Positions 1-47,153 of a DNA stretch of 47,153 nt are shown one piece after another. Both the position numbers and the translations under genes were made by a program. A model generated the notes under the pieces. The model was not told the DNA's origin. It saw only the letters and a list, made by a program, of their open reading frames with translations, and made no database searches. Each line of letters starts with the position of its first letter. The first letter of the stretch is position 1. The DNA is from a virus. The stretch spans positions 1 to 47,153 of IMG/VR virus record IMGVR_UViG_3300009159_000099; one strand, given 5' to 3'.

Positions 1-122
1 CCGTAGTTGTTGTAGTTGTAGTTGTCGGTGCTGCCGTAGTTGTTGTAGTTGTAGTTGTCGGTGCTGCCGTAGTTGTTGTAGTTGTAGTTGTCGGTGCTGC
101 CGTAGTTGTTGTAGTTGTAGTT
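1..122. repeat. 33-bp tandem repeats inside the Thr-rich coding region
   Basis: Three full 33-base units (1-33, 34-66, 67-99) and part of a fourth (100-122) are identical to each other. On the minus strand each unit encodes eight threonines followed by Ala-Ala-Pro. The array reaches the window edge, so its copy number is unknown. It lies inside the partial adhesin gene and keeps its reading frame. Confidence 0.95.
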
Positions 123-1213
123 GGTGCAACGTATCCACACGCCGGGTCATTATAAGCAATTACCGACTCGTAAGTTCCACAAGAACCATCAGCAAAAACA
201 CCAATCTTATTATGGTTTACATTATCGCAATATTCATACAAATAAGTTCCATATGGAGGACAGGTAGTTGTAGTAGTTGTTGTAGTTGTAGTTGGTGCTG
301 CCGTAGTTGTAGTAGTAGTTGTAGTAGTTGTAGTACAATTTACCGTTACTGTAAGTGTTTGAACTGTTACCGTTCCTTCCGAATCTTTCACTGCAATATA
401 GTATATTCCATTTGAAATATTATTCCAACTGTATGGATTTGGTGATGCAGCATATCTAGTTCCACTAATACCATTAACTGCATTAGATGCATTTGGAGCT
501 GAATCTGCAATTGCAATCCAATCATATGTCCCACTACCTCCTGCAATAGTTGAAGTAAATGAACCAAGTATTCCAGAACAAGTAACACCACTATTTGTTA
601 TAGTTAATGGTGGTCTGGTTGTAGTAGTAGTTGTAGTAGTTGATGTAGTAGTAGTTGTAGTAGTAGTTGTAGTAGTTGATGTTGTAGTTGTAGTACAATT
701 TACTGTTACTGAAATTCCTTGAACTGTTACATTGCCTACCGAATCCATTACTGCAATATAATATGTTCCATTTGAAATATTAGACCATTGATATGGATTT
801 GGTGAGGCAGCATATCTTGTTCCACTAATTCCCCTAACTGCATTATCTGCATTTGCTTGAGTTGTACCAATTGCAATAAAATTATATGTTCCACTACCTC
901 CCCCAATAGTTGAAGTAAATGCACCAAGTATACCAAAACAAGTAACACCACTATTTGTTATAGTTAATGGAGGTAAAGTAGTTGTAGTTGTTGTAGTTGT
1001 TGTAGTTGATGTAGTTGTAGTTGTTGTAGTTGTTGTGGTATATTCAAAATCAGTAAATCTATCTGGTGTTAAAAATCTGGAATCCCCAGTTATTGTATAT
1101 GCTTGACGTGATAAATTTACAAATGATGTAGAGGCAGTTCCACCAGCGGAAGCCACACCTGCTGATATTTCCGAAAATGATATTGGTCCAGAAGATTTAA
1201 CTGGTATTGGCAT
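1..1213 (-). CDS. Thr-rich adhesin or fibre protein with SprB-like repeats (partial, runs off left edge)
   Basis: An open frame of 404 codons starts at 1213 and continues past base 1 without a stop. The N-terminus (MPIPVKSSGPISFSEIS) resembles the start of many phage fibre or virion proteins. After residue 50 come runs of threonine, then two nearly identical 89-residue units (bases 961-695 and 601-335). Each begins ITNSGVTC and ends VTVNC with a GGSGTY core, resembling the SprB repeat of Bacteroidota surface adhesins. A Cys-rich unit at 262-128 follows (YADGSCGTYE-like, ending CGYV), then Thr runs broken by Ala-Ala-Pro. The start ATG shares one base with the stop of the upstream fibre gene (TAATG). 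I infer a virion-attached, host-binding fibre; the C-terminus is not visible. Confidence 0.8.
   Translation of the reverse strand, partial: MPIPVKSSGPISFSEISAGVASAGGTASTSFVNLSRQAYTITGDSRFLTPDRFTDFEYTTTTTTTTTTSTTTTTTTTTTLPPLTITNSGVTCFGILGAFTSTIGGGSGTYNFIAIGTTQANADNAVRGISGTRYAASPNPYQWSNISNGTYYIAVMDSVGNVTVQGISVTVNCTTTTTSTTTTTTTTTTTSTTTTTTTTRPPLTITNSGVTCSGILGSFTSTIAGGSGTYDWIAIADSAPNASNAVNGISGTRYAASPNPYSWNNISNGIYYIAVKDSEGTVTVQTLTVTVNCTTTTTTTTTTTAAPTTTTTTTTTTCPPYGTYLYEYCDNVNHNKIGVFADGSCGTYESVIAYNDPACGYVAPTTTTTTTAAPTTTTTTTTAAPTTTTTTTTAAPTTTTTTTT
335..961 (-). repeat. Tandem duplication of an 89-residue SprB-like domain
   Basis: Two 267-base units (961-695 and 601-335) encode closely similar domains of equal length, each with one cysteine near either end. 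A Thr/Ser-rich linker encoded by 602-694 separates them. Sequence between the units is conserved at both protein and DNA level, which points to a fairly recent in-frame duplication. Confidence 0.9.
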
Positions 1214-4200
1214 TATTTAATTAGCTTTTTAATTTCATCTAATTCAAACTTTAATTCTTTTATAGCTTGTAATAACAACGGAACTACTTTTTCATATTGA
1301 ATTGTTAAATAATTTTCACCACTTATAGAATTACCATCACTACCTATATCAAATGGCGCAGGTTTAACAATTTCAGGTAATACTGATTGTATTTCTTGTG
1401 CTAAAAATCCAACTTGTTTATTTTTACTTAAATTTTTATTTAATTTATTTGCTTCATTTGTAAAATTAAAATATACACCATTTATTTTATGCACCTTATC
1501 TAATGCAGATGTTATAGTTGTTATATTTTCTTTTAATCTTTTATCGGATGCTTGTGATATAATATCTCCAGTAAATGAACCACTTCCTCCAACCTGTAAA
1601 TTATTGTTTACTCTTAATGAGCCTATACAATCTATTGCATATCCACTATTTGCCGCCAATGTATTATATACTTTTAATCCACCATCGTTTACCGTTAATG
1701 CAGCAAATCCAGGATTAGTACCATCACCATCTACCCATAATGCAACACCAGAACTTGCATAAAAAATAGGAGCACCTAAACCAGAATCATAAGTTAAATA
1801 TGTATTTGCCGTACCCATTCTGAATTTGGCTTCACCTGCGTACCAATAGTTGTTTGAATCTAACCAAAGCCCATCTTCAGTTCCACTTACATCTTTTCCA
1901 ATTTTTGCAGTACCTGCTGTCATAAATCCACTAAATGAACCACCAGTTGCAGTTATATTACCATTTACAGATAGGGTACTGCCATCAAAAGTTAGTTTAT
2001 CACCTAATGAAAATATATTTGTAGAACCAGATGCAAAATAGAATGGTGTTAATGCATTACCATATGTACCACTTCCAACATAAATCTTTTTATTACCACC
2101 ATCTAATGTTATACCATTTTGTCCAACTCTGAGTATATTTGAAATGTATCCATTCACTCCACCAATATTTGGAGAATAAATTGTTGTACTTCCAATAAAT
2201 GAACCACTATATCCTCCATCTGCTAATAATTGTAATTGAGCAGTTGCGTTGTTATAGGCCGTATTTGCTTTTGTAGTTGCATCACTTGCTGCAGTTGAAA
2301 TTGCATTTGATTGTGCATTATTTGCTTTTGTGGTTGCATCTCCAGCTGCGGTTGAAATTGCGTTTGATTGTGCCGCACTCGCTGATATAGATGCGGAAGC
2401 AGCTGCTCTTTGTGAGTATAATAATGCATTTGCATCAGTTGCCGCATTTCCACCGGTTACATTTATAGTTCCACTTATAATCAATGTACTTCCATTCCAA
2501 TATAATTTATCACCTAATGAAAATATATTTGTAGAACCCGATGCAAAATAGAATGGAGTGTTTGCGTTTGAATATGTACCACTTCCAACATAAATTGCTT
2601 TATTACCACCATCTAATGTTATACCATTTTGTCCAACTCTTAAAATGTTTGAAATATATCCGTTTTGTCCACCAATATTTGGAGAATAAATTGTTGTACT
2701 TCCAATAAATGAACCACTATATCCTCCATCTGCTAATGTTTGTAATAATGCAGTAGATTGATTATAACGATAAGTTGATTGAGATAATGCGTATGCAGTT
2801 GCGGATGAACCACTCAATGATGCCGAATCTGCTGCTCTATATGCGGCATTTAAAGCAGATGAACCCGATATAGATGCGGAAGCAGCTGCTCTATCTGCGG
2901 CATTTAAAGCATTTGAACCCGATATAGATGCGGAAGCTGCTGCTCTTACCGAATATAATAAAGCATTTGTATCAGTTGCTGCATTTCCTCCTGTTACATT
3001 TATAGTTCCATTTACAGATAAGTTTGTTCCATCAAATGTTAATTTATCTTTTAATGAAAATTGACCATTACTATCCAAATATACAGATGTATTTGGATTA
3101 TTATATGCACCAGAATATTCAGTATCCCCACCAGGTATTGCTCCACCTATAAATATTTTTCTTGGTGTTTGTCTTGCATCTAAATAAATTGAATTTGGAG
3201 ATTGCCCTACTTTAAACAAAGTACTAAAATATCCTAATTGCCCACCTATAACAGGTGAATAAATTATATTTCCACTAATAAATGAACCACTATAATTTCC
3301 ATCTGCTAAATTTTGAACTCTTGTAAATGCAGGTAATAATCCTTGATAAACACTTTGAGATATAGATGAACTAACTGCTGCAATTGATGCAGATACTGAA
3401 CTACTTAAAGTATAAACAGAACTACTTGTAAATCCAAATGATGATGATAATGATGAACTAATTGAACCAGTTAATGCCAATACCGATGTACTTACGGAAC
3501 TACTTAATGTTAAAATGCTACTACTAGCCGATGAACTATATGTGGTCATCGTTCCACTAATAGAAGATGATACTTGATACAATACTGCATTTGATTGAGA
3601 AACGGATGAACTTATTATTGCATTTGTATCAATATTTGTAGTTGATGGAGCTCCAACAAATGTTGCACTTTGTGTTACAAAAACAGGAACATAATTATTA
3701 TTTAAATCGTAAAATTCAAATTTAAAATTAAATACATCATTTCCCAATATAGTTGGCATCGTTGTTATAAACGAAATACTATCTGGTGAAAATGCCGTAT
3801 CTTGTGATAATTTTAAACTAACATTTCCTAAATGCCATTCCCCATTTGATTGTGAAAAATATAAAGATGCCGATGGATAATTGTTTGGAATACTAAATGG
3901 TATTACAACATCGGAAAGATTTTTTGTTGGAGTTATACCATATAATGTACCAATACTACTACTAAGAGACCCGGATGAAAGATATATTCCTAAATTACTA
4001 TCTACACTTCCTGAATAAAATGCGTCTAAATTTAATTCGTATGTATTTGCTGAATTTATATCTAATGATTGGCTATATCTTAATATACCACTACCTGATA
4101 ATTTTAATCCACTTTCAACTCTACTTGATGTTAATTGTGCAGTTAAAGAACCAGTATTCCAATATTTTTGTAAAGTTTCAGATGTAAATATACCCGTATT

Positions 4201-4995
4201 TCCAACCACACTACCACTTAAACCATATGTAGTTAGTAATTCTTTTGATTCTAATAAAACATCTTGTATTAAATCATAATCTGATATATCACCCTGTGAT
4301 GTTCTAAATACTTTTACTCTTTTTACATCACCCGCAAATGTTTCTAAATTTAAAAGTTTTATATCAGCAAATGATTGTGTAACCGATGATGCGACTTTTG
4401 TATTACCAACGAATGTATATAAAGGTTGTAAAATTTCTTTAATTGTTGCAAATGGTCTTTTATAAAAACGTATTTTTGTAACGTTTGGTAATAATGGATT
4501 TACATTTATTGTTTTTGTCCATTTTACATTATATGTATCCGTCCAATTACTTGGTATAGGCATTATTAAACCATCGGATTCAAATTCTTTTAATTCACCT
4601 AATATAGTAATTGTAGCAGGACCAAATGCAGTCCCATCTAATGGATTACCATTTTCATCTATTGTTTTATTTGGATATATGTAGACAGAAACTACTTTGG
4701 ATGTTCCTTCATAGTATTCAGAAACAAAAGATTCTCCATTTACTGAAGAAGAAACCATGCCCTCACCGGGTTCGTAATAAATGGTATCACCATTTGCATC
4801 TTTTATTTGAATTTTAATAATGGTATCAGGTACCAAATATTCAGAACCTTGAATTAAAAACGCATTTTTACCGCCAGTAAATGTATCATTAAGTTCGGTT
4901 ATTTTAAAATATTTACTATTTGGGTCTGTATCGTTTACTAATACATTTACCTTTTCTAATTTTTCATCAAAAAGGGTTTTTTTAATTACCGGCAT
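1213..4995 (-). CDS. Tail fibre protein with C-terminal S74 intramolecular chaperone
   Basis: This 1260-residue fibre probably forms a trimer at the phage tail. The C-terminal 111 residues (from about 1150) are a Peptidase_S74 chaperone domain. It opens with SDKRLKENI, whose Ser and Lys match the self-cleavage dyad of the family, and it ends in a helical QAIKELKFELDEIKKLIK tail. In this family the domain helps the fibre fold and then cuts itself off. The middle holds Ser-rich heptad-like segments and three copies of a module starting LADGxYSGSF, two of them nearly identical. The N-terminal 200 residues are probably the virion anchor. The gene follows a candidate late promoter at 5014-5021 and is coupled by TAATG to the adhesin downstream. 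Confidence 0.9.
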   Translation of the reverse strand: MPVIKKTLFDEKLEKVNVLVNDTDPNSKYFKITELNDTFTGGKNAFLIQGSEYLVPDTIIKIQIKDANGDTIYYEPGEGMVSSSVNGESFVSEYYEGTSKVVSVYIYPNKTIDENGNPLDGTAFGPATITILGELKEFESDGLIMPIPSNWTDTYNVKWTKTINVNPLLPNVTKIRFYKRPFATIKEILQPLYTFVGNTKVASSVTQSFADIKLLNLETFAGDVKRVKVFRTSQGDISDYDLIQDVLLESKELLTTYGLSGSVVGNTGIFTSETLQKYWNTGSLTAQLTSSRVESGLKLSGSGILRYSQSLDINSANTYELNLDAFYSGSVDSNLGIYLSSGSLSSSIGTLYGITPTKNLSDVVIPFSIPNNYPSASLYFSQSNGEWHLGNVSLKLSQDTAFSPDSISFITTMPTILGNDVFNFKFEFYDLNNNYVPVFVTQSATFVGAPSTTNIDTNAIISSSVSQSNAVLYQVSSSISGTMTTYSSSASSSILTLSSSVSTSVLALTGSISSSLSSSFGFTSSSVYTLSSSVSASIAAVSSSISQSVYQGLLPAFTRVQNLADGNYSGSFISGNIIYSPVIGGQLGYFSTLFKVGQSPNSIYLDARQTPRKIFIGGAIPGGDTEYSGAYNNPNTSVYLDSNGQFSLKDKLTFDGTNLSVNGTINVTGGNAATDTNALLYSVRAAASASISGSNALNAADRAAASASISGSSALNAAYRAADSASLSGSSATAYALSQSTYRYNQSTALLQTLADGGYSGSFIGSTTIYSPNIGGQNGYISNILRVGQNGITLDGGNKAIYVGSGTYSNANTPFYFASGSTNIFSLGDKLYWNGSTLIISGTINVTGGNAATDANALLYSQRAAASASISASAAQSNAISTAAGDATTKANNAQSNAISTAASDATTKANTAYNNATAQLQLLADGGYSGSFIGSTTIYSPNIGGVNGYISNILRVGQNGITLDGGNKKIYVGSGTYGNALTPFYFASGSTNIFSLGDKLTFDGSTLSVNGNITATGGSFSGFMTAGTAKIGKDVSGTEDGLWLDSNNYWYAGEAKFRMGTANTYLTYDSGLGAPIFYASSGVALWVDGDGTNPGFAALTVNDGGLKVYNTLAANSGYAIDCIGSLRVNNNLQVGGSGSFTGDIISQASDKRLKENITTITSALDKVHKINGVYFNFTNEANKLNKNLSKNKQVGFLAQEIQSVLPEIVKPAPFDIGSDGNSISGENYLTIQYEKVVPLLLQAIKELKFELDEIKKLIK
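1996..2737 (-). repeat. Near-identical 232-bp direct repeats in the tail fibre gene
   Basis: The segments 1996-2227 and 2506-2737 align without gaps at an offset of 510 bases (170 codons). They are nearly identical at DNA level, especially 2089-2227 against 2599-2737. A third, diverged copy of the module lies near 3010-3310. The repeats encode the fibre module running from the FSLGDKL segment back to LADGGYSG. Confidence 0.9.
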
Positions 4996-5013
4996 TATAC
5001 GTTTTATTTTATA

Positions 5014-5021
5014 ATAAATAT
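5014..5021 (-). promoter_or_regulatory. Candidate late promoter of the tail fibre gene
   Basis: The coding strand reads ATATTTAT, 18 bases before the fibre start codon at 4995. The same 8-mer stands in front of most virion-gene units of this window. No -33 TTG element lies at the spacing used by the early promoters. Promoter function is inferred from position and recurrence. Confidence 0.5.
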
Positions 5022-5040
5022 GTTAAAAAATTAAAGTACG

Positions 5041-5055
5041 ATATTTATATAAATA
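5041..5055. promoter_or_regulatory. Palindrome in the divergent region, with plus-strand ATATTTAT motif
   Basis: Bases 5042-5055 form a perfect 14-base palindrome, TATTTATATAAATA. Bases 5041-5048 are the ATATTTAT motif in plus orientation, 38 bases before the plus-strand gene at 5087. The site lies between two divergent genes. It could be the promoter of the small gene, an operator for a dimeric DNA-binding protein, or both. Confidence 0.45.
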
Positions 5056-5086
5056 AAACTAATATTTACTATAGAAAAATAAAGTT

Positions 5087-5257
5087 ATGAAATATGCAAT
5101 GCTACAAATCAAAAAAGAAACCCACGAACTTCTCAAAGAATATTGCGAAGAACATGGGTTCAAAATGGGTAGTTTAGTTGAAAATTTAATCAAAAAACAC
5201 GTTGGTGTTCATAAACCATCTTTTAATGTTTTAAAAGTAGATAAAATTAAAAATTAA
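5087..5257 (+). CDS. Small ribbon-helix-helix-like DNA-binding protein
   Basis: This 56-codon gene is the only one I find on the plus strand. The pattern MLQIKKETHELLKEYCEEHG followed by FKMGSLVENLIKKHV fits a short beta strand and two helices, as in CopG/MetJ/Arc-type ribbon-helix-helix repressors, which act as dimers. Its start at 5087 faces away from the tail fibre gene across a 91-base divergent region that contains a 14-base palindrome. Its last 11 bases overlap, tail to tail, the end of the SbcD-SbcC gene. I infer a transcription regulator, possibly of its own divergent promoter. The family call rests on pattern and length only. Confidence 0.7.
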   Translation: MKYAMLQIKKETHELLKEYCEEHGFKMGSLVENLIKKHVGVHKPSFNVLKVDKIKN

Positions 5258-8200
5258 TCTTACTGAATCCATCCACTTTTTTAATTTCAATTAAACCATC
5301 TACAATATCTCTCATTTGTTCTAAGTGAGATATAACCCATATAAAATCAAATTGAGTTTTAAGATATTGCATCATCATAAATAAGGATGATAAATTATCG
5401 GAATCTAATGTACCAAACCCTTCATCAATTACTAAAAAGTTTGGACGGGGTAAGTTACATATGTTAATAAGCGCAACTCTGATTGCCAATCCACTAACAA
5501 ACTTCTCCATACCACTACACATCTCTAAAGGCCATTCCTGGTCATCATAAACTATTTTAGCATTAATTGATTTACCATCCATTTCCATTACACAACTAAA
5601 ATCAACTACTTGCGCAAGAATGTTATTTACTTCGTTTTCAATAACAGGCAAAGCTTTAGAAATTAACTCATAAGGTATCCCATCTCTTTTTACAGAATCC
5701 AAATAGTAGGTGTATAAACGATTCTTTTCTTCCAAGTCTTTAACTTCATTCATCCTAACCTTTATCCCCTCTACAAACGAAGATATGGAGGCAATAACAC
5801 CCTTTGTATCACCAATCTTTCTACTCAATTCAGATACTTCTGCTTCTATTTCTTTTTTGGTTTTTTGTAAACCATTTATCATAGTTTCTATCTTAGTATT
5901 ACGTTTAATGGTTTCTTCATTTATATAATACTTACGAATATTTTCTTCAACAACTTCTAATTGATGCTTTGCTAATTCTATTTTAGTTTTTAATCCGTTT
6001 AATTCTGCTTTTTCGGTTTCAATTGTAGAATATCCTTTTTGATATTTTAATTTTAATGTTTGTAAATCTTTGTATTGTTCTTTGGATGTTTCAAAAAGAC
6101 TCATTACATTTAGAGAACCATTTACATCATCCAAACTATAATCTAAACTCGCTTCCAATCCCTCCAACTCTTCTTTTGCTTTTAATGCATCTTTTACGAA
6201 TACGTTATCACAACAGAATTTACAATTAGGGTCATATTCATGTGTTTCTAAATGAGCAATCTTATCTTTAATAGTTTGAATTTTTTGTTTTAATAATTGA
6301 TGTTTGGTATTTGCTTCACTATAATCTCTTTCTGCTTTAACATAATTAGAGTGAGCTTCTTCAATATCAATGTGTTCTTCTTCTGAAATATAAAACTTTT
6401 TAGTGGTTTCCATTGATTCAGAAACATCTGCAACCAATTTACTATAATTGGTAATAGTATTTTGTTTTGTTTCAAATGAAGAAGTATACCCATTCAATGT
6501 AGATTGTAATTTTGTTTTAGATTGATTCAAATCATCTATATTTAAATTACCATCCATAGGAACTAATTGAGCACTTAATCCAACAATTCTTTCTCCTAAA
6601 TCATCTCTATCATATGTTCTAATATCTAATGTTTTTTCTAAATCTTTAAGTTCGGTAGTTTTAGCAATAAATTCAATCTTTTTTTCAGCTAATTCTGAAG
6701 TAAAATCTATTTTCTTAAAGTTTTTAATTAAGATAGAAACTTCTTTAATATCTTCACTTGCAATATCGTATAATTTATCAAATATGTTAATACCCATAAA
6801 TTGTGCTAATAAATCTTTTCTTTCCGATTGAGATTTATCAATAAATAAAGCATTGTTTCCTTGTAATGATAATGCAGTTAAAATAAAATCTTCATATTTT
6901 CCTACATATTGTTCAATAATTTGATTCGTATCTCTTCTTTCATTTCCATTTAAGATTGTATTTAATCCATTTTCTTCTTTCCAAAACTGAACATCAACTT
7001 TAACATTTTTCCCTTTGTTAATTGTTTTGGCAGTTCTTTCAATGTGGTAATTCAATCCATCAATTTGAAAATGTAAATGGCAAACAAAATCCGTTTTACG
7101 ATTGTTTAAAATATTAGATGCTTTAAATGCTCTACTGCACTTATCGTATAAACAAAATGAAATTGCATCAAATAGAGAAGATTTACCAGCTGCATTTGGT
7201 GCAAATAATCCCATTAATCCACCAATTTTAGTAAAATCAATTTTGTTATTTTCTCCATAACTAAACATATTAGAAAACTCAAACTTAACTGGTTTCCAAT
7301 GTATGTTTCTTTGTATATCATCGTGAGTTATTCTACTATTAATATCTCTATTAATATTTTCCAACCCATCTAAATCTTCTTTAGTAACAAACGGCATCAT
7401 TCTACCAATATAATCATTTATAAGAGAGTTCTGATAGTTTACATCGGTTATATCTTCAAAATCTAATCTATTGTTTCTATTTCCTGTTTTTGATTTAGAA
7501 AGTGAATCTGTTCTAATAATTGTAAAATCCTCAACACCATATAATTGTTTTATTTCAGCAATTACTCGTTTAGTATCCGAAGTATCCGTATTTGATAAAC
7601 GAACTCTTAAACGAGGATTCTTTGGCATATCGGAAACCTTTGGAACATTTCCATTATCAATATCCATAGTATAATATCCATAATCATTTTGAATATCAAT
7701 TTCCTCATAACTCATTTTATCCAAATCCCAAACAAGCAAACCATGTTTCTCCAAAGTTTCACCAAAATTTTGCTGAACCAATGAACCTGCATATGCAATA
7801 GTACATCCTTTAGGAGATGTAATGATTTGTCTTTTATGAATATCTCCTAATAGAGCCAAATCATACCCATCAAACATATCGGGTGTAAAATGCCGAGATG
7901 ATACCACATATCCAATATCCGTTTGAGATGTATCTAATGGTCCGTGAAAAAGTGCAATCTTTTTATTACCAAAAAGTTTATTTGCAGGAATCCAATTTTC
8001 TCTTTTATCAAAAATAGAAAATACAGAAAAATCTACTCCACCAATTGAGTAAACTTGAGTATCTCGTAGGTATGTAAAGTTTGGTAAATTTAATGCCTCT
8101 ACGATTGGAGTAAGTACATCCAATCTATCGGAATTATTCATATTACAATCGTGATTTCCCGTAATAAGAATAGTTTCACACAATTTAGAACACTCCGTAA

Positions 8201-8408
8201 ATAACCAACTAATCTCTCTAACCAATTCAGGGGATAGTTCTAATTTAGCATGAGCAATATCACCTGCTAAATAAATTATTGAATCCTCTGTTCCTCTTTT
8301 ACGAATTTCATTAAACATTTTATTAAACACCTGACGATACTCATTATGTCTTTTTACATTACGAATATGTACATCGGCCACATGAAACACCTTTTTTAAT
8401 TTTAACAT
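5247..8408 (-). CDS. Fused SbcD-SbcC (Mre11-Rad50, T4 gp47-gp46-like) recombination nuclease
   Basis: One 1053-residue chain carries both subunits of the Mre11-Rad50 complex, which resects DNA ends for recombination-dependent replication and repair. The first 240 residues hold the metallophosphoesterase motifs DVH (12-14), GD...H (49-53), GNHD (84-87), H155 and GDIH (188-191). An ABC-type ATPase follows, with Walker A at 400-411 (GLFAPNAAGKSS). It continues with coiled coils, a zinc-hook CKFC at 729-732, a signature SGMEKF (965-970), Walker B at 991-1002 (LVIDEGFGTLD) and H1028. In T4 these are two genes. The 3' end overlaps the plus-strand gene by 11 bases. No clear promoter precedes it in 8409-8453. 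Confidence 0.95.
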   Translation of the reverse strand: MLKLKKVFHVADVHIRNVKRHNEYRQVFNKMFNEIRKRGTEDSIIYLAGDIAHAKLELSPELVREISWLFTECSKLCETILITGNHDCNMNNSDRLDVLTPIVEALNLPNFTYLRDTQVYSIGGVDFSVFSIFDKRENWIPANKLFGNKKIALFHGPLDTSQTDIGYVVSSRHFTPDMFDGYDLALLGDIHKRQIITSPKGCTIAYAGSLVQQNFGETLEKHGLLVWDLDKMSYEEIDIQNDYGYYTMDIDNGNVPKVSDMPKNPRLRVRLSNTDTSDTKRVIAEIKQLYGVEDFTIIRTDSLSKSKTGNRNNRLDFEDITDVNYQNSLINDYIGRMMPFVTKEDLDGLENINRDINSRITHDDIQRNIHWKPVKFEFSNMFSYGENNKIDFTKIGGLMGLFAPNAAGKSSLFDAISFCLYDKCSRAFKASNILNNRKTDFVCHLHFQIDGLNYHIERTAKTINKGKNVKVDVQFWKEENGLNTILNGNERRDTNQIIEQYVGKYEDFILTALSLQGNNALFIDKSQSERKDLLAQFMGINIFDKLYDIASEDIKEVSILIKNFKKIDFTSELAEKKIEFIAKTTELKDLEKTLDIRTYDRDDLGERIVGLSAQLVPMDGNLNIDDLNQSKTKLQSTLNGYTSSFETKQNTITNYSKLVADVSESMETTKKFYISEEEHIDIEEAHSNYVKAERDYSEANTKHQLLKQKIQTIKDKIAHLETHEYDPNCKFCCDNVFVKDALKAKEELEGLEASLDYSLDDVNGSLNVMSLFETSKEQYKDLQTLKLKYQKGYSTIETEKAELNGLKTKIELAKHQLEVVEENIRKYYINEETIKRNTKIETMINGLQKTKKEIEAEVSELSRKIGDTKGVIASISSFVEGIKVRMNEVKDLEEKNRLYTYYLDSVKRDGIPYELISKALPVIENEVNNILAQVVDFSCVMEMDGKSINAKIVYDDQEWPLEMCSGMEKFVSGLAIRVALINICNLPRPNFLVIDEGFGTLDSDNLSSLFMMMQYLKTQFDFIWVISHLEQMRDIVDGLIEIKKVDGFSKINF

Positions 8409-8453
8409 AAGTTATTTTTTATATAGTATTTTATATTGTAAATTATTTTTATT

Positions 8454-9011
8454 CTATTCATAAACTATCTTTTTTTCATGTCCTACTATTAAAGTTGGGT
8501 CAATATATGATTTATAACCTCTTTCTCTTGCTTTTTTTGCAAATGTAAAATCTTCCCATTGGTCTGGGTCCTGTGGTTCAAATGGGTCTATAATACAATC
8601 AAATACTTCTCTTTTAACCAACATAAACCCCATACCATTTGCTTTAACTTCCATTAAATCGGTTTTACCTACAATATCTTCTATTGTTAAAGTTTTTCCA
8701 TCTAATTTACAACAAGCAAATAAATCTGGTGATTTTTTGTATATTCCAGATATTATTGGTAAATTATGATTTACTAATTTTTCTAACATTTTAAAATTAA
8801 AAACTTGGTCACTATCAATCCACATATAATGTGTGGGTTTAAATACTTTTGCTCTATACAACAAAGCTTCTCTATTATAAAAAATATTTGGTGCGTATCC
8901 ACTAATATGAAACCAATCCCACTCTTTTGGCATACAATATAAAACATTTGTCCAACTATCTATGAATCTATTGGAAAAATCTCTACCAGGAAGTATAAAT
9001 CCTATTTTCAT
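8454..9011 (-). CDS. GT-A fold glycosyltransferase-like protein
   Basis: The 185 residues contain a DSD motif (66-68, in YMWIDSDQVF) that would bind a metal-nucleotide-sugar. NGMGFMLVKREVF (125-137), WEDFTFAKKARERG (152-165) and a late His (178) follow, the usual order in short GT2-like enzymes. The start overlaps the primase stop by one base (TAATG), so the two are probably translated together. The acceptor is unknown; in phages such enzymes modify phage DNA, virion proteins or host surface sugars. Its place between recombination and primase genes makes DNA-base glycosylation possible, but nothing in the sequence proves it. Confidence 0.75.
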   Translation of the reverse strand: MKIGFILPGRDFSNRFIDSWTNVLYCMPKEWDWFHISGYAPNIFYNREALLYRAKVFKPTHYMWIDSDQVFNFKMLEKLVNHNLPIISGIYKKSPDLFACCKLDGKTLTIEDIVGKTDLMEVKANGMGFMLVKREVFDCIIDPFEPQDPDQWEDFTFAKKARERGYKSYIDPTLIVGHEKKIVYE

Positions 9012-9952
9012 TATAAACTATTAATTTTTGATAACAACAAATCTTCTATTCCAAATTCTTTTGTAGAATTTAATTCTTCGTAAAACTTATTATACCCCAT
9101 ATCAGCAGCATCTTTATCTTTTAGATTCATAAATTTAACATTTATTCCTTGCTTTCTAAAATATTCAGATGCTTTCAATGCTTCCGTTTTAGCATCATTA
9201 TCTAATGAAATAACAATATCACTAACCCCATTCATAAAGATTTTTTCAACTAATAATTTAGATGGAAACTTCCCTAATAGGGGAATTGCGTTTCTTCTGA
9301 TTGTAATTGCATCAAATACCCCCTCACATAAGATAATTGGTTCATTCCAATTTATTTGGGAATCAAAACAAATTACATTTTTACTGATTGGTGGATTTTT
9401 ATATTTCATCTTCTCATCTATATAATAAGAACGAGAAACAAAGTAGTTTAATGAACCATCGCAATTATAAGATGGGATAATTACTCTTCTACTATATAAA
9501 CCTTCTTTACAATACCCAATACCATACTTTACAATTTGTTTTTCTGTTATACCTCTTTGAATAAGGTAGTTCATTGCTTGTTTGTATTCTGGATTAAACC
9601 CCTTTGGTTGTTCTGCTAATGAAATAAACTCCTTTGGTAATGAAATAAATATTTTAGCATCACTATCTTCGTTTTGTGGGTTATAGTGTGAATCACCATA
9701 TATCTCTCTAATAACCGTAATAGTTTTCCTATCAACATCTAACTTTTTTAATAAGGATGTGAGTTTCTTACCACCACTATTACATGTCCAACAATGCCAA
9801 TGTTGTGTTTCGGTATTTACTTGTAATTTTTGTTTGTGATGATGGCAGAATGGACAATGAAATGCTAATTCGTTTCCCCTTAAAACGGAAAAACTTCCTA
9901 ACACATTAGATAGTGTTGTAGTTATTTTTGTTTTATCTGTATTATTTAGCAT
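9011..9952 (-). CDS. DNA primase (T4 gp61/DnaG-like)
   Basis: This 313-residue protein makes RNA primers for lagging-strand synthesis. A zinc-binding region has CPFC (33-36) and CWTC (54-57). A TOPRIM domain carries CEGVFDA (E210), SLDNDA (249-254) and KDKDAAD (278-284). I place the start at the ATG at 9952 rather than an in-frame codon at 9970, because the -7 box of an early promoter covers 9957-9964 and leaves only four bases before this ATG. The transcript would then be nearly leaderless. The gene ends in a TAATG overlap with the glycosyltransferase. Confidence 0.9.
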   Translation of the reverse strand: MLNNTDKTKITTTLSNVLGSFSVLRGNELAFHCPFCHHHKQKLQVNTETQHWHCWTCNSGGKKLTSLLKKLDVDRKTITVIREIYGDSHYNPQNEDSDAKIFISLPKEFISLAEQPKGFNPEYKQAMNYLIQRGITEKQIVKYGIGYCKEGLYSRRVIIPSYNCDGSLNYFVSRSYYIDEKMKYKNPPISKNVICFDSQINWNEPIILCEGVFDAITIRRNAIPLLGKFPSKLLVEKIFMNGVSDIVISLDNDAKTEALKASEYFRKQGINVKFMNLKDKDAADMGYNKFYEELNSTKEFGIEDLLLSKINSL

Positions 9953-9956
9953 GATA

Positions 9957-9987
9957 CAAAGATACAACAATTATTTCAAATTTCCAA
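9957..9987 (-). promoter_or_regulatory. Early promoter of the primase gene (Bacteroidota type)
   Basis: On the coding strand TTG (9987-9985) is followed after exactly 20 bases by TATCTTTG (9964-9957), matching the Bacteroidota -33/-7 consensus. The primase ATG begins four bases beyond the -7 box, so transcription would start at or next to the start codon. Confidence 0.85.
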
Positions 9988-9988
9988 A

Positions 9989-10405
9989 TTAATTAAACCA
10001 TTCTTCTGGAATAAATTTATCCGCATACAAAAAACCATTCTTATCACACCAATCTGCATAAGATGTTTTTGAATTTTTTGAAATTTTGTTTTTTGATGAT
10101 GTAAATACAAACCTAATATCAAATTCAGGATGTTGTTCTTTTATGAATAGGTGTTTCTTTCTATCAGCAGGAACAAATCTACCTTTGGTTTCTATAAAGA
10201 TACCATTTGGTAATTTAAAATCTGGATTGTATGTGTGTTTTGATGCAGGTACAATGTATGGAATCTTTTCGGATTCATATTGTACGGGAATTCCTTTACT
10301 ATCTATTTGAATTGATATTGATTCTTCCAAGCCTGATTTGAAACCATGCTTTCTTGCTACCCAACCTTTTTTGGTTGGTTTTTTTGATGTAACTTTTTTA
10401 GCCAT
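9989..10405 (-). CDS. T7-type endonuclease I (Holliday junction resolvase)
   Basis: The 138 residues align along their length with phage T7 gp3. The active-site residues keep their spacing: E27, D62, E72 and K74 here against E20, D55, E65 and K67 in T7. They lie in SGLEESI and in PDFKLPNGIFIETKG. Shared blocks include VPASKHTYNPDF, RKKHLFIKEQHPE and ADKFIPEEWF. The family resolves four-way junctions and branched DNA before packaging. T4 uses an unrelated enzyme (gp49), so this is a T7-like part in a T4-like genome. It lies directly upstream of the primase, with a basic N-terminal tail. Confidence 0.92.
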   Translation of the reverse strand: MAKKVTSKKPTKKGWVARKHGFKSGLEESISIQIDSKGIPVQYESEKIPYIVPASKHTYNPDFKLPNGIFIETKGRFVPADRKKHLFIKEQHPEFDIRFVFTSSKNKISKNSKTSYADWCDKNGFLYADKFIPEEWFN

Positions 10406-10407
10406 TA

Positions 10408-10614
10408 TTATTTGAAAGTATCAGAATACTTTTTATCAATTAATGCACCACCTCTACCTGTTTTGAATTTTGCAGCAGTTAAAACTTGCTCATCTGCTTT
10501 TTTTAAATCATCGGTAGTGTATGGTGTTTGTGCGTGCTGACCTGCTGCAAATGAAATTTTATCAACTCCTAATGATGCTTGGTTTGCTTTGTATAATTCT
10601 TCTATTGTTGGCAT
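10408..10614 (-). CDS. Small protein of unknown function
   Basis: This 68-residue protein (MPTIEELYKANQASLGVDKI...) has no motif I recognise. It is soluble and slightly basic at its end (KFKTGRGGALIDKKYSDTFK). It ends two bases before the endonuclease I gene begins, so the two are probably one unit. A candidate late motif lies 18 bases before its start, so it may be made late or carried in the virion. Confidence 0.7.
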   Translation of the reverse strand: MPTIEELYKANQASLGVDKISFAAGQHAQTPYTTDDLKKADEQVLTAAKFKTGRGGALIDKKYSDTFK

Positions 10615-10632
10615 AGTTTGTATTGTTTATAT

Positions 10633-10640
10633 ATAAATAT
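10633..10640 (-). promoter_or_regulatory. Candidate late promoter
   Basis: The coding strand reads GATATTTATATATAAAC around this site, with the shared ATATTTAT core 18 bases before the start at 10614. Function is inferred from recurrence in front of other units. Confidence 0.45.
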
Positions 10641-10643
10641 CAA

Positions 10644-11894
10644 TTATGTATCAAAACGAACAATAAAATTTACAGGAATATCTGGTTCCGATTTTATTGG
10701 TTTTGGTAATTTTGCAACTGCTACTAATTCACAGTTATCATCGTATAAACCGATTGTTGTAATAAATGGATTTAAAAATGAACCTGTTGAATCTACAGAA
10801 CCACTTAAATCATAATGTTCAAATCCACCACTAATTGCAGTATTTACATTTGAACCATATCTATAATCTAAAGTATTTCCGTTTTGTAATACAGATTTTT
10901 TACGAATATATTTAACACCTGGATTTGTAATTGTTTTTGTAATTGTATTTTTACGAATTGCACTAAATACATCATTCGTATTTTGAACACTACCCGTTTC
11001 TTCATTTACAATAATTATTGCAGATGGATTGGTAGATACATTAAATTCACTTTCATTTACAATTAAAAGATATTCGTTTTCGTAAATAGTTTGTGTTGAT
11101 TTAAATGATATATTCCATTCATTTTTTAAAAATAAATGTGCACTTCTATTAAACACTATTAATCCCTGAGTGTAAAATATATTACCTAATCTTTGAGATA
11201 ATCCAAATTGACCTGTTCCACCTAAAAATGGAATATTAGTTACAACCATATTATCGTTTGCATCTATACTTTGTAAAACTAAATCATAATCGTTTCCATT
11301 ATATGTTACATTTATAGTTCCCAATCCCAAATCAAAATCACCAGAAGCTAATTGAAATGATGCACTATATATTGTTCCTAATGAATCTGTAAAATTTATT
11401 ATATTATTTTCTAAATCTAATCTACTAATAGTTGCAGTATCTGGAGTAGAATTTATTAAATTACCATAACTATCATCTATGTAAACTGAACTTGAATCCG
11501 TTAATACTACCGAACCTTTTTTAATTCCTTCACCCGTATATATTTGTGGTATTGAAATTACTTTTGCATCATTATTTAAATATCTTTCTTTTGTATTAGA
11601 ATCGGTATCATATACATTTGTTTTATCACCACTTCTAAAAAATGGATTATCTTCCTCTCCATTATAAAATTGAGCTCTCAATTGTCCGTATATTGATGCA
11701 GGATAATATGAAATCCATTCATTTTTTGTTGGATTATATACAGATGCAGTTGGGAAATTGTTAACTACATTACCAATGCTCGCAGAATATACATATATAC
11801 CGGCAATTGGTGCACTTGTTTGATTAAATGACCACTCCTTATATGCCTTAAAAGGTCTTATACTAATATCCGATTTTGGTATTCTCTTTAACAT
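10644..11894 (-). CDS. Virion structural protein, paralogue of the 14164-15423 product
   Basis: This 416-residue, Ser/Thr/Asn-rich beta protein lies among fibre and baseplate genes. Its last 45 residues (FITTIGLYDDNCELVAVAKL...) match the end of the protein at 14164-15423 (YITTVGLYDDANELLAVAKT...), so the two share a C-terminal domain. Segments such as VYSASIGNVVNNFPTASVY and repeated Tyr/Ser strands suit a tail or baseplate component. I do not recognise the family's role. The ATG at 11894 follows the ConA-like fibre gene after 11 bases. Confidence 0.75.
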   Translation of the reverse strand: MLKRIPKSDISIRPFKAYKEWSFNQTSAPIAGIYVYSASIGNVVNNFPTASVYNPTKNEWISYYPASIYGQLRAQFYNGEEDNPFFRSGDKTNVYDTDSNTKERYLNNDAKVISIPQIYTGEGIKKGSVVLTDSSSVYIDDSYGNLINSTPDTATISRLDLENNIINFTDSLGTIYSASFQLASGDFDLGLGTINVTYNGNDYDLVLQSIDANDNMVVTNIPFLGGTGQFGLSQRLGNIFYTQGLIVFNRSAHLFLKNEWNISFKSTQTIYENEYLLIVNESEFNVSTNPSAIIIVNEETGSVQNTNDVFSAIRKNTITKTITNPGVKYIRKKSVLQNGNTLDYRYGSNVNTAISGGFEHYDLSGSVDSTGSFLNPFITTIGLYDDNCELVAVAKLPKPIKSEPDIPVNFIVRFDT

Positions 11895-11905
11895 ATTATA
11901 ATAAT

Positions 11906-12643
11906 TTAATACCCAAATCTGGTTTTATATAACGCATATTGAGTTTGTATTTCCGAAAGAGTTAATTTACCATCCCAAACTTTAACAAATCCAATATCTC
12001 CAGGTGCACATTCATTTCCATCTGATTTGGCAAATAATCTAAGTTGATTAAATGCGCTTATACTAGCATTTGTAGTTGTATATACAGGTGTAGTTGGTTG
12101 CGATGATGTTGCTGAATATAAATCTGCATTCTTAACGTTACCATCTATTACTGCCCAATCTAAACGCCATACATTGGTATCTCTTGCAGTTCCAGTAAGA
12201 TTGACAGTAACCCCATTGATAAATAATGCTTGAGGATAACCACTATATCCACCCATTAAAAAATCAGGAGTTGCGGTATTAGAGTTTAATAATCTACCAT
12301 AGTTTGTTGTATTACCCGGAGGACCAACTGAAGCGGTATTTAATCTATATGCCATAAATACTGTATATGATTGACCAGAACCCCAGTTAGGTCCACCTAT
12401 AATATAATCACCAATGCCATCTCCACCAAAATTACTTCTAAATAATCCACCATTTGATGCATTCCAAGTTATTCTAGAGTTAGGAGTACTTGTTGATATG
12501 GCGTATGCACCTGTACCTGCAATAGTAGTCCCATTAGTAGGTACTGCTGAATAGTTTGCTGCATCCAAATCAAAAACTAAATTTGGGGAAATAATATTTG
12601 TAATTGGATAATTTTGATTAAATCCAAAATTTTGAAATATCAT
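11906..12643 (-). CDS. Fibre protein with a LamG/ConA-like lectin domain
   Basis: The 245 residues look like a single concanavalin-like jelly roll. It opens with NLVFDLDAANYSAVPTNGTT, has a central SYTVFMAYRL strand and ends GDIGFVKVWDGKLTLSEIQTQY, a common closing pattern in such domains of phage and Bacteroidota proteins. The fold often binds carbohydrate, so a receptor-binding tip or head decoration is likely. It begins one base before the stop of the repeat-containing fibre gene and is probably expressed with it. Confidence 0.75.
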   Translation of the reverse strand: MIFQNFGFNQNYPITNIISPNLVFDLDAANYSAVPTNGTTIAGTGAYAISTSTPNSRITWNASNGGLFRSNFGGDGIGDYIIGGPNWGSGQSYTVFMAYRLNTASVGPPGNTTNYGRLLNSNTATPDFLMGGYSGYPQALFINGVTVNLTGTARDTNVWRLDWAVIDGNVKNADLYSATSSQPTTPVYTTTNASISAFNQLRLFAKSDGNECAPGDIGFVKVWDGKLTLSEIQTQYALYKTRFGY

Positions 12644-12644
12644 A

Positions 12645-14036
12645 TTATTGCATTGCTTTAGTTGATACTACATACATATTTGTTGAATCAAATGAAACTA
12701 ACGAAAGTACATCTTTTTTACTAACACCAATAGATGCACTATATGAACTACCAGATGGTTGTAATAATAATGGCGATAGTGATGCCGTTGAATTTGTACC
12801 CGTTGTAATCAAAAGTGTTGCACTCATACCTGGCGTTATATTTGTAGCTCTAATATGTGTAGTTACAGTATTTGCGAGAGTTAAAGTAAAATAACTTCCT
12901 AAGTTCATATCCAATGATGCAGTAAGAGATGCTATAGTTATTGGAACTATGTTTCCTTTTACACTACCAGTTACTGTCAATGAACCTGTTATAATTTCAT
13001 TACCAATAAATGTGTTAGAACCTGTTGTTGCTACTGAACTTGTCCAAACATTTAATGAAGATGTATATGTTGCTAATGATGTAAATTTACTAGAATCTAT
13101 TGATGCCGAAGATATCAATGAACCCGTTATAGTTGCTAAAGAAAGATTTTTACCTTCTAAAAAACTTGCAGTTGAAATTAATGAACCGGTTGTAGTTAAT
13201 AATGTTAAATTTTTAGTTTCAACAAAACTTGCAGTTAATATCAATGAACCGGTTGTAGTTGCTAATGATAAATTTTTAGTTTCAACAAAACTTGCAGTTG
13301 AAATTAATGAACCACTAATTGTTGCCAATGATAAATTTTTACTTTCTAAAAAACTTGAGGTTAATATTAATGAACCCGTTGTAGTTGCCAAAGAAACGTT
13401 TTTAGCTTCTAAAAAACTTGCAGTTAAAATTAATGAACCACTAATTGTTGCTAAAGAAGTATTTTTAGTTTCAAATGAACCAGTTTTAGTATTAATATCT
13501 GCAATATGTCCGTTAACACTTGCACTAAATGTATTTAAAGATGCAGTTGCAGTATTATAAGATGCAGTTACACTTAATAATGTTGTAAATTTTGTATCAA
13601 TACTTCCACTCCATATATTTGCAGATGCAGTATAGGCATTCAATATCGTTAATTGAGAAGAACCAGATATTACACCATTAGTTGAAGCAATTGCTCCTGA
13701 TATAGATGTTGCATTTACATTTCTATATCTAAAAGTTGTACTACCTAAATCAAATGTATTATCATTATTTGGGATAATTGAAGAACTTATATCTGCATTA
13801 AATACAACATTATCAATTGCATTATCACCAATAGTAATTGTACCACCCAATGTGATATCTCCACTTACATTAAAAGAACCAGAGTTTACACTATTTAATT
13901 TTGCTAATGTAATTTCAGTTGAACCATCAATTCCAACCTGTAAAGATTGTGATGTGGTATTTACATACATTTCACCCGCAGATAGAGTTGGTTTTGCTGC
14001 CGTTGTACCTCTTCTTAATTGTAATATTGCTGCCAT
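12645..14036 (-). CDS. Tail fibre protein with 21-residue tandem repeats
   Basis: This 463-residue protein begins with a segment (ILQLRRGTTAAKPTLSAGEM) typical of phage tail-fibre attachment domains. A short beta-rich stretch to about residue 180 follows. Residues 188-333 then hold about seven tandem units of 21 residues (KNLSLATTTGSLI-type), which probably form a trimeric coiled or beta shaft. The last 110 residues form a separate head-like domain. Two candidate late motifs and a terminator lie between it and the gene at 14164-15423, so it appears to head its own unit. Confidence 0.85.
   Translation of the reverse strand: MAAILQLRRGTTAAKPTLSAGEMYVNTTSQSLQVGIDGSTEITLAKLNSVNSGSFNVSGDITLGGTITIGDNAIDNVVFNADISSSIIPNNDNTFDLGSTTFRYRNVNATSISGAIASTNGVISGSSQLTILNAYTASANIWSGSIDTKFTTLLSVTASYNTATASLNTFSASVNGHIADINTKTGSFETKNTSLATISGSLILTASFLEAKNVSLATTTGSLILTSSFLESKNLSLATISGSLISTASFVETKNLSLATTTGSLILTASFVETKNLTLLTTTGSLISTASFLEGKNLSLATITGSLISSASIDSSKFTSLATYTSSLNVWTSSVATTGSNTFIGNEIITGSLTVTGSVKGNIVPITIASLTASLDMNLGSYFTLTLANTVTTHIRATNITPGMSATLLITTGTNSTASLSPLLLQPSGSSYSASIGVSKKDVLSLVSFDSTNMYVVSTKAMQ
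13038..13475 (-). repeat. About seven 63-bp tandem repeats in the fibre gene
   Basis: The units encode residues 188-333 with a strict 21-residue step; successive Phe/Ile landmarks fall at 208, 229, 250, 271, 292 and 313. Units are similar but not identical. They alternate between Thr-Thr-Thr-Gly-Ser and Thr-Ile-Ser-Gly-Ser versions, as expected if arrays expand by recombination and then drift. Confidence 0.9.
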
Positions 14037-14056
14037 TTATCTTTTTTGTCTTTTCT

Positions 14057-14064
14057 ATAAATAT
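14057..14064 (-). promoter_or_regulatory. Candidate late promoter, proximal copy
   Basis: The coding strand reads CATATTTATAG, with the ATATTTAT core 20 bases before the fibre start at 14036. A second copy lies 42 bases upstream at 14099. Confidence 0.5.
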
Positions 14065-14098
14065 GATTATTCTTTAAAATACAAAACCATATACTACT

Positions 14099-14106
14099 AT
14101 AAATAT
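14099..14106 (-). promoter_or_regulatory. Candidate late promoter, distal copy after a terminator
   Basis: The coding strand reads ACGATATTTATAG. It sits nine bases after the hairpin terminator of the preceding gene, where a new transcript would be expected to begin. Confidence 0.5.
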
Positions 14107-14114
14107 CGTATAAA

Positions 14115-14139
14115 CTAAAAACCCACCAAAAGGTGGGTT
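14115..14139 (-). terminator. Rho-independent terminator after the 14164-15423 gene
   Basis: On the minus strand AACCCACC, a TTTT loop and GGTGGGTT form a perfect 8-base-pair stem (14139-14132 with 14127-14120). The stem is followed by a run of T. It lies 25 bases past the stop at 14164 and is one of the few GC-rich spots in the region. Confidence 0.9.
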
Positions 14140-14163
14140 AGTAGTCTATAAGTTATTTTTTAA

Positions 14164-15423
14164 TTAAAAATCCAATTTAACTTTAATTGCAACTTCTTTA
14201 TCAAATGATTTTTGAATTGGTTTAGAAGTTTTTGCTACTGCTAATAGTTCATTAGCATCATCGTATAAACCTACAGTTGTAATATAAACTTTAGGGTCTC
14301 TTTCAAAGGTCATTTGAACAAACTCACCAACCGAACCAGTTGTAAATGATGGATTGTTTGAGAAGTTAAATTCTCTATTGTTTGCTCTTACAAAGTAATG
14401 AGAAGTTGAAACGTTTTCCGTTCTACGAACTTGAAAGTCTGAACCACTTGCTAATGCTTGTAATAATGCAAGTGAACCAGATGTACCAACTCTTACAGAT
14501 GCGGATGTTGAATTATTGTGATAAACTCCTGGAATTGAACCACTTGCTGCTCCTAAATTTGAATTAACTTTTCCTGCTAATGCATCAGGGTTTAATATTA
14601 TAATACCCATATCTGGATAAAATAATCCCCAACCTTGTCCATTTGAAGATGTATATGTGTTAATTGATGCAGTTAATGCAGAACCAATATTCAATGAACC
14701 ACTAACCATATTATAAACTCTTCCAGATGTAGTTACAGTTTCATTAGTTCCACCACTATCATCAATTAAAGTAACTGTACCTGTAGCACCTGCTAATCTA
14801 ATTGAAATGTTACCTGGGTCTAATCTTTCTTTATATCTTGCTCTGTTAATATTAATTGCATAAAACTCACGCAAATCATACCCACCTGCGGTTGAACCCG
14901 AATATACACTAAAATAAGGGTCATTTGCATCTAATAAAATATTACGATATTGATTATAAGTTGCTTTACTTGGTAAAGTAGATGAATCATTTTGACTTAA
15001 TGTTGGTGCTCCGTATCCATCAACATCACCATAAGCAATTGAGAATTGAACTTCCGATGCAGTTGATGATGTTAAACCATTATAAACATCTATATAATAT
15101 TTACCACTTACACTTGCAATTTGTGCAGAAGATGTATATGTTGAATTTACTACTAATGAACCAGTATCACCGCTCCAAATACCAGATGTTACGATTTCAG
15201 TTCTATTAGTTACTTTATCAATTGCTCCAAATTTTTTATAAATACCATTTGTAATAGTAGTCATATCTGAACTGATTTGTTCACCAGTTCCTAAAAATTG
15301 ATTTACAATTCTAACTAATTCACCTGAATCTACGGGAGTTCCTGCGGTGTTAGCAGCGCCTGCCAAATATTGTGATATCTGACTTGCTAAAAGTGCTCCT
15401 CTATTGTCTCTAATTATTGCCAT
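14164..15423 (-). CDS. Virion structural protein with GLYDD-type C-terminus
   Basis: This 419-residue protein has an alpha-helical start (SQISQYLAGAANTAGT...GELVRIVNQFLG) and a long Ser/Thr-rich beta region. The C-terminal part contains HYFVRANNREFNFSNNPSF and VYITTVGLYDDANELLAVAK. The same ending occurs in the product of 10644-11894. It forms a pair with the 207-residue protein just upstream, separated by nine bases, and is followed by a strong terminator. Position and composition indicate a tail or neck component; its exact place in the virion is not clear from sequence. Confidence 0.8.
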   Translation of the reverse strand: MAIIRDNRGALLASQISQYLAGAANTAGTPVDSGELVRIVNQFLGTGEQISSDMTTITNGIYKKFGAIDKVTNRTEIVTSGIWSGDTGSLVVNSTYTSSAQIASVSGKYYIDVYNGLTSSTASEVQFSIAYGDVDGYGAPTLSQNDSSTLPSKATYNQYRNILLDANDPYFSVYSGSTAGGYDLREFYAININRARYKERLDPGNISIRLAGATGTVTLIDDSGGTNETVTTSGRVYNMVSGSLNIGSALTASINTYTSSNGQGWGLFYPDMGIIILNPDALAGKVNSNLGAASGSIPGVYHNNSTSASVRVGTSGSLALLQALASGSDFQVRRTENVSTSHYFVRANNREFNFSNNPSFTTGSVGEFVQMTFERDPKVYITTVGLYDDANELLAVAKTSKPIQKSFDKEVAIKVKLDF

Positions 15424-15432
15424 TTTTCTTTA

Positions 15433-16056
15433 TTATTGAACGTAAGTTACGGTAATTGGAATAGTTTGTGAACCCCCTGTTTCATTACCATAAACTGTAA
15501 TAGTAGTTTTAATGGTAGATGTTAAAGATGGATTCGGTATAAATTTGAATGTTAATCCTTTAGATACTGCTGCAGTTGCTGAAATATCATCACCAATAAA
15601 AATAGGTACTGAACCAACTTCCGATGTTACACCTGCACCAATAATATCACCTGCATTTTTGTTTGATAATACAATGGTGTATCCTAAACTTCTATTTCCT
15701 GCTGGAGATGTTGTTGGTGATAATGCAACTTCACCACTTTTTTGATTAACTGAAATGTTAGGAACACCAAATTCAACTACTGGAATACGAGTTGTATTTT
15801 TTGGAAGTGTTACTAATTTATATTTCATTACCTGAGTTTCATCAGGATTTGCTTCTAATACAGGCATATTTTTAATTGCTGCATCGTAGTAAGCTGAACC
15901 AAGTGGGTGAGCTGGTTCATATAATGAATAATCAATCTCATCATCTGCCAAAGCAAATTGAGTAATGTTTAAACCCTGTCCCGCTGCCAGTTTCTCTCTA
16001 CCTTTTTTTGTAAGGATTGCATCTACTGTTAATTCGGTATTACTTAAATATCCCAT
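15433..16056 (-). CDS. Conserved virion protein (tail or baseplate associated)
   Basis: The 207-residue protein opens with MGYLSNTELTVDAILTKKGREKLAAGQ and continues with ITQFALADDEIDY. I associate this helical start with structural proteins of large T4-like phages. The second half (from about 85) is beta-rich and Ig-like, ending TIPITVTYVQ. A candidate late motif lies 24 bases before the start. It is followed by its partner gene after nine bases. Function within the tail is unknown. Confidence 0.75.
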   Translation of the reverse strand: MGYLSNTELTVDAILTKKGREKLAAGQGLNITQFALADDEIDYSLYEPAHPLGSAYYDAAIKNMPVLEANPDETQVMKYKLVTLPKNTTRIPVVEFGVPNISVNQKSGEVALSPTTSPAGNRSLGYTIVLSNKNAGDIIGAGVTSEVGSVPIFIGDDISATAAVSKGLTFKFIPNPSLTSTIKTTITVYGNETGGSQTIPITVTYVQ

Positions 16057-16080
16057 AGTATTAATGTATTATCTTTTGAT

Positions 16081-16088
16081 ATAAATAT
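16081..16088 (-). promoter_or_regulatory. Candidate late promoter
   Basis: The coding strand reads CTATATTTATATC, with the ATATTTAT core 24 bases before the start at 16056. A TTG lies 21 rather than 20 bases upstream of TATATTTA, so a weak host-type promoter cannot be excluded. Confidence 0.5.
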
Positions 16089-16105
16089 AGTTTTTTTAAA
16101 AATTA

Positions 16106-19100
16106 TTACTCAACTTCCAAAATTGGTTCATTTGCACTTCTACCTGCTTTATTTACTTTTAATGTATTAGGGTTAGTTGAGAATACCTCAATTGGAGGAG
16201 TTCCATCCAAAGTAGTTGCTGCCGTGTTTTTTGAACCTCTAAAATAAGAATTTTCCATTCCTCTTGTCAAATCAGATACATTTCTAAAGTGAGTTGGTAA
16301 ATATCCACTAACAGGTGTTACTTCAATTATACTCCCAGTTCCTGCGTTAATTACTTTAGAACCAGAAAATGGTTGTATATTTAAAGATGTTTCGTAGTAA
16401 ACCGATGATGATAAAATCATACCATCTCTTGGGTCACCAACACCATTTGTAACTGTTTTAAATTTAACAATATTTATTGTTTTTTGTTCTTTAACTAAAT
16501 CAACTTTTACTCTTTCTTTTACAATTCTTCCATTTTTATCAAAATATGTTCTAATTGCATATCCGTTTTCAGCATACAATCCAAATCCAATATTTTCATA
16601 ATCAGTTTGACCAACTACAATATTACTATTAAGTATATCAATTTCAGTAAGTATTGTAGGGTCTTTTAATCCTGCATCTATTAAAATATCTTTTTGATAA
16701 GATTCAGCTTCTACTAAAGTAGTTTTAGAAGTTGGAATTTCAACATCATATTGATAATTATCAACATTTAAATTTTCACTTAAATTTGCATCAACTATTG
16801 AATCATATTGATTATTTTCTGCAGTAAATAAATATTCAGAATTTGCATCTAATATTATTTCTTTTTGAATATTTTCAGAAGTTATTAAAGTAGATTCATC
16901 ATAATGTATTGCAGTTTCATATTGTTCATTTTCACCAGTTGGTTTTTTTTGAGCAATTTTACTTCTTTCTAAAAAATGTGGTTCAATTAAAAGACCCGTT
17001 GTTGCTTTTGCTCTTGCAGGCAGCATATTTTTAATATCTTCAAACATAGATTTTTCATATAACTTAATCAAGTTAATATAAGCATATATGTCTATATTAT
17101 TAAATCTTTTAAAATAATAACTTCTTAAACTATCCAAATCTTTATAATTTGATTTGTATTTATCGGAAGGGTCACCAATATAATTATCTAAATTAATTCC
17201 ACCAAATGATTTAGCAATATCAATATTTAACTCTTTTGTAGGAGAGAAAAATAAACCAACTCTATTTGAATCAGTTGGAGATTGGTCAAATGATTTTCTA
17301 GTAGCTCTACTATTAACCGATAAATCTGTTAGTAATGTTTGTTCTTCAAAACGTATTTTATTAGTTGAATATCTTGATGAACCAAAATCTGGTATATCTA
17401 ATACAACTGTTCTATCTATTGCTTCAAAATTATATGGATAGGTATTTATGTTTGAAAATCCATATGTACTTGCCGAATATGATGCAGAAGGATTTTGTGA
17501 ATATAATAAAGCAGAACTACCACTTTCATAATTATTTCTTTTTAAACTTCCACTAAAGTAAATATTTGTATCTACATTTGGTAATGTAGTATATGTTGCT
17601 AAGTTTTTAGGATATTCAAAATCTAAACGGAAAAACAAATCATCAGTTGATGCTGATATATGGTTTCCATTAATCATTTCTGGAAAAGAAACGTGTTCGT
17701 AAAATCTTTCCTTATTTAATGGTGTAGACCATAAACGGAATTCATCAATACTACCACTAAAACTACCACCTAATGTGATAAAAGAACCACTATTCCAATT
17801 TGAACTACCACTTGCAACACTTGCAGTTGTGTTATTTTGGAATAAAGTTCTTTCTTTATCTGCTTGTCTAACATTTAATTCTAAGTTGTGAAAACTACCA
17901 CTAACTTCTCTACTTACAGATATACCAAAAAATGAACCATTAAATATAGGTAATATAGAAGAACTAATTGCATTTGTAGTTGAATAATCAAATATTACAT
18001 ATCCATTATTACTATTAGCAGAACCACTTAATTTTATATCCCAACCACTACCTGAAATTAAAGTATATAACCCACTTGTTGTAGGTTTTACAAAAAATTC
18101 AATTGTATCTGGTCTTCTATTTTTTTCTGTATTTTTCCATTCAAAATCAATTCTAGAACCATTATTCATTTTAAGAGCAGTTGTAATATTATCCATTACT
18201 AATTTACTCTTATTGGTATCCGTAACTTCGGGTCCTCCAAATTCTAAAATAGAAAGATTTGATGATGGAATACCATAACAACTTAATAAAGCATATACAC
18301 CTCTGCGTGTACCTTTGTGTTTTAATAGATATGGTAAATTATTTACAATTCTTCTCCAAACTTCATATGTTCTTTGTTTAACAGGATTAGTATTTGTAAC
18401 TCCACCATTTATATCTTTTCCAAAAACATAATCCCAAAGTTTAGAATCTGTTCCTAAATTCTTAGCATCCCAATCAAAAGATTTAAGTGTTTCAAATAAG
18501 AGTTTATCAGAAATACCATTTTTTGATTTGTAACCCAAACCTCTACTTTTTTCAATTGATTTTGTATAAAAATATATGTTATCAAAATGTTGTCCAACCA
18601 TTGATAAAAATAATAACATACTTTCATTATCTGTATTATTTACAATGAATTGTGGAATATTGTTTTGAACCCAATTTGGATTTTCTATATCAAAATCTCC
18701 TGCTAATGTTATAATATTTTCATACCAATTTGTTACATTTGAATTTGTTGATAACAATCTAATACTACCACTATAAGGCCAACTTATTGAAGATGATGTG
18801 TATAAGAAATTTTCAAATCCATCAAATGCATTTATTAATTGGTCTTTTTTTAATTGTTGTTTTTCTCTTTCTTGTTGCGCAGAAATTGTATTTGTGTGTC
18901 CATAAGATGATGGGTCATAGTAAGATGCTGATATTAATGATTCATAATTTTCAATTAACTGAACTTTATAAACAAAATTATCTACTCTTTCTTTTGCAGA
19001 ACTAAAATGTACAAAGTTATTCCATGCATATGTAGAACCAGTTGTATATTCAATATTTAAATCATCCGTATTAACCAATGATGAACTCAAATACATACCA

Positions 19101-21016
19101 ACTAATTGTGCGGATGATGTATTTGTTAATATTATATCATCCAATGATTCATAATTAGTAGCACTACCTTTTATATAATCAACTTCAATTGAAAAATTAG
19201 GTCCTTTTATTGGTGGGCAAGATAAATTATCTTGTTCTGTAAGTATTACAGTTTCTACTAATGGATTTGTTAGTAATTTTGTAACCCAAAATGTTGAGTT
19301 TGGTGTTACCGATGCAGGAATTGGTGAATATAATTTTAAAATTAAAGATTCTACTTTATCACTTTCCTGTACAAATTCATTACCTAAATTATCTACGGAT
19401 TTTTTAGATAATGTCCAATCATCTTCTTCCCAAGATGAAATTAATATTTCTTCATCATTGCCAAAATTAGCAAGGTGTGTGAGATATTTACTTTCTTTTT
19501 CCGGTTCAATTATTTGTAACTTTTCAATAAAAGCATCAAACATTGCTTTACCAAAAATCTCTTCATTAATTTCTAATTTTGGTAAAATTAAATTTGTTAC
19601 AATTTCATAATCATTTCCAGTTAATGATTCTGCACCACCTCTATTGTATGGTATTAATTTTAAAGTTATGGTATTACTACCTACCCAATTAGGAAATTTT
19701 TCTCTTAATGTTTTAAGATGTATGTTTACTTTTCCATTTGTAGGTTGATTTACGAATAATGGAACAAATGAATTATTTTTTAATTTTAAATGTATATCTA
19801 CACTTGTTGCTGCAAATGTATTCCAACTTACATCATATGATAGATTATAATCTGAAAAAGATGGAACATCTATTAATTCAGCAAATGTTGTTTCTGTAAT
19901 AGATGGGAAATCGTTTATAGATGTAAATGTTACATTAACTTCCGTTCTACCACCAGTACCAAAATTATTACTATATGCTACTAATATTATTTTTTTAGTA
20001 CCATACACTTCTGCAAAATCTTTTTGAAAATAAATAATTGCCTGTCTATCCGATGCAGGTACTTCTAATGTATTATTAGGTCCTAAATATACAATTACTT
20101 TATCCGCTTGTTCCGTATTAAAAGGAATTGCAATTGATTTTTCTAAATCAGAATCTTTTACAAAAACATTAAATTTATTACCGTTTGGTAAACTAATTTT
20201 TGGTTCTGCATATTTAATTTCTTTTTGAAAATTTGCAATAACAACAAAACTACTAAATAATTTGTTTGCAGATACGGAAAATACAGTACCATTTACTTTA
20301 TTTAATGCAGATAAATCTTTACCTTCGTTTTTTATTTGAGATGAATTACCTTCATAAATTCCATTGAATGTAAACCCATCAGGAAGATTTCCTTCTATTT
20401 TTAATAAAACTTTACCATTTTGTAAAATATCTTTTGATAATTGTTTTTTAATAGAACTTTTAGTTCCATCTAAAAATAAAACACCACTATCATGTATGTA
20501 ATCATTTAATACAATTTGATAAGATAAAGATACGTTACCTCCTAACTCATTTTTAAAATTACTACCAAAAGAAATTTCATATTGAGAATTTGGATTTGGT
20601 GTAACTATTTCTTGTTTTTCTATTCTCGTTTGAGTAGCAGGTGGATTTGGTAAAGGAATATCTGCAACTTTTGTAATTTCTAAATCTTGAAGAGCTTTTA
20701 ATGTTTGTGGTACATTTGTTGGGTTTCTTTCATTTACTACAACAGCATTACCAGCAGAATCCGTAAAAGTTAATGGTTGATAGATTGGTCCAATTGTATC
20801 AGAGCCCAACATTGTAAGTGGATTTATAGGTCCAATATTTTTTGCAATATCAGCTTGCAGTTGAGCTTGCCCAGCAGGTGAGTTTAATTGAGCAAGAGTT
20901 TCATTCAAACCTGAAAGAGCCTTTGGGTCAATTGTTATATTGCTCAATGCCTCATACAATTCGTATGTCATTCCAATTTTATCCGCCTCTAATTTTTGCT
21001 CGTCAGTTAATGCCAT
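16106..21016 (-). CDS. Very large baseplate or tail protein with a ConA-like domain
   Basis: At 1636 residues this is the largest protein in the window. The N-terminal third is beta-rich with fibronectin-like strands. Around residues 895-915 a segment with NLPYLLKHKGTRRG and ALLSCYGIPSS resembles tail and baseplate proteins of contractile systems. Residues of about 960-1110 form a LamG/concanavalin-like domain ending SGSIDEFRLWSTPL. Residues 1362-1456 are five tandem 19-residue repeats. The C-terminus contains SYFRGSKNTAATTLDGTPPIEVF. A candidate late motif lies 14 bases before the start. I infer a baseplate wedge or rim protein, perhaps binding host glycans. Confidence 0.8.
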   Translation of the reverse strand: MALTDEQKLEADKIGMTYELYEALSNITIDPKALSGLNETLAQLNSPAGQAQLQADIAKNIGPINPLTMLGSDTIGPIYQPLTFTDSAGNAVVVNERNPTNVPQTLKALQDLEITKVADIPLPNPPATQTRIEKQEIVTPNPNSQYEISFGSNFKNELGGNVSLSYQIVLNDYIHDSGVLFLDGTKSSIKKQLSKDILQNGKVLLKIEGNLPDGFTFNGIYEGNSSQIKNEGKDLSALNKVNGTVFSVSANKLFSSFVVIANFQKEIKYAEPKISLPNGNKFNVFVKDSDLEKSIAIPFNTEQADKVIVYLGPNNTLEVPASDRQAIIYFQKDFAEVYGTKKIILVAYSNNFGTGGRTEVNVTFTSINDFPSITETTFAELIDVPSFSDYNLSYDVSWNTFAATSVDIHLKLKNNSFVPLFVNQPTNGKVNIHLKTLREKFPNWVGSNTITLKLIPYNRGGAESLTGNDYEIVTNLILPKLEINEEIFGKAMFDAFIEKLQIIEPEKESKYLTHLANFGNDEEILISSWEEDDWTLSKKSVDNLGNEFVQESDKVESLILKLYSPIPASVTPNSTFWVTKLLTNPLVETVILTEQDNLSCPPIKGPNFSIEVDYIKGSATNYESLDDIILTNTSSAQLVGMYLSSSLVNTDDLNIEYTTGSTYAWNNFVHFSSAKERVDNFVYKVQLIENYESLISASYYDPSSYGHTNTISAQQEREKQQLKKDQLINAFDGFENFLYTSSSISWPYSGSIRLLSTNSNVTNWYENIITLAGDFDIENPNWVQNNIPQFIVNNTDNESMLLFLSMVGQHFDNIYFYTKSIEKSRGLGYKSKNGISDKLLFETLKSFDWDAKNLGTDSKLWDYVFGKDINGGVTNTNPVKQRTYEVWRRIVNNLPYLLKHKGTRRGVYALLSCYGIPSSNLSILEFGGPEVTDTNKSKLVMDNITTALKMNNGSRIDFEWKNTEKNRRPDTIEFFVKPTTSGLYTLISGSGWDIKLSGSANSNNGYVIFDYSTTNAISSSILPIFNGSFFGISVSREVSGSFHNLELNVRQADKERTLFQNNTTASVASGSSNWNSGSFITLGGSFSGSIDEFRLWSTPLNKERFYEHVSFPEMINGNHISASTDDLFFRLDFEYPKNLATYTTLPNVDTNIYFSGSLKRNNYESGSSALLYSQNPSASYSASTYGFSNINTYPYNFEAIDRTVVLDIPDFGSSRYSTNKIRFEEQTLLTDLSVNSRATRKSFDQSPTDSNRVGLFFSPTKELNIDIAKSFGGINLDNYIGDPSDKYKSNYKDLDSLRSYYFKRFNNIDIYAYINLIKLYEKSMFEDIKNMLPARAKATTGLLIEPHFLERSKIAQKKPTGENEQYETAIHYDESTLITSENIQKEIILDANSEYLFTAENNQYDSIVDANLSENLNVDNYQYDVEIPTSKTTLVEAESYQKDILIDAGLKDPTILTEIDILNSNIVVGQTDYENIGFGLYAENGYAIRTYFDKNGRIVKERVKVDLVKEQKTINIVKFKTVTNGVGDPRDGMILSSSVYYETSLNIQPFSGSKVINAGTGSIIEVTPVSGYLPTHFRNVSDLTRGMENSYFRGSKNTAATTLDGTPPIEVFSTNPNTLKVNKAGRSANEPILEVE
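16649..16933 (-). repeat. Five 57-bp tandem repeats in the large baseplate gene
   Basis: Five consecutive 19-residue units begin ENEQYET, ENIQKEI, ENNQYDS, DNYQYDV and ESYQKDI. Each continues with an acidic or Ala-rich half. The shared core is [E/D]-N/S-x-Q-[Y/K]-[E/D]. The step is exactly 57 bases and in frame, so the array is a genuine protein repeat. Confidence 0.85.
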
Positions 21017-21030
21017 TTAATACTTTTATT

Positions 21031-21038
21031 ATAAATAT
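21031..21038 (-). promoter_or_regulatory. Candidate late promoter of the large baseplate gene
   Basis: The coding strand reads AGATATTTATAATAAAAG, with the ATATTTAT core 14 bases before the start at 21016. An A-rich leader without a Shine-Dalgarno sequence follows, as is usual in Bacteroidota. Confidence 0.5.
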
Positions 21039-21045
21039 CTTATTA

Positions 21046-22368
21046 TTAATAATCTCTACCCGTTGGGTCATTCTCTACATTAGATAAATTGGCATCAAAT
21101 CCACCAGGTACATATGTACTATAAAATCTATTTCCCGAATTTGCGATTCCTAATCCTATTTCTTGTTCAGCAGCAGTACTAAATGCAGTATCTACTAAAT
21201 TTGGTTTTGGAGTTGTTACAACTGTGGGTGTTATTTCTTTAACAGGTTCTTTTACAGGCTTAGGTTTGGGTGGTGGTATTGGTGTAAGGTCTGGTTCTGT
21301 AATTATAACTTCTTTTGTAGTTTTAATTGGTGGCAATTCATTTGTTCCAGTAACAGTTATATCCACTTTATCTGGCATATAAATGTTTCTCTTAATATCA
21401 ATTTTAGTACTAAATGCATCTAAATTATTTTGAATTTGTTTTCTTAATTCAACTATTGCAAATTCTTTTGGTAATTGTTTAATATCAACTTGCCTTCTTT
21501 GTAATGCCTTTGTATTAAATTGGATACAATTATTTAATATGTTTTGAATTTCACCCATCAACATACCAAAATTGTATTGTCCACAATTTTCAAATCGTAT
21601 TTCCGATGGTTTACCAAAGGTAGGTTGCGTTACATCATAGTATTTATTATTTACCCAATTTTTAATACTATCTCTAAAATTTTCAAATATTCTTTTATGA
21701 AAATCATCTAAATTTCTTAATCCAAAATCTTTTTTTAATACATCTCTAAAATCATTTCCAAATTTAGCAACTAAAGCATCATCTATTACAGTTAAAGAAT
21801 TTCCTTCAAATTTATCTAAGGCATCTAATATATTTTTTTTATAGTATTTAAAATCTTTACTTAAATTGTGAATATTTTTAAATTCTGATTTTGTAATTTT
21901 ATTTACTTCACCATCTTTTGTTTTTAATGGTAAAATACGAATTTCTTCTCTTGATGGTGATATTTCTTGAATCCAAACTCTTGTTAATTCATTATCCGTT
22001 CCTATTTTATTCCTTACAAAATTTATATTAATTTTAAGAATACCATTTGAAAATCCTAAATTATTTAATAATTTTTCAACATTTATAGCAAGTTCTTTTT
22101 GACCAACTTTATTAACTATATCGTACATATAGTTTTTTATATCATTTGGTTTTATATATGCAACATTATTTCCTGTTTTATTTGGTAACAAAACATTATT
22201 AACATCATATACAGATACTTCCATTACATCATGCTTACAATCACCAAAATCTGCTTCTTCTATTTCAGTTTTGGACACAATAAGTAAATCATCCTTTAAA
22301 AGAAAATCACCTTTATTTTCTTTTCTAGAATCAATTTGCTCAAAGTTAGTATATTTTGTAATACTCAT
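21046..22368 (-). CDS. Virion-associated protein of unknown function, Pro-rich tail
   Basis: The 440-residue protein has a mixed alpha/beta body to about residue 350. A Pro/Lys/Thr-rich linker (PIPPPKPKPVKEP region) then leads to a short conserved-looking end (NRFYSTYVPGGFDANLSNVENDPTGRDY). The linker suggests a flexible arm joining two parts of the particle. It is embedded in the baseplate gene series. No enzyme motif is visible. Confidence 0.7.
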   Translation of the reverse strand: MSITKYTNFEQIDSRKENKGDFLLKDDLLIVSKTEIEEADFGDCKHDVMEVSVYDVNNVLLPNKTGNNVAYIKPNDIKNYMYDIVNKVGQKELAINVEKLLNNLGFSNGILKININFVRNKIGTDNELTRVWIQEISPSREEIRILPLKTKDGEVNKITKSEFKNIHNLSKDFKYYKKNILDALDKFEGNSLTVIDDALVAKFGNDFRDVLKKDFGLRNLDDFHKRIFENFRDSIKNWVNNKYYDVTQPTFGKPSEIRFENCGQYNFGMLMGEIQNILNNCIQFNTKALQRRQVDIKQLPKEFAIVELRKQIQNNLDAFSTKIDIKRNIYMPDKVDITVTGTNELPPIKTTKEVIITEPDLTPIPPPKPKPVKEPVKEITPTVVTTPKPNLVDTAFSTAAEQEIGLGIANSGNRFYSTYVPGGFDANLSNVENDPTGRDY

Positions 22369-22374
22369 AAATTA

Positions 22375-23538
22375 TTATGTTTGATGATTTTGATAATCTT
22401 CTTTATTCTTTTTAGATAATTTGATTCCGTAAGGTTTCATCTCACTCTTACCTGCTGCATTAGTTACAGTTATACTCATCAAACCACCTGTGTAATCTTT
22501 TGAATTGGTTTCGGATGTGAATATCCCTGCATATGTCTTTACCCAATTTGCAGCATATGTTCTTGTTGCCTGTACATCTAGAGTTAAAGTTATATCTTTT
22601 GTTCCATCTGCACCAACAGTAAATGATGTTTCTGGTATATTAAAGAATTTAATATTATTTGGATAACTAACTGATATTTCAACTTTTATTGGTTCTTTAT
22701 CGTTATTTGTAAATTTAATAGTTTGCCCATTAATCCACTTACCATTTAATTCAGAACTTATATTTGCTTTAATTGGTGGTTCTGATTTAGCTATAGATGG
22801 TTCTAACTTAACCAATACAGTTTCTAATAACATATCTGCCCCACTTGCCAATGCCGTTGCTCTTGTTCCTTGTACAAGTGCTTGTTGTTGTTGAGATGCG
22901 CCTAATTGCGCTTGTAAACCTTCAATGACTGAGTTTAATGAATCTATTTGTTTAATCAATGCCGTAATCTGTGCAAAGAAACCTTTATTCTGTGCTTGTA
23001 AAGATGCTCTTAAAATGGATTCATCAATTGATTTTTGAACTGCCGTTGATATTTGTAATGCAAAATCGGAAATAGTTTTTGATAAAATTGTTAATTGATT
23101 TGATAATGCATCATTGGTTTGTTCTATTATTAATCTTTTGTTTATTTCTATTTCTATCAATGATTGTAATGTAGCAACTTGTTGTTTTAAATCTTCATTT
23201 TCTAGAGTTAAAGCAGCTACTTTTTTTCTTAAATCCTCATTTGTTGCAACTTCGGCATCATATAATGGTTTTGGAACTAAATCTAAATTCGGTTTAGGAA
23301 TATTAGGTTTTAATTCTTTGATTACAACATCTATTGCTTTTTCTAATTCGGCATCATCGTATTTATCTTTATTTAAAGATTTAAAAATTAAAGAAGATGC
23401 TGAATCATTTTCATTTACAATAGTTACACCATATTCATTTTTTGTAATAGCAGCTGAACCAGATATTTTTAAAATTTCTTCCAAACGCATATCTTTTACA
23501 TCTTGTATTTTTTCAGAAATTGTTTCTGCTGTATTCAT
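22375..23538 (-). CDS. Coiled-coil baseplate-associated protein
   Basis: The 387 residues include a long coiled coil at about 110-225 (NEDLRKKVAALTLENEDLKQ and later segments). An Ala/Gln-rich hinge follows. An Ig-like beta domain lies from about 255 (SELNGKWINGQTIKFTNNDKEPIKV) to the end. Such rod-plus-Ig architecture suits a structural connector in the tail. It ends six bases before the gene at 21046-22368 begins. I cannot name the family. Confidence 0.7.
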   Translation of the reverse strand: MNTAETISEKIQDVKDMRLEEILKISGSAAITKNEYGVTIVNENDSASSLIFKSLNKDKYDDAELEKAIDVVIKELKPNIPKPNLDLVPKPLYDAEVATNEDLRKKVAALTLENEDLKQQVATLQSLIEIEINKRLIIEQTNDALSNQLTILSKTISDFALQISTAVQKSIDESILRASLQAQNKGFFAQITALIKQIDSLNSVIEGLQAQLGASQQQQALVQGTRATALASGADMLLETVLVKLEPSIAKSEPPIKANISSELNGKWINGQTIKFTNNDKEPIKVEISVSYPNNIKFFNIPETSFTVGADGTKDITLTLDVQATRTYAANWVKTYAGIFTSETNSKDYTGGLMSITVTNAAGKSEMKPYGIKLSKKNKEDYQNHQT

Positions 23539-23569
23539 TATGATATTATTTCAAATATATATTTATCAT

Positions 23570-24637
23570 CTATAATGTAGATATTCCGTTTTCAATTATT
23601 TTTATTTTTAATCGGTATTCTCTATTAATTGGTAATGTTGATAAATCCATTATAAAATAATTGGATGTGGAATCACAACTTACTTTAGTATAATTACCAA
23701 ATGGGAATATTGATTCACCTGTTATATAATCTTCTATTTGATAATAAGTTGAACCAGATGGTAAATATTTAACTTGGTCATATGAGAATGTTTTATCAAA
23801 TGTTTTTGATGGATACATATCTCTACCTTTTAATCTAATTTTTGTTTTTGTATTACTAACGTATTTAGTTTTTAAATTACCAATAACTACTTTATATCCT
23901 TCTTGTGCGGAACCTGTAACGGGTAATAAACTTCCAGTTAAAAATGAACTATCATCCCAAACTAATTCTAATTTTGGTTCATATATTGTATTGGTTTCTT
24001 TTGAAAAGAATTTAATAACACCATAATCCAATGTATCTGCTTCATTTGATAAACCATGATGTAAAATTAATCCATTGTTTGTTATAGAACCACTTACCCA
24101 TAATTTAACTAAATTTGTAACATCCATTCTAACATCATCACTTTCATAATCAAATGATTGAGATGATGAACCACTTAAATACCATACACCACCTTCTGCA
24201 TTTGCCGAACCTGTTGTTGTATTACCAGTAGTAGGATATACTGCTGTACCACCTGTTGTATCATAACCTACCCATTTAGTTTGCCCATCTCTATATTTCC
24301 AACTAACACCATCCGTTGTAATATTATCAAACTTAGTACCTGTTCCCATTATCCAACTTGAAGATAATGCGTTTGCATACAAAGTATATTGTAATGGTAT
24401 TTCCTCCGATTTAGCTGCTTTTAAATTTAAAAATGCAGAATAACTACCTGTACCAATATTTTCATAAACAGATTGTGATATTTGTGTTGAATTAAATTTA
24501 ATTAAAGTTCTAGCAATATCTTTGGTAGAACCATAATATAATTTACCTACTTCCAATATTTCATCCCTACCTGCATTTTGGTCTGGTTGTTGTAAGTATA
24601 TACTTGCGTCAAATGATGATGTGAAAAATTTATGCAT
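23570..24637 (-). CDS. Virion protein with DNRLRE-like beta domain
   Basis: The 355-residue beta-rich protein contains MDVTNLVKLWVSG and NNGLILHHGLSNEADTLDYG. These resemble the DNRLRE family of jelly-roll domains found on bacterial surface and phage structural proteins. The C-terminal 100 residues look like a second beta domain. Its ATG overlaps the stop of the gp6-like gene (TAATG), so the two are translationally coupled and probably assemble together at the baseplate. Confidence 0.75.
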   Translation of the reverse strand: MHKFFTSSFDASIYLQQPDQNAGRDEILEVGKLYYGSTKDIARTLIKFNSTQISQSVYENIGTGSYSAFLNLKAAKSEEIPLQYTLYANALSSSWIMGTGTKFDNITTDGVSWKYRDGQTKWVGYDTTGGTAVYPTTGNTTTGSANAEGGVWYLSGSSSQSFDYESDDVRMDVTNLVKLWVSGSITNNGLILHHGLSNEADTLDYGVIKFFSKETNTIYEPKLELVWDDSSFLTGSLLPVTGSAQEGYKVVIGNLKTKYVSNTKTKIRLKGRDMYPSKTFDKTFSYDQVKYLPSGSTYYQIEDYITGESIFPFGNYTKVSCDSTSNYFIMDLSTLPINREYRLKIKIIENGISTL

Positions 24638-26667
24638 TATAGTGCTCTTCCTTTAATATCTTTATTTGGGTACTTAACTTCAAAAACACAAGGGTCTAAT
24701 GATGGATACACAATTTTATCTTTAGTTGCTTGCTCTATATTATATTTGTTTGTAGAATAATTTCCATCCCCACCACAAAGATTATGTATTCTAGCCGATG
24801 GAACGCTCATTACTCCTTCTACGTTTGCTAATATTAATTCTATTTCTGAAAGATTTATTGGTTTATTAAATGTCCAATTATCTATATTAAAATAATCTTG
24901 CAATTGTACTAAACAATTTGCTATTACTTCATTTTTATTATAATTAGAATAGCAAACTATTTCAAAATCACATCCAATATTTACAATAAATCCATTTAAT
25001 AAATTTACAGAATCTGTCATTAAACGATATTCACTTAAATAAGTTTTAAGATTTTGTTTAATTGCAGTGTTTAAATTTGTAAGTTTTTTATTTGCATCAT
25101 ATCCCAAAATATACATATTAATTGCAAATGGATTATTTACTTCCGATATTGCAGAACGTTTTTGTGAAAGATATTTAACTAATTCTTTTTGAACTTCTGA
25201 TTGCGATTTCCCTTTTAACCCATCAACTAATCCAACAAATTCTGAAATATATTTTGGATTTGCTAAAATGGATGCTGGTGAATTATTATCAATTTCACCA
25301 TCAGGTGATACATATACTTTTGCAATACTACCATATCGTTCTGGCATAGATAATGCTCTAACAATATAATCCTGTCTTGTTACTGCTCTATTTTGAGAAC
25401 CAAACGAACCCAATGCATTTTGTCTTATTTCTTCAATAGTTTCACTACTTCTACCACCAACCGCAGGTTCTAAATTTTCAACTATAATGGTTGTTTTTGT
25501 ATCATTATATGAATTTAATATATCAGATGAAATTGATAATATATCTTCTTCAAATTCAATTTTTTTAATTGTAGTTAAATCACCACTATTAATGTTTGAT
25601 TCAATTCCACCACCAACTAAATATTTTACTAAAAGAGTTTTACCAGCGGGTGATATTCCAAATGTATTTGTTTTTAAAAAATTAGATGGGTCAATACCTT
25701 TATTTAATCTTTGAATACTATTTGCTAATCCCAATCCTATATTTTTTGTATTAGGTAATATTTGTTCATCGGCTAATCCACTACCACCACCACTACCAAA
25801 TTGTAAATCAATTGTATTATCGGAATTTACTTTAGTTGAAAATCTACGTGGTGCTTTTTGTACTTCTAAAATATAAGGTACTGAACCGGAGAAATCGCTT
25901 AAATCGGAATTATATGAGGTGTTTGGTTTTTCAATAAAAATACTTTCCTGTGCTAAATAAGGAACTTCGTACCATATTTCATTTGTATCCAAATCTTTTA
26001 CCGAAGTTATTTCTATAATATTGGTATCATTTAATGTTGAAGATGGATAATCGGTATCAGTTGCTTGAAATGTAATTGAAGTTGATATTTCTTTTGCTGA
26101 TATAGCTTTTACATTTTTTGAAATTAAATATCGTGTAGGATTACCATTTGTATCTCTTTCAAATACACTAACCGAATTACTGCCAGTTTCTGCAAAATTA
26201 ACAGAATCTGTTGTTCTAAATATTACGTTTGTATTCGTTGAAGATTGGATTTCCATTCCTTCTTTTATTCTCAAATAATATCTACTATCAGGTACACTAT
26301 TTGAACCAACTCCAACCGATGGAACTAATTGATAAATTGTTATTGTTGTTACCGCCGGAGATGATATTTTTGGTTTATATCCCATTGCTTGTGCTAATGC
26401 TATAACATTTTTACGTTCTGTAGCATAAGCCAACATTGATTCTTTTAATTGAACATCTTGATAAAATGATAGAATATCACCAATAGCAGCTGCTTGCTCT
26501 ATAAATATATTTCCAGGAGATGCATCGGAAAAATCAGCATAAGAATTGGGGAAATAAGTTTTAGTATAATCTATTAAATTTTGCTTTAATGAAGCAAAAT
26601 CTTTACCAAGATAACTTATTTTTTTATTATCGTTTCCCCAATTCTTATCTATCGGTTTAATTGCCAT
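24637..26667 (-). CDS. Baseplate wedge protein (T4 gp6/Baseplate_J-like)
   Basis: The 676-residue protein belongs to the gp6/gpJ wedge family that forms the ring around the tail hub. The N-terminal signature is clear: DFSDASPGNIFIEQAAAIGD, then SFYQDVQLKESMLAYATERK and ALAQAMGYKPK. The middle has VGGRSSETIEEIRQNALGSF and TRQDYIVRALSMPE, also typical of the family. It lies directly after the gp25-like gene, the same neighbour as in many contractile tails, with a two-base gap. Confidence 0.92.
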   Translation of the reverse strand: MAIKPIDKNWGNDNKKISYLGKDFASLKQNLIDYTKTYFPNSYADFSDASPGNIFIEQAAAIGDILSFYQDVQLKESMLAYATERKNVIALAQAMGYKPKISSPAVTTITIYQLVPSVGVGSNSVPDSRYYLRIKEGMEIQSSTNTNVIFRTTDSVNFAETGSNSVSVFERDTNGNPTRYLISKNVKAISAKEISTSITFQATDTDYPSSTLNDTNIIEITSVKDLDTNEIWYEVPYLAQESIFIEKPNTSYNSDLSDFSGSVPYILEVQKAPRRFSTKVNSDNTIDLQFGSGGGSGLADEQILPNTKNIGLGLANSIQRLNKGIDPSNFLKTNTFGISPAGKTLLVKYLVGGGIESNINSGDLTTIKKIEFEEDILSISSDILNSYNDTKTTIIVENLEPAVGGRSSETIEEIRQNALGSFGSQNRAVTRQDYIVRALSMPERYGSIAKVYVSPDGEIDNNSPASILANPKYISEFVGLVDGLKGKSQSEVQKELVKYLSQKRSAISEVNNPFAINMYILGYDANKKLTNLNTAIKQNLKTYLSEYRLMTDSVNLLNGFIVNIGCDFEIVCYSNYNKNEVIANCLVQLQDYFNIDNWTFNKPINLSEIELILANVEGVMSVPSARIHNLCGGDGNYSTNKYNIEQATKDKIVYPSLDPCVFEVKYPNKDIKGRAL

Positions 26668-26669
26668 TA

Positions 26670-27107
26670 TTAATTATTTACATTTATTTGTACTGAATCA
26701 CTTAAATTTGGATTTGATACTAATGAAAATTTAATATCCAATCCAATGGTATGGTTATCTATATCATTGTTATTGTAATCAAATATTATTTCATCTATAT
26801 TTAAATATGGTAACCAAATAGATACTGCATCAACTATTGTATTTTCTATTCTTTTATCTATTTCCCCTTCAATAATTGGTTCAAATAATAATTTCCAAAT
26901 ATCGCAACCAAATTCTGTATTCATAATTCTTTCACCTTTATGTGTAAGAATTAAATTTTTTAAATTATCTTTTGCCTGAGATAAAGTTGTATAATTAACG
27001 GGAAATATTCCATTTGAATTGGATGTTTTGTTTATTCCAATTCCTATTATTTTATAATCATTTTCAGTTAAATCTACTACATTTACTTTACCTAACTCTA
27101 TTGCCAT
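26670..27107 (-). CDS. Baseplate wedge protein gp25-like (GPW/gp25 family)
   Basis: The 145 residues contain the gp25 core: AKDNLKNLILTHKGERIMNT, then EFGCDIWKLLFEP, then an IDKRIENTIVDAVSIWLPYL helix. This is the most conserved component of contractile-tail baseplates and nucleates sheath assembly. Its length is close to that of T4 gp25. It starts in a TAATG overlap with the stop of the preceding gene and leads directly into the gp6-like gene. Confidence 0.95.
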   Translation of the reverse strand: MAIELGKVNVVDLTENDYKIIGIGINKTSNSNGIFPVNYTTLSQAKDNLKNLILTHKGERIMNTEFGCDIWKLLFEPIIEGEIDKRIENTIVDAVSIWLPYLNIDEIIFDYNNNDIDNHTIGLDIKFSLVSNPNLSDSVQINVNN

Positions 27108-27652
27108 TATTTAAATCTTTTTACCAATTCTGAATAATCTCTTGTTAATGCTTTCATAGTTGCATCTTGTAATGCATCTCCTGTTGATTCTAATTGTTGT
27201 GGTATGGATTGTGGGACACCGGATTCTCTATAATCCATAGTTTCCCAACCATCTTCTTCAACACTCATTTGTGGTTGTAGCATATCTAATACACTTGCCC
27301 CACTACCCATTCCTCCCTCTGCTCTTTGCTCGGCTGAAAATGGAGTTGTCATATTAAGAATCTCATTAATCATAGGGTCTTTTGAAAATTCCCTTTTAGG
27401 TTGTTGAGTTTTTTGAGGTTGTAATGTAGATGTTCTACTTTTTTGCAAAACACGTGTGGCTTCCGTAAACGGGTCTACCGATTTAATAGCCTCCTTTAAT
27501 GTAGGAGCTTGTGGTTTTCTGTTTGAATTTAATTTAACTGTACCGGATTTAACAAGCTTTGTTATTTCAGAAATAACTTGCTGTCTAACCTGTGTTTTAA
27601 CTTCATTCCTAACCACTTCTTTAATAAGTGATAATAAAATGTCTGATTTCAT
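27107..27652 (-). CDS. Putative virion assembly protein, unknown function
   Basis: The 181-residue protein has a basic helical N-terminus (LIKEVVRNEVKTQVRQQVISEITKL) likely to be amphipathic or coiled. A Pro/Gln/Lys-rich middle and an acidic C-terminus that ends KALTRDYSELVKRFK follow. It lies between the spike-region genes and gp25 and overlaps gp25 by TAATG, which suggests a baseplate assembly or chaperone role. No family is recognised. Confidence 0.7.
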   Translation of the reverse strand: MKSDILLSLIKEVVRNEVKTQVRQQVISEITKLVKSGTVKLNSNRKPQAPTLKEAIKSVDPFTEATRVLQKSRTSTLQPQKTQQPKREFSKDPMINEILNMTTPFSAEQRAEGGMGSGASVLDMLQPQMSVEEDGWETMDYRESGVPQSIPQQLESTGDALQDATMKALTRDYSELVKRFK

Positions 27653-27675
27653 AATAAAATATGTTCGTTATGTTA

Positions 27676-27683
27676 ATAAATAT
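27676..27683 (-). promoter_or_regulatory. Candidate late promoter
   Basis: The coding strand reads TTATATTTATTAAC, with the ATATTTAT core 23 bases before the start at 27652. It lies in the short gap after the 27696-28925 gene and would drive the baseplate wedge unit. Confidence 0.45.
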
Positions 27684-27695
27684 AATAAGTTTAAA

Positions 27696-28925
27696 TTATC
27701 CAATGACATTATATCCAGACCATAATAATATAGCAGGAGCAGGTGGTGCAGGTGGTGGATATTGAGCCATAACCATCATAGTTCCACCCGTTCCCATTAA
27801 ATGCAACTTTGCCAAATTAACAAATGGGTCTAAAAATATCATAAATGCCGGATTAAATTTAAATGATGGTGGAACAAACCATATATTTGGTATTTTTGGA
27901 ATTTTATCTTTAATCGTATCAAATGCTATAGCCATCAATTTTTCTTTTGTTGGTAACTCATCTTCTATTTGTTTTTTTAATTCTTCTTTAGTCGGTAGTT
28001 TTGGAATATTAAATGTAGATAAATCTATTTCAGGTTTTAATCCGTTTATAGCATCCATTATAGATTTTTTAATTTGTTCTTTTGTAGGCTTTGGTGATGG
28101 AATTGATTTTGATAATTCTATTGATGATTGTATAGGTAATATTATTTTTTGTAATATTTGTTCTTCAACTGCTAATATTAATCCTTTTTTAATTTCATCA
28201 GCCGCTTCATCCAATAATTTTTTTTTAGATTTTTCAATTAAATCTTTTCTTTTTGGTAATTCTGGAAATGGAAATTTAATAGATGGTTTAAATTGAGAAC
28301 CAATTGAAGGTTTTTTGTTTTTAATTTCGTTATATTTTTGAACTATTTCTTTTCCTGCTATAATTGCAGGATGATTTTTAATTTCATTTGCAACAACTTC
28401 TTTATTTAAAACTTTAATAATTGTATCGTATACATTTATACTAATACCACCAATTTCAATTGTTTGTTTTTTTAATTCATCAACTAATGATTGTGTAGCT
28501 TCTTTTAATGCTTTATTTATAGCAACGGATTTTGCTAACGATATTGGGTCTGGTCCAATATTCATAAGTGTACCTGGAGCAGGTGGAGTTGATTGCCAAC
28601 CCAATGGTCTTATTAACGGATTTGGAAACGGAGCCATTTCAGCACCTAACCAATATGCATCAAATGCGGATGGATATATTTCTGCTAATAAATTAAAATT
28701 TTCACCACCACTTTCTCTGCCTTTTTTGAAAGCTGCTTTTATAACATTTGTCATTCCTATAACATTACCATTGATAATAGGAACTCCATATATCATATCA
28801 CCACCTCGCTTTATACACTCATCGTATTCATTTGCAATAAAAGAAGCAGCTCCATCTGAGTCATTTTTAAACCTAAATGTTACTGCTGATGTTAATACAT
28901 TAGTTTTGTATATCGTCCAAGACAT
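27696..28925 (-). CDS. Baseplate hub-region protein of unknown function
   Basis: The 409-residue protein begins with a globular part (VTFRFKNDSDGAASFIANEY, GDMIYGVPIINGN). It continues with a Lys-rich, largely helical stretch of PKPTKEQIKKSIMDAI-type segments (about 200-340). A Pro/Ala-rich end (YPPPAPPAPAILLWSGYNVIG) follows. It sits directly after the spike gene with a one-base gap. Hub, spike-cap or tape-measure-chaperone roles are all possible; sequence alone does not decide. Confidence 0.7.
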   Translation of the reverse strand: MSWTIYKTNVLTSAVTFRFKNDSDGAASFIANEYDECIKRGGDMIYGVPIINGNVIGMTNVIKAAFKKGRESGGENFNLLAEIYPSAFDAYWLGAEMAPFPNPLIRPLGWQSTPPAPGTLMNIGPDPISLAKSVAINKALKEATQSLVDELKKQTIEIGGISINVYDTIIKVLNKEVVANEIKNHPAIIAGKEIVQKYNEIKNKKPSIGSQFKPSIKFPFPELPKRKDLIEKSKKKLLDEAADEIKKGLILAVEEQILQKIILPIQSSIELSKSIPSPKPTKEQIKKSIMDAINGLKPEIDLSTFNIPKLPTKEELKKQIEDELPTKEKLMAIAFDTIKDKIPKIPNIWFVPPSFKFNPAFMIFLDPFVNLAKLHLMGTGGTMMVMAQYPPPAPPAPAILLWSGYNVIG

Positions 28926-28926
28926 T

Positions 28927-30126
28927 TTATTTACTCAAAAAGTTTGTAGATGATAATAGGGTTTTTAATTTATCTTTTAGTGCAAAAAATGATGAAATAT
29001 TTTCCGGACCAGGAAAAGTTGGTCCAAAAGAAGATGCATATACCGATTCGGTTATCAAATCAATTAATTCACTCATTATTTGAACCAATACACCACCTAA
29101 TACCATATTTTGAACATCTGCTTTAAAATCACCTTCTCCTTGATTTTTACCTAAATATATCTTACCATTTTCAGAATTTAAAAATATTTGGTTTGCACCA
29201 TTAGAATGTATTGTTATATTCTTATCAGAATTAACATAAACATCTTTACCCGCATCTATAGAATAATTACCATCTGTAATTACACCAGTATTTCCTTTTC
29301 CATATATAATAAACTCATTTGCTTTTGCAGATAATATTATTCTATCCGAATTTATAAATAATTGTTCTCCACTAAAATCGGATGGGTATTCTTTAAATCC
29401 TATTTTGGTTTTAGATATTGTTTCTTTAAATGGAACTTTGGTTTTACCTGATACAAAATAAACAGATGTTCCATCTTTGTTTATATCTTCATCAATCATT
29501 TGACCGATTGGATTGGAATCTAATTCTGCATTTTGTTTGTTACGAATGTATATACCTGGGTAAGATTTACCATCGGAAGATAAAAAGAATTCCGATAAAC
29601 GAATCGTATTACCAACTCTACCACTTAAAATGGTATCGCCTTCTTTTGGTTTTATAAATTTAATTTTATCATTTACTTTATAACCAATATCATCTTCTTT
29701 AGTAATATTTGTTTTAATAGTTCCACCTGCTGCATTTATTTTTGTAGGTTCAAGTTTTGCACCACTATTTTCAGATTTATCTTTTTTAGTATTTTTATCT
29801 GTTATGTAATCTTTTCTATAATTTGGGTAAGGTGTGTTAGTATATGGCATCCAAAATGTTTGAGAATTTGTTCCAAACATTTTTAATATTACAACAGTTT
29901 CTCCTTTAATTGGAAATGTAAAATTATTTTTATCAAATGGTTTTGCAATATCATCTTTAGCATTACTATCTTCAAATCTATAAGTTATTGCACCATACAA
30001 ACTTGCATCTGTATCGGAGAATGATGGTGAATTGGTATATATTGAAATTGTATCTTTACCTTCTTTTTTTAAAAAATTGGTATTTGTTGGATAAACGTTA
30101 TCTACCGTTGCTAAAAATGTTTCCAT
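28927..30126 (-). CDS. Baseplate central spike protein (gp5/VgrG-like, no lysozyme domain)
   Basis: The 399-residue protein starts with an OB-fold-like region (residues 1-110, GAITYRF and FTFPIKGETVVILKMFG). From about 260 it has repeating short strands, including IDAGKDVYVNSDKNITIHSN and QIFLNSENGKIYLGKN, typical of the triple-stranded beta-helix spike of gp5 and VgrG. The C-terminus is helical. Unlike T4 gp5 there is no lysozyme domain. The gene overlaps the stop of its upstream neighbour by TAATG. Confidence 0.8.
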   Translation of the reverse strand: METFLATVDNVYPTNTNFLKKEGKDTISIYTNSPSFSDTDASLYGAITYRFEDSNAKDDIAKPFDKNNFTFPIKGETVVILKMFGTNSQTFWMPYTNTPYPNYRKDYITDKNTKKDKSENSGAKLEPTKINAAGGTIKTNITKEDDIGYKVNDKIKFIKPKEGDTILSGRVGNTIRLSEFFLSSDGKSYPGIYIRNKQNAELDSNPIGQMIDEDINKDGTSVYFVSGKTKVPFKETISKTKIGFKEYPSDFSGEQLFINSDRIILSAKANEFIIYGKGNTGVITDGNYSIDAGKDVYVNSDKNITIHSNGANQIFLNSENGKIYLGKNQGEGDFKADVQNMVLGGVLVQIMSELIDLITESVYASSFGPTFPGPENISSFFALKDKLKTLLSSTNFLSK

Positions 30127-30530
30127 TATAATTTAGTTTTTATATCTTCTATTTCAACCTGAATATCCAATAACTTTTCATCATTCTTTTTATCAATCTC
30201 ATTAACAGTATCTTCCAATTCCGTTAATAGTTGTGCTTTTTCTTGCTCACTCAACCAACCGTCTTCACCAATACCCTTTGCTTCAGCAGCAGCTAATCTT
30301 TGAGCAATTGTTGCCAATTTAATTAAGTGGTCATCGTTTTTAATAGATGAATCAATTAAATCTCTAATAATAGGTGCAAGTACTGTTGCTTCACCTACAT
30401 TACGAATCAGCTTACGAAGAGATTCAATCATATCTGATATATTCTTCTTTTTTACTTGTTGATTATCGTAAATATCTTTAAATAGTGATGATAAGTTTTT
30501 ACCATCAAATAACTGAAATTCAGATGCCAT
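30126..30530 (-). CDS. Helical protein of unknown function upstream of the spike
   Basis: The 134-residue protein is almost wholly helical. It has a middle Ala-rich helix (LATIAQRLAAAEAKG), then GEDGWLSEQEKAQLL and an acidic coiled-coil end. Its gene is translationally coupled to the spike gene through TAATG and follows the sigma factor gene after 24 bases. A small structural or assembly role in the baseplate hub is likely but unproven. Confidence 0.7.
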   Translation of the reverse strand: MASEFQLFDGKNLSSLFKDIYDNQQVKKKNISDMIESLRKLIRNVGEATVLAPIIRDLIDSSIKNDDHLIKLATIAQRLAAAEAKGIGEDGWLSEQEKAQLLTELEDTVNEIDKKNDEKLLDIQVEIEDIKTKL

Positions 30531-30554
30531 ATTTTATTCTTTATTAATAATTAT

Positions 30555-31244
30555 TTACATAGTCAAGTCTCCTGTTCTATCAAATTCACTATATAACTCC
30601 ATTTGCTTGTCTTTCATTTTATTGACAATCTTAGTTATATAATGAGTTGGATGTCCAGTCATCTCTCTAATAAGTAGATATAAAGATTTTTTATTGAAAC
30701 TTTCTATGTATTCTGCTCTTCTGAATAATTCTAAAACTGCATCTGCGATTTGCATATCTCTTTTCTTTGGGAAATGATTTTCTAAATGAATATCCCAATA
30801 TGCCAACATTCTTTTATTAAATGTACGAAATTCATCATTTATAGTTTCTTCTTCCCAATTGTTTTCAGTATCCCAATGTTCGGGTAAGTTTGATATAATA
30901 TCAGTATCTTTATATCGTTTGTAATTTGCGTTGTTATTTAAAATCAAATAGTTTCTGGCAACAATAGTAAAATAAGAGAATGCTTTACCTTTACCTTCTT
31001 TGTACATATGAATCTTTTCAATCATAAATGTAACAACTTCAGACATTACATCTCTAGGGTCATCATCAAAATAACTGAATTTCCATTTGTTATAAACTAT
31101 TTCTGCAAGTTTATCAAATGCAGGTTTTATTCTATCTTTATAAACTTTATCTTTAACTCTTTGGTCATCGGTTGAGTTATACTCTATAATAGCATCTTCT
31201 GTATCTTTTGTAAAATATTGTTTACTTTTGGGTTTTCTTGGCAT
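30555..31244 (-). CDS. Late-transcription sigma factor (T4 gp55-like)
   Basis: The 229 residues follow the pattern of gp55-type sigma factors of T4-like and cyanophages. A basic start leads to EDAIIEYNSTDD, then KIKPAFDKLAEIV-like helices. The region-2 core is YFDDDPRDVMSEVVTFMIEK (59-78) and GKGKAFSYFTIVARNYLILN (84-103). These proteins replace the host sigma factor and direct RNA polymerase to late promoters. A helix-turn-helix region 4 is not evident, as expected for gp55. It may recognise the ATATTTAT motifs listed here. Confidence 0.88.
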   Translation of the reverse strand: MPRKPKSKQYFTKDTEDAIIEYNSTDDQRVKDKVYKDRIKPAFDKLAEIVYNKWKFSYFDDDPRDVMSEVVTFMIEKIHMYKEGKGKAFSYFTIVARNYLILNNNANYKRYKDTDIISNLPEHWDTENNWEEETINDEFRTFNKRMLAYWDIHLENHFPKKRDMQIADAVLELFRRAEYIESFNKKSLYLLIREMTGHPTHYITKIVNKMKDKQMELYSEFDRTGDLTM

Positions 31245-31245
31245 T

Positions 31246-31497
31246 TTAATTAAATTGTTTGAATCTCTCGATGGTTTCTTTTATTTGGTAAAATATTGAA
31301 CCTACATCATCATCCTTCTCAAACATTTGACGTTCATCTATTTGTCTTAATGCCTCCAGTAATGCTTCGTTTCTGCCGATTTCTTTTTCAATGAAATCTT
31401 CGTAACTTTCCAACTTTCGTAAATTTATAATAATAACATAACCCAATATTATGGATAATGCTAATAAAATTGCAATTGTTATGTATAAAAATATCAT
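31246..31497 (-). CDS. Small membrane-anchored protein
   Basis: The 83 residues begin with one strong membrane helix (residues 2-25, IFLYITIAILLALSIILGYV). A charged, helical tail follows (YEDFIEKEIGRNEALLEALR). It is packed between peptide deformylase and the sigma factor with one-base gaps. No family is recognised. The topology is probably N-terminus out, tail in the cytoplasm. Confidence 0.7.
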   Translation of the reverse strand: MIFLYITIAILLALSIILGYVIIINLRKLESYEDFIEKEIGRNEALLEALRQIDERQMFEKDDDVGSIFYQIKETIERFKQFN

Positions 31498-31498
31498 A

Positions 31499-32146
31499 TT
31501 AAACTACTTCATATCCTTTTAAGAAAAACTGATTTGCTTTCTTATATTTAACTTCAATCATTTCACCATCTGGCGATTTCATTACAACTAAATCATTTCT
31601 ACCATAATTATTTTTAACAGAACGGGTAGTTGAATAAACTCTATCTTTAATAGTAAATCCATCTAAGTGGTCAATCTCATGCTGAACAATAACTGTCATC
31701 ATTGTTTCTTGTGAAACTTTTTCATTTGCTTTATCCCCATCTGGATTAATTTCAAATGTTAATTCACCTAAATTATCCGTTGAAACAACAACTTTAGTAG
31801 CACGAATAGTTTTTAATGGAGTAGTTATTGTTTTTGGAATAGATAAACATCCTTCGTAAAATAAAAATCCATCTTTGCTACGTTCTTTAATAATTGGATT
31901 TAATAAAAATAATTCTACACCATTTTCATCATCACCAAACTTAATATAACATGCTCTTTTTTTAATTCCTAATTGAGTTGCCGAAATACCTAAACCTGGA
32001 TATGTTTCCAATCCTTTTTTAAGTGTTTGTTCTAATTCATCTGCTTCTTCTTTTGTAAAAGTAGAATATAATGTAGGAGTTTTTAAGAATTCTGTAAATT
32101 CTTTGGATGTTAAACCATTTGTGTTTTTATCTGTAATTAATTTCAT
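31499..32146 (-). CDS. def: Peptide deformylase
   Basis: The enzyme removes the formyl group from the N-terminal methionine of new proteins. All three motifs are present: GISATQLG (53-60), EGCLS (98-102) and QHEIDH (155-160), giving the metal ligands C100, H156 and H160 and catalytic E157. After the core, a 50-residue extension ends in VVMKSPDGEMIEVKYKK, which may be a small extra domain. Phage deformylases are known in T4-like marine phages, where they probably help translate phage proteins. It lies between the UV endonuclease and a small membrane protein. Confidence 0.95.
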   Translation of the reverse strand: MKLITDKNTNGLTSKEFTEFLKTPTLYSTFTKEEADELEQTLKKGLETYPGLGISATQLGIKKRACYIKFGDDENGVELFLLNPIIKERSKDGFLFYEGCLSIPKTITTPLKTIRATKVVVSTDNLGELTFEINPDGDKANEKVSQETMMTVIVQHEIDHLDGFTIKDRVYSTTRSVKNNYGRNDLVVMKSPDGEMIEVKYKKANQFFLKGYEVV

Positions 32147-32161
32147 TTATTTGTTTTTGGT

Positions 32162-33067
32162 TCAATCTATTTTATATTTTTTTTTTATATCTAATAAAGC
32201 AAGCTCTTTAGCTTTGCATTCCAACATAATGTCCACAACCAATTCGTATGTATTAGGTAGAGTATTGATATATAATGAATGGGATTGTGGTTTTTCTTTT
32301 GGATTATTTTCATGCAATGCCTTTGATTCGGAATAATGTACAACTGGCGTAATACCTTTGGGCCAAGTTGTAGCTGCTAGTTTAAGTGCATCTTCTTCTG
32401 ATAAATCACCTGTACAAAATGTATGATGATGATAATCAAATACAATCGGTATTTTGATTGCTTTATGTATATACATTAAATCTTTAACTGAATACATAGA
32501 TGCTTTATCATCATTCTCAATTGTAAGTCGTTTTTGTACCGATTTAGAGAGTCTTTGAAAGTTTTTGATGAATCTATCCATTGCAGATTTTTTATCTCCG
32601 TAAACGCCATTACAATGAATATTAATCTTATTATAAGGCGATAATTCTAACCCCATCATATCAAAGATTTTACCATGTAATTCTAAATCTGCTATTGTAG
32701 CCAAAATTACTTTCTCATTTGGAGAAACCAATACATTAAATGGACCTGGGTGTGATGTTATACGGATGTTATGAAGTTTAGCGTAATCACCTGCTTTCTT
32801 TAATTCATTCTTAATCTCTTTATAATCTTTTAATTGAGTTAAGTCTAAATTATCACCCCACGGAATAATTGCAGAAGATAGACGAAAGAAATGAATCTTA
32901 TGTTGTCTATTCCATTCTAAAATTTTGATAATATCTTTAGCATTTGCTAATGCCAACTCCGAAACATAATCCAAGCCTTTGGCATTGAACGTTTTTTTCA
33001 CCATTGAACGATTTGTGGTAACTTTTTTACCCATCGTCATATTAATACATGCATATCCTATATTCAT
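32162..33067 (-). CDS. UV damage endonuclease (UvsE/UvdE)
   Basis: The 301-residue TIM-barrel enzyme nicks DNA 5' to UV photoproducts. It shows the family landmarks IGYACINMTM (3-12), FRLSSAIIPW (61-70), SHPGPF (105-110), H131, H151, ENDD (184-187), DYHHHT (211-216) and H244. I choose the ATG at 33067 rather than an in-frame codon at 33085, because a promoter with TTG-N20-TATATTTA ends four bases before it. The transcript would be nearly leaderless, as for the primase. It supplies light-independent DNA repair to the phage. Confidence 0.93.
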   Translation of the reverse strand: MNIGYACINMTMGKKVTTNRSMVKKTFNAKGLDYVSELALANAKDIIKILEWNRQHKIHFFRLSSAIIPWGDNLDLTQLKDYKEIKNELKKAGDYAKLHNIRITSHPGPFNVLVSPNEKVILATIADLELHGKIFDMMGLELSPYNKINIHCNGVYGDKKSAMDRFIKNFQRLSKSVQKRLTIENDDKASMYSVKDLMYIHKAIKIPIVFDYHHHTFCTGDLSEEDALKLAATTWPKGITPVVHYSESKALHENNPKEKPQSHSLYINTLPNTYELVVDIMLECKAKELALLDIKKKYKID

Positions 33068-33071
33068 AGTA

Positions 33072-33102
33072 TAAATATACAACATTTATTTCATAAAAAC
33101 AA
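33072..33102 (-). promoter_or_regulatory. Promoter of the UV endonuclease gene
   Basis: TTG (33102-33100) is followed after exactly 20 bases by TATATTTA (33079-33072), and the ATG comes four bases later. The -7 box also contains ATATTTAT (33078-33071), so this site could serve both the host sigma factor and the phage late sigma. Confidence 0.75.
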
Positions 33103-33108
33103 GCTTTG

Positions 33109-34218
33109 TTATGATTTTTTGTATTTTAACCAAAAATTAACTGCATTTTGGTCATTTATCCAAGCATTTTTATTATTCCAATCAAAATCAGGTTTTGCAT
33201 AATATGGTTGCATACCATTTCTTGGACCAATTTCTTTCCATTCATTTATTAACCCATCACCATCGGTATCCCACCCATCAATTACACCATCACCATCGGA
33301 ATCTATTGGAATACGAATATTTTCCATTATGACTTCGCTTTCTTCTTCATTTGGTAATTTTTTTCCACTATTTACCTCATTTTGTAAATTATTTTCCACT
33401 ATATCTTCTTTAGTATCACCATATACCTCATATAATCCTAATTTTTGGTCATTTTCCATCATTTCGGTTAAAATTTCTTTTTGTTTTTTCTTTTTATCAT
33501 CAATTAACCCATTAAATGCGATAATTAGGGCAACTGCGAGAGGGTCAAACACTATAACAATGATAAAAATAAAGAATTTTACAACATTTTTCAATTCTAC
33601 ACCAAATGCATCGGCAACAAACCTAAACCCACCTACTTCTTTTTCTAAATTTAAGTTAGAAATTTTAATTTGGTTAATTTTTTCAGTTTCTTGACCATTT
33701 TGAATCTGTAAATCTGAAATTTTATCGTTAATTTTAGAAATTTGTTTATCTCTGTTATCAATAGAGTTAATTAATCTCCTATTAACTGAACCACCATTCA
33801 ATAATTTACCTTGATTGGTGTTAAATTCTGTAATTTGAGTAGAAAGTTGCTCAATTTGAGCAGTATTTTGGTCAATTTTAGTTTGATGAACAGCGATTTC
33901 CCTATCTACCCGTTGTAATTCTAAAGATTGTGCTTGAAATGCGTTTGAAAGGTATCCAAAAATACCTGCTGATGTGATTAACATAAGAATTGCAACAGAT
34001 ATTGTTAAATATACCTTATTGAAACCCTTAATGTCATCCCATACTTGTTTTAAATAAGTAGCAGTTACTAATTTAGCAAATTCCAAAGAACCTGCCATTA
34101 CCATTACTGCCGTTGATGCTCCACTAAATAGAACACCCAATCCAGTTACGGAGAAATAAGCTGCACATCCTGCAACCAATACCGCTGATATACCTACTAA
34201 ATATTTAAGCCAGTTCAT
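33109..34218 (-). CDS. Four-helix membrane protein with coiled coil and Ca-binding repeats
   Basis: The 369-residue protein has membrane helices at about 5-27, 33-52, 70-92 and 213-237 (FFIFIIVIVFDPLAVALIIAF). The third and fourth are separated by a 110-residue coiled coil rich in Gln, Asn and Ile. The C-terminal tail carries two Asp-rich loops, DSDGDGVID (306-314) and DTDGDGLIN (317-325), of the thrombospondin type 3 or dockerin Ca-binding kind. I know no function for this architecture. It starts one base before the stop of the small gene at 34219-34404. Acting in the host membrane is inferred. Confidence 0.75.
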   Translation of the reverse strand: MNWLKYLVGISAVLVAGCAAYFSVTGLGVLFSGASTAVMVMAGSLEFAKLVTATYLKQVWDDIKGFNKVYLTISVAILMLITSAGIFGYLSNAFQAQSLELQRVDREIAVHQTKIDQNTAQIEQLSTQITEFNTNQGKLLNGGSVNRRLINSIDNRDKQISKINDKISDLQIQNGQETEKINQIKISNLNLEKEVGGFRFVADAFGVELKNVVKFFIFIIVIVFDPLAVALIIAFNGLIDDKKKKQKEILTEMMENDQKLGLYEVYGDTKEDIVENNLQNEVNSGKKLPNEEESEVIMENIRIPIDSDGDGVIDGWDTDGDGLINEWKEIGPRNGMQPYYAKPDFDWNNKNAWINDQNAVNFWLKYKKS

Positions 34219-34404
34219 TTAATCTCTTTCAATGTTTATTAATTCAGCTATTCTATCAGAAACTTTTCTAATATCTTGAACTAATTGAATAACATCGTTA
34301 GGAGCAAGTTTCATAGCACCCGATGCTGCTCCCTCCAAAATTCTTAATTTACCATCCAACACAACCAATAGGTTTTGGATTTGACTTTTGTACATCATAC
34401 TCAT
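34219..34404 (-). CDS. Small helical protein of unknown function
   Basis: The 61 residues (KSQIQNLLVVLDGKLRILEG... VIQLVQDIRKVSDRIAELI) form two amphipathic helices around a Gly/Ala/Pro turn. The ATG at 34404 could be replaced by Met3 or Met4. It directly precedes the coiled-coil membrane protein and is likely its partner or co-translated with it. A candidate late motif lies four bases upstream. Confidence 0.65.
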   Translation of the reverse strand: MSMMYKSQIQNLLVVLDGKLRILEGAASGAMKLAPNDVIQLVQDIRKVSDRIAELINIERD

Positions 34405-34408
34405 AGTA

Positions 34409-34416
34409 ATAAATAT
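34409..34416 (-). promoter_or_regulatory. Candidate late promoter after a terminator
   Basis: The coding strand reads AAATATTTATTACTATG, placing ATATTTAT four bases before the first ATG. It comes directly after the hairpin terminator of the heat-shock gene. Confidence 0.45.
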
Positions 34417-34423
34417 TTATTTA

Positions 34424-34456
34424 TAAAAAAAGGTAGGAACTATATGCTCCTACCTT
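34424..34456 (-). terminator. Rho-independent terminator of the small heat-shock gene
   Basis: On the minus strand AAGGTAGGA (34456-34448) pairs perfectly with TCCTACCTT (34438-34430) around a nine-base loop, and a run of seven T follows. It lies 26 bases past the stop at 34482. Confidence 0.9.
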
Positions 34457-34481
34457 CTAAATATACAAAAAATAACTTATA

Positions 34482-34874
34482 TTACCTAATGTTAATAGAT
34501 AATTTTTTTGCCTTTCTTTCATCCTTCTTTTCAATGGTGATTGAAAGTACTCCATTATTGAATTGAGCTTCAGATTTAGTACCATCGTAATCTTTACCTA
34601 ATTTGAAACTAAAATCAATATCTTTAATTAAATCAGACTCTCCTTCTATCTTAGTTGATTTGATTGTAATCTTATCATCCGTTACTTCTAATAAGATATT
34701 TTTTGGGTTGTGTCCCAATACATTTACATCTACTTGAATTTTACCATCTTCCAATTCTTTTGTAGTATAATTGGAAATTGAGTTTTGCTTAACATGGGAG
34801 TATAAATTATCCCAATCTAAAAATAAATCATCTAAATTTGATTTGTAGCCAGTTGTGTTTTTAAATAAGCTCAT
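34482..34874 (-). CDS. Small heat-shock protein (Hsp20/alpha-crystallin)
   Basis: The 130-residue chaperone has the alpha-crystallin core from about residue 36. Strands include KIQVDVNVLGHNPKNILLEV, a loop with KDIDFSFKLGKDYD, and the hallmark GVLSITIEKK (108-117). The end, KKLSINIR, supplies an I-x-I anchoring motif. Hsp20 proteins are frequent in T4-like cyanophages. A terminator follows the gene, so it is probably a single-gene unit. The coding-strand sequence ACTATACTTAAA, also found before the HD-hydrolase gene, lies in its leader. Confidence 0.92.
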   Translation of the reverse strand: MSLFKNTTGYKSNLDDLFLDWDNLYSHVKQNSISNYTTKELEDGKIQVDVNVLGHNPKNILLEVTDDKITIKSTKIEGESDLIKDIDFSFKLGKDYDGTKSEAQFNNGVLSITIEKKDERKAKKLSINIR

Positions 34875-34934
34875 AATAATAATTGTTTAATTGTTTAAAA
34901 TTTAAGTATAGTATTTCAATTTTTACACCAAAAC

Positions 34935-34962
34935 AAAAAAGTATGACAAAATGTCATACTTT
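34935..34962 (-). terminator. Terminator after the HD-hydrolase gene
   Basis: On the minus strand a perfect 11-base-pair stem containing GTATGACA and TGTCATAC closes on a three-base loop. It ends in a run of T (34940-34935). A third copy of TGTCATAC at 34972-34979, followed by a T run on the plus strand, could form an alternative hairpin. Confidence 0.85.
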
Positions 34963-34991
34963 ATGTAAAAATGTCATACTTTTTTATCCTA

Positions 34992-35636
34992 TTAATTGTT
35001 ATCTTGTGACTCAATTACAGTACTCATATGGTCAGCCCAATGTATTAAATGAGGCAAGTTGGACTTAACTGCTTTATTTGCATCATATACTTTTAAATAC
35101 TTAGTGTTATCTTCATCATATAATCCATCTGTAAGTTTTATACCAAAGTATTCTTTTTCATTATACTGAATACCATAATAATTTAAGGTAAAAAATGTTC
35201 TATCTGTAATTGACATAAATGGAATGCTTTCATTACGTTTATAGTATTCACCTCTATTTTTAACATGCCAATCTGAATCATTAGCTACATAATGCAATTC
35301 TCCTTTGATTCCTAATTTACCTAAATCATGATGCAATGCTGTAAATAATAATTCTTCATCAGTAAAATCTGGTTTACCACCTGTTGATTCAAATAAATTT
35401 TTCATTTTTAATGCATTCTTACAAACATTAAAGATGTGGTCTATATAACCACCATCATATGCGTTATGATAACTTTTATTACCTGATGCTGGTGATACTG
35501 TTACATTTAATCCTAACTCATCTTCTGAGTACATAAATAACAATTTTTCTAATCTTTCTCCTGTGAAATACTTTTTAAGGATTTCAATGAACCTGTTGTA
35601 ATTTGCTTTTAATTCTTGTTCTGTTTTTTCTTTCAT
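34992..35636 (-). CDS. HD-domain phosphohydrolase
   Basis: The 214-residue protein contains the metal-binding pattern H57 or H67, H102-H103-D104 (LHHDLGKLG) and a late H199-W-A-D202 (IHWADH) of the HD superfamily. Members cleave phosphoester bonds in nucleotides, cyclic nucleotides or nucleic acids; the substrate is not predictable here. An early promoter (TTG-N20-TATATTTG) lies 43 bases before the start, and a terminator follows, so it is a single-gene unit. Confidence 0.8.
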   Translation of the reverse strand: MKEKTEQELKANYNRFIEILKKYFTGERLEKLLFMYSEDELGLNVTVSPASGNKSYHNAYDGGYIDHIFNVCKNALKMKNLFESTGGKPDFTDEELLFTALHHDLGKLGIKGELHYVANDSDWHVKNRGEYYKRNESIPFMSITDRTFFTLNYYGIQYNEKEYFGIKLTDGLYDEDNTKYLKVYDANKAVKSNLPHLIHWADHMSTVIESQDNN

Positions 35637-35682
35637 GTTGCTTTTGTTGCTTTAAAGTTTAAGTATAGTAAAAAAGATAAAT

Positions 35683-35713
35683 CAAATATACGAAAAATTT
35701 TTAACTTTTCCAA
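35683..35713 (-). promoter_or_regulatory. Early promoter of the HD-hydrolase gene
   Basis: TTG (35713-35711) precedes TATATTTG (35690-35683) by exactly 20 bases on the coding strand, an exact match to the Bacteroidota consensus TAnnTTTG. The leader of about 40 bases contains ACTATACTTAAACTTTAAA. Confidence 0.85.
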
Positions 35714-35714
35714 A

Positions 35715-36032
35715 TTATTTTAAATATATTTCTTTTTTTGTTAAAATTTTATAAAGTATTTCTATTTCCTCTTCAAATTCTAATTCAGGAAGGTCATCAT
35801 CAAATAATCTTAATGTGTATAATGGGTTACCATCATCATCTAAAAATGCATCCGATTCGGAACTAAATAATGCAGGTATTGTTTCAATATCCGGCAATTC
35901 TTTTTCATCAATATCTACTAAAGGAATTACATAGTAATGGTACGAATCTAATCCGTCTTCTACGTCTAATCTATGACACTTCCATTTTTGGAAGCTAGAT
36001 TCTGTTATGGGTGTTTGTGGAACTATAATCAT
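35715..36032 (-). CDS. Acidic protein of unknown function
   Basis: This 105-residue protein is strongly acidic (DDGNPLYTLRLFDDDLPELE, EFEEEIEILYKIL). I start it at the ATG at 36032 (MIIVPQTPITES) because the -7 box of an early promoter lies three bases upstream. An in-frame TTG at 36038 would overlap that box. The acidic character could point to a DNA mimic or an inhibitor of host proteins, but this is speculative. Confidence 0.7.
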   Translation of the reverse strand: MIIVPQTPITESSFQKWKCHRLDVEDGLDSYHYYVIPLVDIDEKELPDIETIPALFSSESDAFLDDDGNPLYTLRLFDDDLPELEFEEEIEILYKILTKKEIYLK

Positions 36033-36035
36033 ATA

Positions 36036-36066
36036 CAAAGATACGAAAAGTTTTACAAATTAACAA
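36036..36066 (-). promoter_or_regulatory. Early promoter giving a near-leaderless transcript
   Basis: TTG (36066-36064) is followed after exactly 20 bases by TATCTTTG (36043-36036). The ATG begins three bases further on. Confidence 0.85.
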
Positions 36067-36073
36067 ATTAAAC

Positions 36074-36325
36074 TTATTTAAGATACGATTTATCTTCTAC
36101 TTCATTCCATTTTTCTTTTGGACATGCTTTTTTATTAGCAGTAAAAATCTTTTTACGAATGGGACACCCACAAGCGCCACATACATATTCAAATACAATA
36201 GATTCTTGAAGATAATCACATGGTTTCATGCATATTGATAATCGCTCTTGCGCTAACTCTGATTGTTCTTTAGATGGATTTGCGGCAATCCACCAAGCTT
36301 TAATTATTTCTGAAGGAGTATTCAT
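36074..36325 (-). CDS. Small zinc-ribbon-like protein
   Basis: The 83 residues contain six cysteines in a metal-binding arrangement: C32-x3-C36, then CGACGC (C49, C52, C54) and C68 (KKACPKEKW). This pattern (CGACGCPIRKK) is frequent in small phage proteins near structural or accessory genes. The role is unknown; nucleic-acid or protein binding is plausible. It overlaps its upstream neighbour by four bases (ATGA), so the two are coupled. Confidence 0.75.
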   Translation of the reverse strand: MNTPSEIIKAWWIAANPSKEQSELAQERLSICMKPCDYLQESIVFEYVCGACGCPIRKKIFTANKKACPKEKWNEVEDKSYLK

Positions 36326-36624
36326 AACGATTTTTTTATATCAATTATTTTTTTACATAATTCGTATATTTCCAAAGTCAAAGCACGTTCATGTATCCAA
36401 TTTAATATATCTATGTATTCACTTTTTTTAATTGTAATATATGCGGGAATATTTTGGAAACGAAATACAACTAATTCTTTTGCTGATTTGTTTGATTTAA
36501 AATTATTAATCATATCTACAATAGTTTCCAAATGTTCTATTGTAAGTTGGACACGTTCAATGTATTCATGCCAATGTAACTTAACATAACCTCTTTCCAA
36601 CGTATTTAAAACTGATAGATTCAT
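36322..36624 (-). CDS. Small helical protein of unknown function
   Basis: The 100 residues are helix-rich (YIERVQLTIEHLETIVDMINNF, TLEIYELCKKIIDIKKSL) around a central strand pair (LVVFRFQNIPAYITIKKSEY). No motif is recognised. It ends in an ATGA overlap with the zinc-ribbon gene. Its leader is AT-rich, with no promoter that I would call. Confidence 0.65.
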   Translation of the reverse strand: MNLSVLNTLERGYVKLHWHEYIERVQLTIEHLETIVDMINNFKSNKSAKELVVFRFQNIPAYITIKKSEYIDILNWIHERALTLEIYELCKKIIDIKKSL

Positions 36625-36646
36625 AACATATTTAAATATATAACTT

Positions 36647-36799
36647 TTATTTTTTTATTCTACGGATATACCACCAATATGAAAAATGGAAAAATAATGC
36701 AAATACAATAACACCTAACATAATCAATATAAATGGAATCATTATAATTCCCATAATAATATCAAATACTAATTTAGTATAGATTTGAATTTTTTTCAT
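36647..36799 (-). CDS. Fifty-residue membrane protein
   Basis: This short frame starts at 36799 in a TAATG overlap with the stop of the upstream gene and ends at 36647. It encodes a basic start (MKKIQIYTKL), one long membrane segment (residues 11-40, rich in Ile, Met, Leu and Phe) and a basic end (YWWYIRRIKK). The coupling, clean hydropathy and lack of any other gene in the gap support it as real. Holin-like size is noted but not evidence of lysis function. Confidence 0.65.
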   Translation of the reverse strand: MKKIQIYTKLVFDIIMGIIMIPFILIMLGVIVFALFFHFSYWWYIRRIKK

Positions 36800-37863
36800 T
36801 ATTGAATATTCTTACTCAATTTTTCGTATTTACTATAAACATCAGAAGTAGTAGCTTGTGTATTGGCAATTTCTTGTCTTAATCTATTTTGCGCTTCCAT
36901 ATCTCCCTGCTGTGCTCTTTGGAAATCATCGGATTGTTGTGATATCTTTTGTTCCAATGATGTTTTAGCAGCTTCCACATCCGCTTTAATTGTATCTTGT
37001 TCTTTTTTCAATGCTTTTTCTTTAGCAACTAATGGTGTGTCACCAACTGCCACTATTGTAGAAGATTTTGAAACAACTTGTGGTTTAATAGATGTATCAT
37101 TTGATGTATCGGTTGTTGCAACCATATCCCAAGTAGTTGTTGATAATCCGGGTAATGTTGCATTTTGAAAACATTGTTTAACATCTTCAAAATCTTTTTG
37201 TATTATTTTCAAAAGAGAACTAACTCCGGTTAAAAATGTTGCCATTTTTTTAGTATCTAATGATTTTTCTTTATCTTGTGCAGTATCATTTTTTAATTGA
37301 TTTACATTATACGCATTAGGATTGCGTTCTGATTGTAATGCCCAATCAAATGTTTCAAATCTATCGGATGGTCTTGAAATATCTGGAGATAGTGTATAAT
37401 TGATTTGATTAATTAATCCAATAGGAATTCCCATTTCAAGTTCAGTTTCATAGATATAATCAACTGATTTAACACCTGCATTTTTATTTGCAATATCTCT
37501 TGTATTTCCAATTGCTTCTAACTGCTTATCCGATATTTCAATAATAGGTATAGTTTTACCCATAGGTATTCCCATTACTTTACCATTTTCAACAATGTCG
37601 TAGTGTGGATTATTGGAATTTTTTATATCGGAAAGTGTTTGTTCCGATAAAATGTAAAAATCATTTATCTTAACAACAATACCATTGACAGCTAAAAGTG
37701 GAATTAACTTATCTTTTGGGATAGGTTTTCCAACTTCTAACTCTAATGGTTTTATTATTGCAATTTGTTCCTTTGTAGGTTCTTCTGGGAGTGCGGATAT
37801 AATCCATTTATCTTCCTTCTTTTTGTACCTCTTTGGGTTTTGCTCTATTGGTTGCTTTGCCAT
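36799..37863 (-). CDS. Protein of unknown function with C-terminal coiled coil
   Basis: The 354 residues have a basic, Pro-rich start. A mixed middle follows (GKPIPKDKLIPLLAVNGIVV, ELEMGIPIGLINQINYTLSP). The C-terminal coiled coil (about 275-350) contains KEQDTIKADVEAAKTSLEQK. The start overlaps the upstream gene by 56 bases. No later in-frame Met near the N-terminus fits better, so I keep the full frame. A virion-associated role is possible, since its size and composition differ from the small accessory genes around it. Confidence 0.7.
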   Translation of the reverse strand: MAKQPIEQNPKRYKKKEDKWIISALPEEPTKEQIAIIKPLELEVGKPIPKDKLIPLLAVNGIVVKINDFYILSEQTLSDIKNSNNPHYDIVENGKVMGIPMGKTIPIIEISDKQLEAIGNTRDIANKNAGVKSVDYIYETELEMGIPIGLINQINYTLSPDISRPSDRFETFDWALQSERNPNAYNVNQLKNDTAQDKEKSLDTKKMATFLTGVSSLLKIIQKDFEDVKQCFQNATLPGLSTTTWDMVATTDTSNDTSIKPQVVSKSSTIVAVGDTPLVAKEKALKKEQDTIKADVEAAKTSLEQKISQQSDDFQRAQQGDMEAQNRLRQEIANTQATTSDVYSKYEKLSKNIQ

Positions 37864-38164
37864 TTATATCTTTCCAAACTTTATTATAAATAGTAGTTTC
37901 CTTAATTTTTGGTGAAATTTTACCTTTTAATCGGAATAACTCTCTTTGTAAAGTTTGATATTTACTGCCATCAATTGCTTCAGAAATGATACCATTCACA
38001 TCCAATTGAGATTTCATATTACGATACTGAACTGGCTCATAATCTTGCTTCTCATCTTCTATATGTTTGTAACCAAGAATATGTGCAACCGCAATAGTTG
38101 TACCAAAATCCTCTGCTAATCGGTCATAAACTTCCTCTCTTAACATATCTTCTGAATTATACAT
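37808..38164 (-). CDS. Protein of unknown function
   Basis: The 118-residue protein has an acidic helical start (MYNSEDMLREEVYDRLAEDF) and a strongly basic end (KATNRAKPKEVQKEGR). The end overlaps the next gene by 56 bases, a large overlap for this genome. The ATATTTAT motif abuts its ATG directly. The helical body with a basic tail could bind nucleic acid. No family is recognised. Confidence 0.65.
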   Translation of the reverse strand: MYNSEDMLREEVYDRLAEDFGTTIAVAHILGYKHIEDEKQDYEPVQYRNMKSQLDVNGIISEAIDGSKYQTLQRELFRLKGKISPKIKETTIYNKVWKDINGKATNRAKPKEVQKEGR

Positions 38165-38172
38165 ATAAATAT
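38165..38172 (-). promoter_or_regulatory. ATATTTAT motif directly before a start codon
   Basis: The coding strand reads CGATATTTATATG, so the motif touches the ATG at 38164. If it is a promoter, its transcript would start inside this gene. It may therefore serve the next gene or be a chance match. Confidence 0.25.
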
Positions 38173-38176
38173 CGTT

Positions 38177-38668
38177 TTAAAATTTTCGTATCACATCTAC
38201 AATTAAATTCATAAAAGTATCAAAATCTGTAAATTCATCCATTTCATATCGTCTACCATCTTTACCTCCGTTTTGGTATTCAAACTCAACATATACACAC
38301 CCATACTTTTTTTCTTTCATTATCCGCATTTCTCCTGTATTAGAGGGTTTATGTTCTATCGTGTACAGATATCTATATGATTTACTAGTCTCTCCCATAT
38401 ATTTTATTAGAACCATATCCCCACTTAATAAATCATAAGCTCTTGCCAACTTACCAGGGTTGGATAATTTTATAGGTTTTTCTGCATTCTTTTTAGGGGG
38501 TTCATCTAAAAGTTTTGAAAGAGTATCTACCAGCATACCATTATTCTCCTCATCTTTGAGTGATTCTAATAATTTATCTTGCCAAGTTTGTGCAACTGAC
38601 ATTTTATATTTAGAATTCAATGCTGATATTTGTTGTGCCATATAAATTTCGTATTCTTTTTGCTCCAT
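38177..38668 (-). CDS. Protein of unknown function
   Basis: I start this 163-residue protein at the ATG at 38668, which forms a TAATG overlap with the stop of the membrane-protein gene. An in-frame upstream start would lie inside that gene. The N-terminal half is helical (YKMSVAQTWQDKLLESLKDE) and the C-terminal half is beta-rich with GCVYVEFEYQNGGKDGRRYE. No motif is recognised. It appears co-translated with the SMR-like membrane protein. Confidence 0.65.
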   Translation of the reverse strand: MEQKEYEIYMAQQISALNSKYKMSVAQTWQDKLLESLKDEENNGMLVDTLSKLLDEPPKKNAEKPIKLSNPGKLARAYDLLSGDMVLIKYMGETSKSYRYLYTIEHKPSNTGEMRIMKEKKYGCVYVEFEYQNGGKDGRRYEMDEFTDFDTFMNLIVDVIRKF

Positions 38669-39003
38669 TACTTCCAAAAAATTTGAATTAATACTACACA
38701 CAATGCCAATGCAATACAAACTCCTGTTTTTATAGTTAGGGGTTCTTTAAACATAATCCAACTCATTATACAAAATATAACGATACCGATTGCCTGCCCA
38801 ATCAAACGACCTGGCCAGGTTTCACCTGTTGCTTCATTAATTATACGAGTTGAATGAATAAACAAATATCCAACTGGTAAACCACATACTGCCATTAAGA
38901 ATGGGTTTTCTTTTGCCCATTCCCACTTACCTTGCCCTTGTAATTGTATGAATGAAATGATTTGGGCAATTATAATCAAACCAAACCCATTAAGTAATTT
39001 CAT
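38668..39003 (-). CDS. Small multidrug-resistance/EamA-like membrane protein
   Basis: The 111 residues form four likely membrane helices. The last segment has FKEPLTIKTGVCIALALCVVL, the pattern that closes SMR/DMT-type transporters and half-EamA proteins. The conserved N-terminal Glu of true SMR drug pumps is not evident. Acting in the host inner membrane is likely. It sits between a lipoprotein and an unknown gene and is coupled to the latter by TAATG. Confidence 0.65.
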   Translation of the reverse strand: MKLLNGFGLIIIAQIISFIQLQGQGKWEWAKENPFLMAVCGLPVGYLFIHSTRIINEATGETWPGRLIGQAIGIVIFCIMSWIMFKEPLTIKTGVCIALALCVVLIQIFWK

Positions 39004-39004
39004 A

Positions 39005-39262
39005 TTAATAAGATTTTATGTTTTCTTCACGATGAGTTTCATTTTTACCACTACCACTTGTCTGTGTTGTTATGGTTTCACCTCTACTTGTAAAATAATG
39101 ATAATTTAATCCATCCGAAAAACGATAAACCTTTACATCATCTTTTTCAAAAAGATAGGTAACATCGTAATCATCATTATTTGTTTTTGATTTTTCAATG
39201 CCATTTCCATAGCAGGAAACCAATATGATTGAAATTAAAAGTAATCCTATTATTTTTTTCAT
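39005..39262 (-). CDS. Small lipoprotein
   Basis: The 85-residue protein has a classical lipoprotein signal: basic MKK, a hydrophobic stretch and the lipobox LVSC with the lipidated Cys at 17. The mature part (YDVTYLFEKDDVKVYRFSDGL, then YHYFTSRGETITTQ) resembles small lipoproteins of Bacteroidota of the DUF4884 kind. It was probably acquired from a host. In phages such lipoproteins can block superinfection, but nothing here shows that directly. Confidence 0.8.
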   Translation of the reverse strand: MKKIIGLLLISIILVSCYGNGIEKSKTNNDDYDVTYLFEKDDVKVYRFSDGLNYHYFTSRGETITTQTSGSGKNETHREENIKSY

Positions 39263-39282
39263 TTTTTTATTATTTTAAAAGT

Positions 39283-39735
39283 TTACCAAGATGAAGAGTA
39301 ATAGTAATCGCCACTATTATCAGATAATGCTTCTTCTAAAATCTCAATAGTGTTTTTAATACCATCAAAGTACCATTCATCATATTCAGTTCCACCAAAG
39401 AAGAAACCACTTGTAGTTGGTAATAATTCCTCTGCTAATGAATTATCGTTTAGTATTTTCTTACATATTTCCAACAAATCTTCTAACTGAACTTTACTAA
39501 CACAATACTCACCACAATTATCTACACCATTCTGTACATTCTCAACGAACCATTGGTGTATTTGGTTTTGCTTTCGCCAATATCCAATTTCCTCAACAAT
39601 ATGAGTAACCCTTTCAGGTTTAATGTTTGTAGGTTCACCACCTTTGGTTACTTCTACATTATACTGCTCTTCTGGTTTTTGAAAGCTCCATTGTTTAACA
39701 TAGGTACGCTTCTCTAAATACATGTCTAATCCCAT
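39283..39735 (-). CDS. Conserved phage protein starting MGLDMYLE
   Basis: The 150-residue protein begins MGLDMYLEKRTYVKQW and contains EEIGYWRKQNQIHQWFVENV and GFFFGGTEYDEWYFDGIKNT. I recognise this as a family scattered through phages and prophages without known function. Conserved Trp, His and Tyr residues suggest an enzyme or binding fold. The leader contains repeated AAACTTAAAACTTAAA, as for neighbouring accessory genes. Confidence 0.75.
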   Translation of the reverse strand: MGLDMYLEKRTYVKQWSFQKPEEQYNVEVTKGGEPTNIKPERVTHIVEEIGYWRKQNQIHQWFVENVQNGVDNCGEYCVSKVQLEDLLEICKKILNDNSLAEELLPTTSGFFFGGTEYDEWYFDGIKNTIEILEEALSDNSGDYYYSSSW

Positions 39736-39759
39736 AATTTTATAATTTAAGTTTTAAGT

Positions 39760-40005
39760 TTAATAACAATATTCTGATTCGTAAAAAGTAGTGGTTGGGT
39801 AAGTGTTAAGAATCTTATCACCATTCCTTACATATTTAGATAAGTAAGTAGTATATTCCTCTTCAGTATGAATGGGGAAATCTATCGTACTACCATTGGG
39901 TCTAGCAATTGTCATCCTAACACATTCGTAATTAGGAATATAGCCGGTAAATTTCTTTGAAAAGTATTCAGCATCTGTTTTAAAAGTAAATTGAAAATTT
40001 GACAT
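39760..40005 (-). CDS. Small protein of unknown function
   Basis: The 81 residues (MSNFQFTFKTDAEYFSKKFT... VRMTIARPNGSTIDFPIHTE) form a compact alpha/beta protein with many Tyr. Its leader carries AAACTTTAAAACTTAAAACTT just before the ATG, a shared leader style of this region. No family is recognised. Confidence 0.65.
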   Translation of the reverse strand: MSNFQFTFKTDAEYFSKKFTGYIPNYECVRMTIARPNGSTIDFPIHTEEEYTTYLSKYVRNGDKILNTYPTTTFYESEYCY

Positions 40006-40037
40006 AAGTTTTAAGTTTTAAAGTTTAACAATAATAA

Positions 40038-40397
40038 TTACAATCCCTGCTCTCTACGCAGTTGTTGTTCGTGATACTCAGCTTCCGAATATTCCACAAC
40101 TTTAAGATAAGGAGAAAATTTAGTTTCGTAATAACCACGTAGGTTAGCCATATCAATCAATGAATCAATGAACGACTTACGAACATAAGTCATATCGGAA
40201 GAACCAAACCCTTGGTCTTCTGGCCAATCCATATAATCATCAGCAACATCTGAAAGTGCTGAATGAACTGCATCACCATAAGTGATGATACTTTTTGTAA
40301 ATCGTCCCTCAACTGGGAAAGCATTTTTAACAACATCAAACCCTTCTACTAAAGAAGCGGTGGCTAAAACTGAACTAAGGTTAAATGGTAAGCTCAT
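40038..40397 (-). CDS. Protein of unknown function, early gene
   Basis: I start this 119-residue protein at the ATG at 40397 (MSLPFNLSSVLATASLVEG). An in-frame TTG at 40424 lies in the leader, upstream of the TTTAAACCCCTT element that precedes several starts here. Downstream are ADDYMDWPEDQGFGSSDMTY and a Glu/Tyr-rich helical end. It has its own early promoter at 40439-40469. Nothing in the protein names its function. Confidence 0.7.
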   Translation of the reverse strand: MSLPFNLSSVLATASLVEGFDVVKNAFPVEGRFTKSIITYGDAVHSALSDVADDYMDWPEDQGFGSSDMTYVRKSFIDSLIDMANLRGYYETKFSPYLKVVEYSEAEYHEQQLRREQGL

Positions 40398-40438
40398 ATC
40401 GGAAAGGGGTTTAAAGTAGCTCAACCCGAACTACATAG

Positions 40439-40469
40439 TAAAGATACAAAATTCTGGATTAAAAGTCAA
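40439..40469 (-). promoter_or_regulatory. Early promoter, Bacteroidota type
   Basis: TTG (40469-40467) is followed after exactly 20 bases by TATCTTTA (40446-40439). From -33 to -7 it is almost identical to the promoter at 45207-45237, with one spacer difference, so it was probably duplicated. Confidence 0.85.
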
Positions 40470-40477
40470 GTAAAACT

Positions 40478-41275
40478 TTAATTATTTTCATCTTTTTTAA
40501 AAGGTTTTTCGTACTCTATCTTATTGGTAATTTTACTGTTGGCAACCTCTCTCATTTTCTGTTTAGTTTCTTCACTATGATTTTTACCTAATCGTGATGG
40601 CGGTTTAGCTCCACGTTTTTTAGCGGATTCTGCCATTTTTTGTTTAGTTTCTTCAGAAAATGGTTTTCTTTTTTTTCCTACATTTGATTTGGATATTTTT
40701 TCTTTTGTTTCTTCACTCATTTTTTTACCCAAACGTAAATTTCTTAATTTTTCTTTAACTTCATCAGTATGTGTTTTTCCAAAAAAATTATTCAAATCAC
40801 CATTATGTATATGTTTATGTGATTCACTCATTTTTTTTATAGCGTCCTCTGAATGTTTCCACCCAATCGGTTTTGATGGTGGTTTAATTCCACGTTTTTT
40901 TGCCGATTTACTCATTTTTTGTTTAGTTTCTTCGCTAACAATTTTATTTTTATTTGATAAACTATTTTTCATGCGATGTTCGGCGGTATGTATTAGCCCA
41001 TTAACACCATCCCCACCATTTGTCATATTGACCAATTTTCCCAACCCTAAATCAAATCTACCATAATACATAATAAGTTCTTTTTCTTTTCCACAAGCTT
41101 CTTCCCATGTTAGATTATCTTCAATAATTTCAGCATCGTACCCAACTTTATTTACTATGTTTTTCCAATGTTTATTTCGGTTTGAATGTGAATATAATCG
41201 TTTTTTTGTTTTACCTATTCCTACATAAAAAACATCATTATTATCTTTTCTGATATGTTTGTATGTATAAGCCAT
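40478..41275 (-). CDS. GIY-YIG homing endonuclease with NUMOD3 repeats
   Basis: The 265-residue protein starts with a GIY-YIG-like nuclease module: YKHI and VFYVGIGK (15-22), R26, and the conserved TNGGDG (85-90). From residue 114 it carries a series of NUMOD3 DNA-binding motifs, with SEETKQKMSKSAKKRG repeated in variants up to the end. Such free-standing enzymes cut related genomes lacking the gene and so spread themselves. It sits between an early promoter and the RNA ligase gene, an intergenic insertion. No intron or disrupted gene is visible around it. Confidence 0.9.
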   Translation of the reverse strand: MAYTYKHIRKDNNDVFYVGIGKTKKRLYSHSNRNKHWKNIVNKVGYDAEIIEDNLTWEEACGKEKELIMYYGRFDLGLGKLVNMTNGGDGVNGLIHTAEHRMKNSLSNKNKIVSEETKQKMSKSAKKRGIKPPSKPIGWKHSEDAIKKMSESHKHIHNGDLNNFFGKTHTDEVKEKLRNLRLGKKMSEETKEKISKSNVGKKRKPFSEETKQKMAESAKKRGAKPPSRLGKNHSEETKQKMREVANSKITNKIEYEKPFKKDENN

Positions 41276-41290
41276 ATATTAATTTTTTAT

Positions 41291-41298
41291 ATAAATAT
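41291..41298 (-). promoter_or_regulatory. ATATTTAT motif before the homing endonuclease
   Basis: The coding strand reads CATATATTTATATAAAA, with the core 15 bases before the start at 41275. A -33 TTG at 20 bases is absent. Late expression of the homing endonuclease is a possible consequence. Confidence 0.4.
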
Positions 41299-41341
41299 AT
41301 GATATTCCAATTTTGGTCTTAATTTAATCCAAACTAATTAA

Positions 41342-42436
41342 TTAAATACTTTCATCAGAAGAAAATGGTTTAGAATATTTCGGTTTAATCATACTCCAAA
41401 TTATATCATCATATGATGCGTTATCCCACATCTTAAACAAAATTGGTCTTAATTCTTCAGATTGAGTCATTACATATTCAGCAAACTCTTTTTTTGTTGG
41501 CTCGGGATATCTATCATTAAACTTACCGTAACGGAAATAGTCGTACATCTTACCTACTCTCTCGTCAATGTGGTGAAAACTCCATCTTAAATTCATAGCA
41601 GTATGCTTAACCCAATCATCAAATTCGTCAGGCACTCTTTCTAAAAATGGTTCTAATGGTTCTCCATTCTTTAACAATTCCCAAATATCTTTGGTAGAAA
41701 AGTTGGTAAGAATTCTATGTAAACGAACATACTCATCTCCTTTAATCTTCATTCGCATACCACCTGAAAAACGAATTACATATCCTTCTTTATCTTTGGA
41801 TATTTCTTTTTTCAAAGTTTCCCAATCCTCTCCCCAAGTTTTATATAATGTAACAATACGAAACCCAATATTAGAAATAATATTTTTAATACGAATATCT
41901 TCGGTATCATTATTTAGATTAACTTCATTACCTGTTTTTGTATTTATTATACCCAATAAAACAATATCTTCAAAATCATAATTACATACTATTCTATTTT
42001 CATTATAAATTATTTCAAACAAATATGTGTAATCGGTATGTAGTTTTTCAAAATTATATTTTTCCAATAATTCTCTACCTTTGATTGCTTGGTCGGATTG
42101 GAATGAACCACGTGTTGCTACATGCCATTCATTGTTGTAGTGGAATACAATACCCAACGAGCCATCCATCTTCTCATATACCTCAAAGTTTTCATTTGGG
42201 ATATCTTCTGGTTTATGTTCTTCATAGTTAAAGAACTTTGGAAAAGGTTTAGCAACCACATTACCTTTATTATCTAACACTAACCCTCTGCAATTCAAAG
42301 TAATATCATCCCACAATCCATTGTATTGGCATTCACGGGAATAGTTGTATATAGACAAAGGGAGTGTAGGATGATTTTGTTTAATCACCAAACCCTTATC
42401 TATATACTCCTCTAAAACTTCTAAATTGTATTTCAT
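41342..42436 (-). CDS. RNA ligase (T4 Rnl1 family)
   Basis: The 364-residue enzyme seals RNA ends. The nucleotidyl-transferase motifs are clear. Motif I is EKMDGSLG with the adenylated lysine at 89, followed by a motif III-like YLFEIIY, motif IV EGYVIRF and motif V MKIKG. GLWDDITLNCRGLVLD upstream is typical of Rnl1-type enzymes. In T4 the ligase repairs host tRNA cut by anticodon nucleases. It overlaps the small gene upstream by four bases (ATGA). A P-loop kinase and a metallophosphoesterase lie close upstream. Confidence 0.9.
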   Translation of the reverse strand: MKYNLEVLEEYIDKGLVIKQNHPTLPLSIYNYSRECQYNGLWDDITLNCRGLVLDNKGNVVAKPFPKFFNYEEHKPEDIPNENFEVYEKMDGSLGIVFHYNNEWHVATRGSFQSDQAIKGRELLEKYNFEKLHTDYTYLFEIIYNENRIVCNYDFEDIVLLGIINTKTGNEVNLNNDTEDIRIKNIISNIGFRIVTLYKTWGEDWETLKKEISKDKEGYVIRFSGGMRMKIKGDEYVRLHRILTNFSTKDIWELLKNGEPLEPFLERVPDEFDDWVKHTAMNLRWSFHHIDERVGKMYDYFRYGKFNDRYPEPTKKEFAEYVMTQSEELRPILFKMWDNASYDDIIWSMIKPKYSKPFSSDESI

Positions 42437-42705
42437 AACTTATTTATTTCTTGTCTAACTTCATCCAAATAATTTAATTTATCTATATATCTTTGATTTG
42501 TCATATCACTTATCATATCAAACTCATACGATTCAATCATCTCATCTACTGCAATTAGTGCACATTCCTTTGCTGCATAAAAATTAATAATGTCATCATT
42601 CATAACAGTTGCTAAGCCATTTAAAATACCCGTATGCTTTACATTATGACACATTGGCTTAAATTTTTCTATTAACTCTTCTGCGTAATCTTTTGGTGGT
42701 TTCAT
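42433..42705 (-). CDS. Small helical protein between kinase and RNA ligase
   Basis: The 90 residues (KPPKDYAEELIEKFKPMCHN, NFYAAKECALIAVDEMIESY) are helical, with three Cys and a His. The ATGA overlap couples it to the RNA ligase. The family is not recognised by function, though similar short proteins with AKECALIAVDEMI-like helices are common in phage genomes. Confidence 0.7.
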   Translation of the reverse strand: MKPPKDYAEELIEKFKPMCHNVKHTGILNGLATVMNDDIINFYAAKECALIAVDEMIESYEFDMISDMTNQRYIDKLNYLDEVRQEINKL

Positions 42706-42708
42706 AAC

Positions 42709-43128
42709 TTACAATTTAATACTGAATCTATCTTTCATTTGTTCTAACTTTTCTTTTGGTACTCCGTGCCCATTCACACCACCATGTCTGTTCTCAACGA
42801 TTAGAGTGAATACTTTATATCCGTATTCTTTGGCTAACTTAAAGTACTCTTCCATCTCCCACTCTTGTGTGAATGTGTTTGATACTACAATTTCGGAATA
42901 GAATTGTTCATTTGCTATATTATCCTTCATAAATGTTTCTACTCTAAATCTACACCAATTATGTGCTTTAGGTAAATCCCTTGCGTTGAACTTATATTCG
43001 CCGGTTTCCTTATCTACAAAATAATCATCTGCTTCACAAATTACATACTCACTCCACATAGTTTTAGCAAATGTTGATTTACCACTACCTGGTAATCCTC
43101 TTAATAATATTAATATCTTTGGTATCAT
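42709..43128 (-). CDS. P-loop polynucleotide-kinase-like protein
   Basis: The 139-residue protein has a Walker A GLPGSGKST (11-19) and an acidic CEADDYF (31-37). It closes with HGVPKEKLEQMKDRF (121-135), as in the AAA_33/N4BP2-type kinase domains related to T4 Pnk. The family phosphorylates 5'-OH ends of RNA or DNA. Unlike T4 Pnkp it lacks the C-terminal phosphatase domain. It lies two genes upstream of the RNA ligase and overlaps its upstream neighbour by four bases. Confidence 0.85.
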   Translation of the reverse strand: MIPKILILLRGLPGSGKSTFAKTMWSEYVICEADDYFVDKETGEYKFNARDLPKAHNWCRFRVETFMKDNIANEQFYSEIVVSNTFTQEWEMEEYFKLAKEYGYKVFTLIVENRHGGVNGHGVPKEKLEQMKDRFSIKL

Positions 43129-43337
43129 AATTCATCTTCATTTAATTCAATTAAGTTATCGGTATCCAATATAATTGGTACACCAGTTTCTATATTTTGT
43201 AAATAAGAATGACCCGGCATTCCTTTTACTTCACCAATTAAAGCAAATACTTGTCCTTCAAATGGATTTGGATTATCTACTCTCCATTCTTTTGGCATAG
43301 ATTTGTAATCATATTTTACTAATTTAATTTTTTTCAT
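43125..43337 (-). CDS. Small protein of unknown function
   Basis: The 70 residues (IKLVKYDYKSMPKEWRVDNP, FALIGEVKGMPGHSYLQNIE) look like a small beta barrel with an acidic end. It is tightly packed between metallophosphoesterase and kinase (one-base gap and ATGA overlap), so it belongs to the same transcription unit. No enzyme motif is visible. Confidence 0.7.
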   Translation of the reverse strand: MKKIKLVKYDYKSMPKEWRVDNPNPFEGQVFALIGEVKGMPGHSYLQNIETGVPIILDTDNLIELNEDEL

Positions 43338-43338
43338 T

Positions 43339-43992
43339 TTATCTATAATTTTCTACAATTGTATGGTGGTCATCCGGTATCATACTATTAATTGGTTGTT
43401 TCTCCATAATCTTTAATATCTCTTCTAAACTGATTGGATTTAAACCATTACCATCAACTCCTACATCCATAATTTTACCTGGTCCAATCCTACGTTCTGC
43501 TGGTAAGTGAACGTGTCCATGTAAGTGAATTACTCCTTTTGCCAAATTGTTCCAACTTGCAATCGGAAAGTGCATTAAAATAAAACTTTGTTCTCTTTGT
43601 AATTGAGTCGCAACATCCCATTTTACATTCAATTCTACATATTTGTTTACTGAACTAAAAAGAGATTGTACATCTTCTTTGTTTCTTTCAATATGGTGGT
43701 CATGATTACCTGTAATGATGTGAACGTTTTTACAAAAAATACTATCTCTGAATATTTGTATTTGTTCAAATCCACCAAATGACCAATCACCTAAATGAAA
43801 AAGGATATCATCTTGTCCGACCATTTCGTTGATGTTACCAACAATGTGGGCGTTCATATGTTCTAATGTTTTAAAATCCCTTAATGTAACTGGGTTAGAC
43901 CATTGAGTTGTGGATGAGCATATGTTGGCATGATTGTAGTGAGTATCAGATGTAAACCACAAATTTTGTCCCTTATTTAGTATAATTTTCAT
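43339..43992 (-). CDS. Calcineurin-like metallophosphoesterase
   Basis: The 217-residue enzyme shows the full motif set: DTH (16-18), HLGD (66-69), GNHD (95-98), H141 and HGHVH (158-162). The family hydrolyses phosphomono- or diesters with two metal ions. The substrate is unknown. Its position beside a P-loop kinase and an RNA ligase recalls bacterial Pnkp, where a phosphoesterase of this fold removes 2',3'-cyclic phosphate or 3'-phosphate before sealing. A 20-base overlap links it to the upstream gene. Confidence 0.9.
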   Translation of the reverse strand: MKIILNKGQNLWFTSDTHYNHANICSSTTQWSNPVTLRDFKTLEHMNAHIVGNINEMVGQDDILFHLGDWSFGGFEQIQIFRDSIFCKNVHIITGNHDHHIERNKEDVQSLFSSVNKYVELNVKWDVATQLQREQSFILMHFPIASWNNLAKGVIHLHGHVHLPAERRIGPGKIMDVGVDGNGLNPISLEEILKIMEKQPINSMIPDDHHTIVENYR

Positions 43993-44323
43993 TGTCTTGT
44001 TTAGCTAGTTCAATAAATTTATCTATACATGCACTTTCGGCTTCTTCATAGGTATTGAATGTTATGCTTGTCCATGTGCCATAATGAATTATATAGACAT
44101 CCGGCATAAGTTTTGTTGGATGAATATGTGCATCATACTTCTCCCTAAACCATCTAAATACTTGTTGTTTGAGTGGTGCTGGTGTGTGTCTTTCAACCTT
44201 TGCTTTCTTAATACGTTCCCATAGTTCTCCTGTTGCATGATAGGTATAATCATAATCCCCATCGTAGTTTAATTCGGCTAATGCTTGGCATTGTGAGTGA
44301 CTTAAAAATTCTTTATTTTCCAT
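43973..44323 (-). CDS. Protein of unknown function
   Basis: The 116 residues include YDYTYHATGELWERIKKAKVE and FRWFREKYDAHIHPTKLMPD, with several His and Trp. It is an alpha/beta protein without a recognised motif. It overlaps the metallophosphoesterase start by 20 bases, so it probably belongs to the same early unit. Confidence 0.65.
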   Translation of the reverse strand: MENKEFLSHSQCQALAELNYDGDYDYTYHATGELWERIKKAKVERHTPAPLKQQVFRWFREKYDAHIHPTKLMPDVYIIHYGTWTSITFNTYEEAESACIDKFIELAKQDNENYTK

Positions 44324-44328
44324 TATTT

Positions 44329-44568
44329 TTATCCTTTACGATTTAATTTGTGAATCCTATGCCATCTTTTAATAAACCAAAAAAAGTGTACCATACACAC
44401 CATAACGTTGACGATGATAGTAGGATTGTTTTGAATTAAAAATCCATACCATACCCAAATCAAACAAGCAACTAAGTTGACTGTTCTTACTAACTTTTGT
44501 TTAGAAAGCGCAAAGGATAAAACAGATAATCCCATTGCAAAGTAACCAACTATTTCTAAAGTATTCAT
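44329..44568 (-). CDS. Three-helix membrane protein (YgjV/SemiSWEET-like)
   Basis: The 79 residues form three membrane helices with SFALSKQKLVRTVNLVACLI and VWYGFLIQNNPTIIVNVMVC. This is the arrangement seen in YgjV-type and SemiSWEET-like small membrane proteins. A basic tail (KRWHRIHKLNRKG) follows. A substrate cannot be inferred, and the PQ motif of true SemiSWEETs is absent. It is expected in the host inner membrane. Confidence 0.65.
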   Translation of the reverse strand: MNTLEIVGYFAMGLSVLSFALSKQKLVRTVNLVACLIWVWYGFLIQNNPTIIVNVMVCMVHFFWFIKRWHRIHKLNRKG

Positions 44569-44573
44569 ATCTT

Positions 44574-44807
44574 TTAGTTATATTGTAGTTCTAATTCAGT
44601 AAACTCTTCTAATACACCATCGTAGTAACTTACAAACAAATCATAATCTCGTAACTCTACGTTGTAATAACCTTGGTTATAGTTCATAAGGTTATCAATA
44701 TCCAACCAACTTGTGTGGATTTTAGCTTTATCACAAAAGGCTTCAAACTCAACTGCGTTAAGGTTTTCAGCAAAATTTCGGATTTCTTCAATAGTGAACT
44801 TTTTCAT
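44574..44807 (-). CDS. Small acidic protein of unknown function
   Basis: The 77 residues are acidic and Tyr-rich (MNYNQGYYNVELRDYDLFVS), with a helical start (FTIEEIRNFAENLNAVEFEA). The leader TTTAAAACCCCTTATATT directly before the ATG belongs to a leader family shared by six genes of this end. Host-takeover or inhibitor roles are possible but not shown. Confidence 0.65.
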   Translation of the reverse strand: MKKFTIEEIRNFAENLNAVEFEAFCDKAKIHTSWLDIDNLMNYNQGYYNVELRDYDLFVSYYDGVLEEFTELELQYN

Positions 44808-44834
44808 AATATAAGGGGTTTTAAAGTTTAAAAA

Positions 44835-45143
44835 TTATTCTTCACAAACTGTAAATTCAATAGCAGGACCGAAAGAAATACCACCACTAACACCTGCCCA
44901 ACTGTAAGATGGTTCTAATATCTCTCTCACTTTCTCTCTATCTATAGAATCAAACTGAATATCATATGGATGGGGTTCTGTAAGGTACTCACCGATTGCG
45001 TTGATAATTTCACTACGTTTTGCGATGGGGTACACACCACTCTTAATGTTGTAGAAATCGTTACAGTACTCAATGAAAAGATTGAGGTCGGTAAGAAAGT
45101 TTCTTTGGACTTGTGTGGGGATGGGGGTTTCGGAAAGGGTCAT
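44835..45143 (-). CDS. Protein of unknown function, early gene
   Basis: The 102-residue protein has a helical body (RNFLTDLNLFIEYCNDFYNI) and an end rich in Gly and Ser (YSWAGVSGGISFGPAIEFTV). It has its own early promoter at 45207-45237 and the TTTAAACCCC-type leader before the ATG. The function is unknown. Confidence 0.65.
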   Translation of the reverse strand: MTLSETPIPTQVQRNFLTDLNLFIEYCNDFYNIKSGVYPIAKRSEIINAIGEYLTEPHPYDIQFDSIDREKVREILEPSYSWAGVSGGISFGPAIEFTVCEE

Positions 45144-45206
45144 AACAAAGGGGTTTAAGGTTGAAAGTTTAAAATGGAGAGAATTACATCACTCTCTCAC
45201 ATATAA

Positions 45207-45237
45207 CAAAGATACAAAATTCTGTATTAAAAGTCAA
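45207..45237 (-). promoter_or_regulatory. Early promoter, Bacteroidota type
   Basis: TTG (45237-45235) is followed after exactly 20 bases by TATCTTTG (45214-45207). The 28 bases at 45194-45221, covering the -7 box and early transcribed region, recur exactly at 46737-46764. Confidence 0.9.
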
Positions 45238-45268
45238 GCCTTTTTGAAAATATTTTTAAATTATTTTT

Positions 45269-45287
45269 GGGGGAGGGGGCAGGGGGG
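45269..45287. other. G-tract island in the gap before an early promoter
   Basis: The plus strand holds three G runs of 5, 5 and 6 separated by one and two bases (GGGGGAGGGGGCAGGGGGG). It is the most GC-rich spot of the window. It lies 32 bases upstream of the -33 element of the early promoter at 45207-45237, in the 185-base gap between genes, so the coding strand is C-rich there. Quadruplex formation is possible but not shown. Confidence 0.85.
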
Positions 45288-45328
45288 AATTGAAGTCAAA
45301 AAGAAAATTTGTTATCTCTATTGATAGT

Positions 45329-45670
45329 TTAGGTATTCTTCAATTGGTAATCTAATGTATCTACTACGGATTGTATAAATGCATTCTTATTCTTTAACCC
45401 GTTCCCACTTATCCCACCAGTATCAAACTGCTTTCCATTCAACCATAGTTCATACCTATATTGTGTCTTATAAAATACATCGTATTTCCTTGTCAATAAC
45501 AACTTACCCCTATTCATACCCAATGGTGATACAAATGAAAATGAGTAACACTTTGGTTCTATGATATTCAAAGCCGTATCGTATTTATAGACAGAATCCA
45601 ATATAGAATCAATCCTCCACCCACCACATTGTGTCCCTTCTAATAATTTAAAGTTATGGATTGTTAGCAT
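45329..45670 (-). CDS. Protein of unknown function
   Basis: The 113 residues are beta-rich in the middle (CYSFSFVSPLGMNRGKLLLT, YDVFYKTQYRYELWLNGKQF), with a helical end (NAFIQSVVDTLDYQLKNT). Nothing identifies a function. It ends one unit of tightly packed genes (45329-46207). A one-base gap separates it from the gene upstream. Confidence 0.65.
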   Translation of the reverse strand: MLTIHNFKLLEGTQCGGWRIDSILDSVYKYDTALNIIEPKCYSFSFVSPLGMNRGKLLLTRKYDVFYKTQYRYELWLNGKQFDTGGISGNGLKNKNAFIQSVVDTLDYQLKNT

Positions 45671-45671
45671 C

Positions 45672-45998
45672 TTAATTAAATAATCCTTTATGGTCTCTGA
45701 TTAGTACTGAAGTAAATTGGATGAACGAATCAAATGTTTTGAACTTATGTGGAGAGAAACCCAAATCCTGCTTTGAACGAGAATAATCCGAAGTACCGGA
45801 TAAATTGTTTATCACTACAATATCATACTGCTCCCTATCCCAATTAAACAATAAACCTAAGCAGTTAGGAGTTCTATCCTTTGGAGATATCCACATCATA
45901 TTATCCAATCTTATGTTGGTCGTAATCTCAAACTGCGTTCCATCGACCTCCACCATATATCCGTTCAATCTCGTACTAAAGTTGATTGGTGCTTTCAT
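45672..45998 (-). CDS. Protein of unknown function
   Basis: The 108-residue protein (NGYMVEVDGTQFEITTNIRL, GLLFNWDREQYDIVVINNLS) is beta-rich with a helical end (TFDSFIQFTSVLIRDHKGLF). The end recalls the layout of the next gene downstream, a possible distant paralogue. It overlaps the upstream gene by four bases (ATGA). Confidence 0.65.
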   Translation of the reverse strand: MKAPINFSTRLNGYMVEVDGTQFEITTNIRLDNMMWISPKDRTPNCLGLLFNWDREQYDIVVINNLSGTSDYSRSKQDLGFSPHKFKTFDSFIQFTSVLIRDHKGLFN

Positions 45999-46207
45999 AA
46001 CTCACTACAGTATTGGATTAAGTTTTTATACAAATTCGTTCTTTTACTAATCGGACCATAGGTTAAGGATTCTACCTCCCATTTCCATTCCGTATTTCCT
46101 TCGTTTCCGATTTTGGATACGTGGTATTCATCATCTTTATCCCATATGTGGTAGATGATTGTGGTATTATACAAATTAAAATCACTCATATTATTTACGT
46201 TTTTCAT
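45995..46207 (-). CDS. Small protein of unknown function
   Basis: The 70 residues (FNLYNTTIIYHIWDKDDEYH, KWEVESLTYGPISKRTNLYK) form a small beta protein with a helical end. The leader has TTTTAATCCCCTTTACT before the ATG, a variant of the shared leader element. No family is recognised. Confidence 0.65.
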   Translation of the reverse strand: MKNVNNMSDFNLYNTTIIYHIWDKDDEYHVSKIGNEGNTEWKWEVESLTYGPISKRTNLYKNLIQYCSEL

Positions 46208-46218
46208 AGTAAAGGGGA

Positions 46219-46692
46219 TTAAAAGTTTATTGGGTGATAAATTGTTTCTCCGTTAGAAAATTGAGCAGTAACACCTAAAGGTTGGGAGTATTGTGAAAAT
46301 ACATTCTCAATGAAATCTACATACTCATACACTAATGATTGAATGTTGGTATCATCGTAGTGCTCATAGGATTCATATTCATAACCATTAACATAGTATA
46401 GAACATGCCAATCTAAGTTCACACCATCATAGTAACCACTACGAACAACAGGTGTAACCCAAACTTCAACCTCATCTTCTCCTATCATTACTGCATTGGA
46501 GAAAGAACCAATTGAAGTGGATGGATAAGAACGTAAATTGTTAGGGTCTGATTTACTATGATTAGAATAATCTTTATGTGAATTAAACTCTGATTCTAAG
46601 TTTTGGATTAAATCATCGTACTCATAGGTATCTTCTAATTGAACTGCGAAGATATGGGAAGCATTAACATTGTAAAAATTTGAAGTAGACAT
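46219..46692 (-). CDS. Protein of unknown function, early gene
   Basis: The 157-residue acidic protein is rich in Tyr, Asp and Ser (EDTYEYDDLIQNLESEFNSH, VNGYEYESYEHYDDTNIQSL). It has a conserved-looking core, NAVMIGEDEVEVWVTPVVRS. It has an early promoter at 46750-46780 and the TTTAAACCCC leader. It is probably expressed at once after infection. The function is unknown. Confidence 0.65.
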   Translation of the reverse strand: MSTSNFYNVNASHIFAVQLEDTYEYDDLIQNLESEFNSHKDYSNHSKSDPNNLRSYPSTSIGSFSNAVMIGEDEVEVWVTPVVRSGYYDGVNLDWHVLYYVNGYEYESYEHYDDTNIQSLVYEYVDFIENVFSQYSQPLGVTAQFSNGETIYHPINF

Positions 46693-46749
46693 TGGAAAGG
46701 GGTTTAAAGTTTAAGTTTTAAAGTGGAGTACTATCGCTCTCACATATAA

Positions 46750-46780
46750 CAAAGATACAAAATTTTGAGAATATATCCAA
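46750..46780 (-). promoter_or_regulatory. Early promoter, Bacteroidota type
   Basis: TTG (46780-46778) is followed after exactly 20 bases by TATCTTTG (46757-46750). The start of the transcript shares the 28-base repeat with the promoter at 45207-45237. Confidence 0.9.
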
Positions 46781-46784
46781 GCTT

Positions 46785-47045
46785 TTAATGTAAAAATTTT
46801 GGATATTTTTCAACCACATTTACTATCTCTGATAAACGTAGGAAATCATCATTGGTTAAATATCCCCAAGCAATAGGTATTAAATCAACGTAGAAGTATC
46901 CATCGTACAAACCATACAACATATTAACCAAAGGAAAGGATTTATTCCTATCATAGTTAATCTCAATATCACTAATAATCTTACCAATCTCAAAAAGAGT
47001 TTCTTTACTCATATTGGCATGACGGTCAAATAAAAGATAATCCAT
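46785..47045 (-). CDS. Small protein of unknown function
   Basis: The 86 residues (LLFDRHANMSKETLFEIGKI, LIPIAWGYLTNDDFLRLSEI) are mainly helical. The leader holds TTTAAACCCCTTAACCCCC, the longest version of the shared element, just before the ATG. A promoter is not visible before the gene ahead of it ends, so it probably reads on from the right. Confidence 0.65.
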   Translation of the reverse strand: MDYLLFDRHANMSKETLFEIGKIISDIEINYDRNKSFPLVNMLYGLYDGYFYVDLIPIAWGYLTNDDFLRLSEIVNVVEKYPKFLH

Positions 47046-47075
47046 AATATAAGGGGGTTAAGGGGTTTAAATAAA

Positions 47076-47153
47076 TCAATAATAAAATGCGTTCCAAATA
47101 CGGTCAATAGGAGCAAGATACCTAGCACCTACCTTATGGTTTGATTTAGCACC
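47076..47153 (-). CDS. C-terminal end of a gene entering from the right edge
   Basis: An open frame of 25 codons runs from the window edge to a TGA at 47076-47078 and encodes GAKSNHKVGARYLAPIDRIW followed by NAFYY. The composition looks coding and the direction agrees with all its neighbours. Only the end is visible, so no product can be named. Confidence 0.55.
   Translation of the reverse strand, partial: GAKSNHKVGARYLAPIDRIWNAFYY

Follow-up and report, generated by a model that had tools for sequence, protein, structure and literature searches.

Genes and box sites in the window

The stretch examined, virus record IMGVR_UViG_3300009159_000099, comprises 47,153 bases (the whole of which is called the window below) and has a GC content of 30%. 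Almost all of its genes lie on the minus strand, and they include T4-type baseplate and tail-fibre genes as well as SbcC-like, primase, RNA ligase and kinase genes. The source is a large uncultured T4-like phage. Its host would probably belong to the Bacteroidota, an assignment that we infer because of the host-type promoters described below and of the cultured Flavobacterium phage immuto. For comparison we used a 176-kb contig (G001), which is the same as the window in both proteins compared, four more contigs of 198-245 kb (G002-G005), and three shorter ones (G006-G008). G001-G005 (176-245 kb) are referred to as the five large relatives, and the ORFs in the relative contigs are simple ORF calls.

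A preliminary description of the window had listed copies of the 8-mer ATATTTAT in gaps between genes and proposed them as late promoters. All of these copies were present, with every coordinate exact, including the one in plus orientation at 5041. Six minus-strand copies lie 14-24 bases from an ATG, the range that had been put forward for virion genes. The copy at 5014-5021 precedes the tail-fibre gene 1213-4995 (18 bases to the ATG) and was kept in all seven relatives that have an orthologue; that at 10633-10640 precedes 10408-10614 (18 bases) and was kept in six of seven relatives; that at 14057-14064 precedes 12645-14036 (20 bases) and was kept in G003, G004 and G005. The box at 16081-16088, before 15433-16056 (24 bases), was found in nine of nine relatives, immuto and Mel-JY01 included. 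The last two are at 21031-21038, before 16106-21016 (14 bases), and at 27676-27683, before 27107-27652 (23 bases), a gene closely followed by the gp25-like and gp6-like baseplate genes.

The other copies have different spacings. The plus-strand box at 5041-5048 is 38 bases from the ATG of ORF 5087-5257 and was kept in G003, G004, G005, G007 and G008 and absent in G002 and G006. A second minus-strand copy before 12645-14036, at 14099-14106, lies 62 bases from the ATG, directly after a terminator-like hairpin and T-run. Four further minus-strand copies, with 4-15 bases to the ATG, stand before genes among which no virion gene was recognised. These are at 33071-33078, before a UV-endonuclease-like gene; at 34409-34416, after a terminator-like hairpin and 4 bases from the ATG of the small ORF 34219-34404, kept only in the close relatives G006 and G008; and, as uncertain boxes, at 38165-38172, before the small ORF 37808-38149, and at 41291-41298, before the homing-endonuclease-like gene 40478-41275. 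The box at 38165 was not kept in G004, its only orthologue, and no orthologue of the 41291 site was found in the relatives.

Enrichment of the box in gaps between genes

Counted over the whole window on both strands, ATATTTAT was not enriched (19 copies versus 19.98 expected from dinucleotide shuffles). In the gaps alone (1.7 kb, 80% AT), for which a test against shuffled sequence had been proposed along with the motif, the sense word occurred 11 times versus 1.03 expected, none of 5000 dinucleotide shuffles reached this number (maximum 6), and ATATTTAT was the top-ranked 8-mer of the window gaps. Its reverse complement was found three times in the gaps versus 1.1 expected (p about 0.1). Within the 45 kb of genes there were four sense copies, at 3149, 9645, 16828 and 26501, slightly fewer than the five or so initially estimated.

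The box in related phages

ATATTTAT was also the top 8-mer before genes in the five large relatives, with 163 sense and 11 reverse-complement copies within 70 nt upstream, pooled counts that overstate independence because these genomes are kin. Its distance from the start codon peaked at 15-30 nt, with extremes of a few nt and of over 50 nt. A fuller box, ATATTTATA, was present in tandem gaps in 121 sense copies versus 1 antisense copy, mostly 15-30 nt from the ATG; gaps bearing it were common in tandem or divergent arrangement and rare in convergent arrangement. Alignment of the sites gave [T/G]ATATTTATA, which would be a better spelling of the box than the 8-mer, followed by three free bases and, 4 nt past TATTTATA, by a position that favours purines (A 65%, G 22%, C 0%). 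No -33 or -35 element was found upstream of the box in these aligned sites, no upstream position exceeding 0.25 bit, as had been supposed from the window.

In T4, late promoters read TATAAATA from -13 to -6 and are recognised by gp55 together with gp33 and gp45. This consensus occurred 22 times within 70 nt upstream of genes in the five large relatives, versus 149 times for TATTTATA. As a control, the same approach was applied to the late region of T4. There the top-ranked 8-mer was TATAAATA, lying 14-28 nt ahead of the start codon, so the method detects late promoters already known and gives their orientation correctly. The box was again prominent in immuto and in Mel-JY01 (PP395634.1). The recorded host of the latter is the cyanobacterium Microcystis elabens, yet its tube, capsid and sigma proteins place the phage with the Flavobacterium phage; its host assignment may deserve checking.

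Conservation at orthologous sites was strict although these phages share only 35-50% protein identity. Upstream of the orthologues of tube, sheath, head-completion and other structural-block genes, the position of the box stayed constant, in many cases to within a few bases. Among 244 IMG/VR loci, the window sites at 27676, 16081, 10633 and 21031 were kept in 58/58, 17/17, 9/9 and 6/6 distinct upstreams, respectively. By contrast with these, operon-internal controls had no box at IMG/VR loci (gp6, 0/59; gp25, 0/64; sigma gene, 0/94; total, 0/217).

We classified genes as virion or replication genes from the annotation of immuto, leaving out PhoH, GroES, GroEL and sigma, for which timing is unclear. 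Among genes with a true upstream gap, orthologues included, the box preceded 35 of 54 virion genes versus 2 of 23 replication or nucleotide genes; by family majority, it was present in 9 of 13 virion versus 0 of 6 replication families (p = 0.011). Virion genes differ among themselves in promoter class, since a conserved promoter of host type (TTTGG...TTATCTTTG or a near match) replaces the late box at the portal gene of G001-G005.

Taken with the strand bias, the distance to the ATG and the missing -33 element, the virion preference and the conservation support the late-promoter reading of the preliminary description. It does not hold for the copy at 33071, and the copies at 38165 and 41291, which precede non-virion genes, lacked a conserved equivalent in the relatives examined.

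Host-type promoters

Primary-sigma promoters of Bacteroidota have TTG at -33 and TAnnTTTG at -7. The early-type genes showed just this arrangement, with TTTGG or CTTG, a spacer and TAnnTTTG, the latter being the -7 box described for Flavobacterium (PMC9723704). The late boxes did not: they had no -33 signal, and the last position of the -7 element was not G. On the minus strand of the window, host-type promoters were found at 9957-9989 (ATTTGG...TATCTTTG), before the primase-like gene, at 35683-35715 (ATTTGG...TATATTTG), 36036-36068 (ATTTG...TATCTTTG), 45207-45239 (GCTTGAC...TATCTTTG) and 46750-46782 (GCTTGG...TATCTTTG), and a promoter-like site at 40439-40470 (CTTGA...TATCTTTA). Early-type promoters and late boxes lie, for the most part, in different segments of the genomes.

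The primase-like ORF 9011-9970 was called from a TTG that falls inside the promoter at 9957-9989; the conserved layout suggests that its translation starts at an ATG a few bases past the -7 box. We also observed that the gaps 34875-34991 and 35637-35714 share ACTATACTTAAA(T/C)TTTAAA before the gene, which is possibly a common leader or a further promoter class.

The copy at 33071 had been placed within a host-type -7 box (GCTTG...TATATTTA), and the relatives bear this out, since they mostly read TATATTTG there. Among 40 distinct upstreams, TAnnTTTG was present in 25 and the late-type spelling in 1, that of the window itself. A role of this copy as a late promoter is therefore ruled out by homology. 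The promoter heads a run of genes for the endonuclease, a deformylase, a small ORF and a sigma factor. Because a host-type promoter heads the sigma run, the sigma factor could precede the late genes in expression.

A candidate late sigma factor

In four of six contigs, one conserved ORF drew attention through matches to sigma-70 region 2 that stayed below threshold; in the window this ORF is 30555-31244 on the minus strand. It encodes a predicted late sigma factor of 229 residues, a distant homologue of T4 gp55 in region 2. The identity of the protein across many contigs is about 80% or higher; homologues with 35-45% identity occur in immuto, in Mel-JY01 and in a 484-kb phage, and the family is encoded by at least 561 IMG/VR stretches. 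No relatives were found in bacterial genome contigs, and the annotated sigma factor of Rhodothermus phage RM378 did not match the family. In the 484-kb phage, whose homologue is 45% identical, the box was absent from the 90 kb examined.

Direct searches with PHROG 234 (the curated gp55 family model) and PHROG 223 (gp45) gave nothing usable: PHROG 234 did not match the window protein and matched the immuto homologue only with an E-value of 0.5. A match of PHROG 234 in G005 at 113477 contained stop codons and looks spurious. Profile-profile comparison was therefore needed. The family profile matched that of nine gp55 sequences with a probability of 89% over about 100 collinear residues, scoring 44.8 against the gp55 profile versus at most 27.0 in 150 column-shuffled controls. 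When the families of G003 were compared with gp55, the sigma family came first of 212 (40.1 versus 24.3 for the runner-up).

In the alignment, Y10, Y22, D65, E69 and Y91 pair with gp55 Y10, W23, E70, D74 and Y97. Positions 10 and 23 of gp55 are absolutely conserved aromatics (PMC2988020), and in the T4 structure Y97 is a promoter-pocket residue (for the -12 base) while E70 and D74 contact the polymerase clamp (PMC7892883). Three of four gp55 contact residues were matched (Y97, E70 and D74), the fourth, E77, aligning with T72. Family members also matched general sigma models, the best match being to TIGR02937 at 1e-5 for one homologue. The AlphaFold models were of moderate quality (pLDDT 72); Foldseek ranked sigma factors first but with E-values of 0.1 and above, and we give this result no weight because these values are weak. 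Sequence searches of solved structures had no sigma factor among the matches.

As to the partners of gp55, a gp45-like clamp family was found (probability 96%), and gp33 was not found with a single T4 sequence as the query. Inspection of the sigma C-termini for the T4 sliding-clamp-binding motif gave no clear match. Just past the high end of the window, G001 encodes a small protein (47625-48002) with a sigma-70 region 4 (E 5e-9; match at 47838), which adjoins early-type promoters and is absent from the other five contigs searched. We rejected it as the late sigma factor since it occurs in one genome only and lies just outside the window.

Interpretation

The findings support the view that the box is a T4-type late promoter of variant spelling, TATTTATA rather than TATAAATA, its promoter role being deduced from sequence comparisons. 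The gp55-type protein encoded at 30555-31244 is the likely reader of the box, and the simplest one to propose. We hold with good confidence that ATATTTATA is the -10-like box of late promoters in a lineage of large T4-like phages, probably with Bacteroidota hosts, and that it serves with this sigma factor in an early/late switch. Early on, host RNA polymerase with its primary sigma factor would read the TTTGG...TAnnTTTG promoters, including that of the sigma run. The diverged gp55-type sigma, built on sigma region 2, would then bring the polymerase to the short box, with no -33 contact, and switch on tail, baseplate and most head genes. Transcription presumably starts just past the box, at which the purine-biased position hints, and early-type genes would be expressed before late ones. 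More tentatively, the protein might be a single-chain late sigma factor, in which a conserved C-terminal helix-turn-helix-like part replaces gp33 beside the gp55-like region 2, the specificity having shifted from TATAAATA to TATTTATA.

The late promoter might instead be read by a primary or alternative sigma factor of the host, as a -7 variant lacking the -33 element. TATATTTA is indeed a single base away from the early-type TATATTTG, and several Flavobacterium sigma motifs vary around TAnnTTTG (PMC9723704). We consider this unlikely, as the two spellings stay separate, the late sites conservedly having A and not G at the last position and nothing at -33, as they fall largely in other genome segments, and as the phage encodes a sigma factor of its own. 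Still less probable is that the word works within the mRNA and signals translation or RNA processing ahead of start codons. This would account for a word 15-30 nt ahead of the ATG in hosts that do without Shine-Dalgarno signals (PMC6847099). Against this, some copies stand a few nt from the ATG and others over 50 nt away, divergent gaps often hold the word and convergent ones seldom do, and gp6 and gp25, operon-internal virion genes that also need translation, never have it. That the copies are chance AT-rich words, as their shuffle-like number in the whole window could suggest, is next to impossible given the gap-only shuffles, the 121:1 strand bias and the complete conservation at orthologous sites.

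The box and the gp55-type sigma would provide a late-promoter code and a candidate late sigma factor for uncultured T4-like phages of a group that is very common and for which none was annotated before, and early and late genes could be called from sequence alone. We found no prior description of the box, of Flavobacterium phage promoters or of Mel-JY01 in the open-access literature. T4 gp55 with TATAAATA and the window sigma with TATTTATA would also form a natural pair in which to study how a minimal sigma factor chooses its box.

Comparison with known systems

The arrangement resembles that of T4 in its 8-bp AT-rich box at the -10 position, without a -35 element, in the equal distance to the ATG, in its place before virion genes, and in that the phage encodes a sigma homologous to gp55 and a clamp resembling gp45. 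It differs in the box itself, TATTTATA having two central bases altered relative to TATAAATA, in the length of the sigma factor (229 residues, of which about 90 at the C-terminal end form a conserved part, versus 185), and in that gp33 was not found. Since the boxes do not conform to the T4 consensus, the system formally belongs as a variant that works like that of T4. There is precedent for lineage-specific drift of the box along with a diverged gp55, namely (N)ATAAATA in KVP40 and S-PM2 and CTAAATA in Aeh1 (PMC1524935, PMC2984593, PMC2988020). In these phages, however, the TAAATA core is kept, whereas the core is TTTATA here.

The more distant Rhodothermus phage RM378 (NC_004735.1) has a similar yet different word: its top upstream 8-mers in 90 kb were TATTTAAA and TTATTTAA, with 13 and 15 copies, respectively, versus fewer than 1 expected, and these are possibly its late box.

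Primary-sigma promoters of the Bacteroidota type serve the early-type phage genes and the run that holds the sigma gene, while the late box has no -33 element and ends in TTTATA.

A cultured relative is phage immuto (vB_FspM_immuto, NC_055915.1), which has the box before its terminase, portal, sheath, tube, hub and tape-measure genes. Its gp118, encoded beside baseplate genes and annotated merely as hypothetical, is homologous to the predicted sigma factor, with 36% identity. Unlike the window, immuto has a further class, TATATTTAGGTA, before other genes. Many of its small genes and non-virion genes are preceded by a second recurrent upstream word, TTCGTATATTTAGGTATCAATAATTAAAA, possibly the early promoter class of immuto. 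As immuto is a cultured member of the group, the control of late genes can be tested in it at once.
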